Of a DNA stretch of 64,000 nt, positions 1 through 64,000 are shown piece after piece; the stretch's first letter is position 1; the number at the start of each line of letters is the position of its first letter. The stretch covers positions 12,635,675 to 12,699,674 of the forward strand of contig NC_087076.1 of the NCBI RefSeq assembly GCF_026151205.1. The letters run 5' to 3'. Position numbers and translations under genes: made by a program. This DNA comes from Bolinopsis microptera. Taxonomy: Eukaryota > Ctenophora > Tentaculata > Lobata > Bolinopsidae. A model generated the notes under the pieces. That model ran no database searches. It was not told the origin of the DNA and was given only the letters and a program-made list of their open reading frames with translations.

Positions 1-60
1 GGTCTGCCTAAAATTCACAGATCTAGCTATGGGTCTGAGACATTTGTAAAAAAAAAACCT

Positions 61-325
61 TACCTTGTACCAGCAATTGCGACCCTCCAGTCGCCGGATC
101 AAGACTAGCACGGTAGCACGGTATTAAAGCGGCTTACGGAGAAACCGAGTTCAAGCTTTTTTAAGTAAGTCCACGACAGGTTTTCTGATACCATTTTGGT
201 TGAAAGTTGTGTTATGTTTCTTCCCTCATGAGCTATCCAGCTTTTGATATGATGACATATATGATGATATGTGTATGTGATGTTATTGTTGATTTAACCT
301 AAAAAAGAAAACACAATACAAATTA
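61..325 (+). repeat. left arm of a long interrupted inverted repeat
   Basis: Bases 61-242 reappear in reverse complement at about 6497-6670, and bases 244-325 reappear in reverse complement at about 5712-5795. Read inward from both ends the order is the same, but the right arm has about 700 bp between its two blocks. This looks like the terminal inverted repeat of a ~6.6-kb mobile element, or a segmental inversion. No target-site duplication can be read because the left border is at the window edge. Confidence 0.75.
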
Positions 326-945
326 TAATCAAAGATACCATACAACTACCCTCTATTAACCTAGACAAATATAAACGGTGTTTCATTTGTTTAATGTTCA
401 TTTAACCACAATTATTCAATATAATTTATAACTTCACATTGTTAAAGTTCCTTATTTCTGTACTTAGAGTCAGTTATCTGTTATGTTTATCTGCGAAACT
501 GAACCTAGTTTCAAAGTATTCGGAATTGAGTTTTAGGATAGTTTAAGAAAGTAGAAGAGGGAGTTGGTTCCTCTCGTGCAAGCATGTTTGCTCAGTCAAT
601 CATTCTTACTGATATTGAAACAGATAATTAAGCATAAAACTTTCATACATACTTTCATATCATAGATAACTTTAGTTATTTACAGTAAGTAAGAATTTAA
701 TGTTTTAAGTATCTGGCCGCTGTACTGTTACTGTAACAGAAATATTGAACATCAATTAAATCATAAGAAACATATGATTGTGATTTCTCAATGCTAGCAA
801 CTTAAATACTCATCTGGAGGAGTGTCCAGACAACAATCAGTGATGCGAATAAGTGGGCGTATTTCCTTTTCACACAATGTGGAGTTGAAAATTTGGCCAC
901 ATTGAAAACTTAAGTTAGGAATTCATAACAAAAAATGTATAAATT
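326..945. other. AT-rich stretch, nothing recognised
   Basis: I see no open frame, repeat or RNA gene here. Confidence 0.4.
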
Positions 946-1188
946 TTGAATCTTGTTAAGGATATAATATCATATTTATCATCGATCTTTTTGATCCTGT
1001 ACCAGCTCCTTCAAGCTCGACAAGCTAAGGCACCAGACAGGACTATCTCAGAAAGTATTATAAAGGAGTTAAAGGATATTAGCACCTCACGATTATCCAG
1101 TACAATCACACAAGGGAACACTGCACAAGGAAAAACTTTTTTGGAGCCAAAGCCCGAAAATAAAGGTTTTATGAGAAATGCCCATTGA
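946..1188 (+). CDS. 80-codon ORF, unrecognised, possibly spurious
   Basis: The frame starts at a non-ATG codon and has a hydrophobic patch near residues 8-23 (ISYLSSIFLILYQLL) followed by a polar, charged tail. I recognise no family. A phrase from its middle (agcacctcacgattatccag) returns in degraded form near 1316-1345, so it is probably part of a repeat rather than a host gene. Confidence 0.15.
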   Translation: MNLVKDIISYLSSIFLILYQLLQARQAKAPDRTISESIIKELKDISTSRLSSTITQGNTAQGKTFLEPKPENKGFMRNAH

Positions 1189-1489
1189 AGGAATACAACT
1201 CAGATAAAGACTGCTGTCCTAATGTCATAAAAAAGGGACAGGTCTTGACTCTACCCACTTTTGCAGACGATTCAGTTAAAGTAAAAGTAAAATACCACAA
1301 AATGGCTGCCCATTAGCACCTCACAATTATTTAATTATCCAGTACACTCACACAAGGGAACACAAGGGAATGCAACCAATGCCTCACAAAAAGACCTTTT
1401 TATTATTTTAAATAAATGTGAGAATCTTTTAAAGAGGAGAGGAGAACTAGTAAAGTAGTAAGCAAACAAAGACACAATTTATGTTAAGG

Positions 1490-1640
1490 AAATATGTGTA
1501 TGTATGAATTTATTGGTATCATAAATTATATCAACATTTTATGAACTCTGTGATTGGTTAATAAAATAATAATATAGACGTAATTAACGTCAAAAACATA
1601 TATTCTGTACTAATTTAGAACAATGACTAAATGTAAACTA
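1490..1640 (+). repeat. dispersed repeat, copy 1
   Basis: This stretch (tatgaatttattggtatcat, then a shared 'aacattttatgaactctgtg' and 'gaacaatgactaaatgtaa') is repeated in the same orientation near 9484-9622. A more diverged relative lies near 15180-15330. The three copies sit in different surroundings, so this is an interspersed repeat. Confidence 0.75.
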
Positions 1641-1647
1641 CATCAAA

Positions 1648-2375
1648 TTTTTGAGAAATAATGTGTTTTAGACGACATATGGCATTAAAGAAATTTGTAG
1701 GACAGTAATAATCAGACATCACAATAATACAAAGTTGGGAGGCTAGGGGGGCGCACCCCCCGGAAAATTTTTGAGAAATAGGGTGATTCAGACGATATTA
1801 GGCATTAAAGAAATTAGTAGGGCAGTAATAATCAGACATCACAATAATATAAAGTTGGTTGGCTAGGGAGGGGGGGGGGGGCGCAGCCAATCAGAAAATT
1901 TTTGAGAAATTATGTGTTTTAGACGACATTTGGCATTAAAGAAATTTGTAGGACAGTAATTATAATCAGACATCACAATAATACAAAGTTGGAGGGCTAG
2001 GCAGGCGCAGCCCTGGCCTTCGGAAAATTTTTGAGAAATAGGGTGTTCCAGACGACATTTGTGGGACAGCAATAATCAGACATTACAATAATACAAGGTT
2101 GGTGGGCTGGGGGGGCGCAGTAATAATCAGACATCACAATAATATAAAGTTGGGGGACTGGGGGGGGGGGGGGGGGCGCAGCCCCCAAGAAAATTTTTAG
2201 AAATTATTTGTTTTAGACGACATTAGGCATTAAAGAAATTTGTAGGACGGCGATAATACAAAGTTGGGGGTGCAGCCCCCGAAAAAAATTTGAGAAATAG
2301 GGTGTTTCAGACGACATTAGGCATTAGAAATTTGTAATTTCAGACATCACAATAATACAAAGTTGGGGGCTAGGG
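1648..2375 (+). repeat. ~125-bp tandem array
   Basis: About six units follow one plan: 'ttgagaaatagggtgtttcag', 'gacgacattaggcattaaag', 'cagacatcacaataatacaa', then a G-rich block ending 'gcgcagcccc'. Units vary by small indels, and the G block ranges from about 6 to 19 Gs. Minus-strand ORFs across it are products of the repeat. Confidence 0.9.
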
Positions 2376-2589
2376 GGGAACTCAGTACTTGTCACATTGA
2401 ATTGAATAAGTACATATTGTATAGTGGGATTTGGGAATAATTTACGAAATGCTAAAGTCGATTGCCTGTCGTGTCGTTTTATCAAACAGTCATAAACACA
2501 TCCCACTTACCAGGCGACCATGGGGACTAGGGGGCTTATTTTTTTTGGGGTTCAATTTTTTTCCGGGGGTCTTCCCCTTGGCTACGTGT

Positions 2590-4785
2590 CTGCATTCTAG
2601 TTGCCAGACCCACTCTATTAGAGTGCAGACTCAACATTTTGGTTGCCAGACCCACTATTCTAGAGTCCAGACCCACAATTCTGGTTGTCATATCTCCTAT
2701 ATTCTAGTTCATAGACCCCAATTCTGGTTGACAGAGTGAAGAATTACCATTCTGGTTGCCAGATTCACTCTTCTAGAGAGGAGACCCACTCTTCTAGTAG
2801 GTATAGAGTCAAGACCCACTATTCTAAAATGCAGACCCACCATTCTGGTTGCCAGACTCACTCTTCTAAGGCGAAGACCTACCATTCTGGTTGCCAGCCC
2901 CACTCTTCTAGAGTGTAGACGCACCATTCCGATTGCCAGACCCACTATTCTTGAGTGAAGACCCACCTTTCGGGTTGCCGGACCCACTATTCTAGACTCT
3001 AGACTCCAGACGCACAATTCTGGTTGCCATATATCCTATATTCTAGTTTAGACCCCCAATTCTGGTTGACACTTGACAGCTACAGAGTGTAGACTTACCA
3101 TTCTGGTTGCCAGACCCACTCTTCTAGAGTGAAGACCCACTATTCTAGAATTCTTACCCACCATTCTTGTTGCCAGACCCACTCTTAGCTAGAGTGAAGA
3201 CCCACTATTCAAGAATTCTGACCCATCATTCTTGTTTCCAGACCCACTACCCTAAGGTGCAGACCCACCATTCTGATTGCCAGACTCACTCATCTTGATT
3301 CCCTTGATTGCAGACCCACTATTCTGGTTGCCAGACCCACTCTTAGCTAGAGTGAAGACCCACTATTCAAGAATTCTGACCCATCATTCTTGTTTCCAGA
3401 CCCACTACCCTAAGGTGCAGACCCACCATTCTGATTGCCAGACTCACTCATCTTGATTCCCTTGATTGCAGACCCACTATTCTGGTTGCCAGACCCACTC
3501 TTATAGATTGCAGACACACCAATCTAGTAGCCAGACCCACTCTTCTAAAGTGTAGACCCACCAGACCTATTATTCTAGAGTGAAGACCCACCATTCGGGT
3601 TGTCCAAACCACAATTCTGGTAGCCATATCTCCTTTATTCTAGTTTATAGACCCCCAAATCTGGTTGACAGAGTGTAGACTTACCATTCTGGTTGCCAGG
3701 CCCACTCTTCTAGAGTGAAGATCCACTACTCTAGAATGCAGACCCGCAATTCTGGTTGCCAGACCCACTATTCCAGATTGCCAGACCAACTCTTCTCAAG
3801 TGTAGACCCACCACCCTGGTTGTCAGACCCACTCTTCAAGGGTGCAGACCCACCACTCTGGTTGTCAGACCCACTCTTCAAGGGTGTACGTACACCCACC
3901 ATTCTGGTTGCCGGACCAACTTCTAGATTGCAGACCCACCATTCCAGCTGCCAGACCCACTCTTCTCAAGTCCAGACCCACCACTCGGGTTGTCAGACCC
4001 ACTCTTCAAGGGTGTACGTACACCCACCATTCTGGTTGCCAGACCAACTTCTAGAATGCAGACCCACCATTCCAGCTGCCAGACCCACTCTTCTCAAGTC
4101 CAGACCCACCACTCTGGTTGTCAGACCCACTCTTAAAGGGTGCAGACTCACCATTTAGCGGCCAGACCCACGCTTCTCAAGTGCAGACACACCACTCTGG
4201 TTGCCGGACCCACTCTTCTAGAGTGAAGACTCATTATTCTCGAATGCAGATCCACAATTCTGGTTGCTAGACCAACTTCTAGATTGCAGACCCACCATTC
4301 CAGCCGCCAGACCCACTCTTCTCAAGTGCAGACCCACCATTCTGGTTGTCAGACCCACTCTTCTAGAGTGAAGACTCATTATTCTCGAATGCAGATCCAC
4401 AATTCTGGTTGCTAGACCAACTTCTAGATTGCAGACCCACCATTCCAGCCGCAAGAACCACTCTTCTCAAGTGCAGACCCACCATTCTGGTTGTCAGACC
4501 CACTCTTCAAGGGTGTAGACCCACAATTCTGGTTAACAGACCCACTTCTAGATTGCATACCCACCATTCTAGCTGCCAGACCCACTATTCTCAAGTGCAC
4601 ACCCACCACTCTGGTTGTCAGACCACTCTTTAAGGGTACAGACCCATCATTCTGGTTGCCAGACCCACTTCTAGATTGTAGACCCACCATTCTGGTTGCC
4701 AGACCCACTTCTAGATTGCAGACCCACCATTCTAGCGGCCAGACCCACTCTTCTCAAGTGCAGACCCACCACTATAGGCAACAGG
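2590..4785 (+). repeat. 2.2-kb minisatellite of 21/42-bp units
   Basis: The unit is a 42-bp dimer of related 21-mers, for example 'gcagacccaccattctggtt' followed by 'ccagacccactcttctagag'. A ~158-bp block is tandemly duplicated nearly unchanged at about 3177-3334 and 3335-3492. Because 21 and 42 are multiples of three, frames stay open on both strands, which gives ORFs of 60-147 codons with no protein-like variation. I read them as non-coding. Confidence 0.95.
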
Positions 4786-5010
4786 GGTGAATAATATCAA
4801 CAAATAAAGATTGTTTAATTTTTGCAAAAAATTTCTCGTCATGTGACAACCCTTCCCAACCCCCCTCAACCCCCTACCCCTCCCCCTAAAAAACTCATCG
4901 GATTTTTGCTTCCCGCGAACATGATTTTTTCTGAAAATTTTTGTCAAGCCAGATCTGTAAATCTATCAAATATGTAAAAAAAAAACCTTAGTACAAGGTA
5001 TTGGGCCCGG
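4786..5010. other. spacer with pyrimidine-rich tract
   Basis: A C-rich tract (about 4850-4890) is followed by a block resembling bases 20-60 (agatctg, then a run of A and 'ccttagtacaagg'). I see no gene. Confidence 0.5.
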
Positions 5011-5025
5011 CCTTCAACCTTAATG

Positions 5026-5220
5026 CTATAATCCTACAAATTCTTTGCTTCTGCTTAATGGGGGGCCATTAAGGCGAATAAACATTTCCTTTTGTAGTCT
5101 TATATCATCATTGGTTGGGCCAGTATTCAGAAACCTGTCCTGATGATACTTTTCCATCACTGACCCGTAGGTCTCAGCTATAGCCTCAGAACAAGCCACA
5201 CTGACCCCGACCAGCAGCAA
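5026..5220 (-). CDS. 64-codon ORF duplicated at 6690-6900, transposon-associated fragment
   Basis: The minus-strand peptide begins MLLVGVSVACSEAIAETYGS, which is signal-peptide or membrane-anchor-like, and ends with the motif NGPPLSRSKEFVGL. The same sequence is repeated in direct orientation at about 6680-6910, where it has lost a few residues and gained an in-frame stop. It lies just downstream, on the same strand, of the Mutator-like fragment at 5365-5697. It may be another exon of that gene or part of the same mobile unit. I do not recognise the domain. Confidence 0.3.
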   Translation of the reverse strand: MLLVGVSVACSEAIAETYGSVMEKYHQDRFLNTGPTNDDIRLQKEMFIRLNGPPLSRSKEFVGL

Positions 5221-5364
5221 TATTAGAAACTAAAAAAGGGGTGAGGGACCCCCAGCCCATGTTACATGTAGCTGAGACACCTCACAGCAAGTAGACCAAA
5301 GTGGCTCTTGCTAGTGAACGATGCAACAACCACCCGCCGAGGTTTGTAACTGGTAGCTACTTAT

Positions 5365-5697
5365 CTATTTGCGCGTTTCTGCTAATTCTAGAGTGTTGAA
5401 AAAGAACACCTTAGGTTCGCATTGTATTTGATGAGTATCATTATATACGTATTCATTCAAGCCTATAACTTTTTTGATGTTGCATATGCATAACTCGCTA
5501 CCATAACTTTCGTAAATACTGTATAATTTCTCTAAATTATCCCTTGTCTGGTATGTGCCATCAAACTTAACAGCAATTTCTCCTGATGGATTCGCCCGAA
5601 GAGCTGCAGACCTGTTCATCTCCAAACGTTCCATTACAGCCGTTTTGCTTGCCTTGTATATTTTCTCGACATACACACTAATAAAACTGTCTGGCAA
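5365..5697 (-). pseudogene. fragment of a Mutator-like transposase domain protein
   Basis: The 110-codon minus-strand frame contains RANPSGEIAVKFDGTYQTRD near residues 35-54. This is the 'aVsFDGTWqkRG' signature of the Mutator-like transposase domain common in metazoan repeat proteins, where the first Asp is thought to belong to the RNase H-like fold. The usual continuation (G.G.V...TG.VLDy...CK.C) is missing; the frame diverges into CICNIKKVIGLNEYVYN and then stops. Residues 1-34 look like the helical lead-in (VYVEKIYKASKTAVMERLEM). It lies just inside the right arm of the inverted repeat. A second fragment with the same motif is at 42388-42570. The family call rests on this one motif. Confidence 0.5.
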
Positions 5698-5711
5698 TTT
5701 AGGGAGTAAAT

Positions 5712-5795
5712 GTGTAATATGTGTTTTCTTTTTTAGGTTAAATCAACAATAACATCACATTACACATATCATCATATATGTCATCATATCAAAAG
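5712..5795 (-). repeat. inner block of right inverted-repeat arm
   Basis: This is the reverse complement of about 244-325 (for example 'ttaaatcaacaataacatca' and 'catcatatatgtcatcatat'). Confidence 0.8.
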
Positions 5796-5888
5796 CTTAA
5801 CAAGGTTTCGTATTAGCTGCCACAACCTTTACTCTAAAGCACACTTTAAAAACCCAATCCTCCATCGGTATAGATTGTTAACTGACAA

Positions 5889-6101
5889 TTGATACGTTTC
5901 TAATGGTACGTTTCTAATGGTACGTTTCTAATGGTACGTTCCTAATGGTACGTTTCTAATGGTACGTTTTTAATGGTACGTTTCTAATGGTACGTTTCTA
6001 ATGGTACGTTTCTAATGGTACGTTTCTAATGGTACGTCTCTAATGGTACGTTTCTAATGGTACGTTTCTAATAGTATGTTTCTAATGATACGTTTCTAAA
6101 G
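5889..6101 (+). repeat. 14-bp satellite, about 15 copies
   Basis: The unit is gtacgtttctaatg. It is nearly perfect for over 200 bp, with single substitutions (for example 'gtacgttcctaatg') and decay in the last copies. Confidence 0.95.
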
Positions 6102-6496
6102 AGTACTAGCTAAGAATTAGCAAATACTAAAACGTATATAATACTATTACTAAAAAGTGTGCTTTCTGCAGACATTCAAATATTAATAACAAACTAAAAA
6201 TCTCTTAATATGAGATAAAACATATGGTCTCAATATGAGACATTAAATTGTCCACGAACACACAGAACACCTGTATCTAGTTAACCGATAATCATTTAGG
6301 GTTTCATTAATATATAACCGATAATTTTTTATGATCAAGAAATAGTCAAAATTGTGACAAATCTGAGATAACGTCAACTGAAGTCTGGACACTCAATTAA
6401 TTGAACTCGATTGATTGAGAGTAAATCTAAGTTATTACCATAAATTTTCTTGAAGTTGTGAGTATATTTTATCTAGATAAACAGGTTACTGGTTAC
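6102..6496. other. AT-rich stretch, nothing recognised
   Basis: I see no coding frame. It belongs to the ~700 bp that separates the two blocks of the right inverted-repeat arm. Confidence 0.4.
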
Positions 6497-6670
6497 GATT
6501 ATCGGATTGGATAGCTCATGAGGGAAGAAACATAACACAACTTTCAACCAAAATGGTATCAGAAAACCTGTCGTGGACTTACTTAAAAAAGCTTGAATCG
6601 TCCTTAAGCCGCTTTAATACCGTGCTAGTTTTGATCCGGCGACTGAAGGGTTGCAATTGCTGGTACAGGG
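6497..6670 (-). repeat. outer block of right inverted-repeat arm
   Basis: This is the reverse complement of about 61-242, including 'gatagctcatgagggaagaa' and 'cttacttaaaaaagcttgaa'. The ORF across it is a product of the repeat. Confidence 0.8.
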
Positions 6671-6671
6671 T

Positions 6672-6912
6672 AGTGGGCCCGGCCTTCAACCTTGATGCTA
6701 TAATCCTACAAAATTCTTTGCTTCTGCTTAATGGGGGGCCATTAAGGCGAATAAACATTTCCTTTTGTAGTCTTATATCATAATTAGTTGGGCCAGTATT
6801 CAGGAACCTGTCCTAGTGATATTTTTCCATCACTGACCCGTAGGTCTCAGCTATAGCCTCAGCCACACTTACCCCGACCAGCAGCAATATTAGATACTAA
6901 AAAGGGGTGGGG
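6672..6912 (-). pseudogene. second copy of the 5026-5220 reading frame, broken
   Basis: It is a direct duplicate of about 5000-5245. On the minus strand the peptide has an in-frame TAG after MEKYH, where copy 1 has Gln, and lacks about three residues near the N terminus. The shared flank includes 'gggcccggccttcaacctt'. Confidence 0.6.
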
Positions 6913-6941
6913 GACCCCCAACACTGGGGTCCCCCACCCCC
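6904..6941. repeat. G/C-rich hairpin
   Basis: The sequence ggggtgggggacccc is followed by a 7-base loop and then ggggtcccccacccc, a ~15-bp near-perfect stem. It closes the copy-2 block. The same first arm follows copy 1 in weaker form (5236-5256) without the second arm. Confidence 0.8.
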
Positions 6942-6944
6942 TAA

Positions 6945-8201
6945 GACGTTTGATGTCCTTTTTTAGTCTGATAAATGATTTGATTACGTTCAAGTCCTTA
7001 TATTTTCCGGAAAGTGGATAGATTACAGTGGCTTTCATCCGACCTGATGAATTTTTCCGATGCAGCTTCTACCAACAAATTATGTTTTAAGAAACATTCA
7101 ACTTCGTTTTTGATTATACGAAAACTCTTTTAGGCATTACCATTTTTGTACTCGCCAAAATAATCAGGAATCACTTTCTCTCTTAGTGCATCAGGTAAAA
7201 GGCTGACTGTTTTACTCGTGAACTGTCAGGCACATTAAGGAACAACTATCTTGAAGTTCTGGATCTGCTCTTGTGTTAACTGATCTCCAAGTAATCCTAA
7301 GGTTTACGACTGAAATGAAGTTGAACCTTAAATATGATATTCTTAACTGTTAAATGAAGACCTATATTAAAAATTGCAATGAAATGCATGATATTTATGG
7401 TATAGATTAAATGAATGGGTTCTTTTGTGGAACATTTGGGGAAAATACAATTTTTTGAGAGAAAAAACAATTTTGTTATATTATCAAATATATATCTGAA
7501 TAATGTATACAATAGTGCATCAAATATGTTACCATTATATTCTGTGATATGATACATGGATGATGTTCACTTCTTGACCTACATTATTATTGTAACTGAC
7601 CCCTTTTATGTTGCTCTACTGCATACAGTCATTGAGTAGAACTCTCTAAACTCAGATTATGTAGAATATGCACTTGCTGAAAAGATTGCTCTGAATATAA
7701 TTAATCCGCGAAAATGCAACATGTTCCCTTTGTTTAGGCAGAATTTGTTTAGGCAGAATTTACTGATACAGAGGACAACCCCTGTAAGATGATGGTTTGT
7801 GTAAACTTGAACTATCTGGACAATCAGGGAGAATACAAGAAGGAGATGATCTGCAGACCGGATAAGGCTCTTTGGGTTAGGGCTGGGAAAGTGCAATTTC
7901 ACCTCTGATAATACAGCTCTTGCTGTTGTTACCTTACCAATCACTTGCACTTAGTATACGAAGTATTATATACAAAACAACTTAGTCACCAATTAATATT
8001 GTCTGTGGAAAGAAATTATGAAAACATGAAATTATAATGCAGATAAAAGAAAAGTGATGATAAAAAGTGATAAAAAGGTGTGACAAAACGAAATTTTGTT
8101 AAGAAAAGAATGAAAGGAATGAAAATAATTGGAATATTAAAACGTGATAAAAATTGGATATTACGATGATCAGCAATTTTGTTATTTTGAAGACATGGTT
8201 G
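6945..8201. other. no gene recognised
   Basis: This is AT-rich sequence with only short unconvincing ORFs. Confidence 0.4.
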
Positions 8202-8234
8202 CTAGGGTGCTCTTTTGTAACACTTCACCTGCAG

Positions 8235-8448
8235 GAACACAACAGTCTTACGACAGGCTAACAGTGACTTTGAAGCTTCAGCTGCTGCAGAGAATCTTAA
8301 CAACATAGGCCTTATCTCAGCATCGCTCGCCTCAGTAGACAGTGACAAACTCTGTGAGCAAATAGCCAAGATCAGCGACCTCACAAGCACCATCAATCTG
8401 GACAGTCTCAGCAATCAGCAGCAAAATGCAACGACTCCAGATTTTTGA
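8235..8448 (+). CDS. exon-like open frame, unrecognised coiled-coil protein
   Basis: An open frame starts after a plausible acceptor (cacttcacctgcag). It reads as a low-hydrophobicity helical peptide with motifs SDFEASAAAENLNNIGLISA and SDKLCEQIAKISDLTSTINL, ending at TGA 8446-8448. It has no ATG start of its own. A further peptide in another frame follows at about 8459-8583 (QAQMTKLEAALSSSSSSVTD). The composition is protein-like, but I recognise no family. It could be a decayed transposon structural gene or a host-gene remnant. Confidence 0.25.
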
Positions 8449-8756
8449 TCTTCACCTGCAACATCTCCTGATTAATAAAGATGGGTTGAAGTCTCATCAG
8501 GCTCAGATGACGAAGTTAGAAGCAGCACTGTCCTCATCATCCAGCTCTGTCACAGACTCCCTAGCCCACAGCATTGAACAGCTTGTTATATTTGATATTA
8601 CATTTATATTATATTTGATATTGTTATATGTTAACTAACCCTTTCATATCTTTTATAGCCTTTTATATGGATTGAAATAATCAGAGTATAACTTCTACCG
8701 CGAGAAACTAGATAATAACCAGCAACTTACACAGCTTCAATCGCAACAAGCTGCAT

Positions 8757-9095
8757 GTGCAGCATCTGAAACACCTGCTTGCACTGCCACTCTTTCATCC
8801 TAACAACCCGGGAAGAAAGTCGAGTTCATGGAACAATATAGTGTGGCACATGAGGACACATCTTAACGATGCACGGGTGGTGCCAGCCTGGTACACGTCG
8901 ATTAACACAACATTCGACAGGTTCGAAGTCCAGATTGGAAAGACTTTGGTAGATGGTGCTCTGACATTTATTACAGGGGACATTCCATACAGGCGCTGGC
9001 CGAATCACTGCGTCTCGTTAAACAATATAAACATCTATTTTGGAGACCGGCAACATGACGAGAAGTTCCTGGCACTAGTGTCAAGAGTGGCGTAA
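8757..9095 (+). CDS. 112-codon ORF, unrecognised
   Basis: The frame has protein-like composition: a Trp-rich N-terminal half (SSSWNNIVWHMRTHLNDARV, VVPAWYTSINTTFDRFEVQI) and a C-terminal part with GDIPYRRWPNHCVSLNNINI. It is open to the stop at 9093-9095 and starts at a non-ATG codon. It lies on the same strand and a few hundred bases downstream of the helical peptides at 8235-8583, so the pieces may be one disrupted gene. I recognise no domain. Confidence 0.25.
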   Translation: MQHLKHLLALPLFHPNNPGRKSSSWNNIVWHMRTHLNDARVVPAWYTSINTTFDRFEVQIGKTLVDGALTFITGDIPYRRWPNHCVSLNNINIYFGDRQHDEKFLALVSRVA

Positions 9096-9483
9096 GAGTG
9101 CCTGCAGGAGGCATTCATAGCGTCTGTCAAGGACGTGACGAAGGATCGTTCAGGCTTTATCCTTTATATATAACTAGCAGAAACCCGTATAATATAACCC
9201 TAAACGGTGTCAAGCCTCAAAATACCAAAATAATTATTACCTATTTAATTGGCGTTTTTGACACCACTTGGGGGTCCAAATTTTCGGCTCTAAAATCATT
9301 ATTCCTTAGCCAATTTTTTATTTTTTCATGCTGATTTAAAGGTCATTAAAGCATTTGACCCAGCCAAAAAATTTCCAGTTGTATATCTTTTACAGTTTTT
9401 GCGGAAAGTCGCGTTAAAGTTGATGCCGTGGTGTCAGTAAAATGGCACAGATATATATATATATATCGTCTCGCTTTATATAT

Positions 9484-9622
9484 AGTAAGATATGTGCATG
9501 TATAAATTTATTGGTATTATAAATTATATCAACATTTTATGAACTCTGTGCAGTGGTTGGTTAAATGACGTTAAAAACATATTATATATTCTGTACTAAT
9601 TTAGAACAATGACTAAATGTAA
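9484..9622 (+). repeat. dispersed repeat, copy 2
   Basis: This is the direct copy of 1490-1640, about 80-90% alike by eye, with small indels. Confidence 0.75.
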
Positions 9623-9782
9623 TCTAGATATTATATTTAGATGAAGAGGAAAAGTTGTATTTCCCAACGGAAGGTGAGACTGTAGAACAGTCATCGGCTA
9701 TCGTCATGACCATATTATACTCCTAAAAACGAGCATAAAGTAATTTAACGCTAAAGAACAACATGGGTCAAATGATCAGAAG

Positions 9783-10586
9783 GGGGGGAATGCAACGTCA
9801 ATTAATATCAATTAATGTCAATTAATGTCAATTAATGTCAATTAATGTCAATTAATGTCAATGTCAGTTTTGCAAAATTTTGGAATACTGACATTAATTG
9901 ACACGATATTTTTCGACCAGAGATTATGTAGTTCTACCATATTTTTAGCACTTTAGAACGTTTATATCATCAATTTATTCACTACTATCACATATGGAAA
10001 TGTGAAATGTGAAAAAAATTCAGATCATTAAACAACAAAACTAAAATAATACGGTTTCCCGAAATTTAATTTTCTTAAATGGGCGTGGCCATCCAAGGGC
10101 GTGGTTCTCAACACCATCAGAACTTAAAACACACATAAAACGAAATGCCTTCATGACATTTATATTTGAATAACGAATCTTAAACAGCTAACATTACTCC
10201 TTCATACTAAAAAAGCCGATTTTAGATATTTTACCTGCTTAAGAAACCAATAAAATATGGGCGTGGCCGGTGGGGACCGAAGATGGAAGAGTTGGAAGCT
10301 GAAATTTTTTTTGGTGGTCTTTGAACCTAAGGATCAACAGATAAGAACATACTCATAATTATTCAAGGACATTTTGTTTTTTTGAACCGGTCTAACTTAC
10401 ATAGACGTGAATATCTTGAATATTTATCGAATAATGATAATCTCAAATTTCAAGACATATTAATGTCAATTAATGTCAATTAATGTCAATTAATGTCAAT
10501 TAATGTCAATTAATGTCAATTAATGTCAATGTCAGTTTGGGGTTTTTATGGAATACTGACATTAATTGACGTTGCATTCCCCCCAA
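9783..10586. mobile_element. G-run-ended transposon E1, non-autonomous
   Basis: The left end is a run of G followed by aatgcaacgtcaattaat. The right end is attaattgacgttgcattcc followed by Cs, the exact inverse. CAGAAG flanks both sides (9777-9782 and 10587-10592), with two extra As before the right copy. Each end module contains a (gtcaattaat)n array and a 'ggaatactgacattaattga' segment, so each terminus can also fold on itself. There is no open frame of note inside. The target looks like a once-continuous frame, because the right flank (from 10593) reads as coding-like sequence. Confidence 0.85.
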
Positions 10587-10592
10587 CAGAAG

Positions 10593-11227
10593 AGATTCGC
10601 CTCAGATTGTTAGGAGCCATAAAAAATCCCGAACCAAAGAGCCTGAAAGTTATGGCTACTCTTAGTTATTCCTGTGCTATCCGTGGAGAGAAAATGCCAT
10701 ATTCAATAGTCTTTATTTATTCTTCTTGATCTCTCATAATTTTTTAGTATTCATTTTAACAAATTTTTCTTTTCTGAATTTCAGAATTATTATTTTTCAT
10801 CATTTTTCTTTCATCGTTATTTTCTTTAATACCACTAAGTATTATTATTAGTTACAAAGCAAACTAATTTGATCTTATCAGTCTTTAAATGAATTCACGC
10901 AACATTTAACAATCGATTGCTTAAGGAATAACAGACATAGGATTGGAGGACAGCTGTACCAATTCAACATGTATTCTAACGTCCTCAGTGCTGCTACTTT
11001 AAAGAGTATAGCAACATGATAAACATTATAATTCATTTATTATTATTGTTATTTATAATGTCATAACATATAATTGTGATAAAATGCTACGAATACCTTC
11101 AATATAATGGTAAAATAAGTGATATTGCAAGTTTTAATTAGCTTAATGGTATAATTTAAAGGAATATCACTAAAGTAGGAGTTACCACGAGATCGCCTGT
11201 GTTACCCACTGGTCAGAGAGTGTCAAC
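10593..11227. other. flank of E1, no gene resolved
   Basis: The first ~110 bases read as a short peptide (EIRLRLLGAIKNPEPKSLKV), possibly the continuation of a frame interrupted by E1. The rest is AT-rich with nothing recognised. Confidence 0.3.
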
Positions 11228-11772
11228 ATGAGGGACCTCCGATTTATCAAGGAAGCAAAGGCTCTAGTCCAGAGCCACCTGAAACATGAAACGGGTTTAA
11301 AGGTTGCCTTCCCGGAATCTGCGGGGAAAGGAGGAACTCAGGAACCACGACAAGTGGTAACGTTTGTCGTCCGTTGTTGTACGAGAAATGGATAAGGGAA
11401 ACACTGCTCGACCTCGTTCCAGAGAGGAATAGAAATAAACTCAGAGTTATTATTGTGAGATTGGCTGTTGCACTAAGGGTGATAAGCTCAAAAAGGGAGT
11501 TACGTGAAGAGAAGGTTACTGAGTTGGAGGCGTTTAACAGGGAAACTTATAAACTTATCCTCACCAGTTATCCTCCCCCTCAGGTGAAGATATCACCCTC
11601 GGTTCATAAGCTTCTGGGACATTCGTGGGACCTTGTTGCTCTTAATGACAATTTTGGTTTGGGGACAGTATCAGAGGGTGGTATTGAGGCCTGTTGCAAG
11701 AGCGACTTCTACAAAGCAAACAAACGCAAAGTACTTTTGACAAAAACTGTCCGACACAGGCCGGACAGTTGA
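11228..11772 (+). pseudogene. C-terminal fragment of a RAG1/Transib-like DDE transposase
   Basis: The main frame (from about 11340) reads TTSGNVCRPLLYEKWIRETL, then a helical stretch, then VKISPSVHKLLGHSWDLV and FGLGTVSEGGIEACCK. The order Gly/Asn-rich turn, 'E.y...' helices, '.vHK.L.H....', then 'G..SEg..E..nK' matches the C-terminal part of RAG1/Transib-type transposases. In that family the Glu of the SE(G/E) motif region carries the third acidic catalytic residue. An upstream frame starting at ATG 11228 (FIKEAKALVQSHLKHETGLK, then FPESAGKGG) joins after one missing base near 11335. The end lacks the usual basic '.R...aR.tS' tail, so the copy is frameshifted and truncated. The family call is from motif order only. 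Confidence 0.4.
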
Positions 11773-12248
11773 TCAGCTGTGTAAGGGACCAGTGTTCCTA
11801 TTTCAGTGAGGAAAAAAGTGAGTTCTCCTATTAGATTATTCTATGAAAAACTCAAATAATATTAATAATAATTTTATCACCTTCAATAAAATATTCATGT
11901 ATGGCAGTTTTGACAAATTTTGTTATTCTATATATACTAAGCAGTGTTCGAATCGGTTTATTTGCTGGATACAAAAGGGTTTTGATTGCCCGTTTGAAGG
12001 GATGGAGGAGCAGTAGACAGATGACGAAAAAGAGAAGAGGTTTCGCCATCCAGTATTAAACTATTTGTTATTCATACCAGGAATTTCATTGCAATTTTTA
12101 ATAGAAGTCTTCATTTAAAATGGGATATTATATAAGGTTCAACATTTGCCCAAATGATAAAGTATTTTTAGAAACTAGGCCAGGGGAGACAAAATATCAG
12201 AATATATCTACCAGAAAGCAGATTTGATCTCCAAGAAGTACAGCTAAT
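11773..12248. other. no gene recognised
   Basis: AT-rich; short ORFs only. Confidence 0.4.
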
Positions 12249-12461
12249 TAGCTGTGTGCTACAACGAAAGTTCCCTACGTTTTGTTGGCTACTATTCTCA
12301 AGAAGAAAGGCGAGAAGGAGGACAGTGAATCCCTTAAATCTAGAGTTAACCTAGCAACATCAGTACTTCTAAACCTTGCAAACCAGGATCTCAATGTCCA
12401 CTCCGCAAAGCTCGGATTGCAGCAGGTTAGCAGCTTGATGATCAGCCTTACCATAATTTAA
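12249..12461 (+). CDS. exon-like open frame, unrecognised
   Basis: A ~66-codon frame without ATG contains KVPYVLLATILKKKGEKEDS and SVLLNLANQDLNVHSAKLGL, helical and protein-like, ending at TAA 12459-12461. It lies about 0.5 kb downstream of the transposase-like fragment on the same strand. Peptides of the general form 'll..rn..l...q...gl.l' occur in the N-terminal halves of some metazoan transposase-like proteins. That is only a resemblance. Confidence 0.25.
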
Positions 12462-13890
12462 AGTCCAACTTTAGCTGAAATGATAAAGCCATTAACCTTC
12501 AGATAACTTGAGATCAGTTAACATAAGTACAAATGCAGAACGCCCAGATCAACCTAACTAGTGTGCTTGGTAGTTCTCGAGTCAAAAAAAGGGTAAAATA
12601 AGATGAAAATTGCCTTACACTCATCTTTTTATTCACAGTAAGTATATTGAAAACGCCTTGATGAATAATGCTTTCTTAAAAGTATAATGTTAAGAATTCG
12701 GCTACAGGGCGATTCTGGAATTATCAGAGAAGTATTATATATACAAAGCAAAAAAGTAATTTTTTTCGATGACATCCGAAAAGATGTAACAGGTTAGTTA
12801 ATACATCCTAATTAACATTTCATTAGACGCATAATGGTTGCCTACTTATAACATATTATGCACATATTATTTCACTACTCAGATGTAGCTTGAGATGTAG
12901 ATGTACAGCTCTGTTTTATCTCAAGCTTATCCCATTATTTCAGATCATATCCCTACCCCACACCAACTCAACGCTCACTGTCAGCATCCTACTCGAAATA
13001 TATAATGTAATCAGCATGGTTGATGGCAAAATGGTTTCAATTATGCAAGGAGATGGGGGCAGTCCCAACAGCACACCAATTAACGAAGAACACCAAGACC
13101 AACTGCCCAAATAAACAAGGATTGAACTCGATTAATCAAGGTTGAACCTTATCAATTTAAAACAGGCATAATATTTTAAAAACCATTAAGTATTATATAG
13201 ACAGGAATGAACTAAAATTTTTAAAACACAGCGTTGGGTCACAAAAATATTTAGTTTGGTGGAAATGCTAAAATAGCTTAAAAAGTTAGTTTGTTTATTG
13301 TTTATTGTTTAATTTCAATTAAATTCAGCGAAAGTGTTGAACTAAAAGCGTACTCTGTATTTTTGCTTATCTAGGAATGCTTATTACTTTAGATGAAAGG
13401 TTTTACAACTTTTAAAGAGATCCGAGGGAGGAGAGAGATAAGATTATATTATATTTAAAGATCAGAACTCGAAAAGAGTGCACATCGTTAGTTTACTATG
13501 TTGCGATCGTATAGACAAGACAAGATCGCAAGTAGCCATGTTTGGTGGCAAACTGTACCAGTTTAATAGTTCATAGCTGAGGTCCTGATCCCCGAAAGAG
13601 GATGAACTGTGCTCTGAAGAAAATAATTCATTCGATAAATGACACTTAAAATAAAAATAATAGCATTCAGGTATTCAGTCAATTATTGAATAATTATGGA
13701 ATCTTTCGGAGAAACCAACAACAACGCTAAGTAAAGGGCTAAGAGTAAGAAGGATTATATTCACGTAATACTTGACATATTAATACAATATGGTGTTCCT
13801 GATGTAAACTCCATAAATTTTATTTTTGGGGTCATCTGAAAAACTTAGTCTATGGAGATCCTGTTCCCAAAAGTGTGGAAGAACTGAAAT
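12462..13890. other. no gene confidently recognised
   Basis: The only item of note is a possible exon at about 12940-13114. It follows 'cccattatttcag', reads LPHTNSTLTVSILLEIYNVI and MVDGKMVSIMQGDGGSPN, and ends in TAA. Confidence in it is low. Confidence 0.25.
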
Positions 13891-13894
13891 AAGG

Positions 13895-14184
13895 AGGACT
13901 GATGAGAAGAAGGAGGAGGACTGAGGATGACTGAGTAGGAGGACTGAGGAAGAGGAGGACTGAGCTGAAGAGGACAGAGGAGGACGACTAAAGATGAGGA
14001 GGAAGACTGAGGAAGAGGACTGAGGAAAAGGACTGAGGAGGTGGAGGACTGAGCAGGAGGAGGAAGGAGGAGGAAGCATCTAAATGTTATTTCCATAACA
14101 TTTTATGTCTGTTTTTGTTTGTTTTGTCTGTTTTTGTCCGCCCTACTTTTTGTCTGTTTTGAAAATACCCCCCCCCCCCCCCCC
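13895..14184 (+). repeat. purine-rich GAGGA satellite plus conserved 3' module, copy 1
   Basis: Bases 13895-14080 are an irregular (gaggaggact)-type array. It is followed by 'catctaaatgtt', then 'gtctgtttttgtccgcccta' and 'ttttgaaaatac', then a run of C. The same order occurs at 26080-27955 and 47078-48815. Here the element has no matching left G-run, so it looks 5'-truncated. Confidence 0.8.
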
Positions 14185-14620
14185 TTATCTATATCGCTAT
14201 TGGTGTTAAATTTTCAAAAATACCATTACCATCCGCATCCCACAGGACTTCGGGAAAAACGTAAGAAACATCCTGAAAGGAAGGGAGTTTTCAGAGTTTT
14301 TGTAAGCACACTGAAAGAAGAGAAAGTGTCCGTGAAGATACCAGGCAGAAAGGGATATCCTGGTCTAGAATCAATACCACAAAACTTCCTCTATGATCAA
14401 AACGGAAGGAAACCTTAAATTAAGATTTCTTGCTATTAATTACTTTTGATTTATTGATGGAAAAAGAAGGATAGAAGGAATGGGTGCCAACTAGTGCAGA
14501 TTAATTCCTACTCTCAGCTGTTTATCTGTGTTTTTAAAAGAAACTTACATATATCCAATGACAATATAATCGAAAACGGAGAGAAAGGTTGGCACATCAA
14601 CATATTTTAGACTAACAGTA
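14185..14620. other. short spacer, no gene recognised
   Basis: A frame reading LREKRKKHPERKGVFRVFVS (about 14247-14306) is basic and unassigned. It ends at TAA near 14418. Confidence 0.2.
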
Positions 14621-15009
14621 CGGGGGGGGGGGGGTCAATGACTACCAATGGAGACTTTTGGGGACTAATGGGGACTAAAAATCATGGGGACTAGAGGTCA
14701 ACTCGTTGACGTAATTCACCATTTGCCCCCATAAGTCCCCAGAATTTTTGACAGTTATTTATGGTTTTCAAGTTAGTTAGGTACTCTAACAGCCCTCAAG
14801 TAGCTCCCAAGAAGTCAGGAATGTCCAGTGACCATTTATAAATATTCTAGACTTCAGTCTTGAGAAGTTTATGATCTGGTCTGGAGAAGCCAGATTTTTT
14901 GAAATCTAAATGGGGACTAATGGAGACTTTTGGGGACTAATGGGGACTAAAAATGGGGACTCGGGGTAAAATCGTTGACGTAATTCCCCAAGTCCCCAAA
15001 AGTAGTCAT

Positions 15010-15045
<36 letters not shown>
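14621..15045. mobile_element. G-run-ended transposon E2, non-autonomous
   Basis: The ends are c + 12 Gs + tcaatgactac and gtagtcattg + ~32 Cs + g. The 7-bp duplication AACAGTA flanks both (14614-14620 and 15046-15052). Inside are two inverted half-copies of 'tggggactaatggggactaa' separated by ~150 bp of unique sequence. The 425-bp length and absence of genes are typical of a MITE. It belongs to the same family as 53098-53395. Confidence 0.9.
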
Positions 15046-15052
15046 AACAGTA

Positions 15053-15448
15053 CACATACAGTCGAGATTTTATCAGTATCACATTATAGCATCAAACACC
15101 TGACACCATTAGGTGCCTACAATTTTTTAGAAAACTCTTCCAACAATTCAAAGTGCCGAAAGGAAACACCTGAATATCTTAATTTATTGGTACCATTAGT
15201 GACATACTGACATCAACATTTTATAAACTTTGATATTGATAACAACTCTATTATGAAACGTCCAAATAATTTGACGTCTGTGAATATAATTTGTATCAAT
15301 TGACAATTCAAGACAATGAGTAACTGATAAAATATTTGATACATTAACCATAAAAATGTGATATATTAACCATCATATTCACTCTAGACAAAACCAACCA
15401 TTCTAACCCTGACCGCGACACTAACGACTTTGATTAAACATCAACTTT
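15053..15448 (+). repeat. diverged dispersed repeat, copy 3, and spacer
   Basis: Bases about 15180-15330 resemble 1490-1640 (tttattggtacc, catcaacattttataaactt, 'caatgag'). No gene seen. Confidence 0.45.
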
Positions 15449-15878
15449 TTGAACAGTACAGTTGGGATTTCAAGACATTTTTGTGTAACAATTAGGAAGT
15501 ACCGTTTGAAAGTGAAACCAATATCGCAATTAGTACCAAAGAGTCCGACCATTCAGAGTTGCATGGAAACTCCAACAATTCCATCCATAAATGGTCAGGG
15601 CGAACTTCTAGATACTGTCGTTATCAGATATTTAACTCGTGACACAGATAAGAGGTTTCTGCTGTATCTAGGGGTTCGTTGACATATTACGTACAATCAC
15701 TTTTTTAACAATTTTTAGGAACCCCGTCTTGCCAAACATGACGTTTGTGCGTATAGAGGATAATTTCACCGAAAATCACCCAAGGGTTTTGGCAAACCTT
15801 TTAAAAGCGAAGGAAGCGGAAGCGCCAAAATGTTTGGTGTTCAACTATTCCTCATTGATAAAAGACATGATATCGGAG
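15449..15878 (+). CDS. two exon-like frames, unrecognised gene fragment
   Basis: A 77-codon frame (15449-15682) contains VTIRKYRLKVKPISQLVPKS and TIPSINGQGELLDTVVIRYL. After 'ttttttaacaatttttag', a second open stretch at 15719-15878 reads NPVLPNMTFVRIEDNFTENH and LLKAKEAEAPKCLVFNYSSL, and ends in GAG|gtcagt. The second stretch has both splice borders and no stop, so it is a good internal exon candidate. How the first joins it is unclear. I recognise no family. Confidence 0.35.
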
Positions 15879-16111
15879 GTCAGTTCATAATTATTTAATT
15901 ATATGTATATGTTACATATACAACCTTAATGTGAAGAGGAAAAATGTTATTTCCCTAAAGATGACGACAGGTTTTAACTATTATATCGACTCATCGTGGA
16001 CACCCACAACACAAATGTGTTGTAATACATTTATTTAATAACTGGGCCATAATGTAATTAATTGAAACATATCTTATGTCCATAATGATTGTATAATCAA
16101 GAACAAAATAT
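15879..16111. other. AT-rich spacer
   Basis: Nothing recognised. Confidence 0.4.
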
Positions 16112-16117
16112 TCAGTT

Positions 16118-16784
16118 GGGGGGGGGGGCCAACCATATTAAAGTGTATTAAAATGTAGGATTTTTCCCGATTTTGACCCGGGGATATACTTTAATATACT
16201 TTAATATATCCCTATCTCCTTGGAGGCCTACATCAAAAATTGTTGCCCAAAATAAGCTTGAAATGCAATTCTTAATCGATTCCAAAAAGTTCTTGAAAAA
16301 ATATTGAAAACTGATGGAGTTATTTCAATTTTAATGAAGTCATTTTGGCTAGTATTCCGAACCGAGATATTATGTGCAATTTTCCCAATTTTGTTCATGT
16401 AGGTCTTTTTATTTAGTATCCACTATATTCAACTAACACTGAGTTATATCTTTCACATAGAGTTAGTCTCATTAAAAAATATTGAAATTTTATCGAATTT
16501 GGGCAAAAGCGAATTTGGGCAAAAGCGTATGCCCAAATATGGGCATATTTTTTAAGCTCATAGCTCAGCCAATTTTTGACCAATCTGGATGAAAATTCAT
16601 GTACTGGTCCTAAAACAGGCTTATCTTGCGAATCTGAGTGAAAAATATAGTTCATCATGTAAATCTTAACGAAGAATATAAATCTTCTAATTGTAGGTAT
16701 ATTAAAGTATATTAAAATGTAGGATTTTTTCCGATTTTTACCCGGGGATATACTTTAATATACTTTAATATGGTTGGCCCCCCC
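16118..16784. mobile_element. nested G-run-ended element E3b inside the left end of E3
   Basis: The ends are Gs + ccaaccatattaaag and its inverse 'atggttgg' + Cs. Each end contains an internal near-palindrome: 'tatattaaaatgtaggattt', then 'cccggggata', then 'tactttaatatactttaata'. It inserted into the G-run of E3, so its left G-run merges with that of the host element and its duplication cannot be read. Confidence 0.75.
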
Positions 16785-18331
16785 ACAGTGTGCCCGCGAG
16801 CCCGATTTTCTGCAGAAAGTCAGTATTTTTCTTCAACCAGCCTATTTTCAATTTAAAACTACCCTATCCAACCTAAAATTGCATGAGAAATCGTTTAAAG
16901 GGGTTTTCAAGATGATTAGAAGGATTTTTGACCTCATATATTGATTTAACCTGATTTTTGGTGTAAAATTACATTTTTTTGCCGTTTTTTGCCATATTTT
17001 TGAACAAATTACAAAAATAAGTGACAAATTCACTTTGATGAGCATCCATAATTTACGCTATCTGTAAGTATAGGACATTTAGAGTAATCTCAGAAAAATT
17101 TACAGTGTGATATTGTGGCATGATTTTTTTATGGGCCATCAAAGGTTTAAGATTAGACAGAAATTTTGTGAATTTTAGGACTTTTTGATTCCATTTTTAG
17201 ACCATTTTATCACTTATATCAATTATAAACTACTTCTTTGTGTTTTAAATGGAAAGAGGTTATCAAGAGCTTTCATTTGATACCTCCATACATGGCTTTT
17301 AATCAAAATTCGAATTTTCGTGGACAAAAACAATGTTATTTTGAGCTAAATTGAGTTACGCGCTTACAAAATAAGGTAATTTAGCCCCAAATTGCTGATA
17401 TTTTCTTTTTTAAAGCCTTTAAATCACCTCAACAAGTGTTTCCGGACCTTACAATGACCAAAAACACTTAAAAAGCAATCTTTATTCTCTCAAACAGTTC
17501 AGAAATCATTATTTTTGCAATTTAAGGTCTAAAAATGGTAGATTTAGCCCTTTTTTAACTTTAAAGGACCCTAATTTCAATAAAATTACCAAAATTTTAG
17601 GGCAGTAGCTGAAAATAGTTCCCAAATAGTCATTCTTAGGCATAACCATACCTAAAGGTTACTTTAAAAAACATGTGGAGACTCTTAAACTGCCCCCATG
17701 ATTAGTTAAGGGTAAAATAGTGATATCCCCATATTTTGGCAGTCAAATTTTTTGAGGGAGGCTGGGGGTACTTATGGCCATGGGAAGGTGTCAGATGACA
17801 AATTTGGGTTCCCCATTATGTTTTTTCTGTCAATGTAAGGTATCAGGCATAACAAATAACTTAGTTAATAGTTCCCAAAACTGGGATCTGGAAGTTGATT
17901 CTGCACTTTGGTACCATGCGAACGAAATTTTGTCCTTCAAAAATGATGAAAACATCGAATTTTGCCTGCAAAAATCGAAATTTCGTATTTTTAACCCAAT
18001 TTTTATTGGATCTGGCCCCTAACTCCATATAATAATGATGAAAAACAATGTTTATGGTTTTAGACATGTTTAGAGATTATTATTCTAGTTTATATGCGAC
18101 CAATTCATCCATTAATTCTTATCCTATTGAATTTTATTCATAAATTTCATACCAATTTGGTGTATATGATTCAAGATATCTCAAGAACCAAAAATGATAG
18201 CCCCTTAATTCTTTTTTTGTTAGAAAATTCAGATTATTTCTGATCAGATCAGGCTAAACTTATCTGGAAAGCAAATATCACCCTAAATACTTTTTGCAGC
18301 CTCTGGGCACACTGTGCCCCCCCCCCCCCCC
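16118..18331. mobile_element. G-run-ended transposon E3 (outer), interrupted by E3b
   Basis: TCAGTT flanks both ends (16112-16117 and 18332-18337). The right end is gggcacactgtg + ~17 Cs. The matching left subterminal cacagtgtgccc lies at 16784-16795, displaced from its G-run by the nested element E3b. The interior (16800-18300) is AT-rich with only short ORFs and nothing like a transposase. Confidence 0.85.
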
Positions 18332-18337
18332 TCAGTT

Positions 18338-18483
18338 TGGCTACTGATGAATCGTAAAGAAAAGACATCACAGACACAAAAACGTCAAGCAGTTATGTTA
18401 ATACGTACTCAAATGTTCTGGGCACTGAATCTGGACAATAATGGCCCACACTCATCGTGATGTGGCCATATTTTTTCATTAAG
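18338..18483. other. spacer
   Basis: Ends in 'catattttttcattaag', a possible 3' splice site. Confidence 0.3.
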
Positions 18484-18584
18484 GGAGAAGCATGGAAAGC
18501 AGTGTCTAATGACGGGAAACCTCTTAGTCACTGCAAGAAATATTCTAAGAAGGCTGAGGCCTTTTCGAATTATTCTCTTGAAAC
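18484..18584 (+). CDS. candidate internal exon, unrecognised
   Basis: The frame is open between an acceptor (tttttcattaag) and a strong donor (GAAAC|gtaagt). It encodes GEAWKAVSNDGKPLSHCKKY, then SKKAEAFSNYSLE, leaving phase 2. It is followed by 'tgtaatcgacctgcaatcga' simple duplications. No family recognised. Confidence 0.3.
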
Positions 18585-19998
18585 GTAAGTGGATTGTAAT
18601 CGACCTGCAATCGACCTGTAATCGACCCTGTCATAGGGACAGGGTCAACCATAGACCCTGACTGTAAATTATTTTGTCCACCCAATTGAATTAAATGTAT
18701 TAACGTATTTTCATTCGTAATCAAAGCTAACACAAAGGAGAAGCATTTCCTGGGTGTTTAAATAATTTGTATTGATATTGATAGATTGTACTGTAAACAA
18801 CAGTAACCTTTGTTTTACTATCAAGCTTTTATTCATTACTAATATTTAACCTGATTATAATGATAAACAAGTTAATTATGTTAATATGCCATGTTTAGCC
18901 ATGCCAGAAAGAAGTCCTAGCAAAAGAAAAATAAAAAGAGCCATTAAATTGGATGATACCATCAGACCGAAATGGGCTCTTATCAGATTTAAAGATCTGC
19001 CCCAAGAACCCGCAGAGATTCTCCCTGTCGACAGATTAGTAAGAGTAATATCATATTGTAACATTTTAATTACGACTGCTACAATCGATGGGATTCAATT
19101 TCAATACTAGATGGACTTAAATTTTAATTATTTCAATTTTTCGGTACACTGAAACCAATGAGAAAACAGCCTGCTGCAGTGTAGGGGACACCTACTTTGT
19201 AACATATGAAAAGAAGACAGAGACTTATGATCCCTTTTGAAAAATATATATATATAATATACCAATACAACAACATGTAAAAGTCTGTTTCACAATTTCA
19301 TTCAATCACTCACCACTATGTTATTTAGCTATGACTAATAATGATACGGCTGAGAGAGGTTCGAGAAGCATATTCTTGAGGAGGACACGAAGGTCAATGC
19401 CAATATTATTCACTTTTTAATGCAGCCAGAGTACTGCATTAAATTATTGATAGAGAAAGGAAGAAGGAAAGTTTTAAAGATATGAAAAGATTTTAATATC
19501 AAGATATTTTAATAGTTTTAATAGTTTTGTTTTATTAAACGTGACAAAGTAAACGATGTTTTCGTCCAACTTAAAGTTTCATGTGGATGTGTAAGCAACA
19601 ATGTTCAGGGACACCAGACGCTTATAGAAAGCTCCTATTTATTAGTTCAGCACTTTGCTGAAAGGAGAAACAAACACGCTTGTTTAATAAAACTTTAACC
19701 TCGCCGACTTGGGTAATTTATTAACAGAGACGGTGGCATTCAATAGGCGTATTACCACAACAGGTTTGCTAACAACTCTGTTGCCAAATTGCCAAGTCCA
19801 CCACCAGCACCACCATTACATCAAACTGCAGTTGTCACAACTGCAGGTGTGACACCCTCACCATGCCCACCGGTGTCACCACCCCCATATTGTGTAATAA
19901 TGTTTGGATTTTGTTTAATCGACATTTGTGTACACACACTGAGGACGGAATCTGTTCCTTTTACACGTTCACATGAACATTTTTCCTGCGGGAGACAT
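18585..19998. other. no gene confidently recognised
   Basis: A plus-strand ORF at 18886-19110 has a basic start (ERSPSKRKIKRAIKLDDTIR, then PKWALIRFKDLPQEPAEILP) and could be a first exon of an unknown gene. The rest is AT-rich. Confidence 0.25.
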
Positions 19999-20125
19999 TA
20001 GTATAGCGGCATTATTATAGTGACATTAGTAATTAGTATAGCGGCATTAGTATAGTGACATTAGTAATTAGTATAGCGGCATTATAGCGGCATTAGTATA
20101 GTGACATTAGTAATTAGTATAGCGG
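19999..20125 (+). repeat. short tandem repeat
   Basis: Three to four units of 'attagtatagcggcatta' and 'tatagtgacattagtaatta' alternate in a period near 44 bp. Confidence 0.85.
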
Positions 20126-20705
20126 CTACTACTATACTTTATTCCAGAATTAATTTTTTGTCCAGGATCGATGATCATTGCTCTGGAGACAAACCATGGT
20201 ATCAACTTATACAACTTTGAGTAGAATGATCTGTAACTTAATTGCACTTCTACAGGATTACTCGAATGTACAGGTTGGGTTGGTGGGAAACTGAAGCACT
20301 CATCTATGGAAAACAAAATGTCAATGTGGAACTTCGAATAAGAAGAAAAATCTGGTGGGAGAAACTCAAAAACTGGCGATGAGGAAGTAATGAGCGGTGG
20401 AAAGTGCTAGTTTTGTACCAAAGCAGTGGTATGCACTATGCAGTGTTATCTGCGCTTGCAAAGACTTGCTCCAATAGATCACTGACTAGTTCTAATGCAA
20501 AGGAGCAGTTAAGGAGTTCACTTCTAAATATAACGCTTAACAGTGAGCTTAGCGTTATATTTATTAATAATTGGATTTAATTTATGGGCTTAACGACCCG
20601 GACAGCTACAAGAGCTATCTTCTGACTTGTTTCTGGTGTCAGTTCAGTATTAATCTAAAGATTAAATTAACGTATCATATATAAATAAATACACTATTGT
20701 TGCAG

Positions 20706-20851
20706 GTTTGGTAACGTTCAATTCAGCTACTAATATTACCGATGTCGCCCGAAAAGTGCCATTAGAAAGGCTGCTTATAGAAACAGACGCACCCTATATG
20801 CGAACTCGAATTCTTCAAATAGTTTGTCATATACTAAATCCTTCTTGTTGA
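20706..20851 (+). pseudogene. TatD-family DNase exon (partial)
   Basis: After an acceptor (actattgttgcag) the frame reads GLVTFNSATNITDVARKVPL, then ERLLIETDAPYMRTR, and stops at TGA 20849-20851. 'G.v.F.na......v..iPLerLLlETDaPy' is the conserved C-terminal block of TatD-family metal-dependent deoxyribonucleases, and the Asp of ETDAP is a metal ligand. The usual continuation (a short loop, then the last helix) is absent, and no earlier TatD exons were found upstream. The exon may be a stray duplicated piece, or its partners may be diverged. The family call is firm; function of this copy is doubtful. Confidence 0.7.
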
Positions 20852-21020
20852 CCAGAGCGTGTCATAAACCTTAATAGACCCAACTCAGGAACATGTAATG
20901 ATAATTAACTGTTATGATTATACCAGAATAAATAACATCTAGCACTGTACTACCTGGATCAGAGCATTATCTCTGTAGTTAATTAGTTAATTAGTGAAAG
21001 TGTGCGAGAGGATTTTATAA
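20852..21020. other. AT-rich spacer
   Basis: Nothing recognised. Confidence 0.4.
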
Positions 21021-21045
21021 ATAGAATTCTATATCATAACAATAG

Positions 21046-21351
21046 TATTTGCTGTAATTGTAATATTTTATGAACGACAGATGAGAAAAGATATTGAGAG
21101 AAGGTTAAGACAGGTATGGCAAATACTGCAATTTCTAGACTTACGTCTCTTTCCGGTCTACATTTCATTTCGTTTGATCATAGGCAGATTCGGACGTCAA
21201 AGAAAGAACACCAAGTCCAATAGATTCATGGAGTATTTGGAGGGAATTTCAAGGCAATCAAGAAAAGAATAATCTTTTCAAAGAATATTTTGGGCAACCC
21301 TTCGACCCTATTCAAAGCAACCCTTCGACAGCAAAGACTACTCCAAGCTAA
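21046..21351 (+). CDS. small single-pass membrane protein, last two exons
   Basis: Exon A is open from 21021 and probably starts after an AG near 21045. It encodes VFAVIVIFYERQMRKDIERR, LRQ and ends at CAG|gtatgg (21113). A 70-bp intron ends in 'gatcatag' at 21183. Exon B (21184-21351) continues in phase 0 with ADSDVKERTPSPIDSWSIWR, EFQGNQEKNNLFKEYFGQPF and ends at TAA 21349-21351. The product has one hydrophobic helix followed by a basic then acidic, Pro/Ser-rich tail, as in small organelle or ER membrane proteins. The first Met may be 21081 or in an earlier exon not found. Family not recognised. Confidence 0.45.
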
Positions 21352-21873
21352 GTTAGACGAAGATGCTTATTTGATAGTTGCAAAGCCTCGGCCCTCGGAC
21401 AATACACTATATATATATAGACTATTGAAACATGCATTAATGGCCAGTTTCAACAGCAATTGAAAGAAACCCCAGCTGCTAGCAACTTGCGTAGTTAAAA
21501 TTATATTGATAAGGCGTGGTAAAATAGACAAATTTATTTATTATTTTGATATTTTCCATCAGTTATTACATTTTTGCTTTGCCCACTCTTTTACATAAAC
21601 TTTAGCTGCCGGGGTCGGAGAAATACTAGAGCACACCTTTTTGCTCAACACTGGGCGCTCCGGAAGTAAAGGTTACTCCTGTAGAAAGATGCAAATTCAT
21701 TCAGCCAAGCACGGAAACAGTGCAGCTCCCACAGTCAGTGACAGTCATATTGGATGAAAGTCATCTTTTCTGACGAGTGCTAAGTAAAGATAGGGTATGA
21801 TACTTGGATTTGGGTTTGGAGCAAAAAGTCAGAAGGGTACAGCACAAATGACCACAACCACCACCACTGAAGA
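21352..21873. other. 3' flank, no gene recognised
   Basis: No coding frame stands out. Confidence 0.4.
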
Positions 21874-21901
21874 AGGCTTTGCGACCGCAAAGCCTTCTGA
21901 G
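21874..21901. terminator. perfect hairpin agaaggctttgcg/cgcaaagccttct
   Basis: A 13-bp perfect stem with a 2-base loop. A third partial arm (agaaggcttagcgatcgc) follows at 21903-21920. It is not known to terminate transcription in animals; I list it as structure only. Confidence 0.4.
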
Positions 21902-22185
21902 TAGAAGGCTTAGCGATCGCATAGAGGTACAGTTATTACTTATTTTAATTCATAAAGTACTGTTAAAAGGTATAAGTATCTCCGGCTACCTTTCTTCAGG
22001 ATAGATTTCGAAAATAAGATCAAATACGGATTGAATCAGTCGTTTGACAGTGAAAAGCCCGCGAAAAATATCTGCCCCGCACGTGCAGCTGCGCGTTCCC
22101 AGGACATGGGTACCGACGATATAAATGGCGATACTTGGCATTGACGCCAGCGCGTTACATTAAGTCAGGACAAGAATCCAGTATT

Positions 22186-22998
22186 ATGAGACAGGTAAGA
22201 TTGCCAAACACATCTCGTGGCAGATTTTAAAGTAATGTACTTTACAATTTACTTATACCAAGTTTGCAAAATTGGTCTGCAAAGGGTTACAAAACAAGAG
22301 ATTTCCATTATAAAAAAGGTGCTTTCAAGCTCTGAATGAGGTACGTGGTAAAGTACAACGTGGTAGTGCCAATGGAATTCAAAACAGGGACCGTTTGGTA
22401 ATACACACCTGTATACCTGTCTGTAGGTGTTGTTAGATATAGTTATGGGTAAACTGAAGCTTTACACACTTATACAGCAGCAGAAGTTTTAGCGACGGAA
22501 ATGTGTAATATGATTCGATGCAGCTGCTCATTGTTATAAAGTTATAAATAGATTAATTCAAATATAATGTGGAGCTTCCAGATGTTGCCGACCTTCAGTT
22601 TTTAACGATGCTGCTTATTTCAGATCCGGGCGAAGATATTTACAGATGCTGATACTATGAACACTAAGATATCAGTCAACGTAATTAATCAGAAAAGGGC
22701 AAATTATGATTGAAAGCATTTGCTGCTTTCCTTGTTTATTCCAGACAAAGAGTTTAATATTAGCTAAATTATGACATTGCTGAATAAGGAGTTAGGCGTG
22801 TTCCAGTACAAACACTATCCATCTGTGGGCGTGTAAATAAATTAGTAGCATATCTGAATCGTTATGTCATCAATATCAGTATAAGTATTACATGCAATAT
22901 TTCTTCAATATAACTGAACTGAAAGTTTATATTTTCAGTGTATCGTCAAATATATACAGAAAAAGTCAAGGAGTAAGAGAATGATCATAGCTGAAGAG
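22186..22998 (+). CDS. 5' end of a multi-exon gene with very small exons, unrecognised
   Basis: Three phase-0 pieces line up. Exon 1 ends ATG AGA CAG|gtaaga (22186-22194). Exon 2 is 22624-22680, between 'tgcttatttcag' and 'gtaatt', and encodes IRAKIFTDADTMNTKISVN. Exon 3 is 22939-22998, between 'tatattttcag' and 'gtatga', and encodes CIVKYIQKKSRSKRMIIAEE. No stop appears in the joined frame of 42 codons. The 5' region before the ATG is CpG-rich (about 22060-22110) and carries a short upstream frame from ATG 22109. The next intron would contain the 1.56-kb element at 23097-24656. I found no further exons and no family. Confidence 0.45.
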
Positions 22999-23096
22999 GT
23001 ATGAATATAGAGGACATAATTTGGAACGGATATCAAAATGAACGCTTTTATGTAATTTTATCGGGCATTATTTTAACGGACATTATTTTAACGGAT

Positions 23097-24656
23097 ACGG
23101 GTATTTGCCTCACAGAATGGCCAAAAAAAAGGAAGGTCTCTCAAAGTCACAAAACACACTTTATTCCAGTTTTTATCTCATAAGAAGCTAAGTTGACACT
23201 CATATTTTTCTTCCCGGGGGTTCATTTAATCTCATAACCATTTTTTCTTTGAGAAAAATTGGCCGGAAAATCTTCCTCGAAAAAAAACATGCCTCACAGA
23301 ATGGCCAAATCTGAATTTCTATAATTTTGTTGATGGAGATACTTTTTAAATTTCTATCACCACACGTTCTTAGAAAACCTATTAAGGAATGGGGTAATAA
23401 CCTAAAACTCCCGAAAAAACTGAGCTGTGAAAAATTATTTCACAAAAAAGAAAAAATGCCTGACAAAATGGCAAAAAAAAAAGAAAACGAGAAAATTTTA
23501 TTTTTCTAAAACCTTTGGCTCTTGTTTCAGGCATGCTGCTGGTATTAATATGCCTTGTTAACACCCCCATATAGGTGAAATTTCTTAGAACTGAATAAAA
23601 AGGGCATAATTTCCTACACCAAAAATGGCCATTTTGTGTGGCGTTGTTCATATTCCCTGATTTCATGATTTATAACCTTCATTCGGCTGTAAAAACACTC
23701 CATCTCGGGTGTTATTGTATAATAAATAGCTAAAGAGTATTATACCCAACATTGACCGGCGAACTGATAGCTACTTCAGAAGCAATGAAACTACAATCTT
23801 CTAGATAAAATGAGTCATAGTACTTTCAGCCGGAGCCATCATAAGTGACATAAATCTAAAAGATAGTATGGTTAGTTTCTAAATATAAACTCAAACTCTG
23901 AAAAGGAAACTGCCGTGAAATATGAAACATCAATAAAAGGACCAATTATTTAAAAAAAATAATTTATGGAAAGCCCCTCAGGCAAAATAAAAATCAATTA
24001 TGCAATAAAGGAATCATAAATAGCTTGTGAATACTTTAGACTTATGGTTTCATTGAATAAAAGGAGTTTTAAATTTTGGCCATTTTGTGAGGCATATTTT
24101 GGCCATTTTGTGAGGCGTTTAGCCATTTTAACATTTTGTTTCTTCCTAAATTGAACAATGTTCGTTTTGTTTGATGAATACTATTCTTTAAACATCTTCT
24201 GTCATACTGGTGCCAGAAGTTCTCACCAAAATGCAAACTTAGTTCAAAAATTTGAAAACAAATTTTGTGAGGCATATTTTGGCCATTTTGTGAGGCGTGT
24301 AGCCATTTTAGCATTTTTTTCTTCCTATATTGAACAATGTTCGTTTTTTTTGATGAATACTATTCTTTGAACATCTTCTGTCATACTGGTGCCAGAAGTT
24401 CTCACCAAAATGTAAACTTAGTTCAAAAATTAGAAAACAAATTTTTCAGTGCTCAAAATTTCTACATAAACAGTCATATTTATGCCAGAAAATGTGGTCC
24501 TAGTTAATGATTTCACCACAGGAAGTGTTGCCAGAAGACTTTTGTTTCATATGGTATCCACAAAACCTACCAGTCTTTTATAAAAAATTAGTTACAAAAA
24601 CATTTACAAATTTGGCCATTCTGTGAGGCTAGCCATTCTGTGAGGCATTTACCCGT
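23097..24656. mobile_element. 1.56-kb inverted-repeat element with GCCTCACAGAATGGCC ends
   Basis: The left end acgggtatttgcctcacaga is mirrored on the right by tctgtgaggcatttacccgt. The core 'gcctcacagaatggcc' and close variants (tgacaaaatggc, ttttgtgaggc) recur in both orientations inside. A ~180-bp block is duplicated directly (about 24088-24267 and 24269-24448), including 'catcttctgtcatactggtg'. No target duplication is clear. Short ORFs inside are not protein-like. Confidence 0.75.
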
Positions 24657-25402
24657 AATCTGTTATTTCCATCTTAACATGATTATGGATTGCGTCTACT
24701 GTATTTTTGGCGTTAAGCATCCTAAATGATGATACTTTCTTGATGTTTAAATGTCTTTTACGAACGTCTATAAATTTCCTCGGAGAAGTTCGTAGTACGA
24801 AATATATACTACCAACAAGAGGATTTTTTAAACAAAAGAATTTAGAGTCGATTTAGAGCCATGTTGCCTGGCACCTGTCTATTTTGGAGAATTCTCAGAA
24901 TTGTCCTGTAATTGTTTCCAATAAATCCGATTATATACATGATCCCAGTCTATACACGACGTTTCCCGCGGATTTCCAAGAGCATATAATGATATTCAAC
25001 TAATGTTTAAATATTATATGAATTATTCATTAAATTCAGGTGATCTACTCACCATTTGTCATAATTAGTTACACGCAAACTGTCAACAAACATCTATGTA
25101 CAAACATTTGCAAGGCGGTGGAATACTAAGGGTTCACCTCACTTGTGCAGTGGATATAAGAAGAGTAGATATTACTGGCAGGAAATCATTCCAGTTATTG
25201 CTGATACTGCCGCCACCCTGATGCTTTCACCCGGCCCCTTCCACTTTAGTTGTATGTTCCCCACACAGCTAGTCCACTGTTGACTTTATCCCGTGGTGCT
25301 ATTTGCCCAGGGGAGATGCGCATCCTGACTTGTGCTCTTCCCCTAGTTATTTTTTGGTAAGAAACACCTGCAAGAAAAATGAAAGACGTCACATTCATCA
25401 TT
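24657..25402. other. no gene recognised
   Basis: No splice-bordered frame continuing the upstream exon chain was found here. Confidence 0.4.
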
Positions 25403-26079
25403 ATTCACTGGGGGGGGGTCCAACCCGATCATTTCCGATCATTCCGATCCCGATTTTGGCCTCATCAACCCTCATATCGGAAAAATCGGGAAAATTTAAA
25501 TCTTCCCTCTGAGGTTTCTAGGCGATATAGGTAGCTATTTCTGTACTTAAATATGACAAGAAATCGATTGGTGGTGGTCCCAGAACCCCAAAATGGTATC
25601 TTGTTCCAAACAAGAATCGTTTCGTCCGAAAAACAACACAATGTCGTATCAACTCTTGTTTGACAGAAACATCCACCCCGGTCCACAATTGAAAGAGGTA
25701 CGGTTGGTAATAACAATCGTAACAAATAGCGAACGCTTTAGTAACTTTTGATTTGAATTGTCTCCACAATTTGTAACAGGCTATCTGCAGAAATGGGTAG
25801 CACGGTTAATGACTATGGTCCTTTCTCAAACTTCCAATCCTCAGTTAGATACAAAGAATAGTCTACACAATTTTCAATAACATTAAAAGGGATGAAAATC
25901 ACTTTATTTATCAAAATCTTTATTTATCATGTAACAACTTTTCCATAGTACTGGAGAGTAAAACTCTGTTAAACAAACAAATTCTCGGGCACATTTTGAG
26001 TCAGTAACAGTAACATGTCAATATGTTACAGACTCAAATGCGTTTAAAAACATTTTAGTAACAATAAATTGTGTAAACT

Positions 26080-27872
26080 GATGAGGAGGAGGAGGAGGAC
26101 TGAGGAGAAGGAGGACTGGGGGAGGACTGAGGAGCAGGAGGGTGACTTAGGAGTAGGAGGAGAAGGAGGAGAAGGAGGAAAAGGATGAGAGGGAGGAGGA
26201 GGACTGAGGAGGAGGAGGAGGACTTAGGAGTAGGAGGAGAAGAAGGAGAAGGAGGACTGGCGAGGAGGAGGACTGACGAGGAGGAGAAGGACTGCGGAGG
26301 AGGAGGAGGACTGAGGAGAAGGAGGAGGAGGAGGACTGACGAGTAGGAGGAAGAGGAGGACTGAGGAGGAACAAGATGAGGACTGAAGAGGATGAGGAGG
26401 ATGAGAAGGAGGACTGGGGGAGGACTGAGGAAGAGGAGGACTTGGGGAGGAGGATGAGGACGATGAGACTGATGAGGACGAGGAGGACTGAGGAGGAAGA
26501 CTGAGGAGGATGAGGACGAGGACTAAGGACGAGGACTAGGAGGATGAGGACAAGGGCTAATGAAGAGGAGGAGGACGACTGAGGAGGAGGACTGATTAGG
26601 AGGAGAAGGAAGAGGAAAAGGAGGAGGAGGATGAGGAGGAGAACTGAGGAGGAGGAGGAGGATGAGGAGGATGAGGACTGAGGAGGAATACTGAAGAGGA
26701 CGAGGACTAAGGACGAGGAGGAGGCGGAGGACGACTGAGGAGGAGGAATGATTAGGGGGAGAAGAAAGAGGAGAAGGAGGAGGAGGAGTAGGAGGAGGAG
26801 GAGAAGAAGGAGGATTAGGACTGGGGGAGGACTGAGGAGGAGGATAAGGAGGAGGAGGACTAAGGACGAGGATGAGGACGAGGACGATTATGAGGAGGAC
26901 AGAGGATGAGGACTGATGAGGAGGAGGAGGATGAGAAGGAGGACTGGGGGAGGACTGAGGAAGAGGAGGACTTGGGGAGGAGGATGAGGACGATGAGACT
27001 GATGAGGACGAGGAGGACTGAGGAGGAAGACTGAGGAGGATGAGGACGAGGACTAAGGACGAGGACTAGGAGGATGAGGACAAGGGCTAATGAAGAGGAG
27101 GAGGACGACTGAGGAGGAGGACTGATTAGGAGGAGAAGGAAGAGGAAAAGGAGGAGGAGGATGAGGAGGAGAACTGAGGAGGAGGAGGAGGATGAGGAGG
27201 ATGAGGACTGAGGAGGAATACTGAAGAGGACGAGGACTAAGGACGAGGAGGAGGCGGAGGACGACTGAGGAGGAGGAATGATTAGGGGGAGAAGAAAGAG
27301 GAGAAGGAGGAGGAGGAGTAGGAGGAGGAGGAGAAGAAGGAGGATTAGGACTGGGGGAGGACTGAGGAGGAGGATAAGGAGGAGGAGGACTAAGGACGAG
27401 GATGAGGACGAGGACGATTATGAGGAGGACAGAGGATGAGGACTGATGAGGAGGAGAAGGAGGAGGAGGATGAGGAGGAGGACTGGGGAGGACTCAGGAG
27501 GAAGAGGGTGATGACTGAGGAGGAGGATGACGATTGAGGAGGAGGACTCAGGAGGTGGACTCAGGAGGTGGAGGAGGATGAGAAGGACTCAGGAGGAGGA
27601 GGACGACTATGAGGAGGACTAAGGAGAACTGATGGGGAGGAGAAGGAGGATCAGGAGGAGAAATGAGGATGAGGATGAGGAGGAGAAGGAGAAGGAGAAG
27701 GAGAAGGAGGAGGACTGGGAGTAGGACTGAGGAGGAGAAGGGGATTGAGGAGGAGGGTGAGGAGGACTGAGGAGAAGGACGAGGACGAGGAGTCAGGAAG
27801 AGGACTGAAGAGGACTGAGGAGGAGAAGGACTCAGGAGGAGGAAGACTTAGGAGGAGGAGGAGGAGGACATC
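26080..27872 (+). repeat. 1.8-kb purine-rich GAGGA/GGACT satellite
   Basis: One strand is almost entirely purines with scattered 'ggact' and 'gatgag'. A 530-bp block (about 26391-26920) is repeated in tandem nearly without change at 26921-27455. The complementary strand gives Ser/Leu/Pro-rich ORFs that are artefacts. Such mirror-like purine tracts can form triplex DNA. Confidence 0.95.
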
Positions 27873-27955
27873 TAAATGTTTTGTCTGTTTTTGTCCGCCC
27901 TACTTTTTGTCCGTTTTGAAAATACAGGGTACCGAACGGACACAAAACATGATCC
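27866..27955 (+). repeat. conserved module after satellite (copy 2)
   Basis: 'acatctaaatgttttgtctg', then 'tttttgtccgccctactttt' and 'ggtaccgaacggacacaaaa', ends 'catgatccccc'. It is shared with 48698-48815 and, in part, 14085-14170. Confidence 0.85.
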
Positions 27956-28450
27956 CCCAGCCAAGCATGTGGTACGATACAAATGTACTTGACTATACAT
28001 TTAAGGTGCAGTGTACTAGTGATATTATGGTATGTTTAAAGACCGGACCACAAAATATAACCCTAGTGTTGTACTAATACATAATAACAAGTAACAGGGA
28101 TAAAATTAATGAGCAGAAACAATCGATCTCACGTCAAGAGGCCAAAGCACTCGGGTCTGGGAGTACATGACAACTCCAACTAGTAGTGAGCATACTAGCC
28201 CCTGCAGTGGAAAAACACATAAAACATACTATTGGAATGTCCAATTAGTTCGTTTTCTCATAACAATATAGCATATGTAGGGGTTTTTTATCACTTCCTC
28301 ACTTCTGAGAGGTTTTAGAGATCGATTCTCTAAAATTTCTCAATTTTCCGATTTTTCCGATTTTTCCGATTCCGATTTTGGCCTCATCAACCCTCATATC
28401 GGACATCGGGTTGGACCCCCCCCCCCCCCCCCCCCCCCCCCCCATTCACT

Positions 28451-29250
28451 AACACAACTTTCGTAAAGTAGACGGAACAAAAAACGTAATCGAGTGGAAT
28501 AATTAAAAATAATCAAAAAGTGTTTATGTCAATACAATAAGTTTTATTATAGATCGACACAATCACACACCTTCAAACTTTGTTATTATATGATGGTCAA
28601 TACTGATTTTGGAAAACCAATTATGAATCTTGAAAAAGGTTAATACTAAAACTAAAACGATTTGACAAGACCACTGAAAGAGATCGAGAAAGGAAAAAAA
28701 TGTTATTTATTTGTTCATAATAATTAATAAGAGATTTCTTTTATTGGTTAAATTATTCAAATTGTCTGAGTATGGAGATAGTGGACCTTAACGTCCTGGG
28801 CTTGACCTTCAGTCCGAGGCAAGACTGTGCTTATCAGGGTCACCATGGCTGATAGAAAGGGGGTAGATAGTGACCACCGGAACTGCTGTGCACCTGTGGT
28901 GCAAGTGCTGTAAGATAGGAGACTCACAGCACGCTGGGTGGGTACTCCCTCCAACCAGCCGTGAAAACGGGAAGCGAGCCAAGAAGTGGTCGGACCATCA
29001 CAGAGACGGTTGGGTTCAACCTTGTGATGGCTGCCTATTATAACATCCGCTCAGGACAGAGCTACAGGTATAATTAACTGGGAGGAACTCTGTTTCCTGT
29101 CAAAGGAATCAACTCAAGATATCTGTCGTTCTCTTGGAGTGGATGAGGACTAGGAGGGTGAGATTAAGGGACAGAACACTGATTATTCCATCAGGTGTGG
29201 GCCTGGGATCATGATAAATCCTGTGATTGAGACGGATATTGAGAGTACTC
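28451..29250. other. no gene confidently recognised
   Basis: Bases about 28780-29030 are richer in G/C, and a minus-strand frame (28757-28954) has no recognisable motif. Confidence 0.3.
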
Positions 29251-29825
29251 AGAGTACTCTAGTAGCAGGGAATAGTTGAGTGTGCACTTCGATGTGTACT
29301 ATTTCTGACAACACAGGGTTGTTTGTTAGGTCATTCTTAACCAAAATCGTGTGGGTGCACAATTTGTTTCGCTAGAGACAACCCTACAGGGCAAATTTTC
29401 TAAATTACCCTCAGTCGCGTATACGAGATTTTCGTATTTCGGCTCCTGAAGGTCATAGAGACTTCAATTTTAGCTTAAAATTACCGCAATGGCCATATTT
29501 ATATACAAGTTATGAAGCAACATAAGGTCTCCAGTGCTTTGTTTTATAGATATTGACAAAAAACTGTTTTTTGGCTCAGCGAACCAAAAATGGCATTGAA
29601 TTTTGGTAACTTCAACTAGGAAGGTCGTAGAGACTTGAATTTTAGCTTAAAATGACTGCAAATATCACATTTATATACAACTTATAAAGCAATATAAGCC
29701 CTTTAATGCTTATTTGTTAAGATATCGACAAAAATCAGTCATTTGGCTACACGCGTGAGGAAAAATACCAAATTGGGCAAATTCTTTGGTCTTTTTTTGA
29801 CAAGTTTTGTGCTCAAGTTATCAAA

Positions 29826-30041
29826 ATGTGCTTTGCAGTTGCAGATCGGGTGTTTTCTTCCAATATGGGTCTCGGTATAAATCCGGAAGCACCCGGTTCA
29901 TGGGTGATAGGGGTTAAAAATCCTGAAATATCAGGCGATGGGCAAGACAATTGTCTGAATTTGGTTATAAAATCACTCTTTGCTCTTTTGGGTTTGCTTT
30001 TTTCCGTTACATCGATCCGATTTCTAAATTCTAACTACTAA
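29826..30041 (+). CDS. short ORF in left fold-back arm
   Basis: The 71-codon frame starts at ATG 29826 (MCFAVADRVFSSNMGLGINP) and has a hydrophobic C terminus (FALLGLLFSVTSIRF). The same protein is encoded in the right arm, where it runs 105 codons because the left arm's extra bases bring an early stop. Both copies being open could reflect recent arm duplication rather than selection. No family recognised. Confidence 0.3.
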   Translation: MCFAVADRVFSSNMGLGINPEAPGSWVIGVKNPEISGDGQDNCLNLVIKSLFALLGLLFSVTSIRFLNSNY

Positions 30042-30751
30042 TCATCCCCCTCTACATCATTCTCTTTTACATCCATGATTTCTATAAGTTCTTAAAGTTA
30101 CATCCGGCATGATGTAAAGTCTATATCAAAGCATTTTAATGTGGTCTTAACAAGTTGCAAGATATTCAAGTTCACTAATAAAACAAAGATTGTAGGTTAT
30201 CCTTCTTTTACATATTGAGTAATTGTGGGCTTTTTGAGGGGGAGGCTATAAAATGGCCAACTATAACTTTAACGTAAACGACCCAATAATAATATTAAAC
30301 GTAGAATGAAACTACTTAACACTTATACAGATTCATGGTATCCTGTTTCAAAACGCTTGCTCCTGATTTTTAGCAACAATATCGACTGACCCCACGACGT
30401 TGTAATATAAAGGTACATCTTAAGTTGCCATCAAATTATTTGCGTTGACATTTTAAACATTTTGAATCGGGGGATCAAAACGTAACTTTTTGATTGCAGA
30501 TAAAAGATGTGGATGCGGATGTTGTACAATGTACATTGTACATTAACGTCATCTTAAATCTATTTTGAATGGAGTATTATACAGTAGTTCAACTATATAA
30601 TTGCATATTCAGTATTCACCTACAAGCATAACTGCTTGGGGTGATAAGGTACATCTTTGAATGATAGTAGGGTCTTTCGGCGACACAGCAATATCACTTT
30701 CATGGTAGTCCCCGGCTTATGACAGGTTCTTACTTACATTCTACACTTCTA

Positions 30752-31160
30752 CTATGCAATTACTAGCCTCTGGACCAACTCCCGATCATCTGTCCATATA
30801 ATGGTGTTTCTGGACAGATAGATGGTGTATGATGCCCTCATGCTAATTTCAGCGATCTTCATGCAGGCCTTTTTCTCTTTAGTGTTAACGTTCAGGTAGT
30901 TCATAAAGGTTTGGAGGCTGCAGTTGTAAATGCCTCGATTTCCAACTTCTACTGTCTGGAGCTTGCAAGCCCATCCGATGGCTTCTATCTCTTCTGTCAG
31001 CTGCTGATATCTCTTCATCTTCTTTTTTAAATCTTGATCAGCAAAGTTCTCCTCATTCAGATGCACTTTCTTCGCTTTATCTGAATAGATCACTACATCT
31101 GGTCTCAGTGGTATTACCCTAATGTAATGTCTAACAATAACGTTTATGAGCGCTAAAATT
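30752..31160 (-). pseudogene. C-terminal endonuclease-like (RLE-type) LINE fragment
   Basis: The minus frame, open from about 31160, reads HYIRVIPLRPDVVIYSDKAK, a spacer, YQQLTEEIEAIGWACKLQTV and EVGNRGIYN, ending SYTIYLSRN and a short tail. 'RPDvv..s....v...E', followed by 'K..rY..L..ei...Gw...l..vEVG.RG', is the pattern of the C-terminal PD-(D/E)XK-like endonuclease region seen after the reverse transcriptase in RLE-type non-LTR retrotransposons and their domesticated relatives. The usual 'iELTvPwE' stretch is replaced by HLNEENFADQD. No RT domain is nearby. Confidence 0.45.
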
Positions 31161-31426
31161 TCGAACTAGCTAACTGCGGACCATATTCGGAGGAGAAATT
31201 TGGGGCAGTTTTTTGCTAGGAAATACTAATTTAATCGAATTGTAACCACAAAAATTACTCCCAATAATATTCTTATGGAAAGTGTGAATAAATATTAAAT
31301 ATTTTAGATAAAACAGGTTTGACTATGAAGTTGCGTCAATAATCATGTAAAGAATAATAGATAACCTACAATCGTCGTTTGGTAAACCAATTTGGTATCT
31401 TTCCTCACATGTGTAGCCAAAATTAC

Positions 31427-31744
31427 TCAATATGTATTAAAAGAAGGATAACCTACAATCTTTGTTTTATTAGTGAACTTGAATATCTTGCAACTTGTTA
31501 AGACCACATTGAAATGCTTTGATATAGACTGATGATTAGTAGTTAGAAATCGGATCGATGTAACGGAAAAAAGCAAACCCAAAAGAGCAAAGAGTGATTT
31601 TATAACCAAATTCAGACAATTGTCTTGCCCATCGCCTGATATTTCAGGATTTTTAACCCCTATCACCCATGAACCGGGTGCTTCCGGATTTATACCGAGA
31701 CCCATATTGGAAGAAAACACCCGATCTGCAACTGCAAAGCACAT
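31427..31744 (-). CDS. short ORF in right fold-back arm
   Basis: It has the same N-terminal ~67 residues as the left-arm ORF, then continues SISKHFNVVLTSCKIFKFTN, to 105 codons. It shows what the arm encoded before the left copy gained its insertion. Confidence 0.3.
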   Translation of the reverse strand: MCFAVADRVFSSNMGLGINPEAPGSWVIGVKNPEISGDGQDNCLNLVIKSLFALLGLLFSVTSIRFLTTNHQSISKHFNVVLTSCKIFKFTNKTKIVGYPSFNTY

Positions 31745-32319
31745 TTTGATAACTTGAGCACAAAACTTGTCAAAAAAAGACCAAAGAATTTGCCCAATTT
31801 GGTATTTTTCCTCACGCGTGTAGCCAAATGACTGATTTTTGTCGATATCTTAACAAATAAGCATTAAAGGGCTTATATTGCTTTATAAGTTGTATATAAA
31901 TGTGATATTTGCAGTCATTTTAAGCTAAAATTCAAGTCTCTACGACCTTCCTAGTTGAAGTTACCAAAATTCAATGCCATTTTTGGTTCGCTGAGCCAAA
32001 AAACAGTTTTTTGTCAATATCTATAAAATAAAGCACTGGAGACCTTATGTTGCTTCATAACTTGTATATAAATATGGCTATTGCGGTCATTTTAAGCTAA
32101 AATTGAAGTCTCTATGACCTTCAGGAGCCGAAATACGAAAATCTCGTATACGCGACTGAGGGTAATTTAGAAAATTTGCCCTGTAGGGTTGTCTCTAGCG
32201 AAACAAATTGTGCACCCACACGATTTTGGTTAAGAATGACCTAACAAACAACCCTGTGTTGTCAGAAATAGTACACATCGAAGTGCACACTCAACTATTC
32301 CCTGCTACTAGAGTAGAGT

Positions 32320-33119
32320 AGTGCAATCTATAATCTAAATATTATTTTAATTATTCATTAAATTCTCACTCAGACTCTGCACCTGCTCCATCGAGTTTGT
32401 AGTGACATTTATCACTCACCTGCACCAAATGTTATGGATCATGTACTGTTAGGAGCAGGTGAGGGTGTGTGATAGCCAGTTTTTTTACTACAAAGATTCT
32501 TCCAATGTTTTCCCTTACAATTTAAAACTTTAAAAGAAGATGAGAAGCAAAACATGTGGTTTTGGTTGGTGCGATAACACCACATGTTTTTTAATTCGAC
32601 CCACCTACCTTGTCGTCACCTGCTAGACGGAGGTTTATAGAAGAAGTAATGGAAAAGAGTCAACAAAAAAAGAGAACAATATTAAAGAGGGGTAGATAAC
32701 ATTTTATCGAGCATTTATTTGATAATAGTCGGTGTTCAGTCATAACCTCATTGAATAATTTCAGACGGAGACTCAAATCATACATCGTGCTTGGGATATA
32801 CGGGATATATAAATATAATACGGGATAGATAATGAATTGATAAACAGAAATTCACCAACCTCACAGATGCTTTCTTAACCGAGTGGGTGAAGACTGAAGA
32901 GCAGCTCACTACCTGTTAAATTTCATATTTATATTTATTTATTTGGTTGTTTATACCCCCAACACAGGTTTAAAAGCTATTTACCGGAAAGGAAGAAAGA
33001 AGAAAGTCCCAATGATATTATAAATAATAATTGTATAAAATAACGAAAAACAATAACACAACAAAACCAAGTCTTTAAATTGTGGTGTCGTCACTTTTTC
33101 TTCGTCTTGGACGGAAGCA
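32320..33119. other. no gene recognised
   Basis: AT-rich, no open frame of note. Confidence 0.4.
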
Positions 33120-33260
33120 ATGTATATTGAAGAAATATTGGGTACGAAGAACGAAAGCTACAGTGAATGGTGTGAGTCATACATAGCTAAGCCCTCTCGT
33201 AAAGTGGTTTTCAAACGTGATTTATCAAGAACATCAATGGCTAAGAACTTCAGGAATTGA
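33120..33260 (+). CDS. 46-codon ORF, unrecognised
   Basis: It starts at ATG 33120 and encodes MYIEEILGTKNESYSEWCES, then YIAKPSRKVVFKRDLSRTS, ending at TGA. Composition is protein-like. It lies ~0.4 kb upstream, on the same strand, of the LINE remnant, so it might belong to the element's 5' part. No homology recognised. Confidence 0.2.
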   Translation: MYIEEILGTKNESYSEWCESYIAKPSRKVVFKRDLSRTSMAKNFRN

Positions 33261-33284
33261 AGGACCTAGAGTAGCTGTTAAGAG

Positions 33285-33368
33285 ATGAAGGTGCAGAAGA
33301 GATAAAAAAGCAGAAGAGATGAAAGCGCAGAAGAGATGAAAGCGCAGAAGAGATGAAAGCGAAGAAGA
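33285..33368 (+). repeat. 17-bp tandem repeat
   Basis: Four to five copies of agaagagatgaaagcgc. Confidence 0.9.
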
Positions 33369-33565
33369 CTTTTCTTTACGTTAAAAATTGTGTGATTAAC
33401 AAAATCATCCACAGGTCGAGGTCGACGAAAGAGTTATCAAAGTGAAAGAACCTATTCTAGGTAAATATTGTCTCAAAATAAATATCTCTCACATTCAACT
33501 CTTTTGTTGAAGCTTCCAATTCTGTAATTTCATCAGTGGATTTCTTAGTGGATAGCTATTTTTAA

Positions 33566-35233
33566 GGCCAAACTGATCAAGTACCTGTACTCAACGACAG
33601 AAGCCCTCGTCAACGGCGGAACCCTCTACGATGGGGACGGGGAGAAACGTACGAGTTCGACAACACGAAGGAGTACGTTACGAAGACCGCCATGCTCGTG
33701 GCATTGGATTGCTATCCATGTCCAAGAAGAGTCAGACAAACGAAGAAAGATCCTATCAAACTCGCTCGACATATCCTTTTTTCGGCTAAAGGTGGGGCTG
33801 GCACCGACCCCCACCTTCTCCTTATGAGGTGCGGAGATATAGAGACGAACCCCGGCCCAGTGACCCCACGGGTGCAGGCGGAAATGAACAATGTCAAATC
33901 CCTCCAGATTACATGGGAAGATGGGGTAGGGTGAGAATCCCTGCCACGTTTTTGGTCAGCTCCCAAACTTAACCCATGGATTACAGACAGTTTCATCCAG
34001 TCTGTAGAAAGAAAGCATGAACTGCGTAAGGAGTGGTCTGACACTGTTACTAACAAGAACCCTGGTGGTAATATATTGCTCTACTAGGTATTTAGTGATT
34101 ATCGTAGGATGCTCAAAGCTATAATTAAAGCTGCCAAACGTTGGCATTACTGTAACGAAATTCTAAACAACTGTGAAAACAGCAAGAAAACCTGGCAAAT
34201 TATTAACGAACTCAGGGGCAAAAAGAAGAGGCAAACCAAGCCCCCATTTATCATTGATAACCAAAGAATAGTTGATAGAAGAGCAATTGCTAATGGATTC
34301 AATGCTTGGTTTGTCTCTATTGCACCAAAGCTTAATGAGACACTGAATAATCTATCTAATGGCCTGCATATATTACCCATGAAAACTTTCTATGACTTCC
34401 TGAACCCAAGAAATGAAAAAAATATTAGGCTAGAAGATTGCTCCTCGAACGAAATATTGAAAATCATAAGCGAGTTCGAAAATGGTAAAGCCAGTGACAT
34501 TCCAATAAGTGTAGTAAAAAAGTCATCTCATGTAATTGCACCTGTATTGTCGAATTACTTCAATATCCTCATGACCCAAGGTATATTTCCTGATGTCCTG
34601 AAAACTGGTAAAATATCCCTTCCAGAATTTCTACACCAACAATTATATTATACCCTGTTCGAATCACATCTTTCCTACTGTATATCTGTATGGGGTGGGG
34701 CAGCGAAGCAACGTATAAGCTCATTATTTACTGCTCAGAAGTACTGTCTCAGAGTACTATTTGGTGATAGACTGGCGTACCTTGATAAGTTTAAGACTTG
34801 TGCACGTACTAGGCCTATAGGACACCAGAAACTAGACCAAAAATTCTTCATAAAAGAGCACACCAAACCGATATTCAAGCATAATAACATTCTAGCTATA
34901 CAAAATCTATATACATACCACAGTTACCTGGAGCTCTACAAGATAATGAAATTCCGTGCTCCAATATCCTTACATGAGGGTTACACATGTTCATCAAGGA
35001 AACCCTGCCTTCTAATCTGTCAGGCAGACCCACCTGACAATCACAACACTAGATCAACCAAAATTTTTAACATTTTAACCCCAAAGTTCAGAATGACTGA
35101 TTTTACTACTAGTGTAATGTGCTTGCGAGGAAAGCTAAAACGTGCGCTACTAGCTAATCAACATAACCACGCCCTGCTTGATTGGACCGTAAAAGACTTT
35201 GACTGCACAAATATTATTTTCCAAACATTATAA
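33566..35233 (+). pseudogene. LINE remnant (CR1/L2-like) with 2A-like motif; endonuclease and RT core deleted in frame
   Basis: One reading frame is open from 33566 to 35233 apart from two stops (TGA 33932-33934, TAG 34085-34087). The N-terminal part carries MRCGDIETNPGP at about 33824-33859, an exact D(V/I)ExNPGP 2A-like motif known at the start of some CR1/L2-type LINE ORFs. The frame then jumps to the linker after the endonuclease (KLNPWITDSFIQSVERKHEL), so the endonuclease is missing. The fingers region is present (FENGKASDIPISVVKK, IFPDVLKTGKI). At about 34605-34625 it jumps to the thumb/C-terminal part (LYYTLFESHLSYCISVWGG, then CARTRPIGHQKLD and KEHTKPIF). RT catalytic motifs including (F/Y)xDD are gone. 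It is related to the copy at 59956-60819. Confidence 0.8.
33833..33859 (+). other. 2A-like ribosome-skipping motif GDIETNPGP
   Basis: The D-I-E-T-N-P-G-P match to the 2A consensus is complete. By analogy the Gly-Pro bond would not form and downstream translation would continue as a separate product. It is preceded by the expected hydrophobic HLLLMRC. Activity is inferred. Confidence 0.75.
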
Positions 35234-35544
35234 CTGGCTGGTCACACACATCTAAATTAAATTACCCTAGGCTACTGTTTTCCAAGTCTTGTCCTGTGAG
35301 TAAAGTATGTGTGAGAAAGTTTAAATAAAATGAATGTATATTTTTGAATTTTTAAATTTTAATTTGAGAATGAAGTATAAAGAAATTTTTAATTAGCATT
35401 GTATAGTTTAAAATATTTATAGCTTATTATAACCATTGATAAATTTAAGCCATAATCTTTCGCCAGCTCTCCAATATCCACCTTGAAGGTGCATTTTTAA
35501 TCCTTGAACTACACAATATAAAATCAAGTATGTTTTAGTGTAGA
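35234..35544. other. LINE 3' flank, AT-rich
   Basis: Probably the 3' untranslated part of the LINE remnant; its border is not visible. Confidence 0.35.
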
Positions 35545-35690
35545 CTTTTTGTCACAACAAGACTGCAACCTAGATAGTAAAAACTTTAAACAGAACCCCT
35601 AATGTCTGCTAACAATTTTTCGTATAGTCCTAATGTGAGCCTTGTCTCTAAAAACTTAACTGAACTAGCGTTTTGGTGTGTGCAAAAGCT
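35545..35690 (+). repeat. dispersed repeat, inverse copy at about 52495-52640
   Basis: 'caacaagactgcaacctaga', 'aacagaacccctaatgtctg' and 'gagccttgtctctaaaaact' recur in reverse complement near 52640-52495. Confidence 0.8.
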
Positions 35691-35837
35691 CCCAGGCACG
35701 CGCATTCCTTGCCCCGTTAGTTACCTGTCCTTCCAAAACCAAACAAGCAGTCAAGGACAAAAAGTCATACACCAAATGGGCATTATATTTTATGAATTGT
35801 TTTACATCTTTTATTCTGTAAAATGTGCTAAAATTAA

Positions 35838-35897
35838 ATTTCTTGTTTCATTGAAAAATTTCTTGTTTCATTGAAAAAATTTCTTGTTTCATTGAGC
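35838..35897 (+). repeat. 22-bp tandem repeat, 3 copies
   Basis: Copies of aatttcttgtttcattgaaa lie immediately before a jump to G/C-richer sequence at 35897 that may be the 5' start of the large LINE. Confidence 0.85.
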
Positions 35898-36931
35898 TTC
35901 GCCGGGGCTCATGTCTTTCCTCGAGGGAGCATTAGTGTCTACAGAAAAACTGACAAATCCTAGCGAAGTCCAATCCGAACCACATCTTCCATCAGAGGTG
36001 GTGCGGGGTCAGCTGGTTACTGAACGGATTGGCCTGGAGAAAAGCATAGTCCTGTTATTCTAAAGTTAACCATAGAGGGGGTCAGGCGCTGTTCGCTCAC
36101 GGCTGGTTCTTGGAGCCAACACCCTCGGCCCCACAGAAGTGGGAGCACTGTCGGTGGTGGCACACCCAGATAACGGACAGTGTCTCTCCTTCTTTCTTCT
36201 TGGACTTGCATTGTTGCTGGTGAGTCAGCTGGCAACAGTGTACCATACTTTCATATTCATGTTTTCTTCCCCACTTCTCCTACACCTCACTTTTACTCAC
36301 TCATTCACTCACATGCCGCCTTAGGGCCGCTACCAGTTAGAGGGGATCTAACAATCAGACAAACTGCCAGCCTTAGGGCCGCTACCAGTTAGAGGGGATC
36401 TAACAATCAGACAAACTGCCAGCTATTGGAGATATAGCACTTAGATTATTACCAGCAAACGTAAAATTAGCAATAATTACGTGAACAAAGAAATTGCCAA
36501 ATTGCGACAAAAAAGGGTCTACTCAAAATTCAAATATCGCATGTAAATTCGTGAATCAGCACTTTAGTATAGCGCGGAAATTGAGCCGCGCAAAGACAAA
36601 GATATAACACAAAAACAACAAAGATATGGGAGAATTACATCATAGGCTCAGGCATGCCTGGTAGGTTCTTGTCAGCCCACTAGAATGACAGGGGGCAGCC
36701 TGTTCTATCGAGTACCCGGGAGAACATCCAGGCATGGGTGGTGTTCTCCCGTGAACGAGCATTATGACAGTTTCCCTTACGGGAAACGTCGCTCACCAGG
36801 CTTTATCCTCTGGAGGGGCGGGATCACTAGCCCATGCCAAGTGACCCAAACCTACTGACACCTACAACCAGAGGAACCCCAATAGACGTTAGTCACTAAC
36901 TGACGGACGTAGCCTCCCATTAGGGAGGTAA
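35897..36931 (+). promoter_or_regulatory. probable 5' untranslated region of the large LINE
   Basis: Base composition shifts to G/C-rich at 35897 (cttcgccggggctcatg) and stays like that of the LINE ORF. A 51-bp unit is exactly doubled at about 36320-36422 (gccgctaccagttagagggg, then atctaacaatcagacaaact), as in 5' monomer arrays of some LINEs. I place the element start here by composition only. Confidence 0.4.
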
Positions 36932-37237
36932 AGTGGGTGCCCCAACATAAAAAATTTAAAAAAATGGGAAGATGGGAGGGTATCCTGGGTCAAACCTTAC
37001 CGTGTTCAGATATCAACCGCAGGTATTGGAGATAAGGTCCAAGTCAAATGGGGGAAAAGCAAGAAACTTTACCCAGGAACGATAACGGGGATCAAGAACG
37101 ACTCCCCATGCCACCTTGACCATGAAATCCCCCACCAGCCGGACACAGGCGAAGAGCTCCCACAATCTTGCAGCCAGAACGGCACAGGATATGCCGACTG
37201 CTGCGCGGCTCACCGCCCCAATTATGCTAACGACGTG
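36932..37237 (+). CDS. ATG-less N-terminal extension of the LINE ORF with an SH3/Tudor-like segment
   Basis: In the frame of the large ORF there is no stop from 36932 (after TAA 36929-36931) to the first ATG at 37238, about 102 codons. The peptide includes GDKVQVKWGKSKKLYPGTIT, the beta-barrel pattern of Tudor/SH3-like folds, then a Cys/His-containing tail (CCAAHRPNY). There is no Met in this part. It is either decayed coding sequence of a longer original ORF, or is translated by reinitiation, frameshift or a non-ATG start. Confidence 0.4.
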
Positions 37238-40200
37238 ATGGAATGCATAATTACGCCAACTAACCATGTCGGAAGTACACCTGCGCCAACAGTTGAACAC
37301 GTGCCTCGGGCGGAGACGCTGAATGAATCAGAGATCGACGACCCAAACTTAGTTGTGGATGATAATACCTGTCCACCCCCCAGACCCAGATGTATAACTT
37401 GTAACGGAGTCTTTAGACCACAATACCGACCCATTACCTGCAGTGACGAATCATGTGTGGTCCTAGCACACAAACAACAGCTGTGTAGCGGACTTAACAG
37501 AGAGGAGCAACGGGCTGGGAAGACTTGGAGGTGCCGAAAACACGGTGGGGAGTGTCCACAACCCCAGAGCATCAACCCCACACCTCAGCCAGCAGATGGC
37601 CCGTATTTAATCTGCAAGAAGAGATTCAGTGCCAACATATCACCACTCATATGCAGACTCTGTTCAGGAGGAGCCCACGCTTCATGCTCTGGAATTGACA
37701 GGTGGAATGTCACAAAACTGCGGAGAAACGGAAAGTGGAAATGCCAAGTATGTATCGGTGAAATTGACCCTACAGTCAACTCCCAGACCGAGGACCTCCC
37801 TAAAGGCAGATGTGATAAGTGTCCCCGAGCAATATGTAAGGGTGTTAGGAGAGCTAAATGCTGCACCTGCTCACAGCTATTCCACCGTGGCTGCACTGGG
37901 CTAACTAAAGATTCCATGGACCCGGTGCTAAACTCTAACAACTGGTCATGCCAAAAGTGCTGCTCTAAGGGTTCCCAACCATCCTCCCTGCCTACCCCTG
38001 AAACCCCTAACGAAAATCACGAGCCTAATCACTGTGGACCAACAGGCAGTCTCAGGATCCTCCAGTGGAATGCAGATGGTCTTAACCCCAAAATTGCTGA
38101 ACTTAGAGACTTTGTTGGCTCCCACAAAATCGACGTAGCTATGATTCAAGAGACCAAGCTCACGACAAACAAAGCCACACCAGATCTGAACGGATACACA
38201 GCAATCAGAGCAGACAGGGCTGAAGCTGAATTCCCTGGTGGCGGCCTTATCATATACGTGAAGCACAACATAGCTTTCAGAAAAATAGGGCAAGCGAAGA
38301 ATGGTCTAGTAGAAGCCCAATCCGTTAGTATCCAGCAGAGAAGGGGAAAATGGTTAGACCTAACCAACATCTACGCTCCCCCAGGAAGAGATGACTTCAA
38401 CATCATGTGGATCCCCGTTTCTGATGTCTGCTTGATTGCTGGAGACTTTAATGGTCACTCTAAACTCTGGGACCGCAAACAACCCAACGACAAGAGAGGT
38501 GACGATATAGTGGACTACACCCTCACTAACAACCTATTCCTCTGTAATGACGGCTCACCCACGAGAATTAACAGAGGAACAGGGGGCATGAGCTCACCAG
38601 ACATCACAATAGCATCTACCACCCTTGCTAACAAGATCTCATGGGCCACCCTTAACGATCTTGGCTCGGATCACATGCCTATTGTTATAGAGGTGAAAAA
38701 CGAACACACCAAACGACACCCCCAGAGTAAGAAACAGAGGAGAAGAAGATGGCGCAATGCTAAAGCAGACTGGACTAGCTTTGCTAACCAGATTGACAGA
38801 AAACTTGCTGAAGAAGTGACCACAGACGCTCCCGAAAATTTCAGCAAAAAGGTAGCTAACTTCAACAAGATCTTAGTACAAGCTGGCTACAACCATGTCG
38901 GGAAAACATCCCCTAAAAACAAAGATAGCTGGATGAATAGTGATATAAGAGCTAAGGCAAAGAATCGTAACCTCCTACGTCGAGAAGTGGGGCAGAAACG
39001 GAAAGAGTGGCTTGATGCATGTGCCGAGGTTCAACAACTCATGGATGAGGCAAAGCAGAAAGCTTGGGAAGACTATTTATCGGAGGCAGAGTTCAATGTA
39101 GACCCTAGTGAAATGTGGAGAGTTATTAGAAACTTAAGTGGTACTCCAGACTCCATTGCTCCTAACGAGGTACTGATAGTAAACGGGAAGGCTATCTCAT
39201 CCAACCCAAATAAAGCTGATGCATTTGCTAGACACTATGCAAAAGTTAGTAGACTCAACTTTAGCAAAAGTGAGAGACATAGAAACACCAGTCTCAAGAA
39301 GAGAATGACTAAGCTGCAGAATGGGAAGGAGGAATGCTGCAAGAAGTTCAGTATGCAGGAAATGGAAGCATCCCTAAAAAAGACCAAGACGAAAGGGGCT
39401 CCTGGAAGTGATGACATCCCGCCCAGCTTCCTAAAGAATATCGGGCCTAAAGCAAAAGAATTCCTGCTAGACATCCTCAATGAATCCTTCAGCTCGGGTA
39501 AGGTACCAAGGATATGGAGACGTAGACATGCTGTGATAATCCCCATCATCAAAGCAGGTAAACCAAGCAGCAAACTAGCAAGCTACAGACCAATCAGCCT
39601 AACATCATGTGTGGTCAAGCTACTAGAAAGAATGCTCTGTGACCGGCTGTACTACCTAGCCGAAACAAATGGATGGATTTGTCGAACACAGGCAGGATTC
39701 AGAAGGAGCCAAAGTACTGAGGACCAGGTGATCCGCATATCCCAAGGTATAAGCGACGGATTCCAGAAAAAACCTGCTCAGCGGACAGTACTAGCGATGT
39801 TGGACTATTCTAAGGCGTATGACAGGGTATGGCAGCAGGAACTTTTCCACACCCTGCTTGATACAGGTGTTCCTGCCCAAATTATACGCTGGTTCAGAGC
39901 ATTCCTCAATGAAAGAACAGCCCAAGTCCTCTACAACGGAGCATTCAGCAAGCGAGTCTTTATGAGACAGGGTCTCCCCCAGGGTGCAGTGTCATCCCCT
40001 CTGCTTTTCCTCTTCTATATAAACAGCATAAGTGAAGTGATCCCAGAAGGAGTAGAGCTAGCTCTGTTTGCAGATGATGCCTCCCTGTGGGCATCAGACA
40101 TCGATCTCAACAAAGCCAACAGACAAGTTCAGCTAGCTCTTGATAAAGTACAGGAATGGAGCAACAGGAAAAAGATGATGCTCAATGTAGATAAAAGTGA

Positions 40201-41890
40201 AGCTACGTTCTTCACTCCAGCTACTAATGAAGCAAAGTGGAGACCCTCCTTGAACCTGGATGTAACACCTATCCCGTTCAACGCTAGCCCAAAGTTCCTT
40301 GGGGTTCATATGGACCGAACACTGTCATTTCAACAGCATGTCACTGAAGTGACCAAGAAAGTCTCTGAACGCTGTAAGATACTGGCGTCCCTGGCAGGAA
40401 AACAGTGGGGCTGGAGAAAAGAAAACCTACGGAGGGTGTACATTGCTACCCAGAGGAGCGTACTTGATTATGCTGCAGCTGCTTGGCAACCATGGCTATC
40501 TGCTACTCAACTCAACAAGCTAGAAGTAGCACAGAACAAAGCCCTGAGGCTAGTCACTGGTCAATACTCGTCAACACCTACAGAAGCGCTAAGAATCGAA
40601 GCTGAAGTTGAAAGCTACAAGACACATAGTGAGCGAATCATCACTATTGCTGCAGAAAAAGCAGACCGACTCCCTTCAGATCATCCAAGGCACGCAGCAC
40701 TACGCCCTAAAACACCTACCACCCACAGAAGCAAGATCCGTAGTTCCTGGAGAGAGAAAACTAACTCCACCAGAGGGCAACTACCAACTCACGGAAATCC
40801 CGTAGAAGCCCTCCCATCTCCATTCCAAAAGCCCTGGGAGAATTCAGAAGAACAGAGGAAAAGGAACTGGAAAGTGTTCACAGCACTACCAGAGACTCCT
40901 ATGCTAGTACCCAAATCCCATCCAGCTGTGCCTAACAACCAACACCCTTTCTCCACACGACCAAGAGACACTTTCTGGGACACAAGCGATTCAGCTAACG
41001 AAAGCTCTGCCAAAAGACTGACCGCCCAAAGTGCTATCAGAATGATTGACAAGTACGACATATGTACTACCATCTATACTGACGGATCATGTAAAGGTGG
41101 AACAAAGGAAGGTGGAGCAGCAGCAGTTATCACCACAGGGTCAGCAGCTAACCCCGTTATACTGGAGACCATCAAAAAGAAGGGAAATAAGTTCACCTGC
41201 TCCTATGGTGAGGAGAAAACTGCACTTACGGAAGCCCTGAAATGGATGACAGAGAACCAGAAGTATGATGACACCATCATATGCTCTGATAGCCAGGCAT
41301 TACTGACTAGCATCGATAGCCTGAACCCAGACACTCAGGATATCAGGAAAACTCTGGAATCACTCCATGGGACAACGTACCTGCACTGGATTCCCGGCCA
41401 CTCCAACATTCCTGGGAACGAATACGCTGACAAAGCAGCAAAGGAAGCAGCACAACTCCCGGACCTGGGCCAAGGACAGTCTACAATCTCATACGGAGTT
41501 GCCAGAGCAGTAGCAAAGGCTCACATCAAGGATAGCGACCCCCAACACCACCTGGTCTCCCAGACTTACAAGGGATACAACAGAAAAAGAGCGGACAGTA
41601 AAATAGAGAGCAGGAAAGACGGAGCGCTGCTAGCACAACTCAGAGCAGGCCATTGCCTTCACCTGTCCCACTACAAAAATAGGATCGACTCTACAAAGAG
41701 TGCAACTTGTCCCCGTTGCGGAGAAGAAGAAGAAACGGTACCACACTGGATTCGGTGCCCTGCAACGATCAGGACGAGAGAAGAAATCTTCGGAAAATCT
41801 GACTTAAACTTGGACATACTAACCACCAACCCGATAGAAATCCTGGCGTTTGCTAAGAAGACCTTGCTTGAGGGACCCTTAGACGCCTAG
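37238..41890 (+). CDS. LINE polyprotein: zinc fingers, APE endonuclease, reverse transcriptase, RNase H
   Basis: One uninterrupted frame of about 1550 codons (residue 1 = codon at 37235; ATG at 37238). Three PHD-like Cys/His clusters lie at about residues 53-103, 127-171 and 193-243. The APE-type endonuclease spans about 273-490: ILQWNADG, MIQETKL, IAGDFNGH and SDHMPIV carry its Asn, Glu, Asp/Asn and Asp-His residues. The reverse transcriptase spans about 700-1000: APGSDDIP, YRPISL, LDYSKAYD, GLPQGAVSSP and FADD (Asp 947, 948). RNase H spans about 1278-1410 with D1283, E1326/1327, D1352, D1399 and GHSNIPGN. A C-terminal CPRCGEEEETVPHWIRC knuckle lies near 1492. All catalytic residues are present, so the copy may be young. 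Domain order fits the I/ingi group. It would copy its RNA at a nicked chromosomal site. Confidence 0.93.
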   Translation: MECIITPTNHVGSTPAPTVEHVPRAETLNESEIDDPNLVVDDNTCPPPRPRCITCNGVFRPQYRPITCSDESCVVLAHKQQLCSGLNREEQRAGKTWRCRKHGGECPQPQSINPTPQPADGPYLICKKRFSANISPLICRLCSGGAHASCSGIDRWNVTKLRRNGKWKCQVCIGEIDPTVNSQTEDLPKGRCDKCPRAICKGVRRAKCCTCSQLFHRGCTGLTKDSMDPVLNSNNWSCQKCCSKGSQPSSLPTPETPNENHEPNHCGPTGSLRILQWNADGLNPKIAELRDFVGSHKIDVAMIQETKLTTNKATPDLNGYTAIRADRAEAEFPGGGLIIYVKHNIAFRKIGQAKNGLVEAQSVSIQQRRGKWLDLTNIYAPPGRDDFNIMWIPVSDVCLIAGDFNGHSKLWDRKQPNDKRGDDIVDYTLTNNLFLCNDGSPTRINRGTGGMSSPDITIASTTLANKISWATLNDLGSDHMPIVIEVKNEHTKRHPQSKKQRRRRWRNAKADWTSFANQIDRKLAEEVTTDAPENFSKKVANFNKILVQAGYNHVGKTSPKNKDSWMNSDIRAKAKNRNLLRREVGQKRKEWLDACAEVQQLMDEAKQKAWEDYLSEAEFNVDPSEMWRVIRNLSGTPDSIAPNEVLIVNGKAISSNPNKADAFARHYAKVSRLNFSKSERHRNTSLKKRMTKLQNGKEECCKKFSMQEMEASLKKTKTKGAPGSDDIPPSFLKNIGPKAKEFLLDILNESFSSGKVPRIWRRRHAVIIPIIKAGKPSSKLASYRPISLTSCVVKLLERMLCDRLYYLAETNGWICRTQAGFRRSQSTEDQVIRISQGISDGFQKKPAQRTVLAMLDYSKAYDRVWQQELFHTLLDTGVPAQIIRWFRAFLNERTAQVLYNGAFSKRVFMRQGLPQGAVSSPLLFLFYINSISEVIPEGVELALFADDASLWASDIDLNKANRQVQLALDKVQEWSNRKKMMLNVDKSEATFFTPATNEAKWRPSLNLDVTPIPFNASPKFLGVHMDRTLSFQQHVTEVTKKVSERCKILASLAGKQWGWRKENLRRVYIATQRSVLDYAAAAWQPWLSATQLNKLEVAQNKALRLVTGQYSSTPTEALRIEAEVESYKTHSERIITIAAEKADRLPSDHPRHAALRPKTPTTHRSKIRSSWREKTNSTRGQLPTHGNPVEALPSPFQKPWENSEEQRKRNWKVFTALPETPMLVPKSHPAVPNNQHPFSTRPRDTFWDTSDSANESSAKRLTAQSAIRMIDKYDICTTIYTDGSCKGGTKEGGAAAVITTGSAANPVILETIKKKGNKFTCSYGEEKTALTEALKWMTENQKYDDTIICSDSQALLTSIDSLNPDTQDIRKTLESLHGTTYLHWIPGHSNIPGNEYADKAAKEAAQLPDLGQGQSTISYGVARAVAKAHIKDSDPQHHLVSQTYKGYNRKRADSKIESRKDGALLAQLRAGHCLHLSHYKNRIDSTKSATCPRCGEEEETVPHWIRCPATIRTREEIFGKSDLNLDILTTNPIEILAFAKKTLLEGPLDA

Positions 41891-42005
41891 CCCATCACCA
41901 CCACCACCACGACAGAAGCTGCAAAAGTAATTTCACCTCTTGAAGTTGAACACACTCTCAATAATGAAATATTTTATCTGCATTGTGTAACGGGCTCCAT
42001 ATCAT
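41891..42005 (+). other. LINE 3' untranslated region, end not defined
   Basis: A short 'catcaccaccaccaccacga' stretch follows the stop. No poly(A) or obvious target duplication was found. Confidence 0.4.
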
Positions 42006-42007
42006 TG

Positions 42008-42300
42008 AAGTGAGACATAAATCTGGGTTGAAAGTTGAAGGCATGAAGAGTATCACCCGGTCTAAGAATAGGTAGGGCAGATTGCCATAACTCGCCTCGG
42101 GAAAAAGGTACAGACAGGTACTGTTCGAGGGCAAGTTGTCTCCAAACAGTTCAGAAGTAGAAATTGCACGTTGGAACACTAAGGACGAGTCTTTTTGCTG
42201 TTCTCTACCACTCTACCTGCATTATAGAGGACCCTACTAACCGCCATTAATTCTGTCCGGATGGAAGGGCTCCTGGTACAGAGTTGGTGTAATAAATAAT
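42008..42300 (+). repeat. direct repeat, left copy
   Basis: Shared with 42701-42960: 'aaagttgaaggcatgaagag', 'tatcacccggtctaagaat', 'agattgccataactcgcctc'. Both end near 'ggtgtaataaataataaat'. The left copy has an extra ~40 bases around 42170-42215. Confidence 0.9.
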
Positions 42301-42387
42301 AAATAAATAAAGGGCCTGCAGACTCGTGGGATACCCTGTATAACACGAAACTGCACGAGGTTCTCTCGCGGATGACAGAAGATCTTC

Positions 42388-42570
42388 TTGCAGACAACCG
42401 AAGGAGATCGCATGAACTCGCTCCAGGGATCAGACGGTACAGTTCCCACAAAGATTGCCATCAAGAGTGATGGAACATACCAGAAGCGAGGCGACCGGTC
42501 GAGAGGATACACATCCAAGAAGTGTTTCTGTTCGATTTTATACGATTGTATACGATTGTTACGATTGTAA
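42388..42570 (+). pseudogene. fragment of a Mutator-like transposase domain protein (second)
   Basis: The peptide contains TVPTKIAIKSDGTYQKRGDR, then SRGYTSKK, a match to the 'tkvavsfDGTWqkRG..S' signature of the Mutator-like domain. It agrees with 5365-5697 at 'IA.K.DGTYQ.R', but here the FDG Phe is Ser. It has no other domain parts and sits between the two direct repeats at 42008-42300 and 42701-42960. Confidence 0.45.
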
Positions 42571-42601
42571 CATTGTTATAAGTTTATAAAGATAGATTGT
42601 G

Positions 42602-42720
42602 TCGAATTTTGCTTCAAGAATAGAAGCTCTGGTTACGGATGGGAAAAAGATGGAGGATGGCAAGAGCATCAATCGTGGACTCAATAGACTAGGTCAAAAC
42701 TTAGACATAAATCTGTGTTG
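42602..42720 (+). pseudogene. possible kinesin motor fragment
   Basis: The frame reads SNFASRIEALVTDGKKMEDG, then KSINRGLNRLGQNLDINL, ending TGA. It resembles the kinesin switch-II region: 'seRas.tga.gdr.kEg..INrsLl.LGnvI.aL'. The Ser-Glu-Arg and preceding DLAGSE are not present. The match is short and could be chance. Confidence 0.25.
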
Positions 42721-42960
42721 AAAGTTGAAGGCATGAAGAGTATCACCCGGTCTAAGAATGGGTAGGGTAGATTGCCATAACTCGCCTCGGGAGAAAGGTA
42801 CAGACAGGTATTGTTCGAGGGCAAGCTGTACCCAAACAGTTCAGAAGTAGTGAGAGTATAGAGGACCCTACCAACCGCCATAACTTCTGTCCGGATAGAA
42901 GGACTCCGATCCTGGTACAGGTGTGGTACAGATATGGTGTAATAAATAATAAATACATAA
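42701..42960 (+). repeat. direct repeat, right copy
   Basis: See 42008-42300. Together they bracket about 400 bp containing the Mutator-like and kinesin-like fragments. Confidence 0.9.
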
Positions 42961-43178
42961 AGTCAAATTTGGGGGGGGGGTGGGTTCCAACCCCATTCTG
43001 CCTTATCCCAATTTTGCCCTATTTGGCTGCCCGAATGAGGCAGAATGAGGCAAATTTCGGCAATTTTTGGCAATTTTACAAGATCCAACTCAGGGAAAAC
43101 AGGCCCCAGTAAACCAAGGAAAAGCGTGTGGATTTTGCGAATTTCAATTCTGATCGGATTGAGCCTTACCCGTTTCAG
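42961..43178. other. solo G-run end (unpaired)
   Basis: 'aaattt' + 10 Gs + tgggttccaaccccattctg resembles the left end of the G-run elements. An inner partial inverse (gaatgaggcagaatgaggca) follows, but no matching C-run end with a duplication was found. Confidence 0.4.
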
Positions 43179-43610
43179 AAGTTCAGACAGTGCAATCTAA
43201 GAGGAAATGCTCGGTAGTCTCCAAGAGGAGATTAGGTCTTCATCGGGTGATGAGAGGGGTGCAGAAGCGGAAGGGAATCCGATTGTGGAGGCTGAGGTCA
43301 GCTGTGAGATGGAAGGTGACCCCCAGATCAACGAGGAGAATACAGATGTTGAGATGGAAGCTCACAGTAAGTTTCTAATTAACAACCGCACTAAATCCAT
43401 GAATGAATTAATTAATTAGGTGATATGATATGATTAATTATATAAAAATCAACTCGAAAATTCTAGATTGATTATTGGATCTGACATTATTAAGTTGAAT
43501 GGCACCTAGCACTCTAAGTTCTAACAGTGCCTGACCTGTTTCAGACAGTGCAATAGAAGACATGCTTGGAAACCTGCAAGAGGAAAATCAGCTTTTCATC
43601 GGGTTATTTA
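43179..43610 (+). pseudogene. duplicated exon pair of an acidic protein, first copy broken
   Basis: Exon copy 1 (43179-43366) follows 'cccgtttcag' and ends at a strong donor (CTCACA|gtaagt). It encodes EEMLGSLQEEIRSSSGDERG, then an acidic stretch EAEVSCEMEGDPQINEENTD, but has TAA right after DSAI. Copy 2 (43545-~43610) follows 'cctgtttcag' and reads DSAIEDMLGNLQEENQLFIG without that stop, then loses its frame. The shared start shows a local duplication. No family recognised. Confidence 0.4.
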
Positions 43611-44114
43611 AATTGTCATATTTTTATAGAGCAATTTAATGGTAAATATTTAAGTCGTCTATATAAGAATCTATAGATGATGCTGTAAAGATTCAGCAAA
43701 TCAGATCATGAGACTGTTAGTCGTACACTCTATTAAGGAGATACAGATATAGAAATTAAATATATTAGTGGAAACTTCTATGAATAATTATTGGGACAAA
43801 AAAACGGTAAACAATCAAATTGTCGTCAATTTATTTAAGCACATAAAGTGATGAACATATCAATCATCTCAAACACATTGAAACTAGTACCTAAGATGGT
43901 TAAAAACGAGTGAAACGGGAAGAAGGGCCACCACGGCGACCTGTCCCTAACGCTGTTCCCTAAAATTAATATAATCTTCCGAAAGCGGACTAAGGATTAT
44001 TATCCTAAGTAGGAGCTCAAGACTAAAGAAATCGCTGCTACAAAATACCAGGCCCGCCTCTAGTCTGCTCTAGAGAAGAAGGATAAATCTCTAGCTGGAA
44101 ACGGAGCGGGTATT

Positions 44115-44525
44115 ATGGATGCTGGAGACACGTCAACTGGTGGAGTCCGGATTGGGCCAGGAACTACGATCGAGAAAACCCCAGCCAATAATGACGACTG
44201 CAAAGAGTTGGACTTTGTTGTAGTGATACATGGTCCCCTTCTTTACATTTGCCGTGTGAAAGAGGTAGACAGTGAGGTTTCAGTAGCATACATGACGAAA
44301 CTAAGTGAGAATCGGTATTATTGGAAAGAGGAAGCTGGGTTTGAGCAGGTTTGCTGGGAGTTCCTGGAGAGAATTGTGTGCAAGGTGGAAGTACCATCCA
44401 TTATAAATTCAAGTAATGGTCTTGAATATGAATTTACACAAGCAGATATAGATAAAGCAAAAAAAGCTTTTAAAGACTGCAAAGAAGCAGAAAGAAAACT
44501 CAGAGCTAGATCTATGAGAAAATAG
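44115..44525 (+). CDS. 136-codon ORF with Tudor/SH3-like domain
   Basis: The frame starts at ATG 44115, and an open lead-in (KDKSLAGNGAGI) extends it slightly upstream. The core is DFVVVIHGPLLYICRVKEVD, then VSVAYMTKLSENRYYWKEEA and FLERIVCKVEVPSII, followed by a basic helical tail (ADIDKAKKAFKDCKEAERKL). The pattern 'Dwv.V.y.g..ypG.V......v.V.vM.k.g...W.wp...D...y..e.iv.ki..P' is a small beta-barrel seen at the C terminus of some metazoan transposon-associated proteins. The position of the GEV motif is less conserved here. It may be the 3' part of the gene at 43179-43610. The protein is probably not active alone. Confidence 0.4.
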   Translation: MDAGDTSTGGVRIGPGTTIEKTPANNDDCKELDFVVVIHGPLLYICRVKEVDSEVSVAYMTKLSENRYYWKEEAGFEQVCWEFLERIVCKVEVPSIINSSNGLEYEFTQADIDKAKKAFKDCKEAERKLRARSMRK

Positions 44526-44706
44526 TATTATAACTTTACTTACCTACTTACAGATACTAATTACTTAATCTTAATGTTTAATTATTATCCAAATCTTGCG
44601 TTGTTACTGTACTTTTCGTATTCTACTTTACGAAACTAAATACATTTTCACTTAACTATAAAATTACAAACGGCTCCTCCAATGGCTCCTCCAATGAAGT
44701 AGAATG

Positions 44707-44738
<32 letters not shown>

Positions 44739-45167
44739 TTCAGTAGAGCTCTTAATTCCAAATGAGCCTCATAGAATAACTGGATAACTGGATTTACGTA
44801 GTACTGGAAATGTGCCAGCCGTTTAGCTTATAATAAAATTGATGACAGCATCCAATTGCGTTTTAAAGGAAACATTACACTGAGAATATCATGGCAAATT
44901 AGAGTTTTGCATCTCCATCATCGAACTGCCAAACAACAGGATCACATGGCAGCAAATTTTAAATCTCACCTTATCAATATTGAAATGTTTTATTAATATA
45001 AGATAAACTTACAAGTCTTGTTCGGGATTCCAGGAGACAGGCATCTTCCATGAGCGTCACAGGACAGATGTATCAGGGATAACATTATCCTAAACAACGA
45101 AACAAGAAAAACTTATTCAATTCATTGAAGACAGAACACAAATCTACTTAACAGAGAGTGAACTGAC
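44526..45167. other. spacer with a 30-base C-run at 44709-44738
   Basis: The C-run stands alone with no paired G-run nearby. A possible FANCI exon follows 'cgttgtttag' on the minus strand (about 45012-45096, ending ACTT|gtaagt), but every frame that matches phase 0 stops early, so I do not call it. Confidence 0.4.
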
Positions 45168-48100
45168 CAGGTCATGTTTTACAGCGAAGGAGATGTGTAG
45201 AAGTGATGTTCCCTCTGCTTGACTCCGCTCACTTTCAACATCCCGTTTCATTTCTTCTTGGCTGCAGAATGTGTGTTAGCCACGTATAGTCATAGAACGA
45301 TACAGACTGTTGATTTGATGCTATGTACATATCATTACTAATTATGACTCTCCAAATTTATTTTACTAGTACTTCAGCAGAGGTAAGGTCAACCTACCAC
45401 AACAAGTTAAGTTTTCAGCTCAGAAACACTCAATAAAAAACAATAAATATAATTTCAATCCTTAGAAAGCTAAAGGAGAAGCTTAACTCACTCATTTTGT
45501 TCCTTCTCCTCCATATCATTGAAGTTACTTGTTAATTCAAACACAACTTTCTTGTGATGACCCTGACATGAGCCATTTAACTTTGATCAAACAAATATAT
45601 ACATTTGTTTGATTAAGTTTGTAAAATAAAATTGCTGTTTAAAACTTAATTTTTGAGTATTTTAATTAAAGGACCAGTTAACTGAAAAAAAAGTTATCCT
45701 CATATTTTGAATGATTGTGACAAATAGCAAACTAAGCAACGAGTCGAAATTCCTAAATCTCTAACTGCTCTCTAACGCGTGTAAATAGCGTTTGTATTAT
45801 TTTGGCGATGACGTCATAAAGTCCCTCTTGCGCGCAGAGTAGCTCGTGAGACTGTATTTTACAGGTAAAAAATGGACATAATACAATCTTTTCCCCCGAA
45901 TAACTCGAAAAGTAAGTAATTTAGGGTACATGTTGCTTCATAAGTTGTATATAAACATGGCCATTCTGCACAATTTGCACACATTCAAAAACCTTTAGGG
46001 CCTTCATAGCCCAATTAACCAGATACCCATAGTTTTGCATGATTTCTGGAACCGAAAATCAGTTTTTCGCCAATAACTGAAAAAGTAAGCACTTTAAGGC
46101 ATATGTTTGTTCGTAAGTCATATATTAATATGCTAATTGCGGTTCTTTTGCATCCTGTCTGAAGACTCCATCACGATCATATCGAAAATGGGCTTAGCAC
46201 CACGCCCAAAATGGTTTTTGGCGAATTTATCGAAAAGTAAGGATTTTAGGCCGTGTGTTGCTCAATAACTCCTATATAAACATGCATATGCGGCTTCGTT
46301 CAAGCCTATTTTGAAGTCTCTACGACCTTCAGAAGCAAGGGGTCGGTTACGTTATTGGGTCAATATGGGCGTGGCCCTCCTGGGTTTTCTCCACGGTCAA
46401 AAAATGTCTCCAAACGAAAATCGTTTAATCATAACTTCGGGAAGGTCTGTGCAAAGTTTCGTGAGTATTAGAAAATTTGCAGGTTCATTTCCATAAATGT
46501 CCATAAATGACTGGACTACACAACTTTAGAGTTAACTTTAGAGAAACTCATAAGTCATTTATCTCAAATTAAGCTGTTAGTGTCCACGATCAACCTCTGG
46601 CGACAATGTTTTACGTGAAATGTAAAAATCAGGAGTAATATAAAAAAGGTATTTTTAGATTAAAGTGCTAGCTCATAGTTTTAGAATTGTATAGATTAAC
46701 GGGGGGGGTGTCATGTCCGTCTATGTCCGCCTATGTCCTGTCCTTTTTGGATTCTATGAGACAACGGACGTGTTTTTTGGGACATTGGCGGACACGGACG
46801 GACATTGGCGGACTCGGACGGACATTGGCGGACTCGGACGGACATTGGCGGACTCGGACGGACATAGGCGGACCCGGACGGACATAGGCGGACTCGGACG
46901 GACATTGGTGGACATTAGCGGACATTGGTGGACATTAGCGGACAAACATTTTGAGAATTTTTCGCAACTTGTATTATAATCTTGTACAAAACAAACGACT
47001 TATTAATCACACTAAAGCTATTAATAGCTTTAACTTATTATATCAAATTATATAGGGACCCAGGAAAAGGCCCCAGGAGGAGGAGGAGGAGGACTGGGGA
47101 GGAGGAGGACTGTTGAGGACTGATGAGGAGGACTGAGGACGAGGAGGAGGAGTAGGAGGAGGACTGAGGAGGGGAGGAGGAAGAGAACTGGGAAGGATCA
47201 GGAAGACCCAGGAGGAGGACCCAGGAGGAGGACCCAGGAGGACCCAGGAGGAGGACCCAGGAGGACCCAGGAGGATGACTCAGGAGGAGGAGGACTCAGG
47301 AGGAGGACTGAGGAGGACTGAGAAGGAGCTAGGAGGACTGAAGAGTACTGAGGAGGATGTCTGAGGAGGATGGCTGAGGAGGATGACTGAGGAGGATGAC
47401 TGAGGAGGATGACTGAGAGGGAGGAGGAGGATCAGGAAGACCCAGGAGGAGGAGGAGGACCCAGAAGGAGGACCTAGGAGGAGGAGGAGGAGAACTGAGG
47501 AGGATGACTGAGGAGGAGGAGGACTCAGGAGGAGGACTCAGGAGGACTGAGAATGAGGAGGATGGCTGAGGAGGATGACTGAGAGGGAGGAGGAGGAGGA
47601 AGAGGAGGAAGAGGACTGAGGAGGAGGAGGAGAAGGACTGAGGAGGAGAAGGAGGACCCAGGAGGAGGAGGACCCAGGAGGAGGAGGACCCAGGAGGAGG
47701 ACCCAGGAAAAAGCCCCAAGAGGAGGAGGAGGACTGGGGAGGAGGAGGACTGTTGAGGACTGATGAGGAGAACTGAGGACGAGGAGGAGGAGTAGGAGGA
47801 GGACTGAGGAGGGGAGGAGGAAGAGGACTGGGGAGGATCAGGAAGACCCAGGAGGAGGACCCAGGAGGAGGAGGAGGACTGAGGAGGACTGAGGAGGAGG
47901 ACTGACGATGACTGAGAAGGAGGAGGACTGAGGAGTACTGAGGAGGATGGCTGAGGAGGATGGCTGAGGAGGATGACTGAGGAGTGAGGAGGATGACTGA
48001 GAGGGAGGAGGAGGAGGACTCAGGAGGAGGACTCAGGAGGAAGAGGACTCAGGAGGAGGACTTAGGAGAAATGATAAGGAGGACTGAGGAGAACTGAGGA

Positions 48101-51100
48101 GGAGGAGGAGGAGGAGGAGGACTGAATAGGAGGAGGAGAAGGAGGGGGACTGGGAGAGGACTGAGGAGTAGGAGGACTGATGAGAAGGAGGAGGAGGAGG
48201 ACTGAGGACCGAGGAGGAAGAGGAGGAGGATGAAGAGGAGGAGGAGGACCCAGGAGGAGGAGGACTGAGGAGGATGACTGAGGAGGATGACTGAGAGGGA
48301 AGAGGAGGAGGAGGAGGAGGAGGAGGACTGAGAAGGAGGAGGACTGAGAAGGAGGAGGAGGAGGAGGACTGAATAGGAGGAGGAGGAGGGGGACTGGGGA
48401 GGACTGAGGAGGAGGAAGGAGGACTGAAGAGAAGGATGAGGAGGAGGACTGAGGAGGACTGAGAACTGAGAAGGAAGAGGAGGAGGATCAAGAGGAGGAG
48501 AAGGACCCAGGAGGAGGACCCAGGAGGAGGACTCAGGAGGAGGAGGAGGACTGGGGAGGAGGAAGACTGTTGAGGACTGATGAGGAGGACTGAGGACGAG
48601 GAGGAGGAGTAGGAGGAGGACTGAGGAGGGAAGGAGGAAGAGGACTGAGGAAGATCAGGAAGACCCAGGAGGAGGAGGAGGAAGAGTAGGAGAAGGAAGC
48701 ATCTAAATGTTATTTCCATTTTTGTCCGTTTTTGTCCATTTTTGTCCGTTTTTGTCCGCTCTATTTTTTGTCCGTTTTGAAAATATAGGGTACCGAACGG
48801 ACAAAAAACATGATCCCCCTATAACAGCAAACATTGAACATTTTATTTAGCAATTTAGGTGTCCATTAATGTCCGCTAATGTCCGTCTATGTCCGCCTAT
48901 GTCCGCCTATGTCCGCCTATGTCCTGTCCTTTTTGGATTCTATGAGACAAGCGGACATAGACGGACGTGACACCCCCCCCCATTAACGTTGGTCATTTAG
49001 CCATCTAACAATCGATCGTGCCGTAATATATGGCCAGAGAATAATAGGGTTTTGGAAATTCTATAGTTGTTCAGTGGGTCGATCGACTGAACACGTTTGC
49101 ACTTGGTATTTAAACTTGCCAGTAGTTTATTTATGTTATGCACCGATGATAATGCAATTAGGATAACAACTAGGTAAGCCGGAAGTCTAATTCAAAACAC
49201 ACCTCACACCGTACACACCTCCAATCAGTAATTTTACTATTTGGTAGACCGGGTATTTTGGCTTGAATTCTGTTCCCACGGCACTGTTCTGATAGAAGCT
49301 ACTTCTACTAATGGTCCCAGAGGAACGGCCGTAAAGTAGCCAGACTTCTTGTCTCCTGTACTGGCAGACACTTGCAGATTAAAGTTAGAAATTTCGCTAT
49401 GCTATAAATATAATTGCTCTAGGAATTGAACAAACTCCTACTTATCTGTATCCTTTCTAAATTCGTTAGAGTTTCATGGACTGGGGAAAAATAATCGGTA
49501 CAGTCTCCCTGCTTGTGTAATTAAGCAATGAAAACAATCCAAAATTATCACATATAAGTTGTAATAGCAGAAACTTTCTAACCGTACATTCACCCGCCAC
49601 TGTTCAAGAACCTATATCAATCACTGTTTAAAATCATGACGTGAGCACTGTACATCCAATCAGCTATTCCTTTAGTTAGGATGATAGCCAAAACTATAAG
49701 GATTTTGGAGAACTAGGGTAATAGTCATAATTCTAAAATTTGAGTGAGTTACACGTGTTTTATTGACGATGATAAACATTTGTAATGTAAATTACGCTAT
49801 GCAAGCGCGCACTGAGGGACTTTATGACGTCACGAGGCCACAGCTTATTATTGCAATAACAATCGTTACACGTACGCTAGAGAGTTGGTTCTTTCGGCGA
49901 TACGATTCTTTACCAGTTTGTCACAGCTGATTTAAATCTTAGCCAAATTGGAGACTACAAATCAGTTAACTGGTCCTTTAAGAAGGCATCTGTATAGTAC
50001 ATACCCTAAGAAAACTCATTCAAAAGTTACCTTAGCAGCTGATAGAAGTAATAAGTGAACAATCTGTGGAACAACATCAAACTTCACAAGAGACAGGCTG
50101 GAACAAATCTTCTCGATGAAAAATGCCATCTCACTTTGTGAAACTGTTATGTCCTGAAACATCTGTCCAATGTGTAGGATGTTGTTTTGGGGCCACCTGA
50201 AATTATTAGAATTAGAATTAGAATTAAATTTACACAGCAATGCAATACAATAAGGATAAAAATAATTTAAAGAAGCTTCAAGATGCTGTGCAAGACATTC
50301 AAGTCAGTCAAAAACTGTTAGAAGAATACCCTTCTAAGGACATAGAATCAAAACATATAGTAGGTAATAAATTATAAGTTAATGAATATGGTACAGTGAG
50401 ATTTAACATTAAACTTTGGGCAAGGAGGTAATCATTAAAGTAGTACGAAAATCACATAGATACCCACTTTGACATTTGTTGTCAGAAATATGTACATTTA
50501 TATACAGAGAAGTATAGACCTCAGATTGAAAAATGGCATCTGCATCAGTCAGACAAGGAAATTAATACCATATAATGTTAAACAGAGTTTAACTGTCTGC
50601 ATTATATTAAAGTTTATAGAACCATATTTCCATTTCTGCACTGGGAAAATTTGTGATATAAGCTGTATGTACCCAGGTACCTGACACTGCAGATTTTGTT
50701 GATGAGATGAGATCTGTATTCTGGACCAGTAAACTCCTCACCATCACAAGATACCGTTTGTCGACAAGCCTCAAGACAATTCAAAACTTGTCCCAATACT
50801 TCAAAACTCCTGAATGTAAAACTAGAAATTTGATACAAATTAAAGATCTAATTTGCGATGTTGTAATATTATATATTATTAATCTAATCTTGTTAACAAT
50901 TTTCCAGTGAGCTACCTACTTTCCGCATGAGTTGTTGGATTTCATGATAACATCCAAAAAGTGTTGAGAAATTTCTTGCAGCGAGCCAACTGGAGCAGAA
51001 GAGACAAAAGTGTTGAGAGCTGTTATCAGTTCGGTTGTAACCTGGCAAACAGCCAATCAGATAACTTTTAGAATTAGAAATATTTTGGTTCCACTTGTTT

Positions 51101-51760
51101 TCAAAGTGGTATAATCATTTGAACGACAATAGAATTCACCATTAAGTGAATATACATAGCATATTCATAGCATATATACATAGCATATTCATAGCATATT
51201 CATAGCATATATAATAGTATATATAATGGACACGTCCATACACTAGATAATTCGTTATTAGTAAATTTAGCAAATCAAGCTCAAAACCTAACAGTTAAGA
51301 ATAAGGGAGCTGATTAGAAACCTGCTTGACAAGATCTTGTTGCTCCAGTAAAGAAATTAGAGATATCGCACATTTACATGTAACAGTAATCTTCTTATCT
51401 GACAACAGGACGGTTAAGTTTCAAATTCAATCAGTGAAAATAGCTGTTCCATTATCTACTTATCAAATACCATTTATTTGGGTCAGGACTAGGATAAAAT
51501 GTGAAACTAAGTATAAAACTATTTAAAAATATACAGTTGCTCACCAACCTCTCTATCTGATCAAGGACAGGTAATATCATTAACCTAGCGAAAATAAGTA
51601 GGCATTCTTGCACTTAAGTAAAATGATAAGTTCAGATGGCATTACCAAACAAAAGATTTTTAGCAAACTCAACCAGCTTTCCAGCATTGTTTTTCTTAAC
51701 CAAAAGCTTCATGCGTTCCTCTTCACTCTGAGTGTTGATAATCTCATACTTGTTTGCCAT
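45168..51760 (-). CDS. FANCI: FANCI, 5' part (seven exons, ~258 codons)
   Basis: Minus-strand exons with matching phases: 51760-51646 ([20 protein letters not shown]), 51398-51322 ([10 protein letters not shown]), 51041-50920 ([14 protein letters not shown] to NSCGK), 50809-50681 ([16 protein letters not shown] to INKICSVR), 50196-50031 ([20 protein letters not shown] to [10 protein letters not shown]), 45562-45492 ([15 protein letters not shown]) and 45261-45168 ([17 protein letters not shown]). The order matches the N-terminal helical repeats of FANCI: 'RRKIYtCc.qLve..dLqkeiv', 'GKSlElLpiilt', 'W..q....l..mF.dv.lt', 'ipplVyqLLlLssKg', 'vEGtiiLHIvFaik'. FANCI pairs with FANCD2 in DNA crosslink repair in the nucleus. 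The remaining ~1000 codons are not found downstream, so the gene continues beyond the repeats or is truncated. About 40 residues expected after exon 1 are also missing. Confidence 0.85.
46781..46950 (+). repeat. 20-bp tandem array inside E5
   Basis: Unit gacattggcggactcggacg, about eight copies. Period 20 lets all three frames stay open over 60 codons; these are not genes. Confidence 0.9.
47078..48690 (+). repeat. 1.6-kb purine-rich GAGGA/ACCCAGGA satellite
   Basis: It is of the same type as 26080-27872. A ~130-bp block with 'actgttgaggactgatgagg' recurs at about 47085, 47725 and 48545. A minus-strand Ser/Leu ORF of 228 codons (48033-48719) is a by-product. Confidence 0.95.
48698..48815 (+). 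repeat. conserved module after satellite (copy 3)
   Basis: 'gcatctaaatgttatttcca', tandem 'tttttgtccg', 'gggtaccgaacggacaaaaa', ends 'catgatcccc'. Matches 27866-27955. Confidence 0.85.
48988..49760. other. unique part of the TTAA element, no gene
   Basis: No coding frame recognised. Confidence 0.4.
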
Positions 51761-52677
51761 TACACCTTATTAAATATATCATTCAAAGTTAAATAATTCG
51801 AATCGTCCTTCATTAAATTTAGAAGCTGATCTGAAGGTCTAAAAAAACATAAAATAAAACACTATGAAGAAGTATAATAAAATATTCAAACAATATACAC
51901 ATAATATAGCAATGGCCAATTGGCTGACTATTATAAGGTCATGGCCTGAACAAACAATTTCTTTAAATAGTCAAGTGATGCTAAAGCATAGCACAAATGT
52001 GTAATAAGTTAATAGATTAAAAACTGATTCATGTGATGCATTACGCAGAGCACAGATAAAAATACTGATTCAATGATTAAAATTAAAGCTGTGAGTGTCA
52101 ATAAATTACTGTGTCATAAAAAAGGAACGATGTACACGTGATCTGAGATACCAATATCTCAATATCAAAAGGATAGTGTCTAGAAACATTCATAGTCCAT
52201 GGTGGCAGGTATCAAGTTAAACGAAGTTACACTGACTGGCAATGTATACGATTGCCGTCTCCCTCTCTCACCCCTGACCGCTATCAGGGTGCTCCTGAGG
52301 ATTGAGAATCTAATCCTGAAGTATAAATGATGCTATGAAGTATAAATGATGCTATTTTTTCAGATGAACTTTAATTTTATGCATTCTAGGTGATTGGTAT
52401 TTTTAAAGATTGGATAGAGTTCATCATGTTTTTACAAAAGAAAAATAGTCAAACAATTTATACAACAGAGCAAGGAATAAGCATGCCTGAAAACTTGCAC
52501 ACACCGGAACGCTAGTTCAGTTGAGTTTTTAGAGACAAGGCTCACATTTGAGGCTCACATTTAATTAGGATCAGAAGAAAATTGTTAGCAGACATTAGGA
52601 GTTCTGTTTATAGTTGTTACTATGGGTAGCAGTCTTGTTGAGTATAATGGCGCAGGAGGGTCAACCTGAAAAGAACA
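51761..52677. repeat. upstream flank of FANCI with dispersed repeat
   Basis: Bases about 52495-52640 are the inverse of 35545-35690. I see no convincing core promoter upstream of the FANCI start. Confidence 0.6.
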
Positions 52678-52890
52678 TTGCTTGACCCTCCTGCCCCACC
52701 GCATGGATCAGGAGGTTCATTTCAGAAACAGTGCTTGACCCTCCTGCCCCACCACATGGATCAGGAGGTTCATTTCAGAAAAAACAGTGCTTGACCCTCC
52801 TGCCCCACCACATGGATTACGGGGGTCACCCACAAAAACAGTGCTTGACCCTCCTGCCCCACCACATGGATTACGGGGGTCACCCACAAG
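52678..52890 (+). repeat. ~54-bp tandem repeat, 4 copies
   Basis: Unit 'tgcttgaccctcctgcccca', then 'ccacatggatcaggaggttc'. The last two copies share 'gattacgggggtcacccaca' instead. ORFs on both strands through it come from the repeat. Confidence 0.95.
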
Positions 52891-53097
52891 ACCATGTGCG
52901 CTGCACTTATTTCTACATCGCGCGCGATACGTGTGTGCGTGATTACATGAAATATTACCGCGCCCTACGCCAAGTAGACGAAAAGCGTGGTCGAAGAGCG
53001 AGAGTCGGTACAATAAATAAAACGAGAGTTGGTACATTTAACTGGCATTTTTTAACCGTGGTACAATCAGAATTGAATACAGCCGACACAGGATGAG

Positions 53098-53395
53098 GGG
53101 GGGGGGGGGGGGCAATGACTACTGATGGAGACTTTTGAGCACCAATGGGGACGAAAATCATAGGGACTGAAGGTCAAATCGCTGGTGAAATTTTCCATTT
53201 GTCCCCATAAGTACCCAAAGTTTTGGCGAGTTTTATGTAGTTTTGATATTATCTTTTATTAAATGACTTCTAAAGGAGACTTTTGGGTACCAATGGGGGC
53301 TAAAAATCTTGGAGACTTGAGGTTAAATTGCTGGCGAAATTCTGCACTTGTCCCCAAAGTACCCAAAGTCATTGGCTCCCCCCCCCCCCTCCCCC
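53098..53395. mobile_element. G-run-ended transposon E6 (same family as E2)
   Basis: The left end is ~15 Gs + caatgactactgatggagac. The right end is 'aaagtcattggctc' + Cs. Inner halves match E2 (cttttg, 'ccaatggggac', 'gggact', 'ccccataagtacccaaag'). The flanks GGATGAG and GGGTGAG (53091-53097 and 53396-53402) agree at 6 of 7 bases. Confidence 0.8.
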
Positions 53396-53402
53396 GGGTG
53401 AG

Positions 53403-53975
53403 GTGACGGAGAAAAATAAACTGAGCTCAAGGCTACATTTCCAGATATCCCGCCACGGCACCGTCGCTCATGCTGCAAAGTGTGTTGAGAGATGCCCACG
53501 TCATCACACGTAAACTGTGTCACGAATACCTGAAATGCAGACGTGCAGAACAAACATAACTCTGATCTATATTTTTCATAAAACTTTCAGGATTTGCCAA
53601 TGAGGGAAAAGACAGCACTGTCCGAGAAGCTAGAAATGCATGAATCATAGGTGACATGGATAGGGGTAAGAAGTTTTTTTAAAACATGAAAATTGTGAAA
53701 GGAAAAGAAGTAGAAATGAGAAAGGGTAGATTTAAAATGTTTGAGAATCGATTTTGTGCTGAAGAACTCCGTCCGCAGGACGGGCTTCCGGCTACTTATG
53801 ATAATTCGAATAAATTTGAGATTCAAACAAGCTACGAATACGAATGCTTATAGCAGTGGCAAGCTCTTGTTTGCTGCGCATTGGCTGCAATGTATAACCG
53901 CAGTATGAACTGTCAAAATATTTGAATTTGCTTACCTAGTGGCTTTGTTTGATAAAGCATACATACTTTATATAC
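53403..53975. other. no gene resolved
   Basis: A minus-strand frame (53323-53553) after an acceptor-like 'gtctgcatttcag' encodes VFVTQFTCDDVGISQHTLQH. It does not fit the phase of the neighbouring exon. Confidence 0.25.
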
Positions 53976-54042
53976 CGATAAATCAATAACTCCTTTTGAT
54001 TCTTCGGTTTGAGAATTGTGCGGTCACACATCTCTGCAATGT
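53976..54042 (-). CDS. candidate internal exon, unrecognised
   Basis: Between 'ccaccttttcag' and 'gtatat' on the minus strand, it encodes (D)IAEMCDRTILKPKNQKELL and IYR with phase-1 entry and phase-2 exit. It may join, through a 23-base piece at 54233-54211, to the exon at 57361-57274; the phases agree. Family not recognised. Confidence 0.3.
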
Positions 54043-55148
54043 CTGAAAAGGTGGCAGGGAAGTATTGAAACTTACTTAACACTATATTTACAGTTAAACC
54101 TTGAACTACTATAACTAGGGCAGTAGGAAACGCCAAAAAGTAGATCATCTGACTAAAACAACTTAACTTCATCCAAGAGTCTAGTTAGCAGCATTGTAGC
54201 GATAAGATACCACCATAGTTTGAGCTGTCGACACTGAAATAAAACAAACAATTTACTTTTCACTACTGCAGGGGAATGCATGTAACATATAAAGAATAAA
54301 GATATAATATATTGTATGTTTTTCATCGTGGCCTCAGGGGAGAAGGGCAGCTCGAAAAACCGAAAAAAGTCTAAAAAACCGTGTTGGAGCTGGTGAGTTA
54401 AAGCTACCGATCTCGATCGTGAGAGTCAGATGATCAGATCGCATGTAACGTGAGTTTCGCCCGCCTGAATAAGGCAACATGAAATCATATTGCTGGTGAC
54501 AGGTCTCGACCAAGATGTAAAATAAAGATACCCCAAATTTGTTATTTTTAAGCCGATTCACATCGACCCAAGTCTCTGCTTTGACCCTAAATGCTCAAAC
54601 TTCGTTAATAGATTGGAAAATCGTGTTATGCTTGTTACTAATAACTGTTGTTTGTGAGAGGACATCTCGATTTCCCGGATCAGAGGATCACACCAATGAG
54701 GGGTTGATTGTGCATGTGTGAACTTGACTAAATTTTCAAATTGCCCGATTTTTTTTCAGTAGGTCACATTACTCGTGACGTGCAAATGTATCTTTTGTCT
54801 TTTAATAGGTCAAGCTCAGAGCTTTAAAGCTTTAAAGACTTCTCCGTGACAAAGACGGCCGACATATATCTTTACTCCAGGAAAAGTCAGAACTCTTTCC
54901 ACACCACATTCTTAAATGTACACGACAGCAGAACGACGATGTAGCCCCACGCCGCAGTAAACTTTAAATTTCTGACCCGGAACGAGCCCAGCAACTGTAG
55001 ACAGCTGCGTGAGCTATGTACGGTTAGCAGATTTAAGAGCTTATGCAATAAGCAGTCACCGTTCACTCTCATTTTTGACTTTTCTTCTTTTGAACAACAA
55101 ATGTCCATTGAATGATGCCAAGCTAAGCGATTATGATTAGAAAAGTAC
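54043..55148. other. no gene recognised
   Basis: AT-rich, short ORFs only. Confidence 0.4.
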
Positions 55149-55260
55149 CGTGATTTACACTGATGGCTCATACAAGGACTTGTTGGACTTCGTGAATTTG
55201 GAGGACCTGCAGCTGTAATCAGTACTTCACTACCAGATGTGCGAGGCCGAGGTTCCCGTT
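55149..55260 (+). pseudogene. RNase H fragment from a LINE, frameshifted
   Basis: VIYTDGSYK is followed, after a one-base shift, by FGGPAAVISTSLPDVRGRG. This is the first strand-turn of RNase HI (YTDGS.......gGaaavi), equivalent to 41060-41140 in the intact LINE but from a different copy. Confidence 0.55.
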
Positions 55261-55862
55261 TGACAACATTACAAGTGGACCACCCAGGCCGGGATGATCA
55301 CGCGCTAGTTGACATGAGATCTGATTCTCCCGGGAAAATTGGGCGAGATGACCGGTGTCCTGTCAGAGGTCACGGATACAAGGATACAAAAATATAAATA
55401 TTTTATTGTACAATTACAATAGTCGTATAAACTTGACAAATTCGCCTACCATCACGTGACCCTCGTCAACGAGCAAGTGAAAAATGTGTTCACAGCATTT
55501 ATATTATACGGTAACTACACCATAGATTGACAAGCTAAGCGTACAGAAAAACGTCCAACTCCTGACTATAATAAAACTCCGGTATAATAGCGTTTTTGAC
55601 GGCTGCCAGACTTTGGGGCCGAAGTGATATGATCCACCATATACGTCATCAAGTAATTAACATGCAAGCTTGAAGCTTGTGGCGTATAATTAGTGATGTG
55701 ATCCATGGATTGAATATAATTGACCTAGAAATGGGCTAGATCTGGGGTAAAGTTCATATGACAACTCTGCACACAGAAGCTACAAATTAAGAAGTGAACA
55801 TGTTTTAAATTGAGACAATGTATTGGCTGGTTATAAAATGTTAAATCGATTAATAATATAAT
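55261..55862. other. no gene recognised
   Basis: Contains the left copy (55563-55602) of the 40-bp direct repeat. Confidence 0.5.
55563..55602 (+). repeat. 40-bp direct repeat, left copy
   Basis: Identical to 57077-57116 (tgactataataaaactccgg, then tataatagcgtttttgacgg). The pair brackets the FLYWCH/MULE remnant. Confidence 0.95.
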
Positions 55863-55880
55863 ACTTCAGAATACAACAAA

Positions 55881-56956
55881 TTACTCAATATTATTACCAA
55901 AGTATTTCGCAACAGCGAACAAGTACTCAATCTTTGTTGGGTATGTCGTGTAGAAGGAACAAAGGTCGTACAGAATACTGCTGGAAATCCTCTTCTTTTT
56001 GGAAGGAGTCTTTCCAACAGCAAGCCGATCCAGATGGTAATCTGTAACAACCTGTTGCTCCTTGATAGCACGAAAATATTCTTGAACAGAGGGCTTTGGG
56101 CGATTCACTCGGGTTTTGAAACCTCTGTGAAACCCCTCCACCATGTTAGAGGTCCGAGGGAACTCCGGATCCTGAAGAATACTGGCGAAATGATTCCAGA
56201 AGGATATGTGGGAGGAACCCTCACCTCACTGTCATAACTATAGGTGTCTCCTTTCTTATCACCAGTCAAAATATAAACTAATGGTAGACATTTGTTTTCT
56301 ATCACCGAATGTATGGTGTAACTTTGGGGAAATATCTTCGGAGCGACATAAAATGTCCCGTCAGCAATCCAATTGTTGTATTCTGCGAGGGTGTGAAGGT
56401 TCCTGTTGGTGGCGAAGGCTATGATTCTCACATCTCGGTCAGTCTTCCCATCAAAGAGGATAAATGGTTCGTCTCTTCTCGTAGATGTGCAGCTGGGAGG
56501 AAGAACGAATTCAAGAGAAGTCTTCGACTCGGTATGTTGGGCAGATCCGGAGGCAGAAGCTCTGGCTCGTTGGACGACTTTTCCAAGGGATTCCATATTA
56601 GGTAGCGTCTGGTTTACTTCTGTTGAAGCATCAGCAAGGACTTCTGATATCAGGTTCTGAGTCGCCGACAGGGGTTGTTCTGCAGCCTTCCTCTTGAGCG
56701 TTGTAAGGAGTTCGAGTCTCTGTGGGGTAGCCAGATCTGAATCGTGGTTGTGTGGTTTACTTCCAAGGGAAAGATTGTTGTCTGTGAGAGCGAGATAGCA
56801 CTTGGCAGGACATTTAAGGGATTTGTTCTTCTGGCAACGCCAAGCAGAGGAGAGGACGGTGTCATCATTTTTCTTGCGGCTGTAGATATATCCGTCAGAA
56901 TCAAGCACCTGTTTACATCCTCTGAAACCGTTGAGGAACTTGGAGAAGGTAGGCAT
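55881..56956 (-). pseudogene. FLYWCH zinc finger / MULE transposase remnant
   Basis: The N-terminal part (ATG at 56956) has a FLYWCH-type finger: GYIYSRKKNDDTVLSSAWRC, then CPAKCYLAL and KPHNHDSD. A linker follows, then a MULE transposase start, WIADGTFYVAPKIFPQSYTI, HSVIENKCLPLVYILTGDKK, where the Asp of 'DGTF' is catalytic. At about 56225 a large stretch of the catalytic core is missing and the frame changes. The C-terminal part (from 56144: MVEGFHRGFKTRVNRPKPSV, then helical EYFRAIKEQQVVTDYHLDRL) is in another frame. The copy cannot encode an active enzyme. FLYWCH-MULE genes are common in animal genomes. Confidence 0.85.
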
Positions 56957-57076
56957 GACTGTTGATAGAATTAAATGCGATACTACTACCTTCTATCACC
57001 CAATATTTATACCTAGAACACTAGATCGGCTCACTCCCCTTGCAAGCCTTTGACACGTACGTCTCACATCCCTTGA

Positions 57077-57116
57077 TGACTATAATAAAACTCCGGTATA
57101 ATAGCGTTTTTGACGG
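57077..57116 (+). repeat. 40-bp direct repeat, right copy
   Basis: See 55563-55602. Confidence 0.95.
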
Positions 57117-57273
57117 AGCAATTTAATGGCCTGGAGTAGGAAACTTTGTTGACCGGAATAAATTGATCCGAAAGGCGAAAGATACATATGAGAGGCCATC
57201 ATAAGATGGTACCAAAATATCTCTGTGAAAAGTCCTTTTAACTTTTTTAAGCGTCAAAAGTCGGTGCACTTAC

Positions 57274-57361
57274 TTTATCCATCGAAAAAAGGCATCCCCT
57301 GGTGGCTCGTAAAGTATCGATTTTAGCTGTCTAGTAGCCATCTTCTGTGCTCTCTGGCAGT
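57274..57361 (-). CDS. candidate exon, unrecognised host gene
   Basis: On the minus strand, after 'tgtttcttcttag', the sequence is open and contains an ATG (57341). It encodes MATRQLKSILYEPPGDAFFR, WIK up to a strong donor (ATAAA|gtaagt). It may be a first coding exon with a spliced 5' leader, or an internal exon whose frame (CQRAQK) runs through the ATG. The MULE remnant would lie in its next intron. Confidence 0.4.
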
Positions 57362-58641
57362 CTAAGAAGAAACATTATTATATACGACTCTATACAAATA
57401 ATCTTATTATAAAACAGGATCATACATAGTTAATAGAACTCCATTAAGAAAACATCTTAACTACGTAATCTGTGCCTAGTACAACAGTTTCCAACACTTC
57501 CTACAGCTAGCAATATCCCTTATTTCATTTAAATCACTCAAATTTCTAAGTTCTAAGTTTCTATATTTAAGGTCATCAACAAGCATATTTGATATAAGTT
57601 TGTATTAGGTCTACCAACACGCCCTTTAAATTTACCACTACTATTTAACACAAATTTCTCTTTGTGATGAAAAAGTTTAAAGAAGCTTTACAACTTAACT
57701 CAAACTAATGCTTCTGTCTGTCTGCTGCATTTGAGTTTATTTCTAAATGATTCGCAGCTTTCGGTAGCTCCATGTTCAGCCCACCATGCCTGAAAAAATT
57801 TGGTTCACAATAACTTTGGTTCCCATAAATATTATGGTTACCATAATATAAGTCACAAATTTTGTTAATTTCAAGTCAACAACAATATTAGTCGTATTTT
57901 TAAGACCATTTTTCCATATCATTTAATTTTTTTAAATTTATTCAGCTAGCTTTTTTGACTAAAATATTTTCGATCTGGGAAATTATTTAAAGACGAGTCA
58001 ACATTACATACATCAATTACATAGCATCACATACATTTACCTATAACACGCAGTAGCGACTTGTATAAATTTAACGATACTTAAATTCGTTAAATCATAT
58101 ATCATGTATATGCTCTGCTGAAATCTTAGTCTCCTTTAAAATAAGTCCTCCCATGAAATTTAGTTTACAACAATTTTAGGCAATTGTTTGACTTAATTTA
58201 TGGTATAATAGATTTTTCGTTCCTGAGGAAAGGGAATTTCGGCGGATATAGTAACACCAGAAAATATTGGTTTATGTAAATTGAGTTTACGTTGTTTATC
58301 AATGATTCGAGGGCACTGCAACGAGAATTAGAACAATTAATCAAAAATTACTGCCTAAACATTTAATGACCAAAACCTAACGAGCTTAACCTCTGTCACT
58401 CTTTTTCGGAGATTCAATATCATTTGACACAACTCTATGGATTAACTATATGATTTTTTAAAATAGGAAAACTAATCTGGTTGTATCCTAGCAGAACTGA
58501 TTATTATATACGTTAAGAACAGTGTCAGCTGGAATATTCAAGTAAGGTCATTTGTGTGCTTTCTTTTACAACAGAAACAAGGAATTGAAATATCATTGTA
58601 AACTAAAACTGACAAGGGTAATCATAACATAACATTGTGCT
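57362..58641. other. no gene recognised
   Basis: AT-rich intergenic or intronic sequence. Confidence 0.4.
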
Positions 58642-58989
58642 CACAGTGTCACTCCATTCCTGAAAAAAGCCCATTTTCTTCCAATAAGACAACAAATAGA
58701 GTATAAGATTGCTCTAACCGTGTTCAAATGTGTCAACAACGTAGCTCCAAATTATATCACCAAATGCATCAACATTAAGAGTCAACCTGTACGTGTACTA
58801 CGGACTGAACAAGACTATTTCCTCCTAAATGTTCCTACTGTTTCAAATTATAGTAAAACTGAGAGAAGCTTTAGTTACTGTGGACCCTTTGTTTGGAATC
58901 AGCTTCCTTAGCAATTGAGAACATTAACCGATATCGTCTTGTTTAAAAAGAGAATAAATACGCATCTCTTTGAAAAAGCATTCATATAA
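58642..58989 (+). pseudogene. LINE reverse transcriptase C-terminal fragment
   Basis: The frame reads TPFLKKAHFLPIRQQIEYKI, ALTVFKCVNNVAPNYI, then RSFSYCGPFVWNQLP, an in-frame TAG, and QLRTLTDIVLFKKRINTHLF. 'FL..lhwLPi..RI.yKi..l.fk.lng.aP.Yl....(R)Sfs..gp..WN.LP..lr....l..FK..LkthLF' is the classic end of CR1-like LINE polyproteins. One internal stop marks it as dead. Confidence 0.8.
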
Positions 58990-59430
58990 GTAGCATATAA
59001 TAACTTTATCATAAAACCCAAACTTCATAAAAATAAGTTCTAATGTACATATTCAATATTCATGAGTCGCTTTAGATGGCTTGAACTGAATCTTTACTTA
59101 GCTGTCATTAGTTTAGTGCTCAGTGTCAACAAGAATTGTCATTATATTTTCCCTGTGATAATATTCAATTTCAAGTCAATATATCATAGTTATTGAATGC
59201 CTATATATATCCTGAAGTTAGGACTATGATTTGACCTGCCCATCCCCTAATTTTGGAAGTTTATATGCTCCTATCGTGAAAATGAGGTTAATTGAATGAA
59301 GGCTTTCATGTTATTCTGTATTATCACGTCATCTTACATCACATTATCAGGTCCAGTATATCCATAATTAAGACACCAATTGAATAATGAATGTGAATTT
59401 GTTTAGAGAATAAAATTTAGGTCGAAAATT
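58990..59430. other. LINE 3' flank, nothing recognised
   Basis: AT-rich. Confidence 0.4.
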
Positions 59431-59438
59431 TTGATCCT

Positions 59439-59651
59439 TCCCCCCCCCCCCCCCCCCCCCGCCCCCCTCTGGCCTTATTTCATTAAATCCATAACACCTG
59501 ATCTTGAAGTTACTCACAAGGCGAGGAACATCCTAGCCTGTCCAGCATCTGGGAGGTCTACACAGGAAACAGTAGCTCATTTAGCTCTAGGTCACCAGGC
59601 TGTGACAGTAGTCTTGATGTCCATTGTCCAACCAGTTCTGCGATTTACAGG
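59439..59651 (+). CDS. C-run followed by a candidate exon, unrecognised
   Basis: A ~22-base C-run (59439-59460) is followed by a frame open to a donor (TTTACAG|gtaaca at 59651). It encodes ITPDLEVTHKARNILACPAS, GRSTQETVAHLALGHQAVTV, VLMSIVQPVLRF. Protein-like, but not recognised. Confidence 0.3.
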
Positions 59652-59955
59652 TAACATCTAGGTAAAGAATAAGATTAAGTTGAATGTGCTTATGATGGGA
59701 CCCCGGAGGGCAAGATCAGGTTATAATAATATAACACCTTGAATTTTTAATGTACTATATACTATAATATCTGAAAGAATCTCTTCGAATATTTTTCTGT
59801 GACAAGTGGATCTTGAATCTTTGAATAGAGTTGGTGGTTACTGTCTGGTGACATTACACACTCACTTAATCTTCCTCTTGGTCCAAGGGATGTTTTAAGA
59901 AGGGCATTAATAACTTCCCTTACTGACATACTTACAACAAAATAGCTGCATTGCT
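59652..59955. other. no gene recognised
   Basis: Possible 5' remains of the following LINE; no clear RT motifs. Confidence 0.35.
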
Positions 59956-60819
59956 TTGGACTTGTCAGTAGAATGCCTGAAGATCAGTAAACCTGCCTCT
60001 GAATATGATGAGACCTGTGCAAGGACCAGACCATTTGCTAACCTGCTAGATGAGTCTAGGTCAATATTCATCGATGGTAAGGTTATTACTAAAGTCAAGG
60101 ATACCAAATTCCTAGGTATTGTTATAGATAGTAAGTTAAACTGGGCTGCCCATATGCACTACATTCGTAAAAAACTTCGGTCCATGACTGGTGCAATCTG
60201 TAGAATTCGACACTCGATACCTGGTGAACTATATTTGAAAATATATAATGCTCTCTTTGAATCACATCTCAGTTATGGTATAAGTGTTTGGGGCGTTGTC
60301 CTTAAAGAACGATCAAATGACAGTCTTTTTATCACACAGAAGCACTGTGTAAGGATCCTTTTTGGTGATCTCGACTCATATTTAGATAAACAATCAACAT
60401 GTGCACGTACTAGACCGTATGGTATGCAAAAATTAGACCATAAACACTTTGAAAAGGAGCATACAAAACCCATTTTTAATAGACTAAAAATTCTAACGGC
60501 TCAAAACTTGTACAAATATCACTGCATTTTAGAATTCTCTAAGATTATCAAGTACCACTGCCCCTACTCCCTTTATGAGGCCATCAACATTTCAAACCGT
60601 GCAACGAGTCTAACTGTTATTCTTCTAAATAAATCAAATACCTTTTTGTTTAATGCAGCCAAGCTTTGGAACACAGTTCATAAAAAAATTTTAACTTCAA
60701 GCAATTGCCTAGAAACTTCCATTAACTTGATAAAATTGAGAACCAAAGCACTATTAGTACAATCACAGGCAGCTGACTTAAAAGATACCTGGACTCCAAC
60801 CAATTTTAAATTGCAGTAA
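59956..60819 (+). pseudogene. LINE reverse transcriptase thumb/C-terminal part (CR1/L2-like)
   Basis: A 287-codon frame without stops: FIDGKVITKVKDTKFLGIVI, DSKLNWAAHMHYIRKKLRSM, YNALFESHLSYGISVWG, QKHCVRILFGDLDSYLDK, CARTRPYGMQKLDHKHFEKE and HTKPIFNRLKILTAQNLY. 'tKFLGv.iD..L.w..Hi..i..K' and 'Y..l..ShL.Ygi.vWG' are the standard region after the catalytic motifs. The palm with FADD and everything before it is absent, a typical 5' truncation. Family-specific phrases (CARTRP, KEHTKPIF) are shared with 33566-35233, so both come from one LINE family. An additional CARTRP occurs at the N terminus of this frame. Confidence 0.85.
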
Positions 60820-60957
60820 TTAAATTGCACATGCAGCAGCACACACCTAATATCACTATCATGATTGAACTATAAGCTGATAAGCTTTTAGATCCATTTT
60901 TAACCACTTGATGTAATGTTTTTAATAATTAAATATTTTATTTTACAAATTTATATC

Positions 60958-61020
60958 AGATCGAACCTATATTTGATAATCGAACCTATATTCGATAATC
61001 AAACCTGTATTCGATAGTTA
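60958..61020 (+). repeat. 19-bp tandem repeat, 3-4 copies
   Basis: Copies of tcgaacctatatttgataa with substitutions. Confidence 0.85.
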
Positions 61021-61895
61021 AATTTATGCGATAAATTGATATTGATATTATTATTGTTGAATGAAGTTAACTCCTGAGATAAATTTTATTAATTTTTTAA
61101 CAAAGGGACTTGGAGTATAAACGACCAAGTTCGCATAAATGCCTACCCAACCAAGAATTTAGGAGGCAAGGGTGGGTGCGTAAACTTTACGGTCTGCACT
61201 CTCCGATCCTGTATCACCCTGGATTCTTTTTGACGTATTTTTGTATTAGGTATATACCTTCTATCCATTCTCTTGCTACTCCAAGTCCCCTAAGATATCT
61301 GGTAAAAAGGTCCTGCTAGTTATATATAAAATATATTTATGTTTGCTTTAATTGATACTAAATAAAATTGTTGTTTTCTTGAAATTGTTGTTTTCTTGGT
61401 TACCCAACTGTCTACTTGAATGACAACCCAAAAATAGGAAGAGATCAAGAGGCAGGTCTATAGGAAGAGCTTAAATGTAGTAGAAATGTTACCTACCCTC
61501 CGAAGATGTATAAGTAAAGTAATAAAACAGCTCCCGCAGACTAATCTTTTTGGATGGAGATCTCGCTAGAGTAACATGTTACTTGGTTCAATCCAATAAC
61601 ATATAAAATTAAAGAGTTTAAGAGTCCAAAATAGGAATTTAACACAAATATATATTAAATTCATTCACTGCAACAATCACTTCATAAAATCATGTAGGAG
61701 TATTGATAAGATTGAGTTCCAGATCACCTATATATTGCTGTGGATGCTAAAATCCTGACACCTCTATAACCCCTAAAAGAAACTATACATGTCATGGGTA
61801 ATGGATATCATTAGTAGGTAGTTATTGCAAACAGAGTGCTACCAAGTGCCACGTCTTATGATTTTCTAGAAATCAGAAACAAAAAGTAAAACTCT
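61021..61895. other. no gene recognised
   Basis: AT-rich. Confidence 0.4.
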
Positions 61896-61899
61896 AATC

Positions 61900-62965
61900 A
61901 AAATGCTGAGCAGGATGAAGCAAAGACTTGAAGAAGAACTAAGAGACAACCAGAATGGCTTCAGACCTGGTTGCTCTACAACTTCGCACATTCTTGTTCT
62001 GTGAAGAATTATATAGGGTCTAAAGGCCATGAGTGTGAAGGCCACTATGGTGTTTATAGATTTTAATAAAGCCTTTGACAGTGTACATAAAGGTTTGCTT
62101 ATTAAGACCAGCCATGACTTATGTTGATAGCCTACGAGCTGACACGGGTCTCAACGACACTGGAGAAATGGGCGGACTTATGGCGGATAGAGTTTTATGG
62201 AGACAGCGCATCAATACTCGGACGCTGAAGTAAGTCAGAGTTATTAAGATACTTAAAGCAAATGGTATACCAGAATAGATGGTATTACAGGGGTCTTCGA
62301 AGTCCTGGTAGGATCAGGATTCGGGAGTACTGCAAAGAGACACCTCATACTTGTTCATCATCGTGATTGACTATATCATGACAGTGGCTATAGATGATGA
62401 CTCAGACTCTGGGTTCACTCTTAAGCCTGCACAGGGTGTAGATGGATTTGTGCTGAAAATATCGCATATGTCAAATTCTCAGATGATGGTGCCCTTATCA
62501 CTGATATAATTGAATGGGGCAAAACTACTCCTGGACAGGCTATAGGAAGCAGCAAAAAGTGTGGGGTTAGTCTTGAACAACTCTAAAACAAATCTCATGA
62601 CTCTAAACACTACAGAGGAAAGTAGACTTTAAAGCTGTTCTGGAAACCAGCTGGAAAACGTACCTTGGGGGCATAGATATCAACAACTGAGAGAGACTTT
62701 AGAGAGACTTTTCAAGAGCAACTATGAAGATCCAAGAGCGTAGGATGCAACTAGCTTTGCCATATACACTGCCACCTTGAACTAGTTGCTAAGTGTGGGG
62801 TACTTAATGAACCTAACCATGGTGTGCTGAGCAGGGGAAGAACAGTCATAACTTATGTTGATAGCCTAAGGGCTGATACAGGTTTGAGTAACACTGGAGA
62901 AATCACGGGACTTATGGAGGATAGAAATCTATCGAGACAGTGCATCAATACTCGGACGCTGAAGC
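61900..62965 (+). pseudogene. rearranged RTE-like reverse transcriptase remnant
   Basis: Broken frames read KMLSRMKQRLEEELRDNQNG, FRPGCSTTSHILVL, then TMVFIDFNKAFDSVHKG, the RT motifs 'nQ.GFRpgrsT..qi..l' and 'ifiDf.kAFDs.' of RTE-type LINEs. Many stops and frameshifts follow (KVWG, TYLGG). A ~114-bp C-terminal piece encoding TYVDSLRADTGL-type sequence lies out of order at 62117-62230 and again at its expected place, 62851-62964. The element is dead and internally rearranged. Confidence 0.65.
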
Positions 62966-62967
62966 CT

Positions 62968-64000
62968 AAATTAAGAGAAGTTTAAAAGTTCACAATCATA
63001 ATTATTATTTAAAATTGCTTCTAATAGCTACTGATAATCAGCTTGATAGTCGTCTTCCAGCCAGTTTATCAGAAATAAATAAAATGCAGAACCTAACAAA
63101 AGGACTAAAATAACTCCAAGATATATTTCATGAAAATTACTAAATTTGCATTGGCGCTCGATTCCAAAGAATTTTTGTTAATGATGCGTTGACAAAATGC
63201 GCGGCGCGCAAAAATTATCATTTGAAATTGTTTGTTGTTCAAACATATTTCATAAAATAATCTGTAATATATAGTTCTAATAGTGTATAAAAAAGAATAA
63301 TCTCAAAATATAACACTAAACAGAGCAAAAACGAGGATCGCGCAAAAATTATATCTATTTTGACAATTTCCGCGATTTTAAATAGGAACCATTTAAATAT
63401 ATGAAAACAAAATACGCAAACCATTAAAATCTTGATCCATAAATTTTTAATTGTAGAGTCCCCGGTCAATAGTTTGCAAAAATAATTTTATATACGAAAA
63501 TATAAAGAATTTAAAAATTTATGGATCAATAAATTTAGGGTTTGCGTAATTTGTTAATTATACTATATGTATAAACATGGTTCCTGTTCAAAATCCCGGA
63601 AATTGTTAAAATAGATATGATTTTTGCGCGATCCTCGTTTTTGCTCTGTTTAGTGTTATATTTTGAGATTATTCTTTTTTATACACTATTAGAACTATAT
63701 ATTACAGATTATTTTATGAAATATGTTTGAACAACAAACAATTTCAAATGATAATTTTTCCGCGCCGCGCATTTTGTCAACGCATCATTAACAAAAATCC
63801 TTTGGAATCGAGCGCCAATGCAAATTTAGTAATTTTCATGAAAAATATCTTGGAGTTATTTTAGTCCTTTTGTTAGGTTCTGCATTTTATTTATTTCTGA
63901 TAAACTGGCTGGAAGACGACTATCAAGCTGATTATCAGTAGCTATTAGAGGCAATTTTAAATAATAATTATGATTGTGAACTTTTAAACTTCTCTTAATT
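62968..64000. repeat. ~1-kb near-perfect palindrome reaching the window edge
   Basis: Sequence from about 62968 ('taaattaagagaagtttaaa') is mirrored up to 64000 (tttaaacttctcttaatt). The arms are about 480 bp, about 95% or more alike by eye, around a ~60-base centre near 63460-63520. Both arms share gatcctcgtttttgctctgt and gcgcgcattttgtcaacg. The right end may extend beyond the window. It carries no meaningful ORF. Confidence 0.9.

Follow-up and report, generated by a model that had tools for sequence, protein, structure and literature searches.

In a 64,000-nucleotide stretch of the Bolinopsis microptera genome (NC_087076.1, positions 12,635,675 to 12,699,674; hereafter the window), six segments, E1 to E6, begin with a run of G, end with a run of C and are flanked by short direct repeats, raising the question of what such segments are and what moves them. 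Transposon superfamilies are usually recognised by a fixed terminal sequence together with a fixed length of target-site duplication (TSD). In this study, E1 to E6 were found to be real, multi-copy, cut-and-paste DNA transposons with inverted repeats and a common homopolymer end, the subterminal sequence being specific to each family, as a sequence-only reading of the window had proposed.

The G-run start and C-run end were present in all six segments, and the positions given earlier for E1, E2, E4 and E5 were right to within a few bases; strand is left unassigned for all features of the window. E1 (9783..10584) reads G6...C6 with the terminal inverted repeat (TIR) GGGGGGAATGCAACGTCAATTAATRTCA, and its flanks, ATCAGAAG (9775-9782) and AACAGAAG (10585-10592), agree at 7 of 8 positions in this copy of a family with 8-bp TSDs. 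E2 (14622..15045; G13...C33 plus one G) lies between 8-bp copies of AACAGTAC (14614-14621 and 15046-15053), the single G separating the C-run from the right copy. E4 (25410..28443; G9...C28) has the TIR GGGGTCCAACCCGAT and an array of the AGGAGGACTG type, and is flanked by ATTCACT (25403-25409 and 28444-28450), a 7-bp TSD whose length is taken from the window copy alone. E5 (46701..48981; G8...C9; TIR GGGGTGTCATGTCCGTC) is bounded by the 6-bp repeat ATTAAC (46695-46700 and 48982-48987). E6 (53097..53395; G16...C12TC5), with flanks matching at 7 of 8 positions (GGATGAGG and GGGTGAGG), is a diverged relative of E2 (82% over 136 bp), in agreement with the relationship suggested before. It is also a passenger of a larger dispersed repeat, the left flank recurring next to the corresponding E6 end in other loci; E6 end pairs 14–21 kb apart were therefore rejected as giant elements, the same flank being seen at each locus read. 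Recognisable transposase coding was absent from all six elements.

E3 had been described as a single element at 16118-18331. Its G-run start and C-run end were confirmed, but the stretch is composite: the E3 unit itself is 16118..16784 (G11...C7), and its C-run is split by an inserted second element (16785..18316) that is not of the G-run type. The inverted ends of the latter, CACAGTGTGCCC and GGGCACACTGTG, were read from the sequence (approximately 16784-18316), and its first C is common with the E3 run. Because of this insertion, the right copy of the 6-bp E3 TSD, TCAGTT, is found at 18332-18337, the left copy being at 16112-16117. The TSD of the second element is hidden by the surrounding E3 C-run.

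The window contains 14 G-runs and 14 C-runs of at least 6, and these were scanned for partners no more than 8 kb apart with a flanking repeat of at least 6. Only E2, E3, E4 and E5 passed; E1 had a flanking score of 5, and E6 was missed because of its mismatches. Long runs at 14168, 42971, 44709 and 59440 had no matching partner, so that a run by itself is no proof of an element. An extra candidate at 42971..44738 (G10 followed by TGGGTTCCAACCCC, ending in C30) is doubtful, with a weak terminal match and no TSD seen. A FLYWCH/MULE-like ORF at 56105-56992 was rejected; the C-run at 59440 lacks a G-run partner.

Family sizes were estimated from genome-wide matches to patterns of the left and right ends, with the reversed pattern as control. 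Left plus right matches numbered 211 + 217 for E1, 91 + 70 for E2/E6, 256 + 286 for E3, 33 + 34 for E4 and 397 + 410 for E5, or from 67 to 807 per family, and every reversed control gave 0. The E3 unit measured approximately 650–710 bp in 5 of 9 copies of a first batch and in all 20 of a later one; no E4 right end was present in three fetched stretches. Seven loci in which E1 ends lay 1.5–4.3 kb apart were considered as autonomous copies and rejected, since there E1 is interrupted by other sequence, for example a Copia-like element in L009, E5 in L011 and RT-like ORFs in L012 and L013. Multiple copies, inverted ends and a set TSD length together place the families in Class II (TIR).

Exact or nearly exact flanking repeats of 6–7 bp had been reported for the six elements; the repeats were found, but the lengths measured in the window were 8 (E1, E2), 6 (E3, E5), 7 (E4) and 7 of 8 (E6). 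The E1 family has 8-bp TSDs, and in 25 of its 28 copies examined the two flanks agreed exactly. Among 29 E3 copies, the longest exact flank match was 6 in 20, 5 in 4 and 7 in 3, with none in 2; matches of at least 6 thus occurred in 23 of 29 copies, compared with 9 of 812 pairings between flanks of different copies. The four of six fetched E2 copies that had both ends gave 8, 8, 8 and 6 bp, and the E5 copies of the window, L068 and L011 each gave 6 bp. Two classes, one of 6 bp and one of 8 bp, describe the TSD lengths better than a single range of 6–7 bp; the TSD sequences were scattered among the E1 and E3 copies. The E5 of L011 is inserted in an E1 copy, and removal of this E5 together with one 6-bp repeat gave a sequence that aligned with all six other E1 copies tried, with 1–3 substitutions and no indels. 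The flanking repeat of this E5 insertion is thus a true duplication at the target.

The terminal runs had been suggested to arise by slippage or by addition during insertion. E1-type runs were G5–7 at nearly all of 28 loci and at the transposase loci L074 to L077, with long-run exceptions in L016 (C13) and L070 (approximately G19), while the runs of the 29 E3 copies ranged from 8 to 34, with a mode of 9–10. Copies of one E6 insertion, having the same flank, carried G22, 17, 16, 14 and 12, with G16 in the window, and C24, 13 and 16; as these stem from a single insertion, the run alters after insertion. The G-run and C-run lengths of E3 copies were uncorrelated (Spearman -0.23, p 0.22, 29 copies). 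The E6 copies and this lack of correlation favour slippage-like change after insertion. That the runs are instead added upon insertion, as non-templated or repair-derived sequence outside the element, would fit their wide variation among E3 copies, but it is very improbable in view of the constancy of G5–7 in E1-type loci, the minimum of 8 in E3 and the differing lengths within one E6 insertion. Sequencing reads are prone to errors in long G/C runs, and the lengths given here come from an assembly, so the exact lengths of long runs are uncertain; it is nonetheless improbable that run lengths largely reflect sequencing or assembly error, which cannot yield TIRs, TSDs or linkage to transposase genes and would not leave E1 runs nearly constant while E3 runs vary.

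A transposase family was recovered as diverged DDE-like proteins encoded by ORFs homologous to one another, and 15 loci were read. The proteins display a zinc-finger-like N-terminus, (I/V)D(A/S)T, DGD, QDxxHxxKK(x)RN, a helical insertion, SDxNEQxFAxxR, AHxRG and an acidic-then-basic tail; judging from these motifs, catalytic roles of the residues are putative. At 8 of the 15 loci the transposase was bracketed by G-run and C-run ends with a TSD, that is, it lies between the same ends, as in a Class II element. Five of these TSDs were 8 bp (L074, TTTAAGGT; L075, TTCGCGAA; L076, TACAGAAG; L077, CTTTCAAA; L080, TACTGCGC) and three were 6 bp (L082, TTATTT; L083+L109, a 12,121-bp element, AACGTT; L086+L113, TGTATA). 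The full pair of ends was missing at the other seven: L078 had the right run only, its left inverted end (L110:3584) being preceded by GG, with no TSD; L085, L087 and L088 had a single run-bearing end each; and no end was resolved at L079, L081 and L084. A small ORF in L073 was rejected as a transposase, as it matches the transposase tail only.

The search for autonomous members was successful for E5, partly so for E1, for which an incomplete ORF was found, and yielded none for E2, E3 and E4. E5 matched L083+L109 at 90% over the left 167 bp, 96% over the last 113 bp and 80% in the array, and by this resemblance is a relative of that transposase-bearing element which has lost internal sequence. 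The four E1-type ORFs fetched (521, 560, 465 and 521 aa) all lacked the region of the first D and DGD, so no complete E1 transposase was found; pN/pS among close copies of these ORFs was 0.57–1.45, and purifying selection was therefore not seen. Searching viral contigs by tblastn with two queries, a method that detects close relatives only, gave no relatives.

Apart from their unusual terminus, the G-run elements might be normal representatives of an already known superfamily that makes long TSDs, P/THAP9 or hAT being the likeliest; this is a serious contender that we nevertheless incline somewhat against. The QDxxHxxKKxRN motif looks similar to P-type motifs, and the zinc-finger-like N-terminus and, as the motifs are read, a helical insertion that precedes the final acidic residue are also P/THAP9-like. 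However, P and hAT ends are of the CA/TA type, unlike G-run ends; a Pfam scan of the transposases gave no model above cut-off, including the hAT and MULE transposase domains, with only senseless weak matches up to E 10; and a PDB search up to E 10 gave no match for the 766-aa protein or a seven-row profile. According to an excerpt of PMC3706591, the DxxH motif occurs in hAT, P, Kolobok and MuDR, and P elements have 8-bp TSDs, a length observed in E1, L074–L077 and L080 but not in E3, E5, L082, L083 and L086, which form a 6-bp class. For hAT, including hAT6 and hAT7, an excerpt of PMC12730594 describes families with TSDs of 5, 6, 7 and 8 bp, which provides a precedent for two TSD classes within one superfamily.

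Merlin, MULE and Dada, named earlier as possible relatives, did not hold up, and it is very improbable that the elements belong to these or to KDZ/Zisupton. Merlin resembles them in its 8-bp TSD (PMC10045372, in part), terminal G and tandem subterminal repeats, and it is plentiful in this genome (58 matches), but the one family with resolved ends (2 of 12 loci scanned) begins with GGCAGT, its transposase is different, and the G-run transposases had no match to the IS1595-type DDE domain (PF12762); Merlin was thus rejected as their mover. Dada has 6–7 bp TSDs and the DxxH motif, but is described in the excerpt of PMC3706591 as having no TIRs, and it targets small-RNA genes, whereas G-run elements have TIRs. 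Zisupton has TIRs and an 8-bp TSD (PMC12730594, in part), but the KDZ domain (PF18758) was not matched by the G-run transposases; a genome search for KDZ gave zero matches, but its controls gave none either, so that this search carries no weight.

Taken together, E1 to E6 are very probably non-autonomous members of several families in one cut-and-paste clan with G-run ends, mobilised by the diverged DDE-type transposase of their relatives, which would be the presumed mover of E2, E3 and E4 as well, with presumed DDE catalysis. The transposase would bind tandem subterminal repeats specific to each family, cut at or within the G-run and insert the element at a target site opened by staggered cuts, 8 bp apart (E1, E2, L074–L077 and L080) or 6 bp apart (E3, E5, L082, L083 and L086). 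Once inserted, the terminal run would behave as a microsatellite, nearly stable at 5–7 and growing when longer.

The G-run clan is possibly a new superfamily. A literature search, with Repbase outside its scope, found no title or abstract opening on homopolymer-ended transposons, and this clan, with a homopolymer outer end and two TSD classes, has well over a thousand ends in the genome. A fuller proposal, which is tentative and rather doubtful, is that an undescribed superfamily is defined by its G-run ends together with a DDE transposase of its own, that the stagger switched between 8 and 6 more than once, with 6-bp lineages tending to longer runs, and that the transposase either takes runs of any length beyond a minimum or sets them back to approximately 8–10 Gs at each move. 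As any run would be accepted or reset, the outermost part would be a microsatellite evolving between jumps. If confirmed, the clan would add a transposase lineage overlooked by Pfam-based annotation, provide genomes of this kind with a source of long G/C runs and be a natural system for testing how a transposase locates its cutting point within a homopolymer.

The genome searched comprises 232 contigs and 264,652,675 bases; in it the window corresponds to C5:12635675-12699674. The G-run at the start and C-run at the end described in the sequence-only reading were borne out for all six stretches: E1 (9783-10584), E2 (14622-15045), E3 (16118-16784), E4 (25410-28443), E5 (46701-48981) and E6 (53097-53395, a diverged relative of E2). 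The observation is real, with corrections needed for E3 and for the target duplications (TSDs). E3 had been taken as one element; it has the expected ends but is composite, its own unit being only 16118-16784, and CACAGTGTGCCC ends mark a second element placed within its C-run. No G-run partner was found for the C-runs at 14168-14184, which comes after an E5-like array border, and at 44709-44738 and 59440-59467. The window also carries an apparently intact LINE at 36932-41890, whose uninterrupted reading frame of 1652 aa includes endonuclease, reverse transcriptase and RNase H domains, and a minus-strand ORF (56105-56992) that combines a FLYWCH zinc finger with MULE-like sequence, read by eye as MULE and probably a Mutator-like remnant.

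Each element's end patterns were run against the entire genome, and the same patterns in reversed order served as controls. Forward and reverse matches numbered 211+217 for E1, 397+410 for E5, 91+70 for E2/E6 and 84+91 for an E1-like family overlapping E1, at 2 mismatches, and 33+34 for E4 and 256+286 for E3, at 3 mismatches. In this genome-wide survey all end patterns were multi-copy and every control gave 0 matches; places of end matches were taken among the matches listed (the first 100 wherever there were more). The spread of E1 looks recent, because the 40 interiors scored, out of 355 candidates, were 98–100% identical to the window copy. E6 sits inside a large dispersed repeat (window about 53 kb; L041-L048), and E6 ends in inverted orientation, 14–21 kb apart, were seen on contigs C2, C3 and C4.

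The TSD length of 6–7 bp claimed earlier held as 6 bp in E5 and most E3 copies, but not in E1, with exact 8-bp TSDs at 25 of 28 loci, nor in three of four E2 copies (of six copies fetched, four had both ends and gave 8, 8, 8 and 6 bp). The remaining E1 loci were the window copy (7/8 identical), L012 (7 bp) and L016, where 8 bp fits only if the C-run has grown to 12. For E3, the longest exact flank match was 6 in 20 of 29 copies, 5 in four, 7 in three and none in two; flanks paired across different copies matched at 6 in 9/812 and never longer. The E5 TSD was 6 bp in the window copy, L068 and L011. In L011, E5 is inserted in an E1 copy, and removal of E5 with one 6-bp repeat restored the sequence of other E1 copies with 1–3 substitutions and no indels (6/6 tried); removal of 5, 7 or 8 bp required indels. 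This one empty-site comparison, made against other E1 copies, fits a 6-bp duplication.

Run lengths were G5-7 at nearly all E1 loci, the exceptions among E1-type copies being C13 in L016 and about G19 in the E1-like L070. E3 G-runs ranged from 8 to 30 (median 10) and C-runs from 8 to 34 (median 11); the two were uncorrelated (Spearman -0.23, p 0.22, n = 29). That no E3 run falls below 8 may reflect a minimum length required for transposition, a reset of the length at each jump, or a founder of 9–10 with upward-biased slippage. Copies of one E6 insertion, recognized by a shared flank, had G22, 17, 16, 14 and 12 (window copy G16) and, on the opposite arm, C24, 13 and 16; the run therefore changes after insertion. 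For long runs in general, the lengths given are uncertain in their exact values.

L073, an E1-like element, contains a 239-aa ORF, and tblastn with it gave 142 genomic matches, including 521–560-aa ORFs at 38–41% identity. Searches with a 520-aa ORF and a 766-aa ORF (L078) collected several lineages. Both run-bearing ends and a TSD were present in 8 of the 15 transposase loci read (L074-L088). TSDs were 8 bp at L074, L075, L076, L077 and L080, those of L074-L077 (four of the 521–560-aa ORFs, lying between GGGGGTAATGCAACG or GGGGGTGATGCAACG ends) being read from the flanks, and 6 bp at L082 (G32/C14, TTATTT), L083+L109 (G8/C12, AACGTT) and L086+L113 (G14/C13, TGTATA). L085, L087 and L088 each had a single run-bearing end with the inverted end of a sister copy; L078 had C9 at the right, only GG at the left inverted end and no TSD in its flanks; no run-bearing ends were resolved in L079, L081 and L084. 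Runs were 8–32 at the 6-bp loci and G5-7 at the five 8-bp loci. TSD class associates with run length as a tendency and not a rule, because in E2 the 8-bp TSD goes with long runs, and a C24 run occurs in L085, which belongs to the L080 family.

A candidate autonomous member, of the kind that the sequence-only reading had sought, was found for E5, whose ends and array match the transposase-bearing element L083+L109 (C3:11553861-11565981, 12,121 bp): bases 1–167 match its left end at 90%, the last 113 bases its right end at 96%, and the array at 80%. Its three minus-strand ORFs (415, 281 and 237 aa) together span the zinc-finger-like, first-D, DGD, DxxH and NEQ parts. GGGGG(T)AATGCAACG is common to E1, L074 and L077; E2, E3 and E4 are tied to transposase loci by kind of end only. 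Arrays of AGGAGGACTG type occur inside E4 and E5 (window 26080-27870 and 47070-48700; about 73% match between the two), beside transposase exons and elsewhere, the further places being window 13890-14080 and L079, L081 and L109.

Motifs common to the lineages are (I/V)D(A/S)T, DGD, QDxxHxxKK(x)RN, SDxNEQxFAxxR and AHxRG, and from these the protein can be read as a DxxH-group DDE transposase. For the transposases scanned, no Pfam family passed the cut-off, and weak matches up to E 10 (Fer4_18, c-SKI_SMAD_bind, DUF4687, DUF4902) were judged senseless, as was the single match (E 1.7) from one PDB search; the other PDB searches gave none. A small tree that included partial rows did not place the 6-bp lineages in one clade: the L086 family grouped with L078 and the 8-bp L080 (81/88), and L082 with L079 and L084 (99/97). 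ORF-bearing E1-type copies are probably not autonomous, because their ORFs lack the first D; no complete E1 transposase was found among those read, and no purifying selection was visible among near-identical E1-type ORFs (pN/pS 0.57–1.45). E1-like non-autonomous elements (L073:290-1006 and L069-L072) carry ORFs of up to 239 aa, whose similarity to the transposase is confined to its C-terminal tail. KP is a repressor of P elements, and by analogy a truncated, tail-only product could act as a repressor.

Merlin is plentiful in the same genome (58 matches; loci L031 and L037) and has open frames. In one Merlin family the ends read GGCAGT, the TSDs are 8 bp long and TGGTCCATGGACCAC repeats lie in tandem next to the ends. 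The G-run elements may be a new superfamily or a distant offshoot of P or hAT. hAT families with several TSD lengths have already been described (PMC12730594), and because of that precedent a new superfamily is rated somewhat less likely than not. Cut-and-paste movement by a diverged DDE transposase is the best-supported mechanism for the G-run elements, with a terminal G-run that behaves as a microsatellite.
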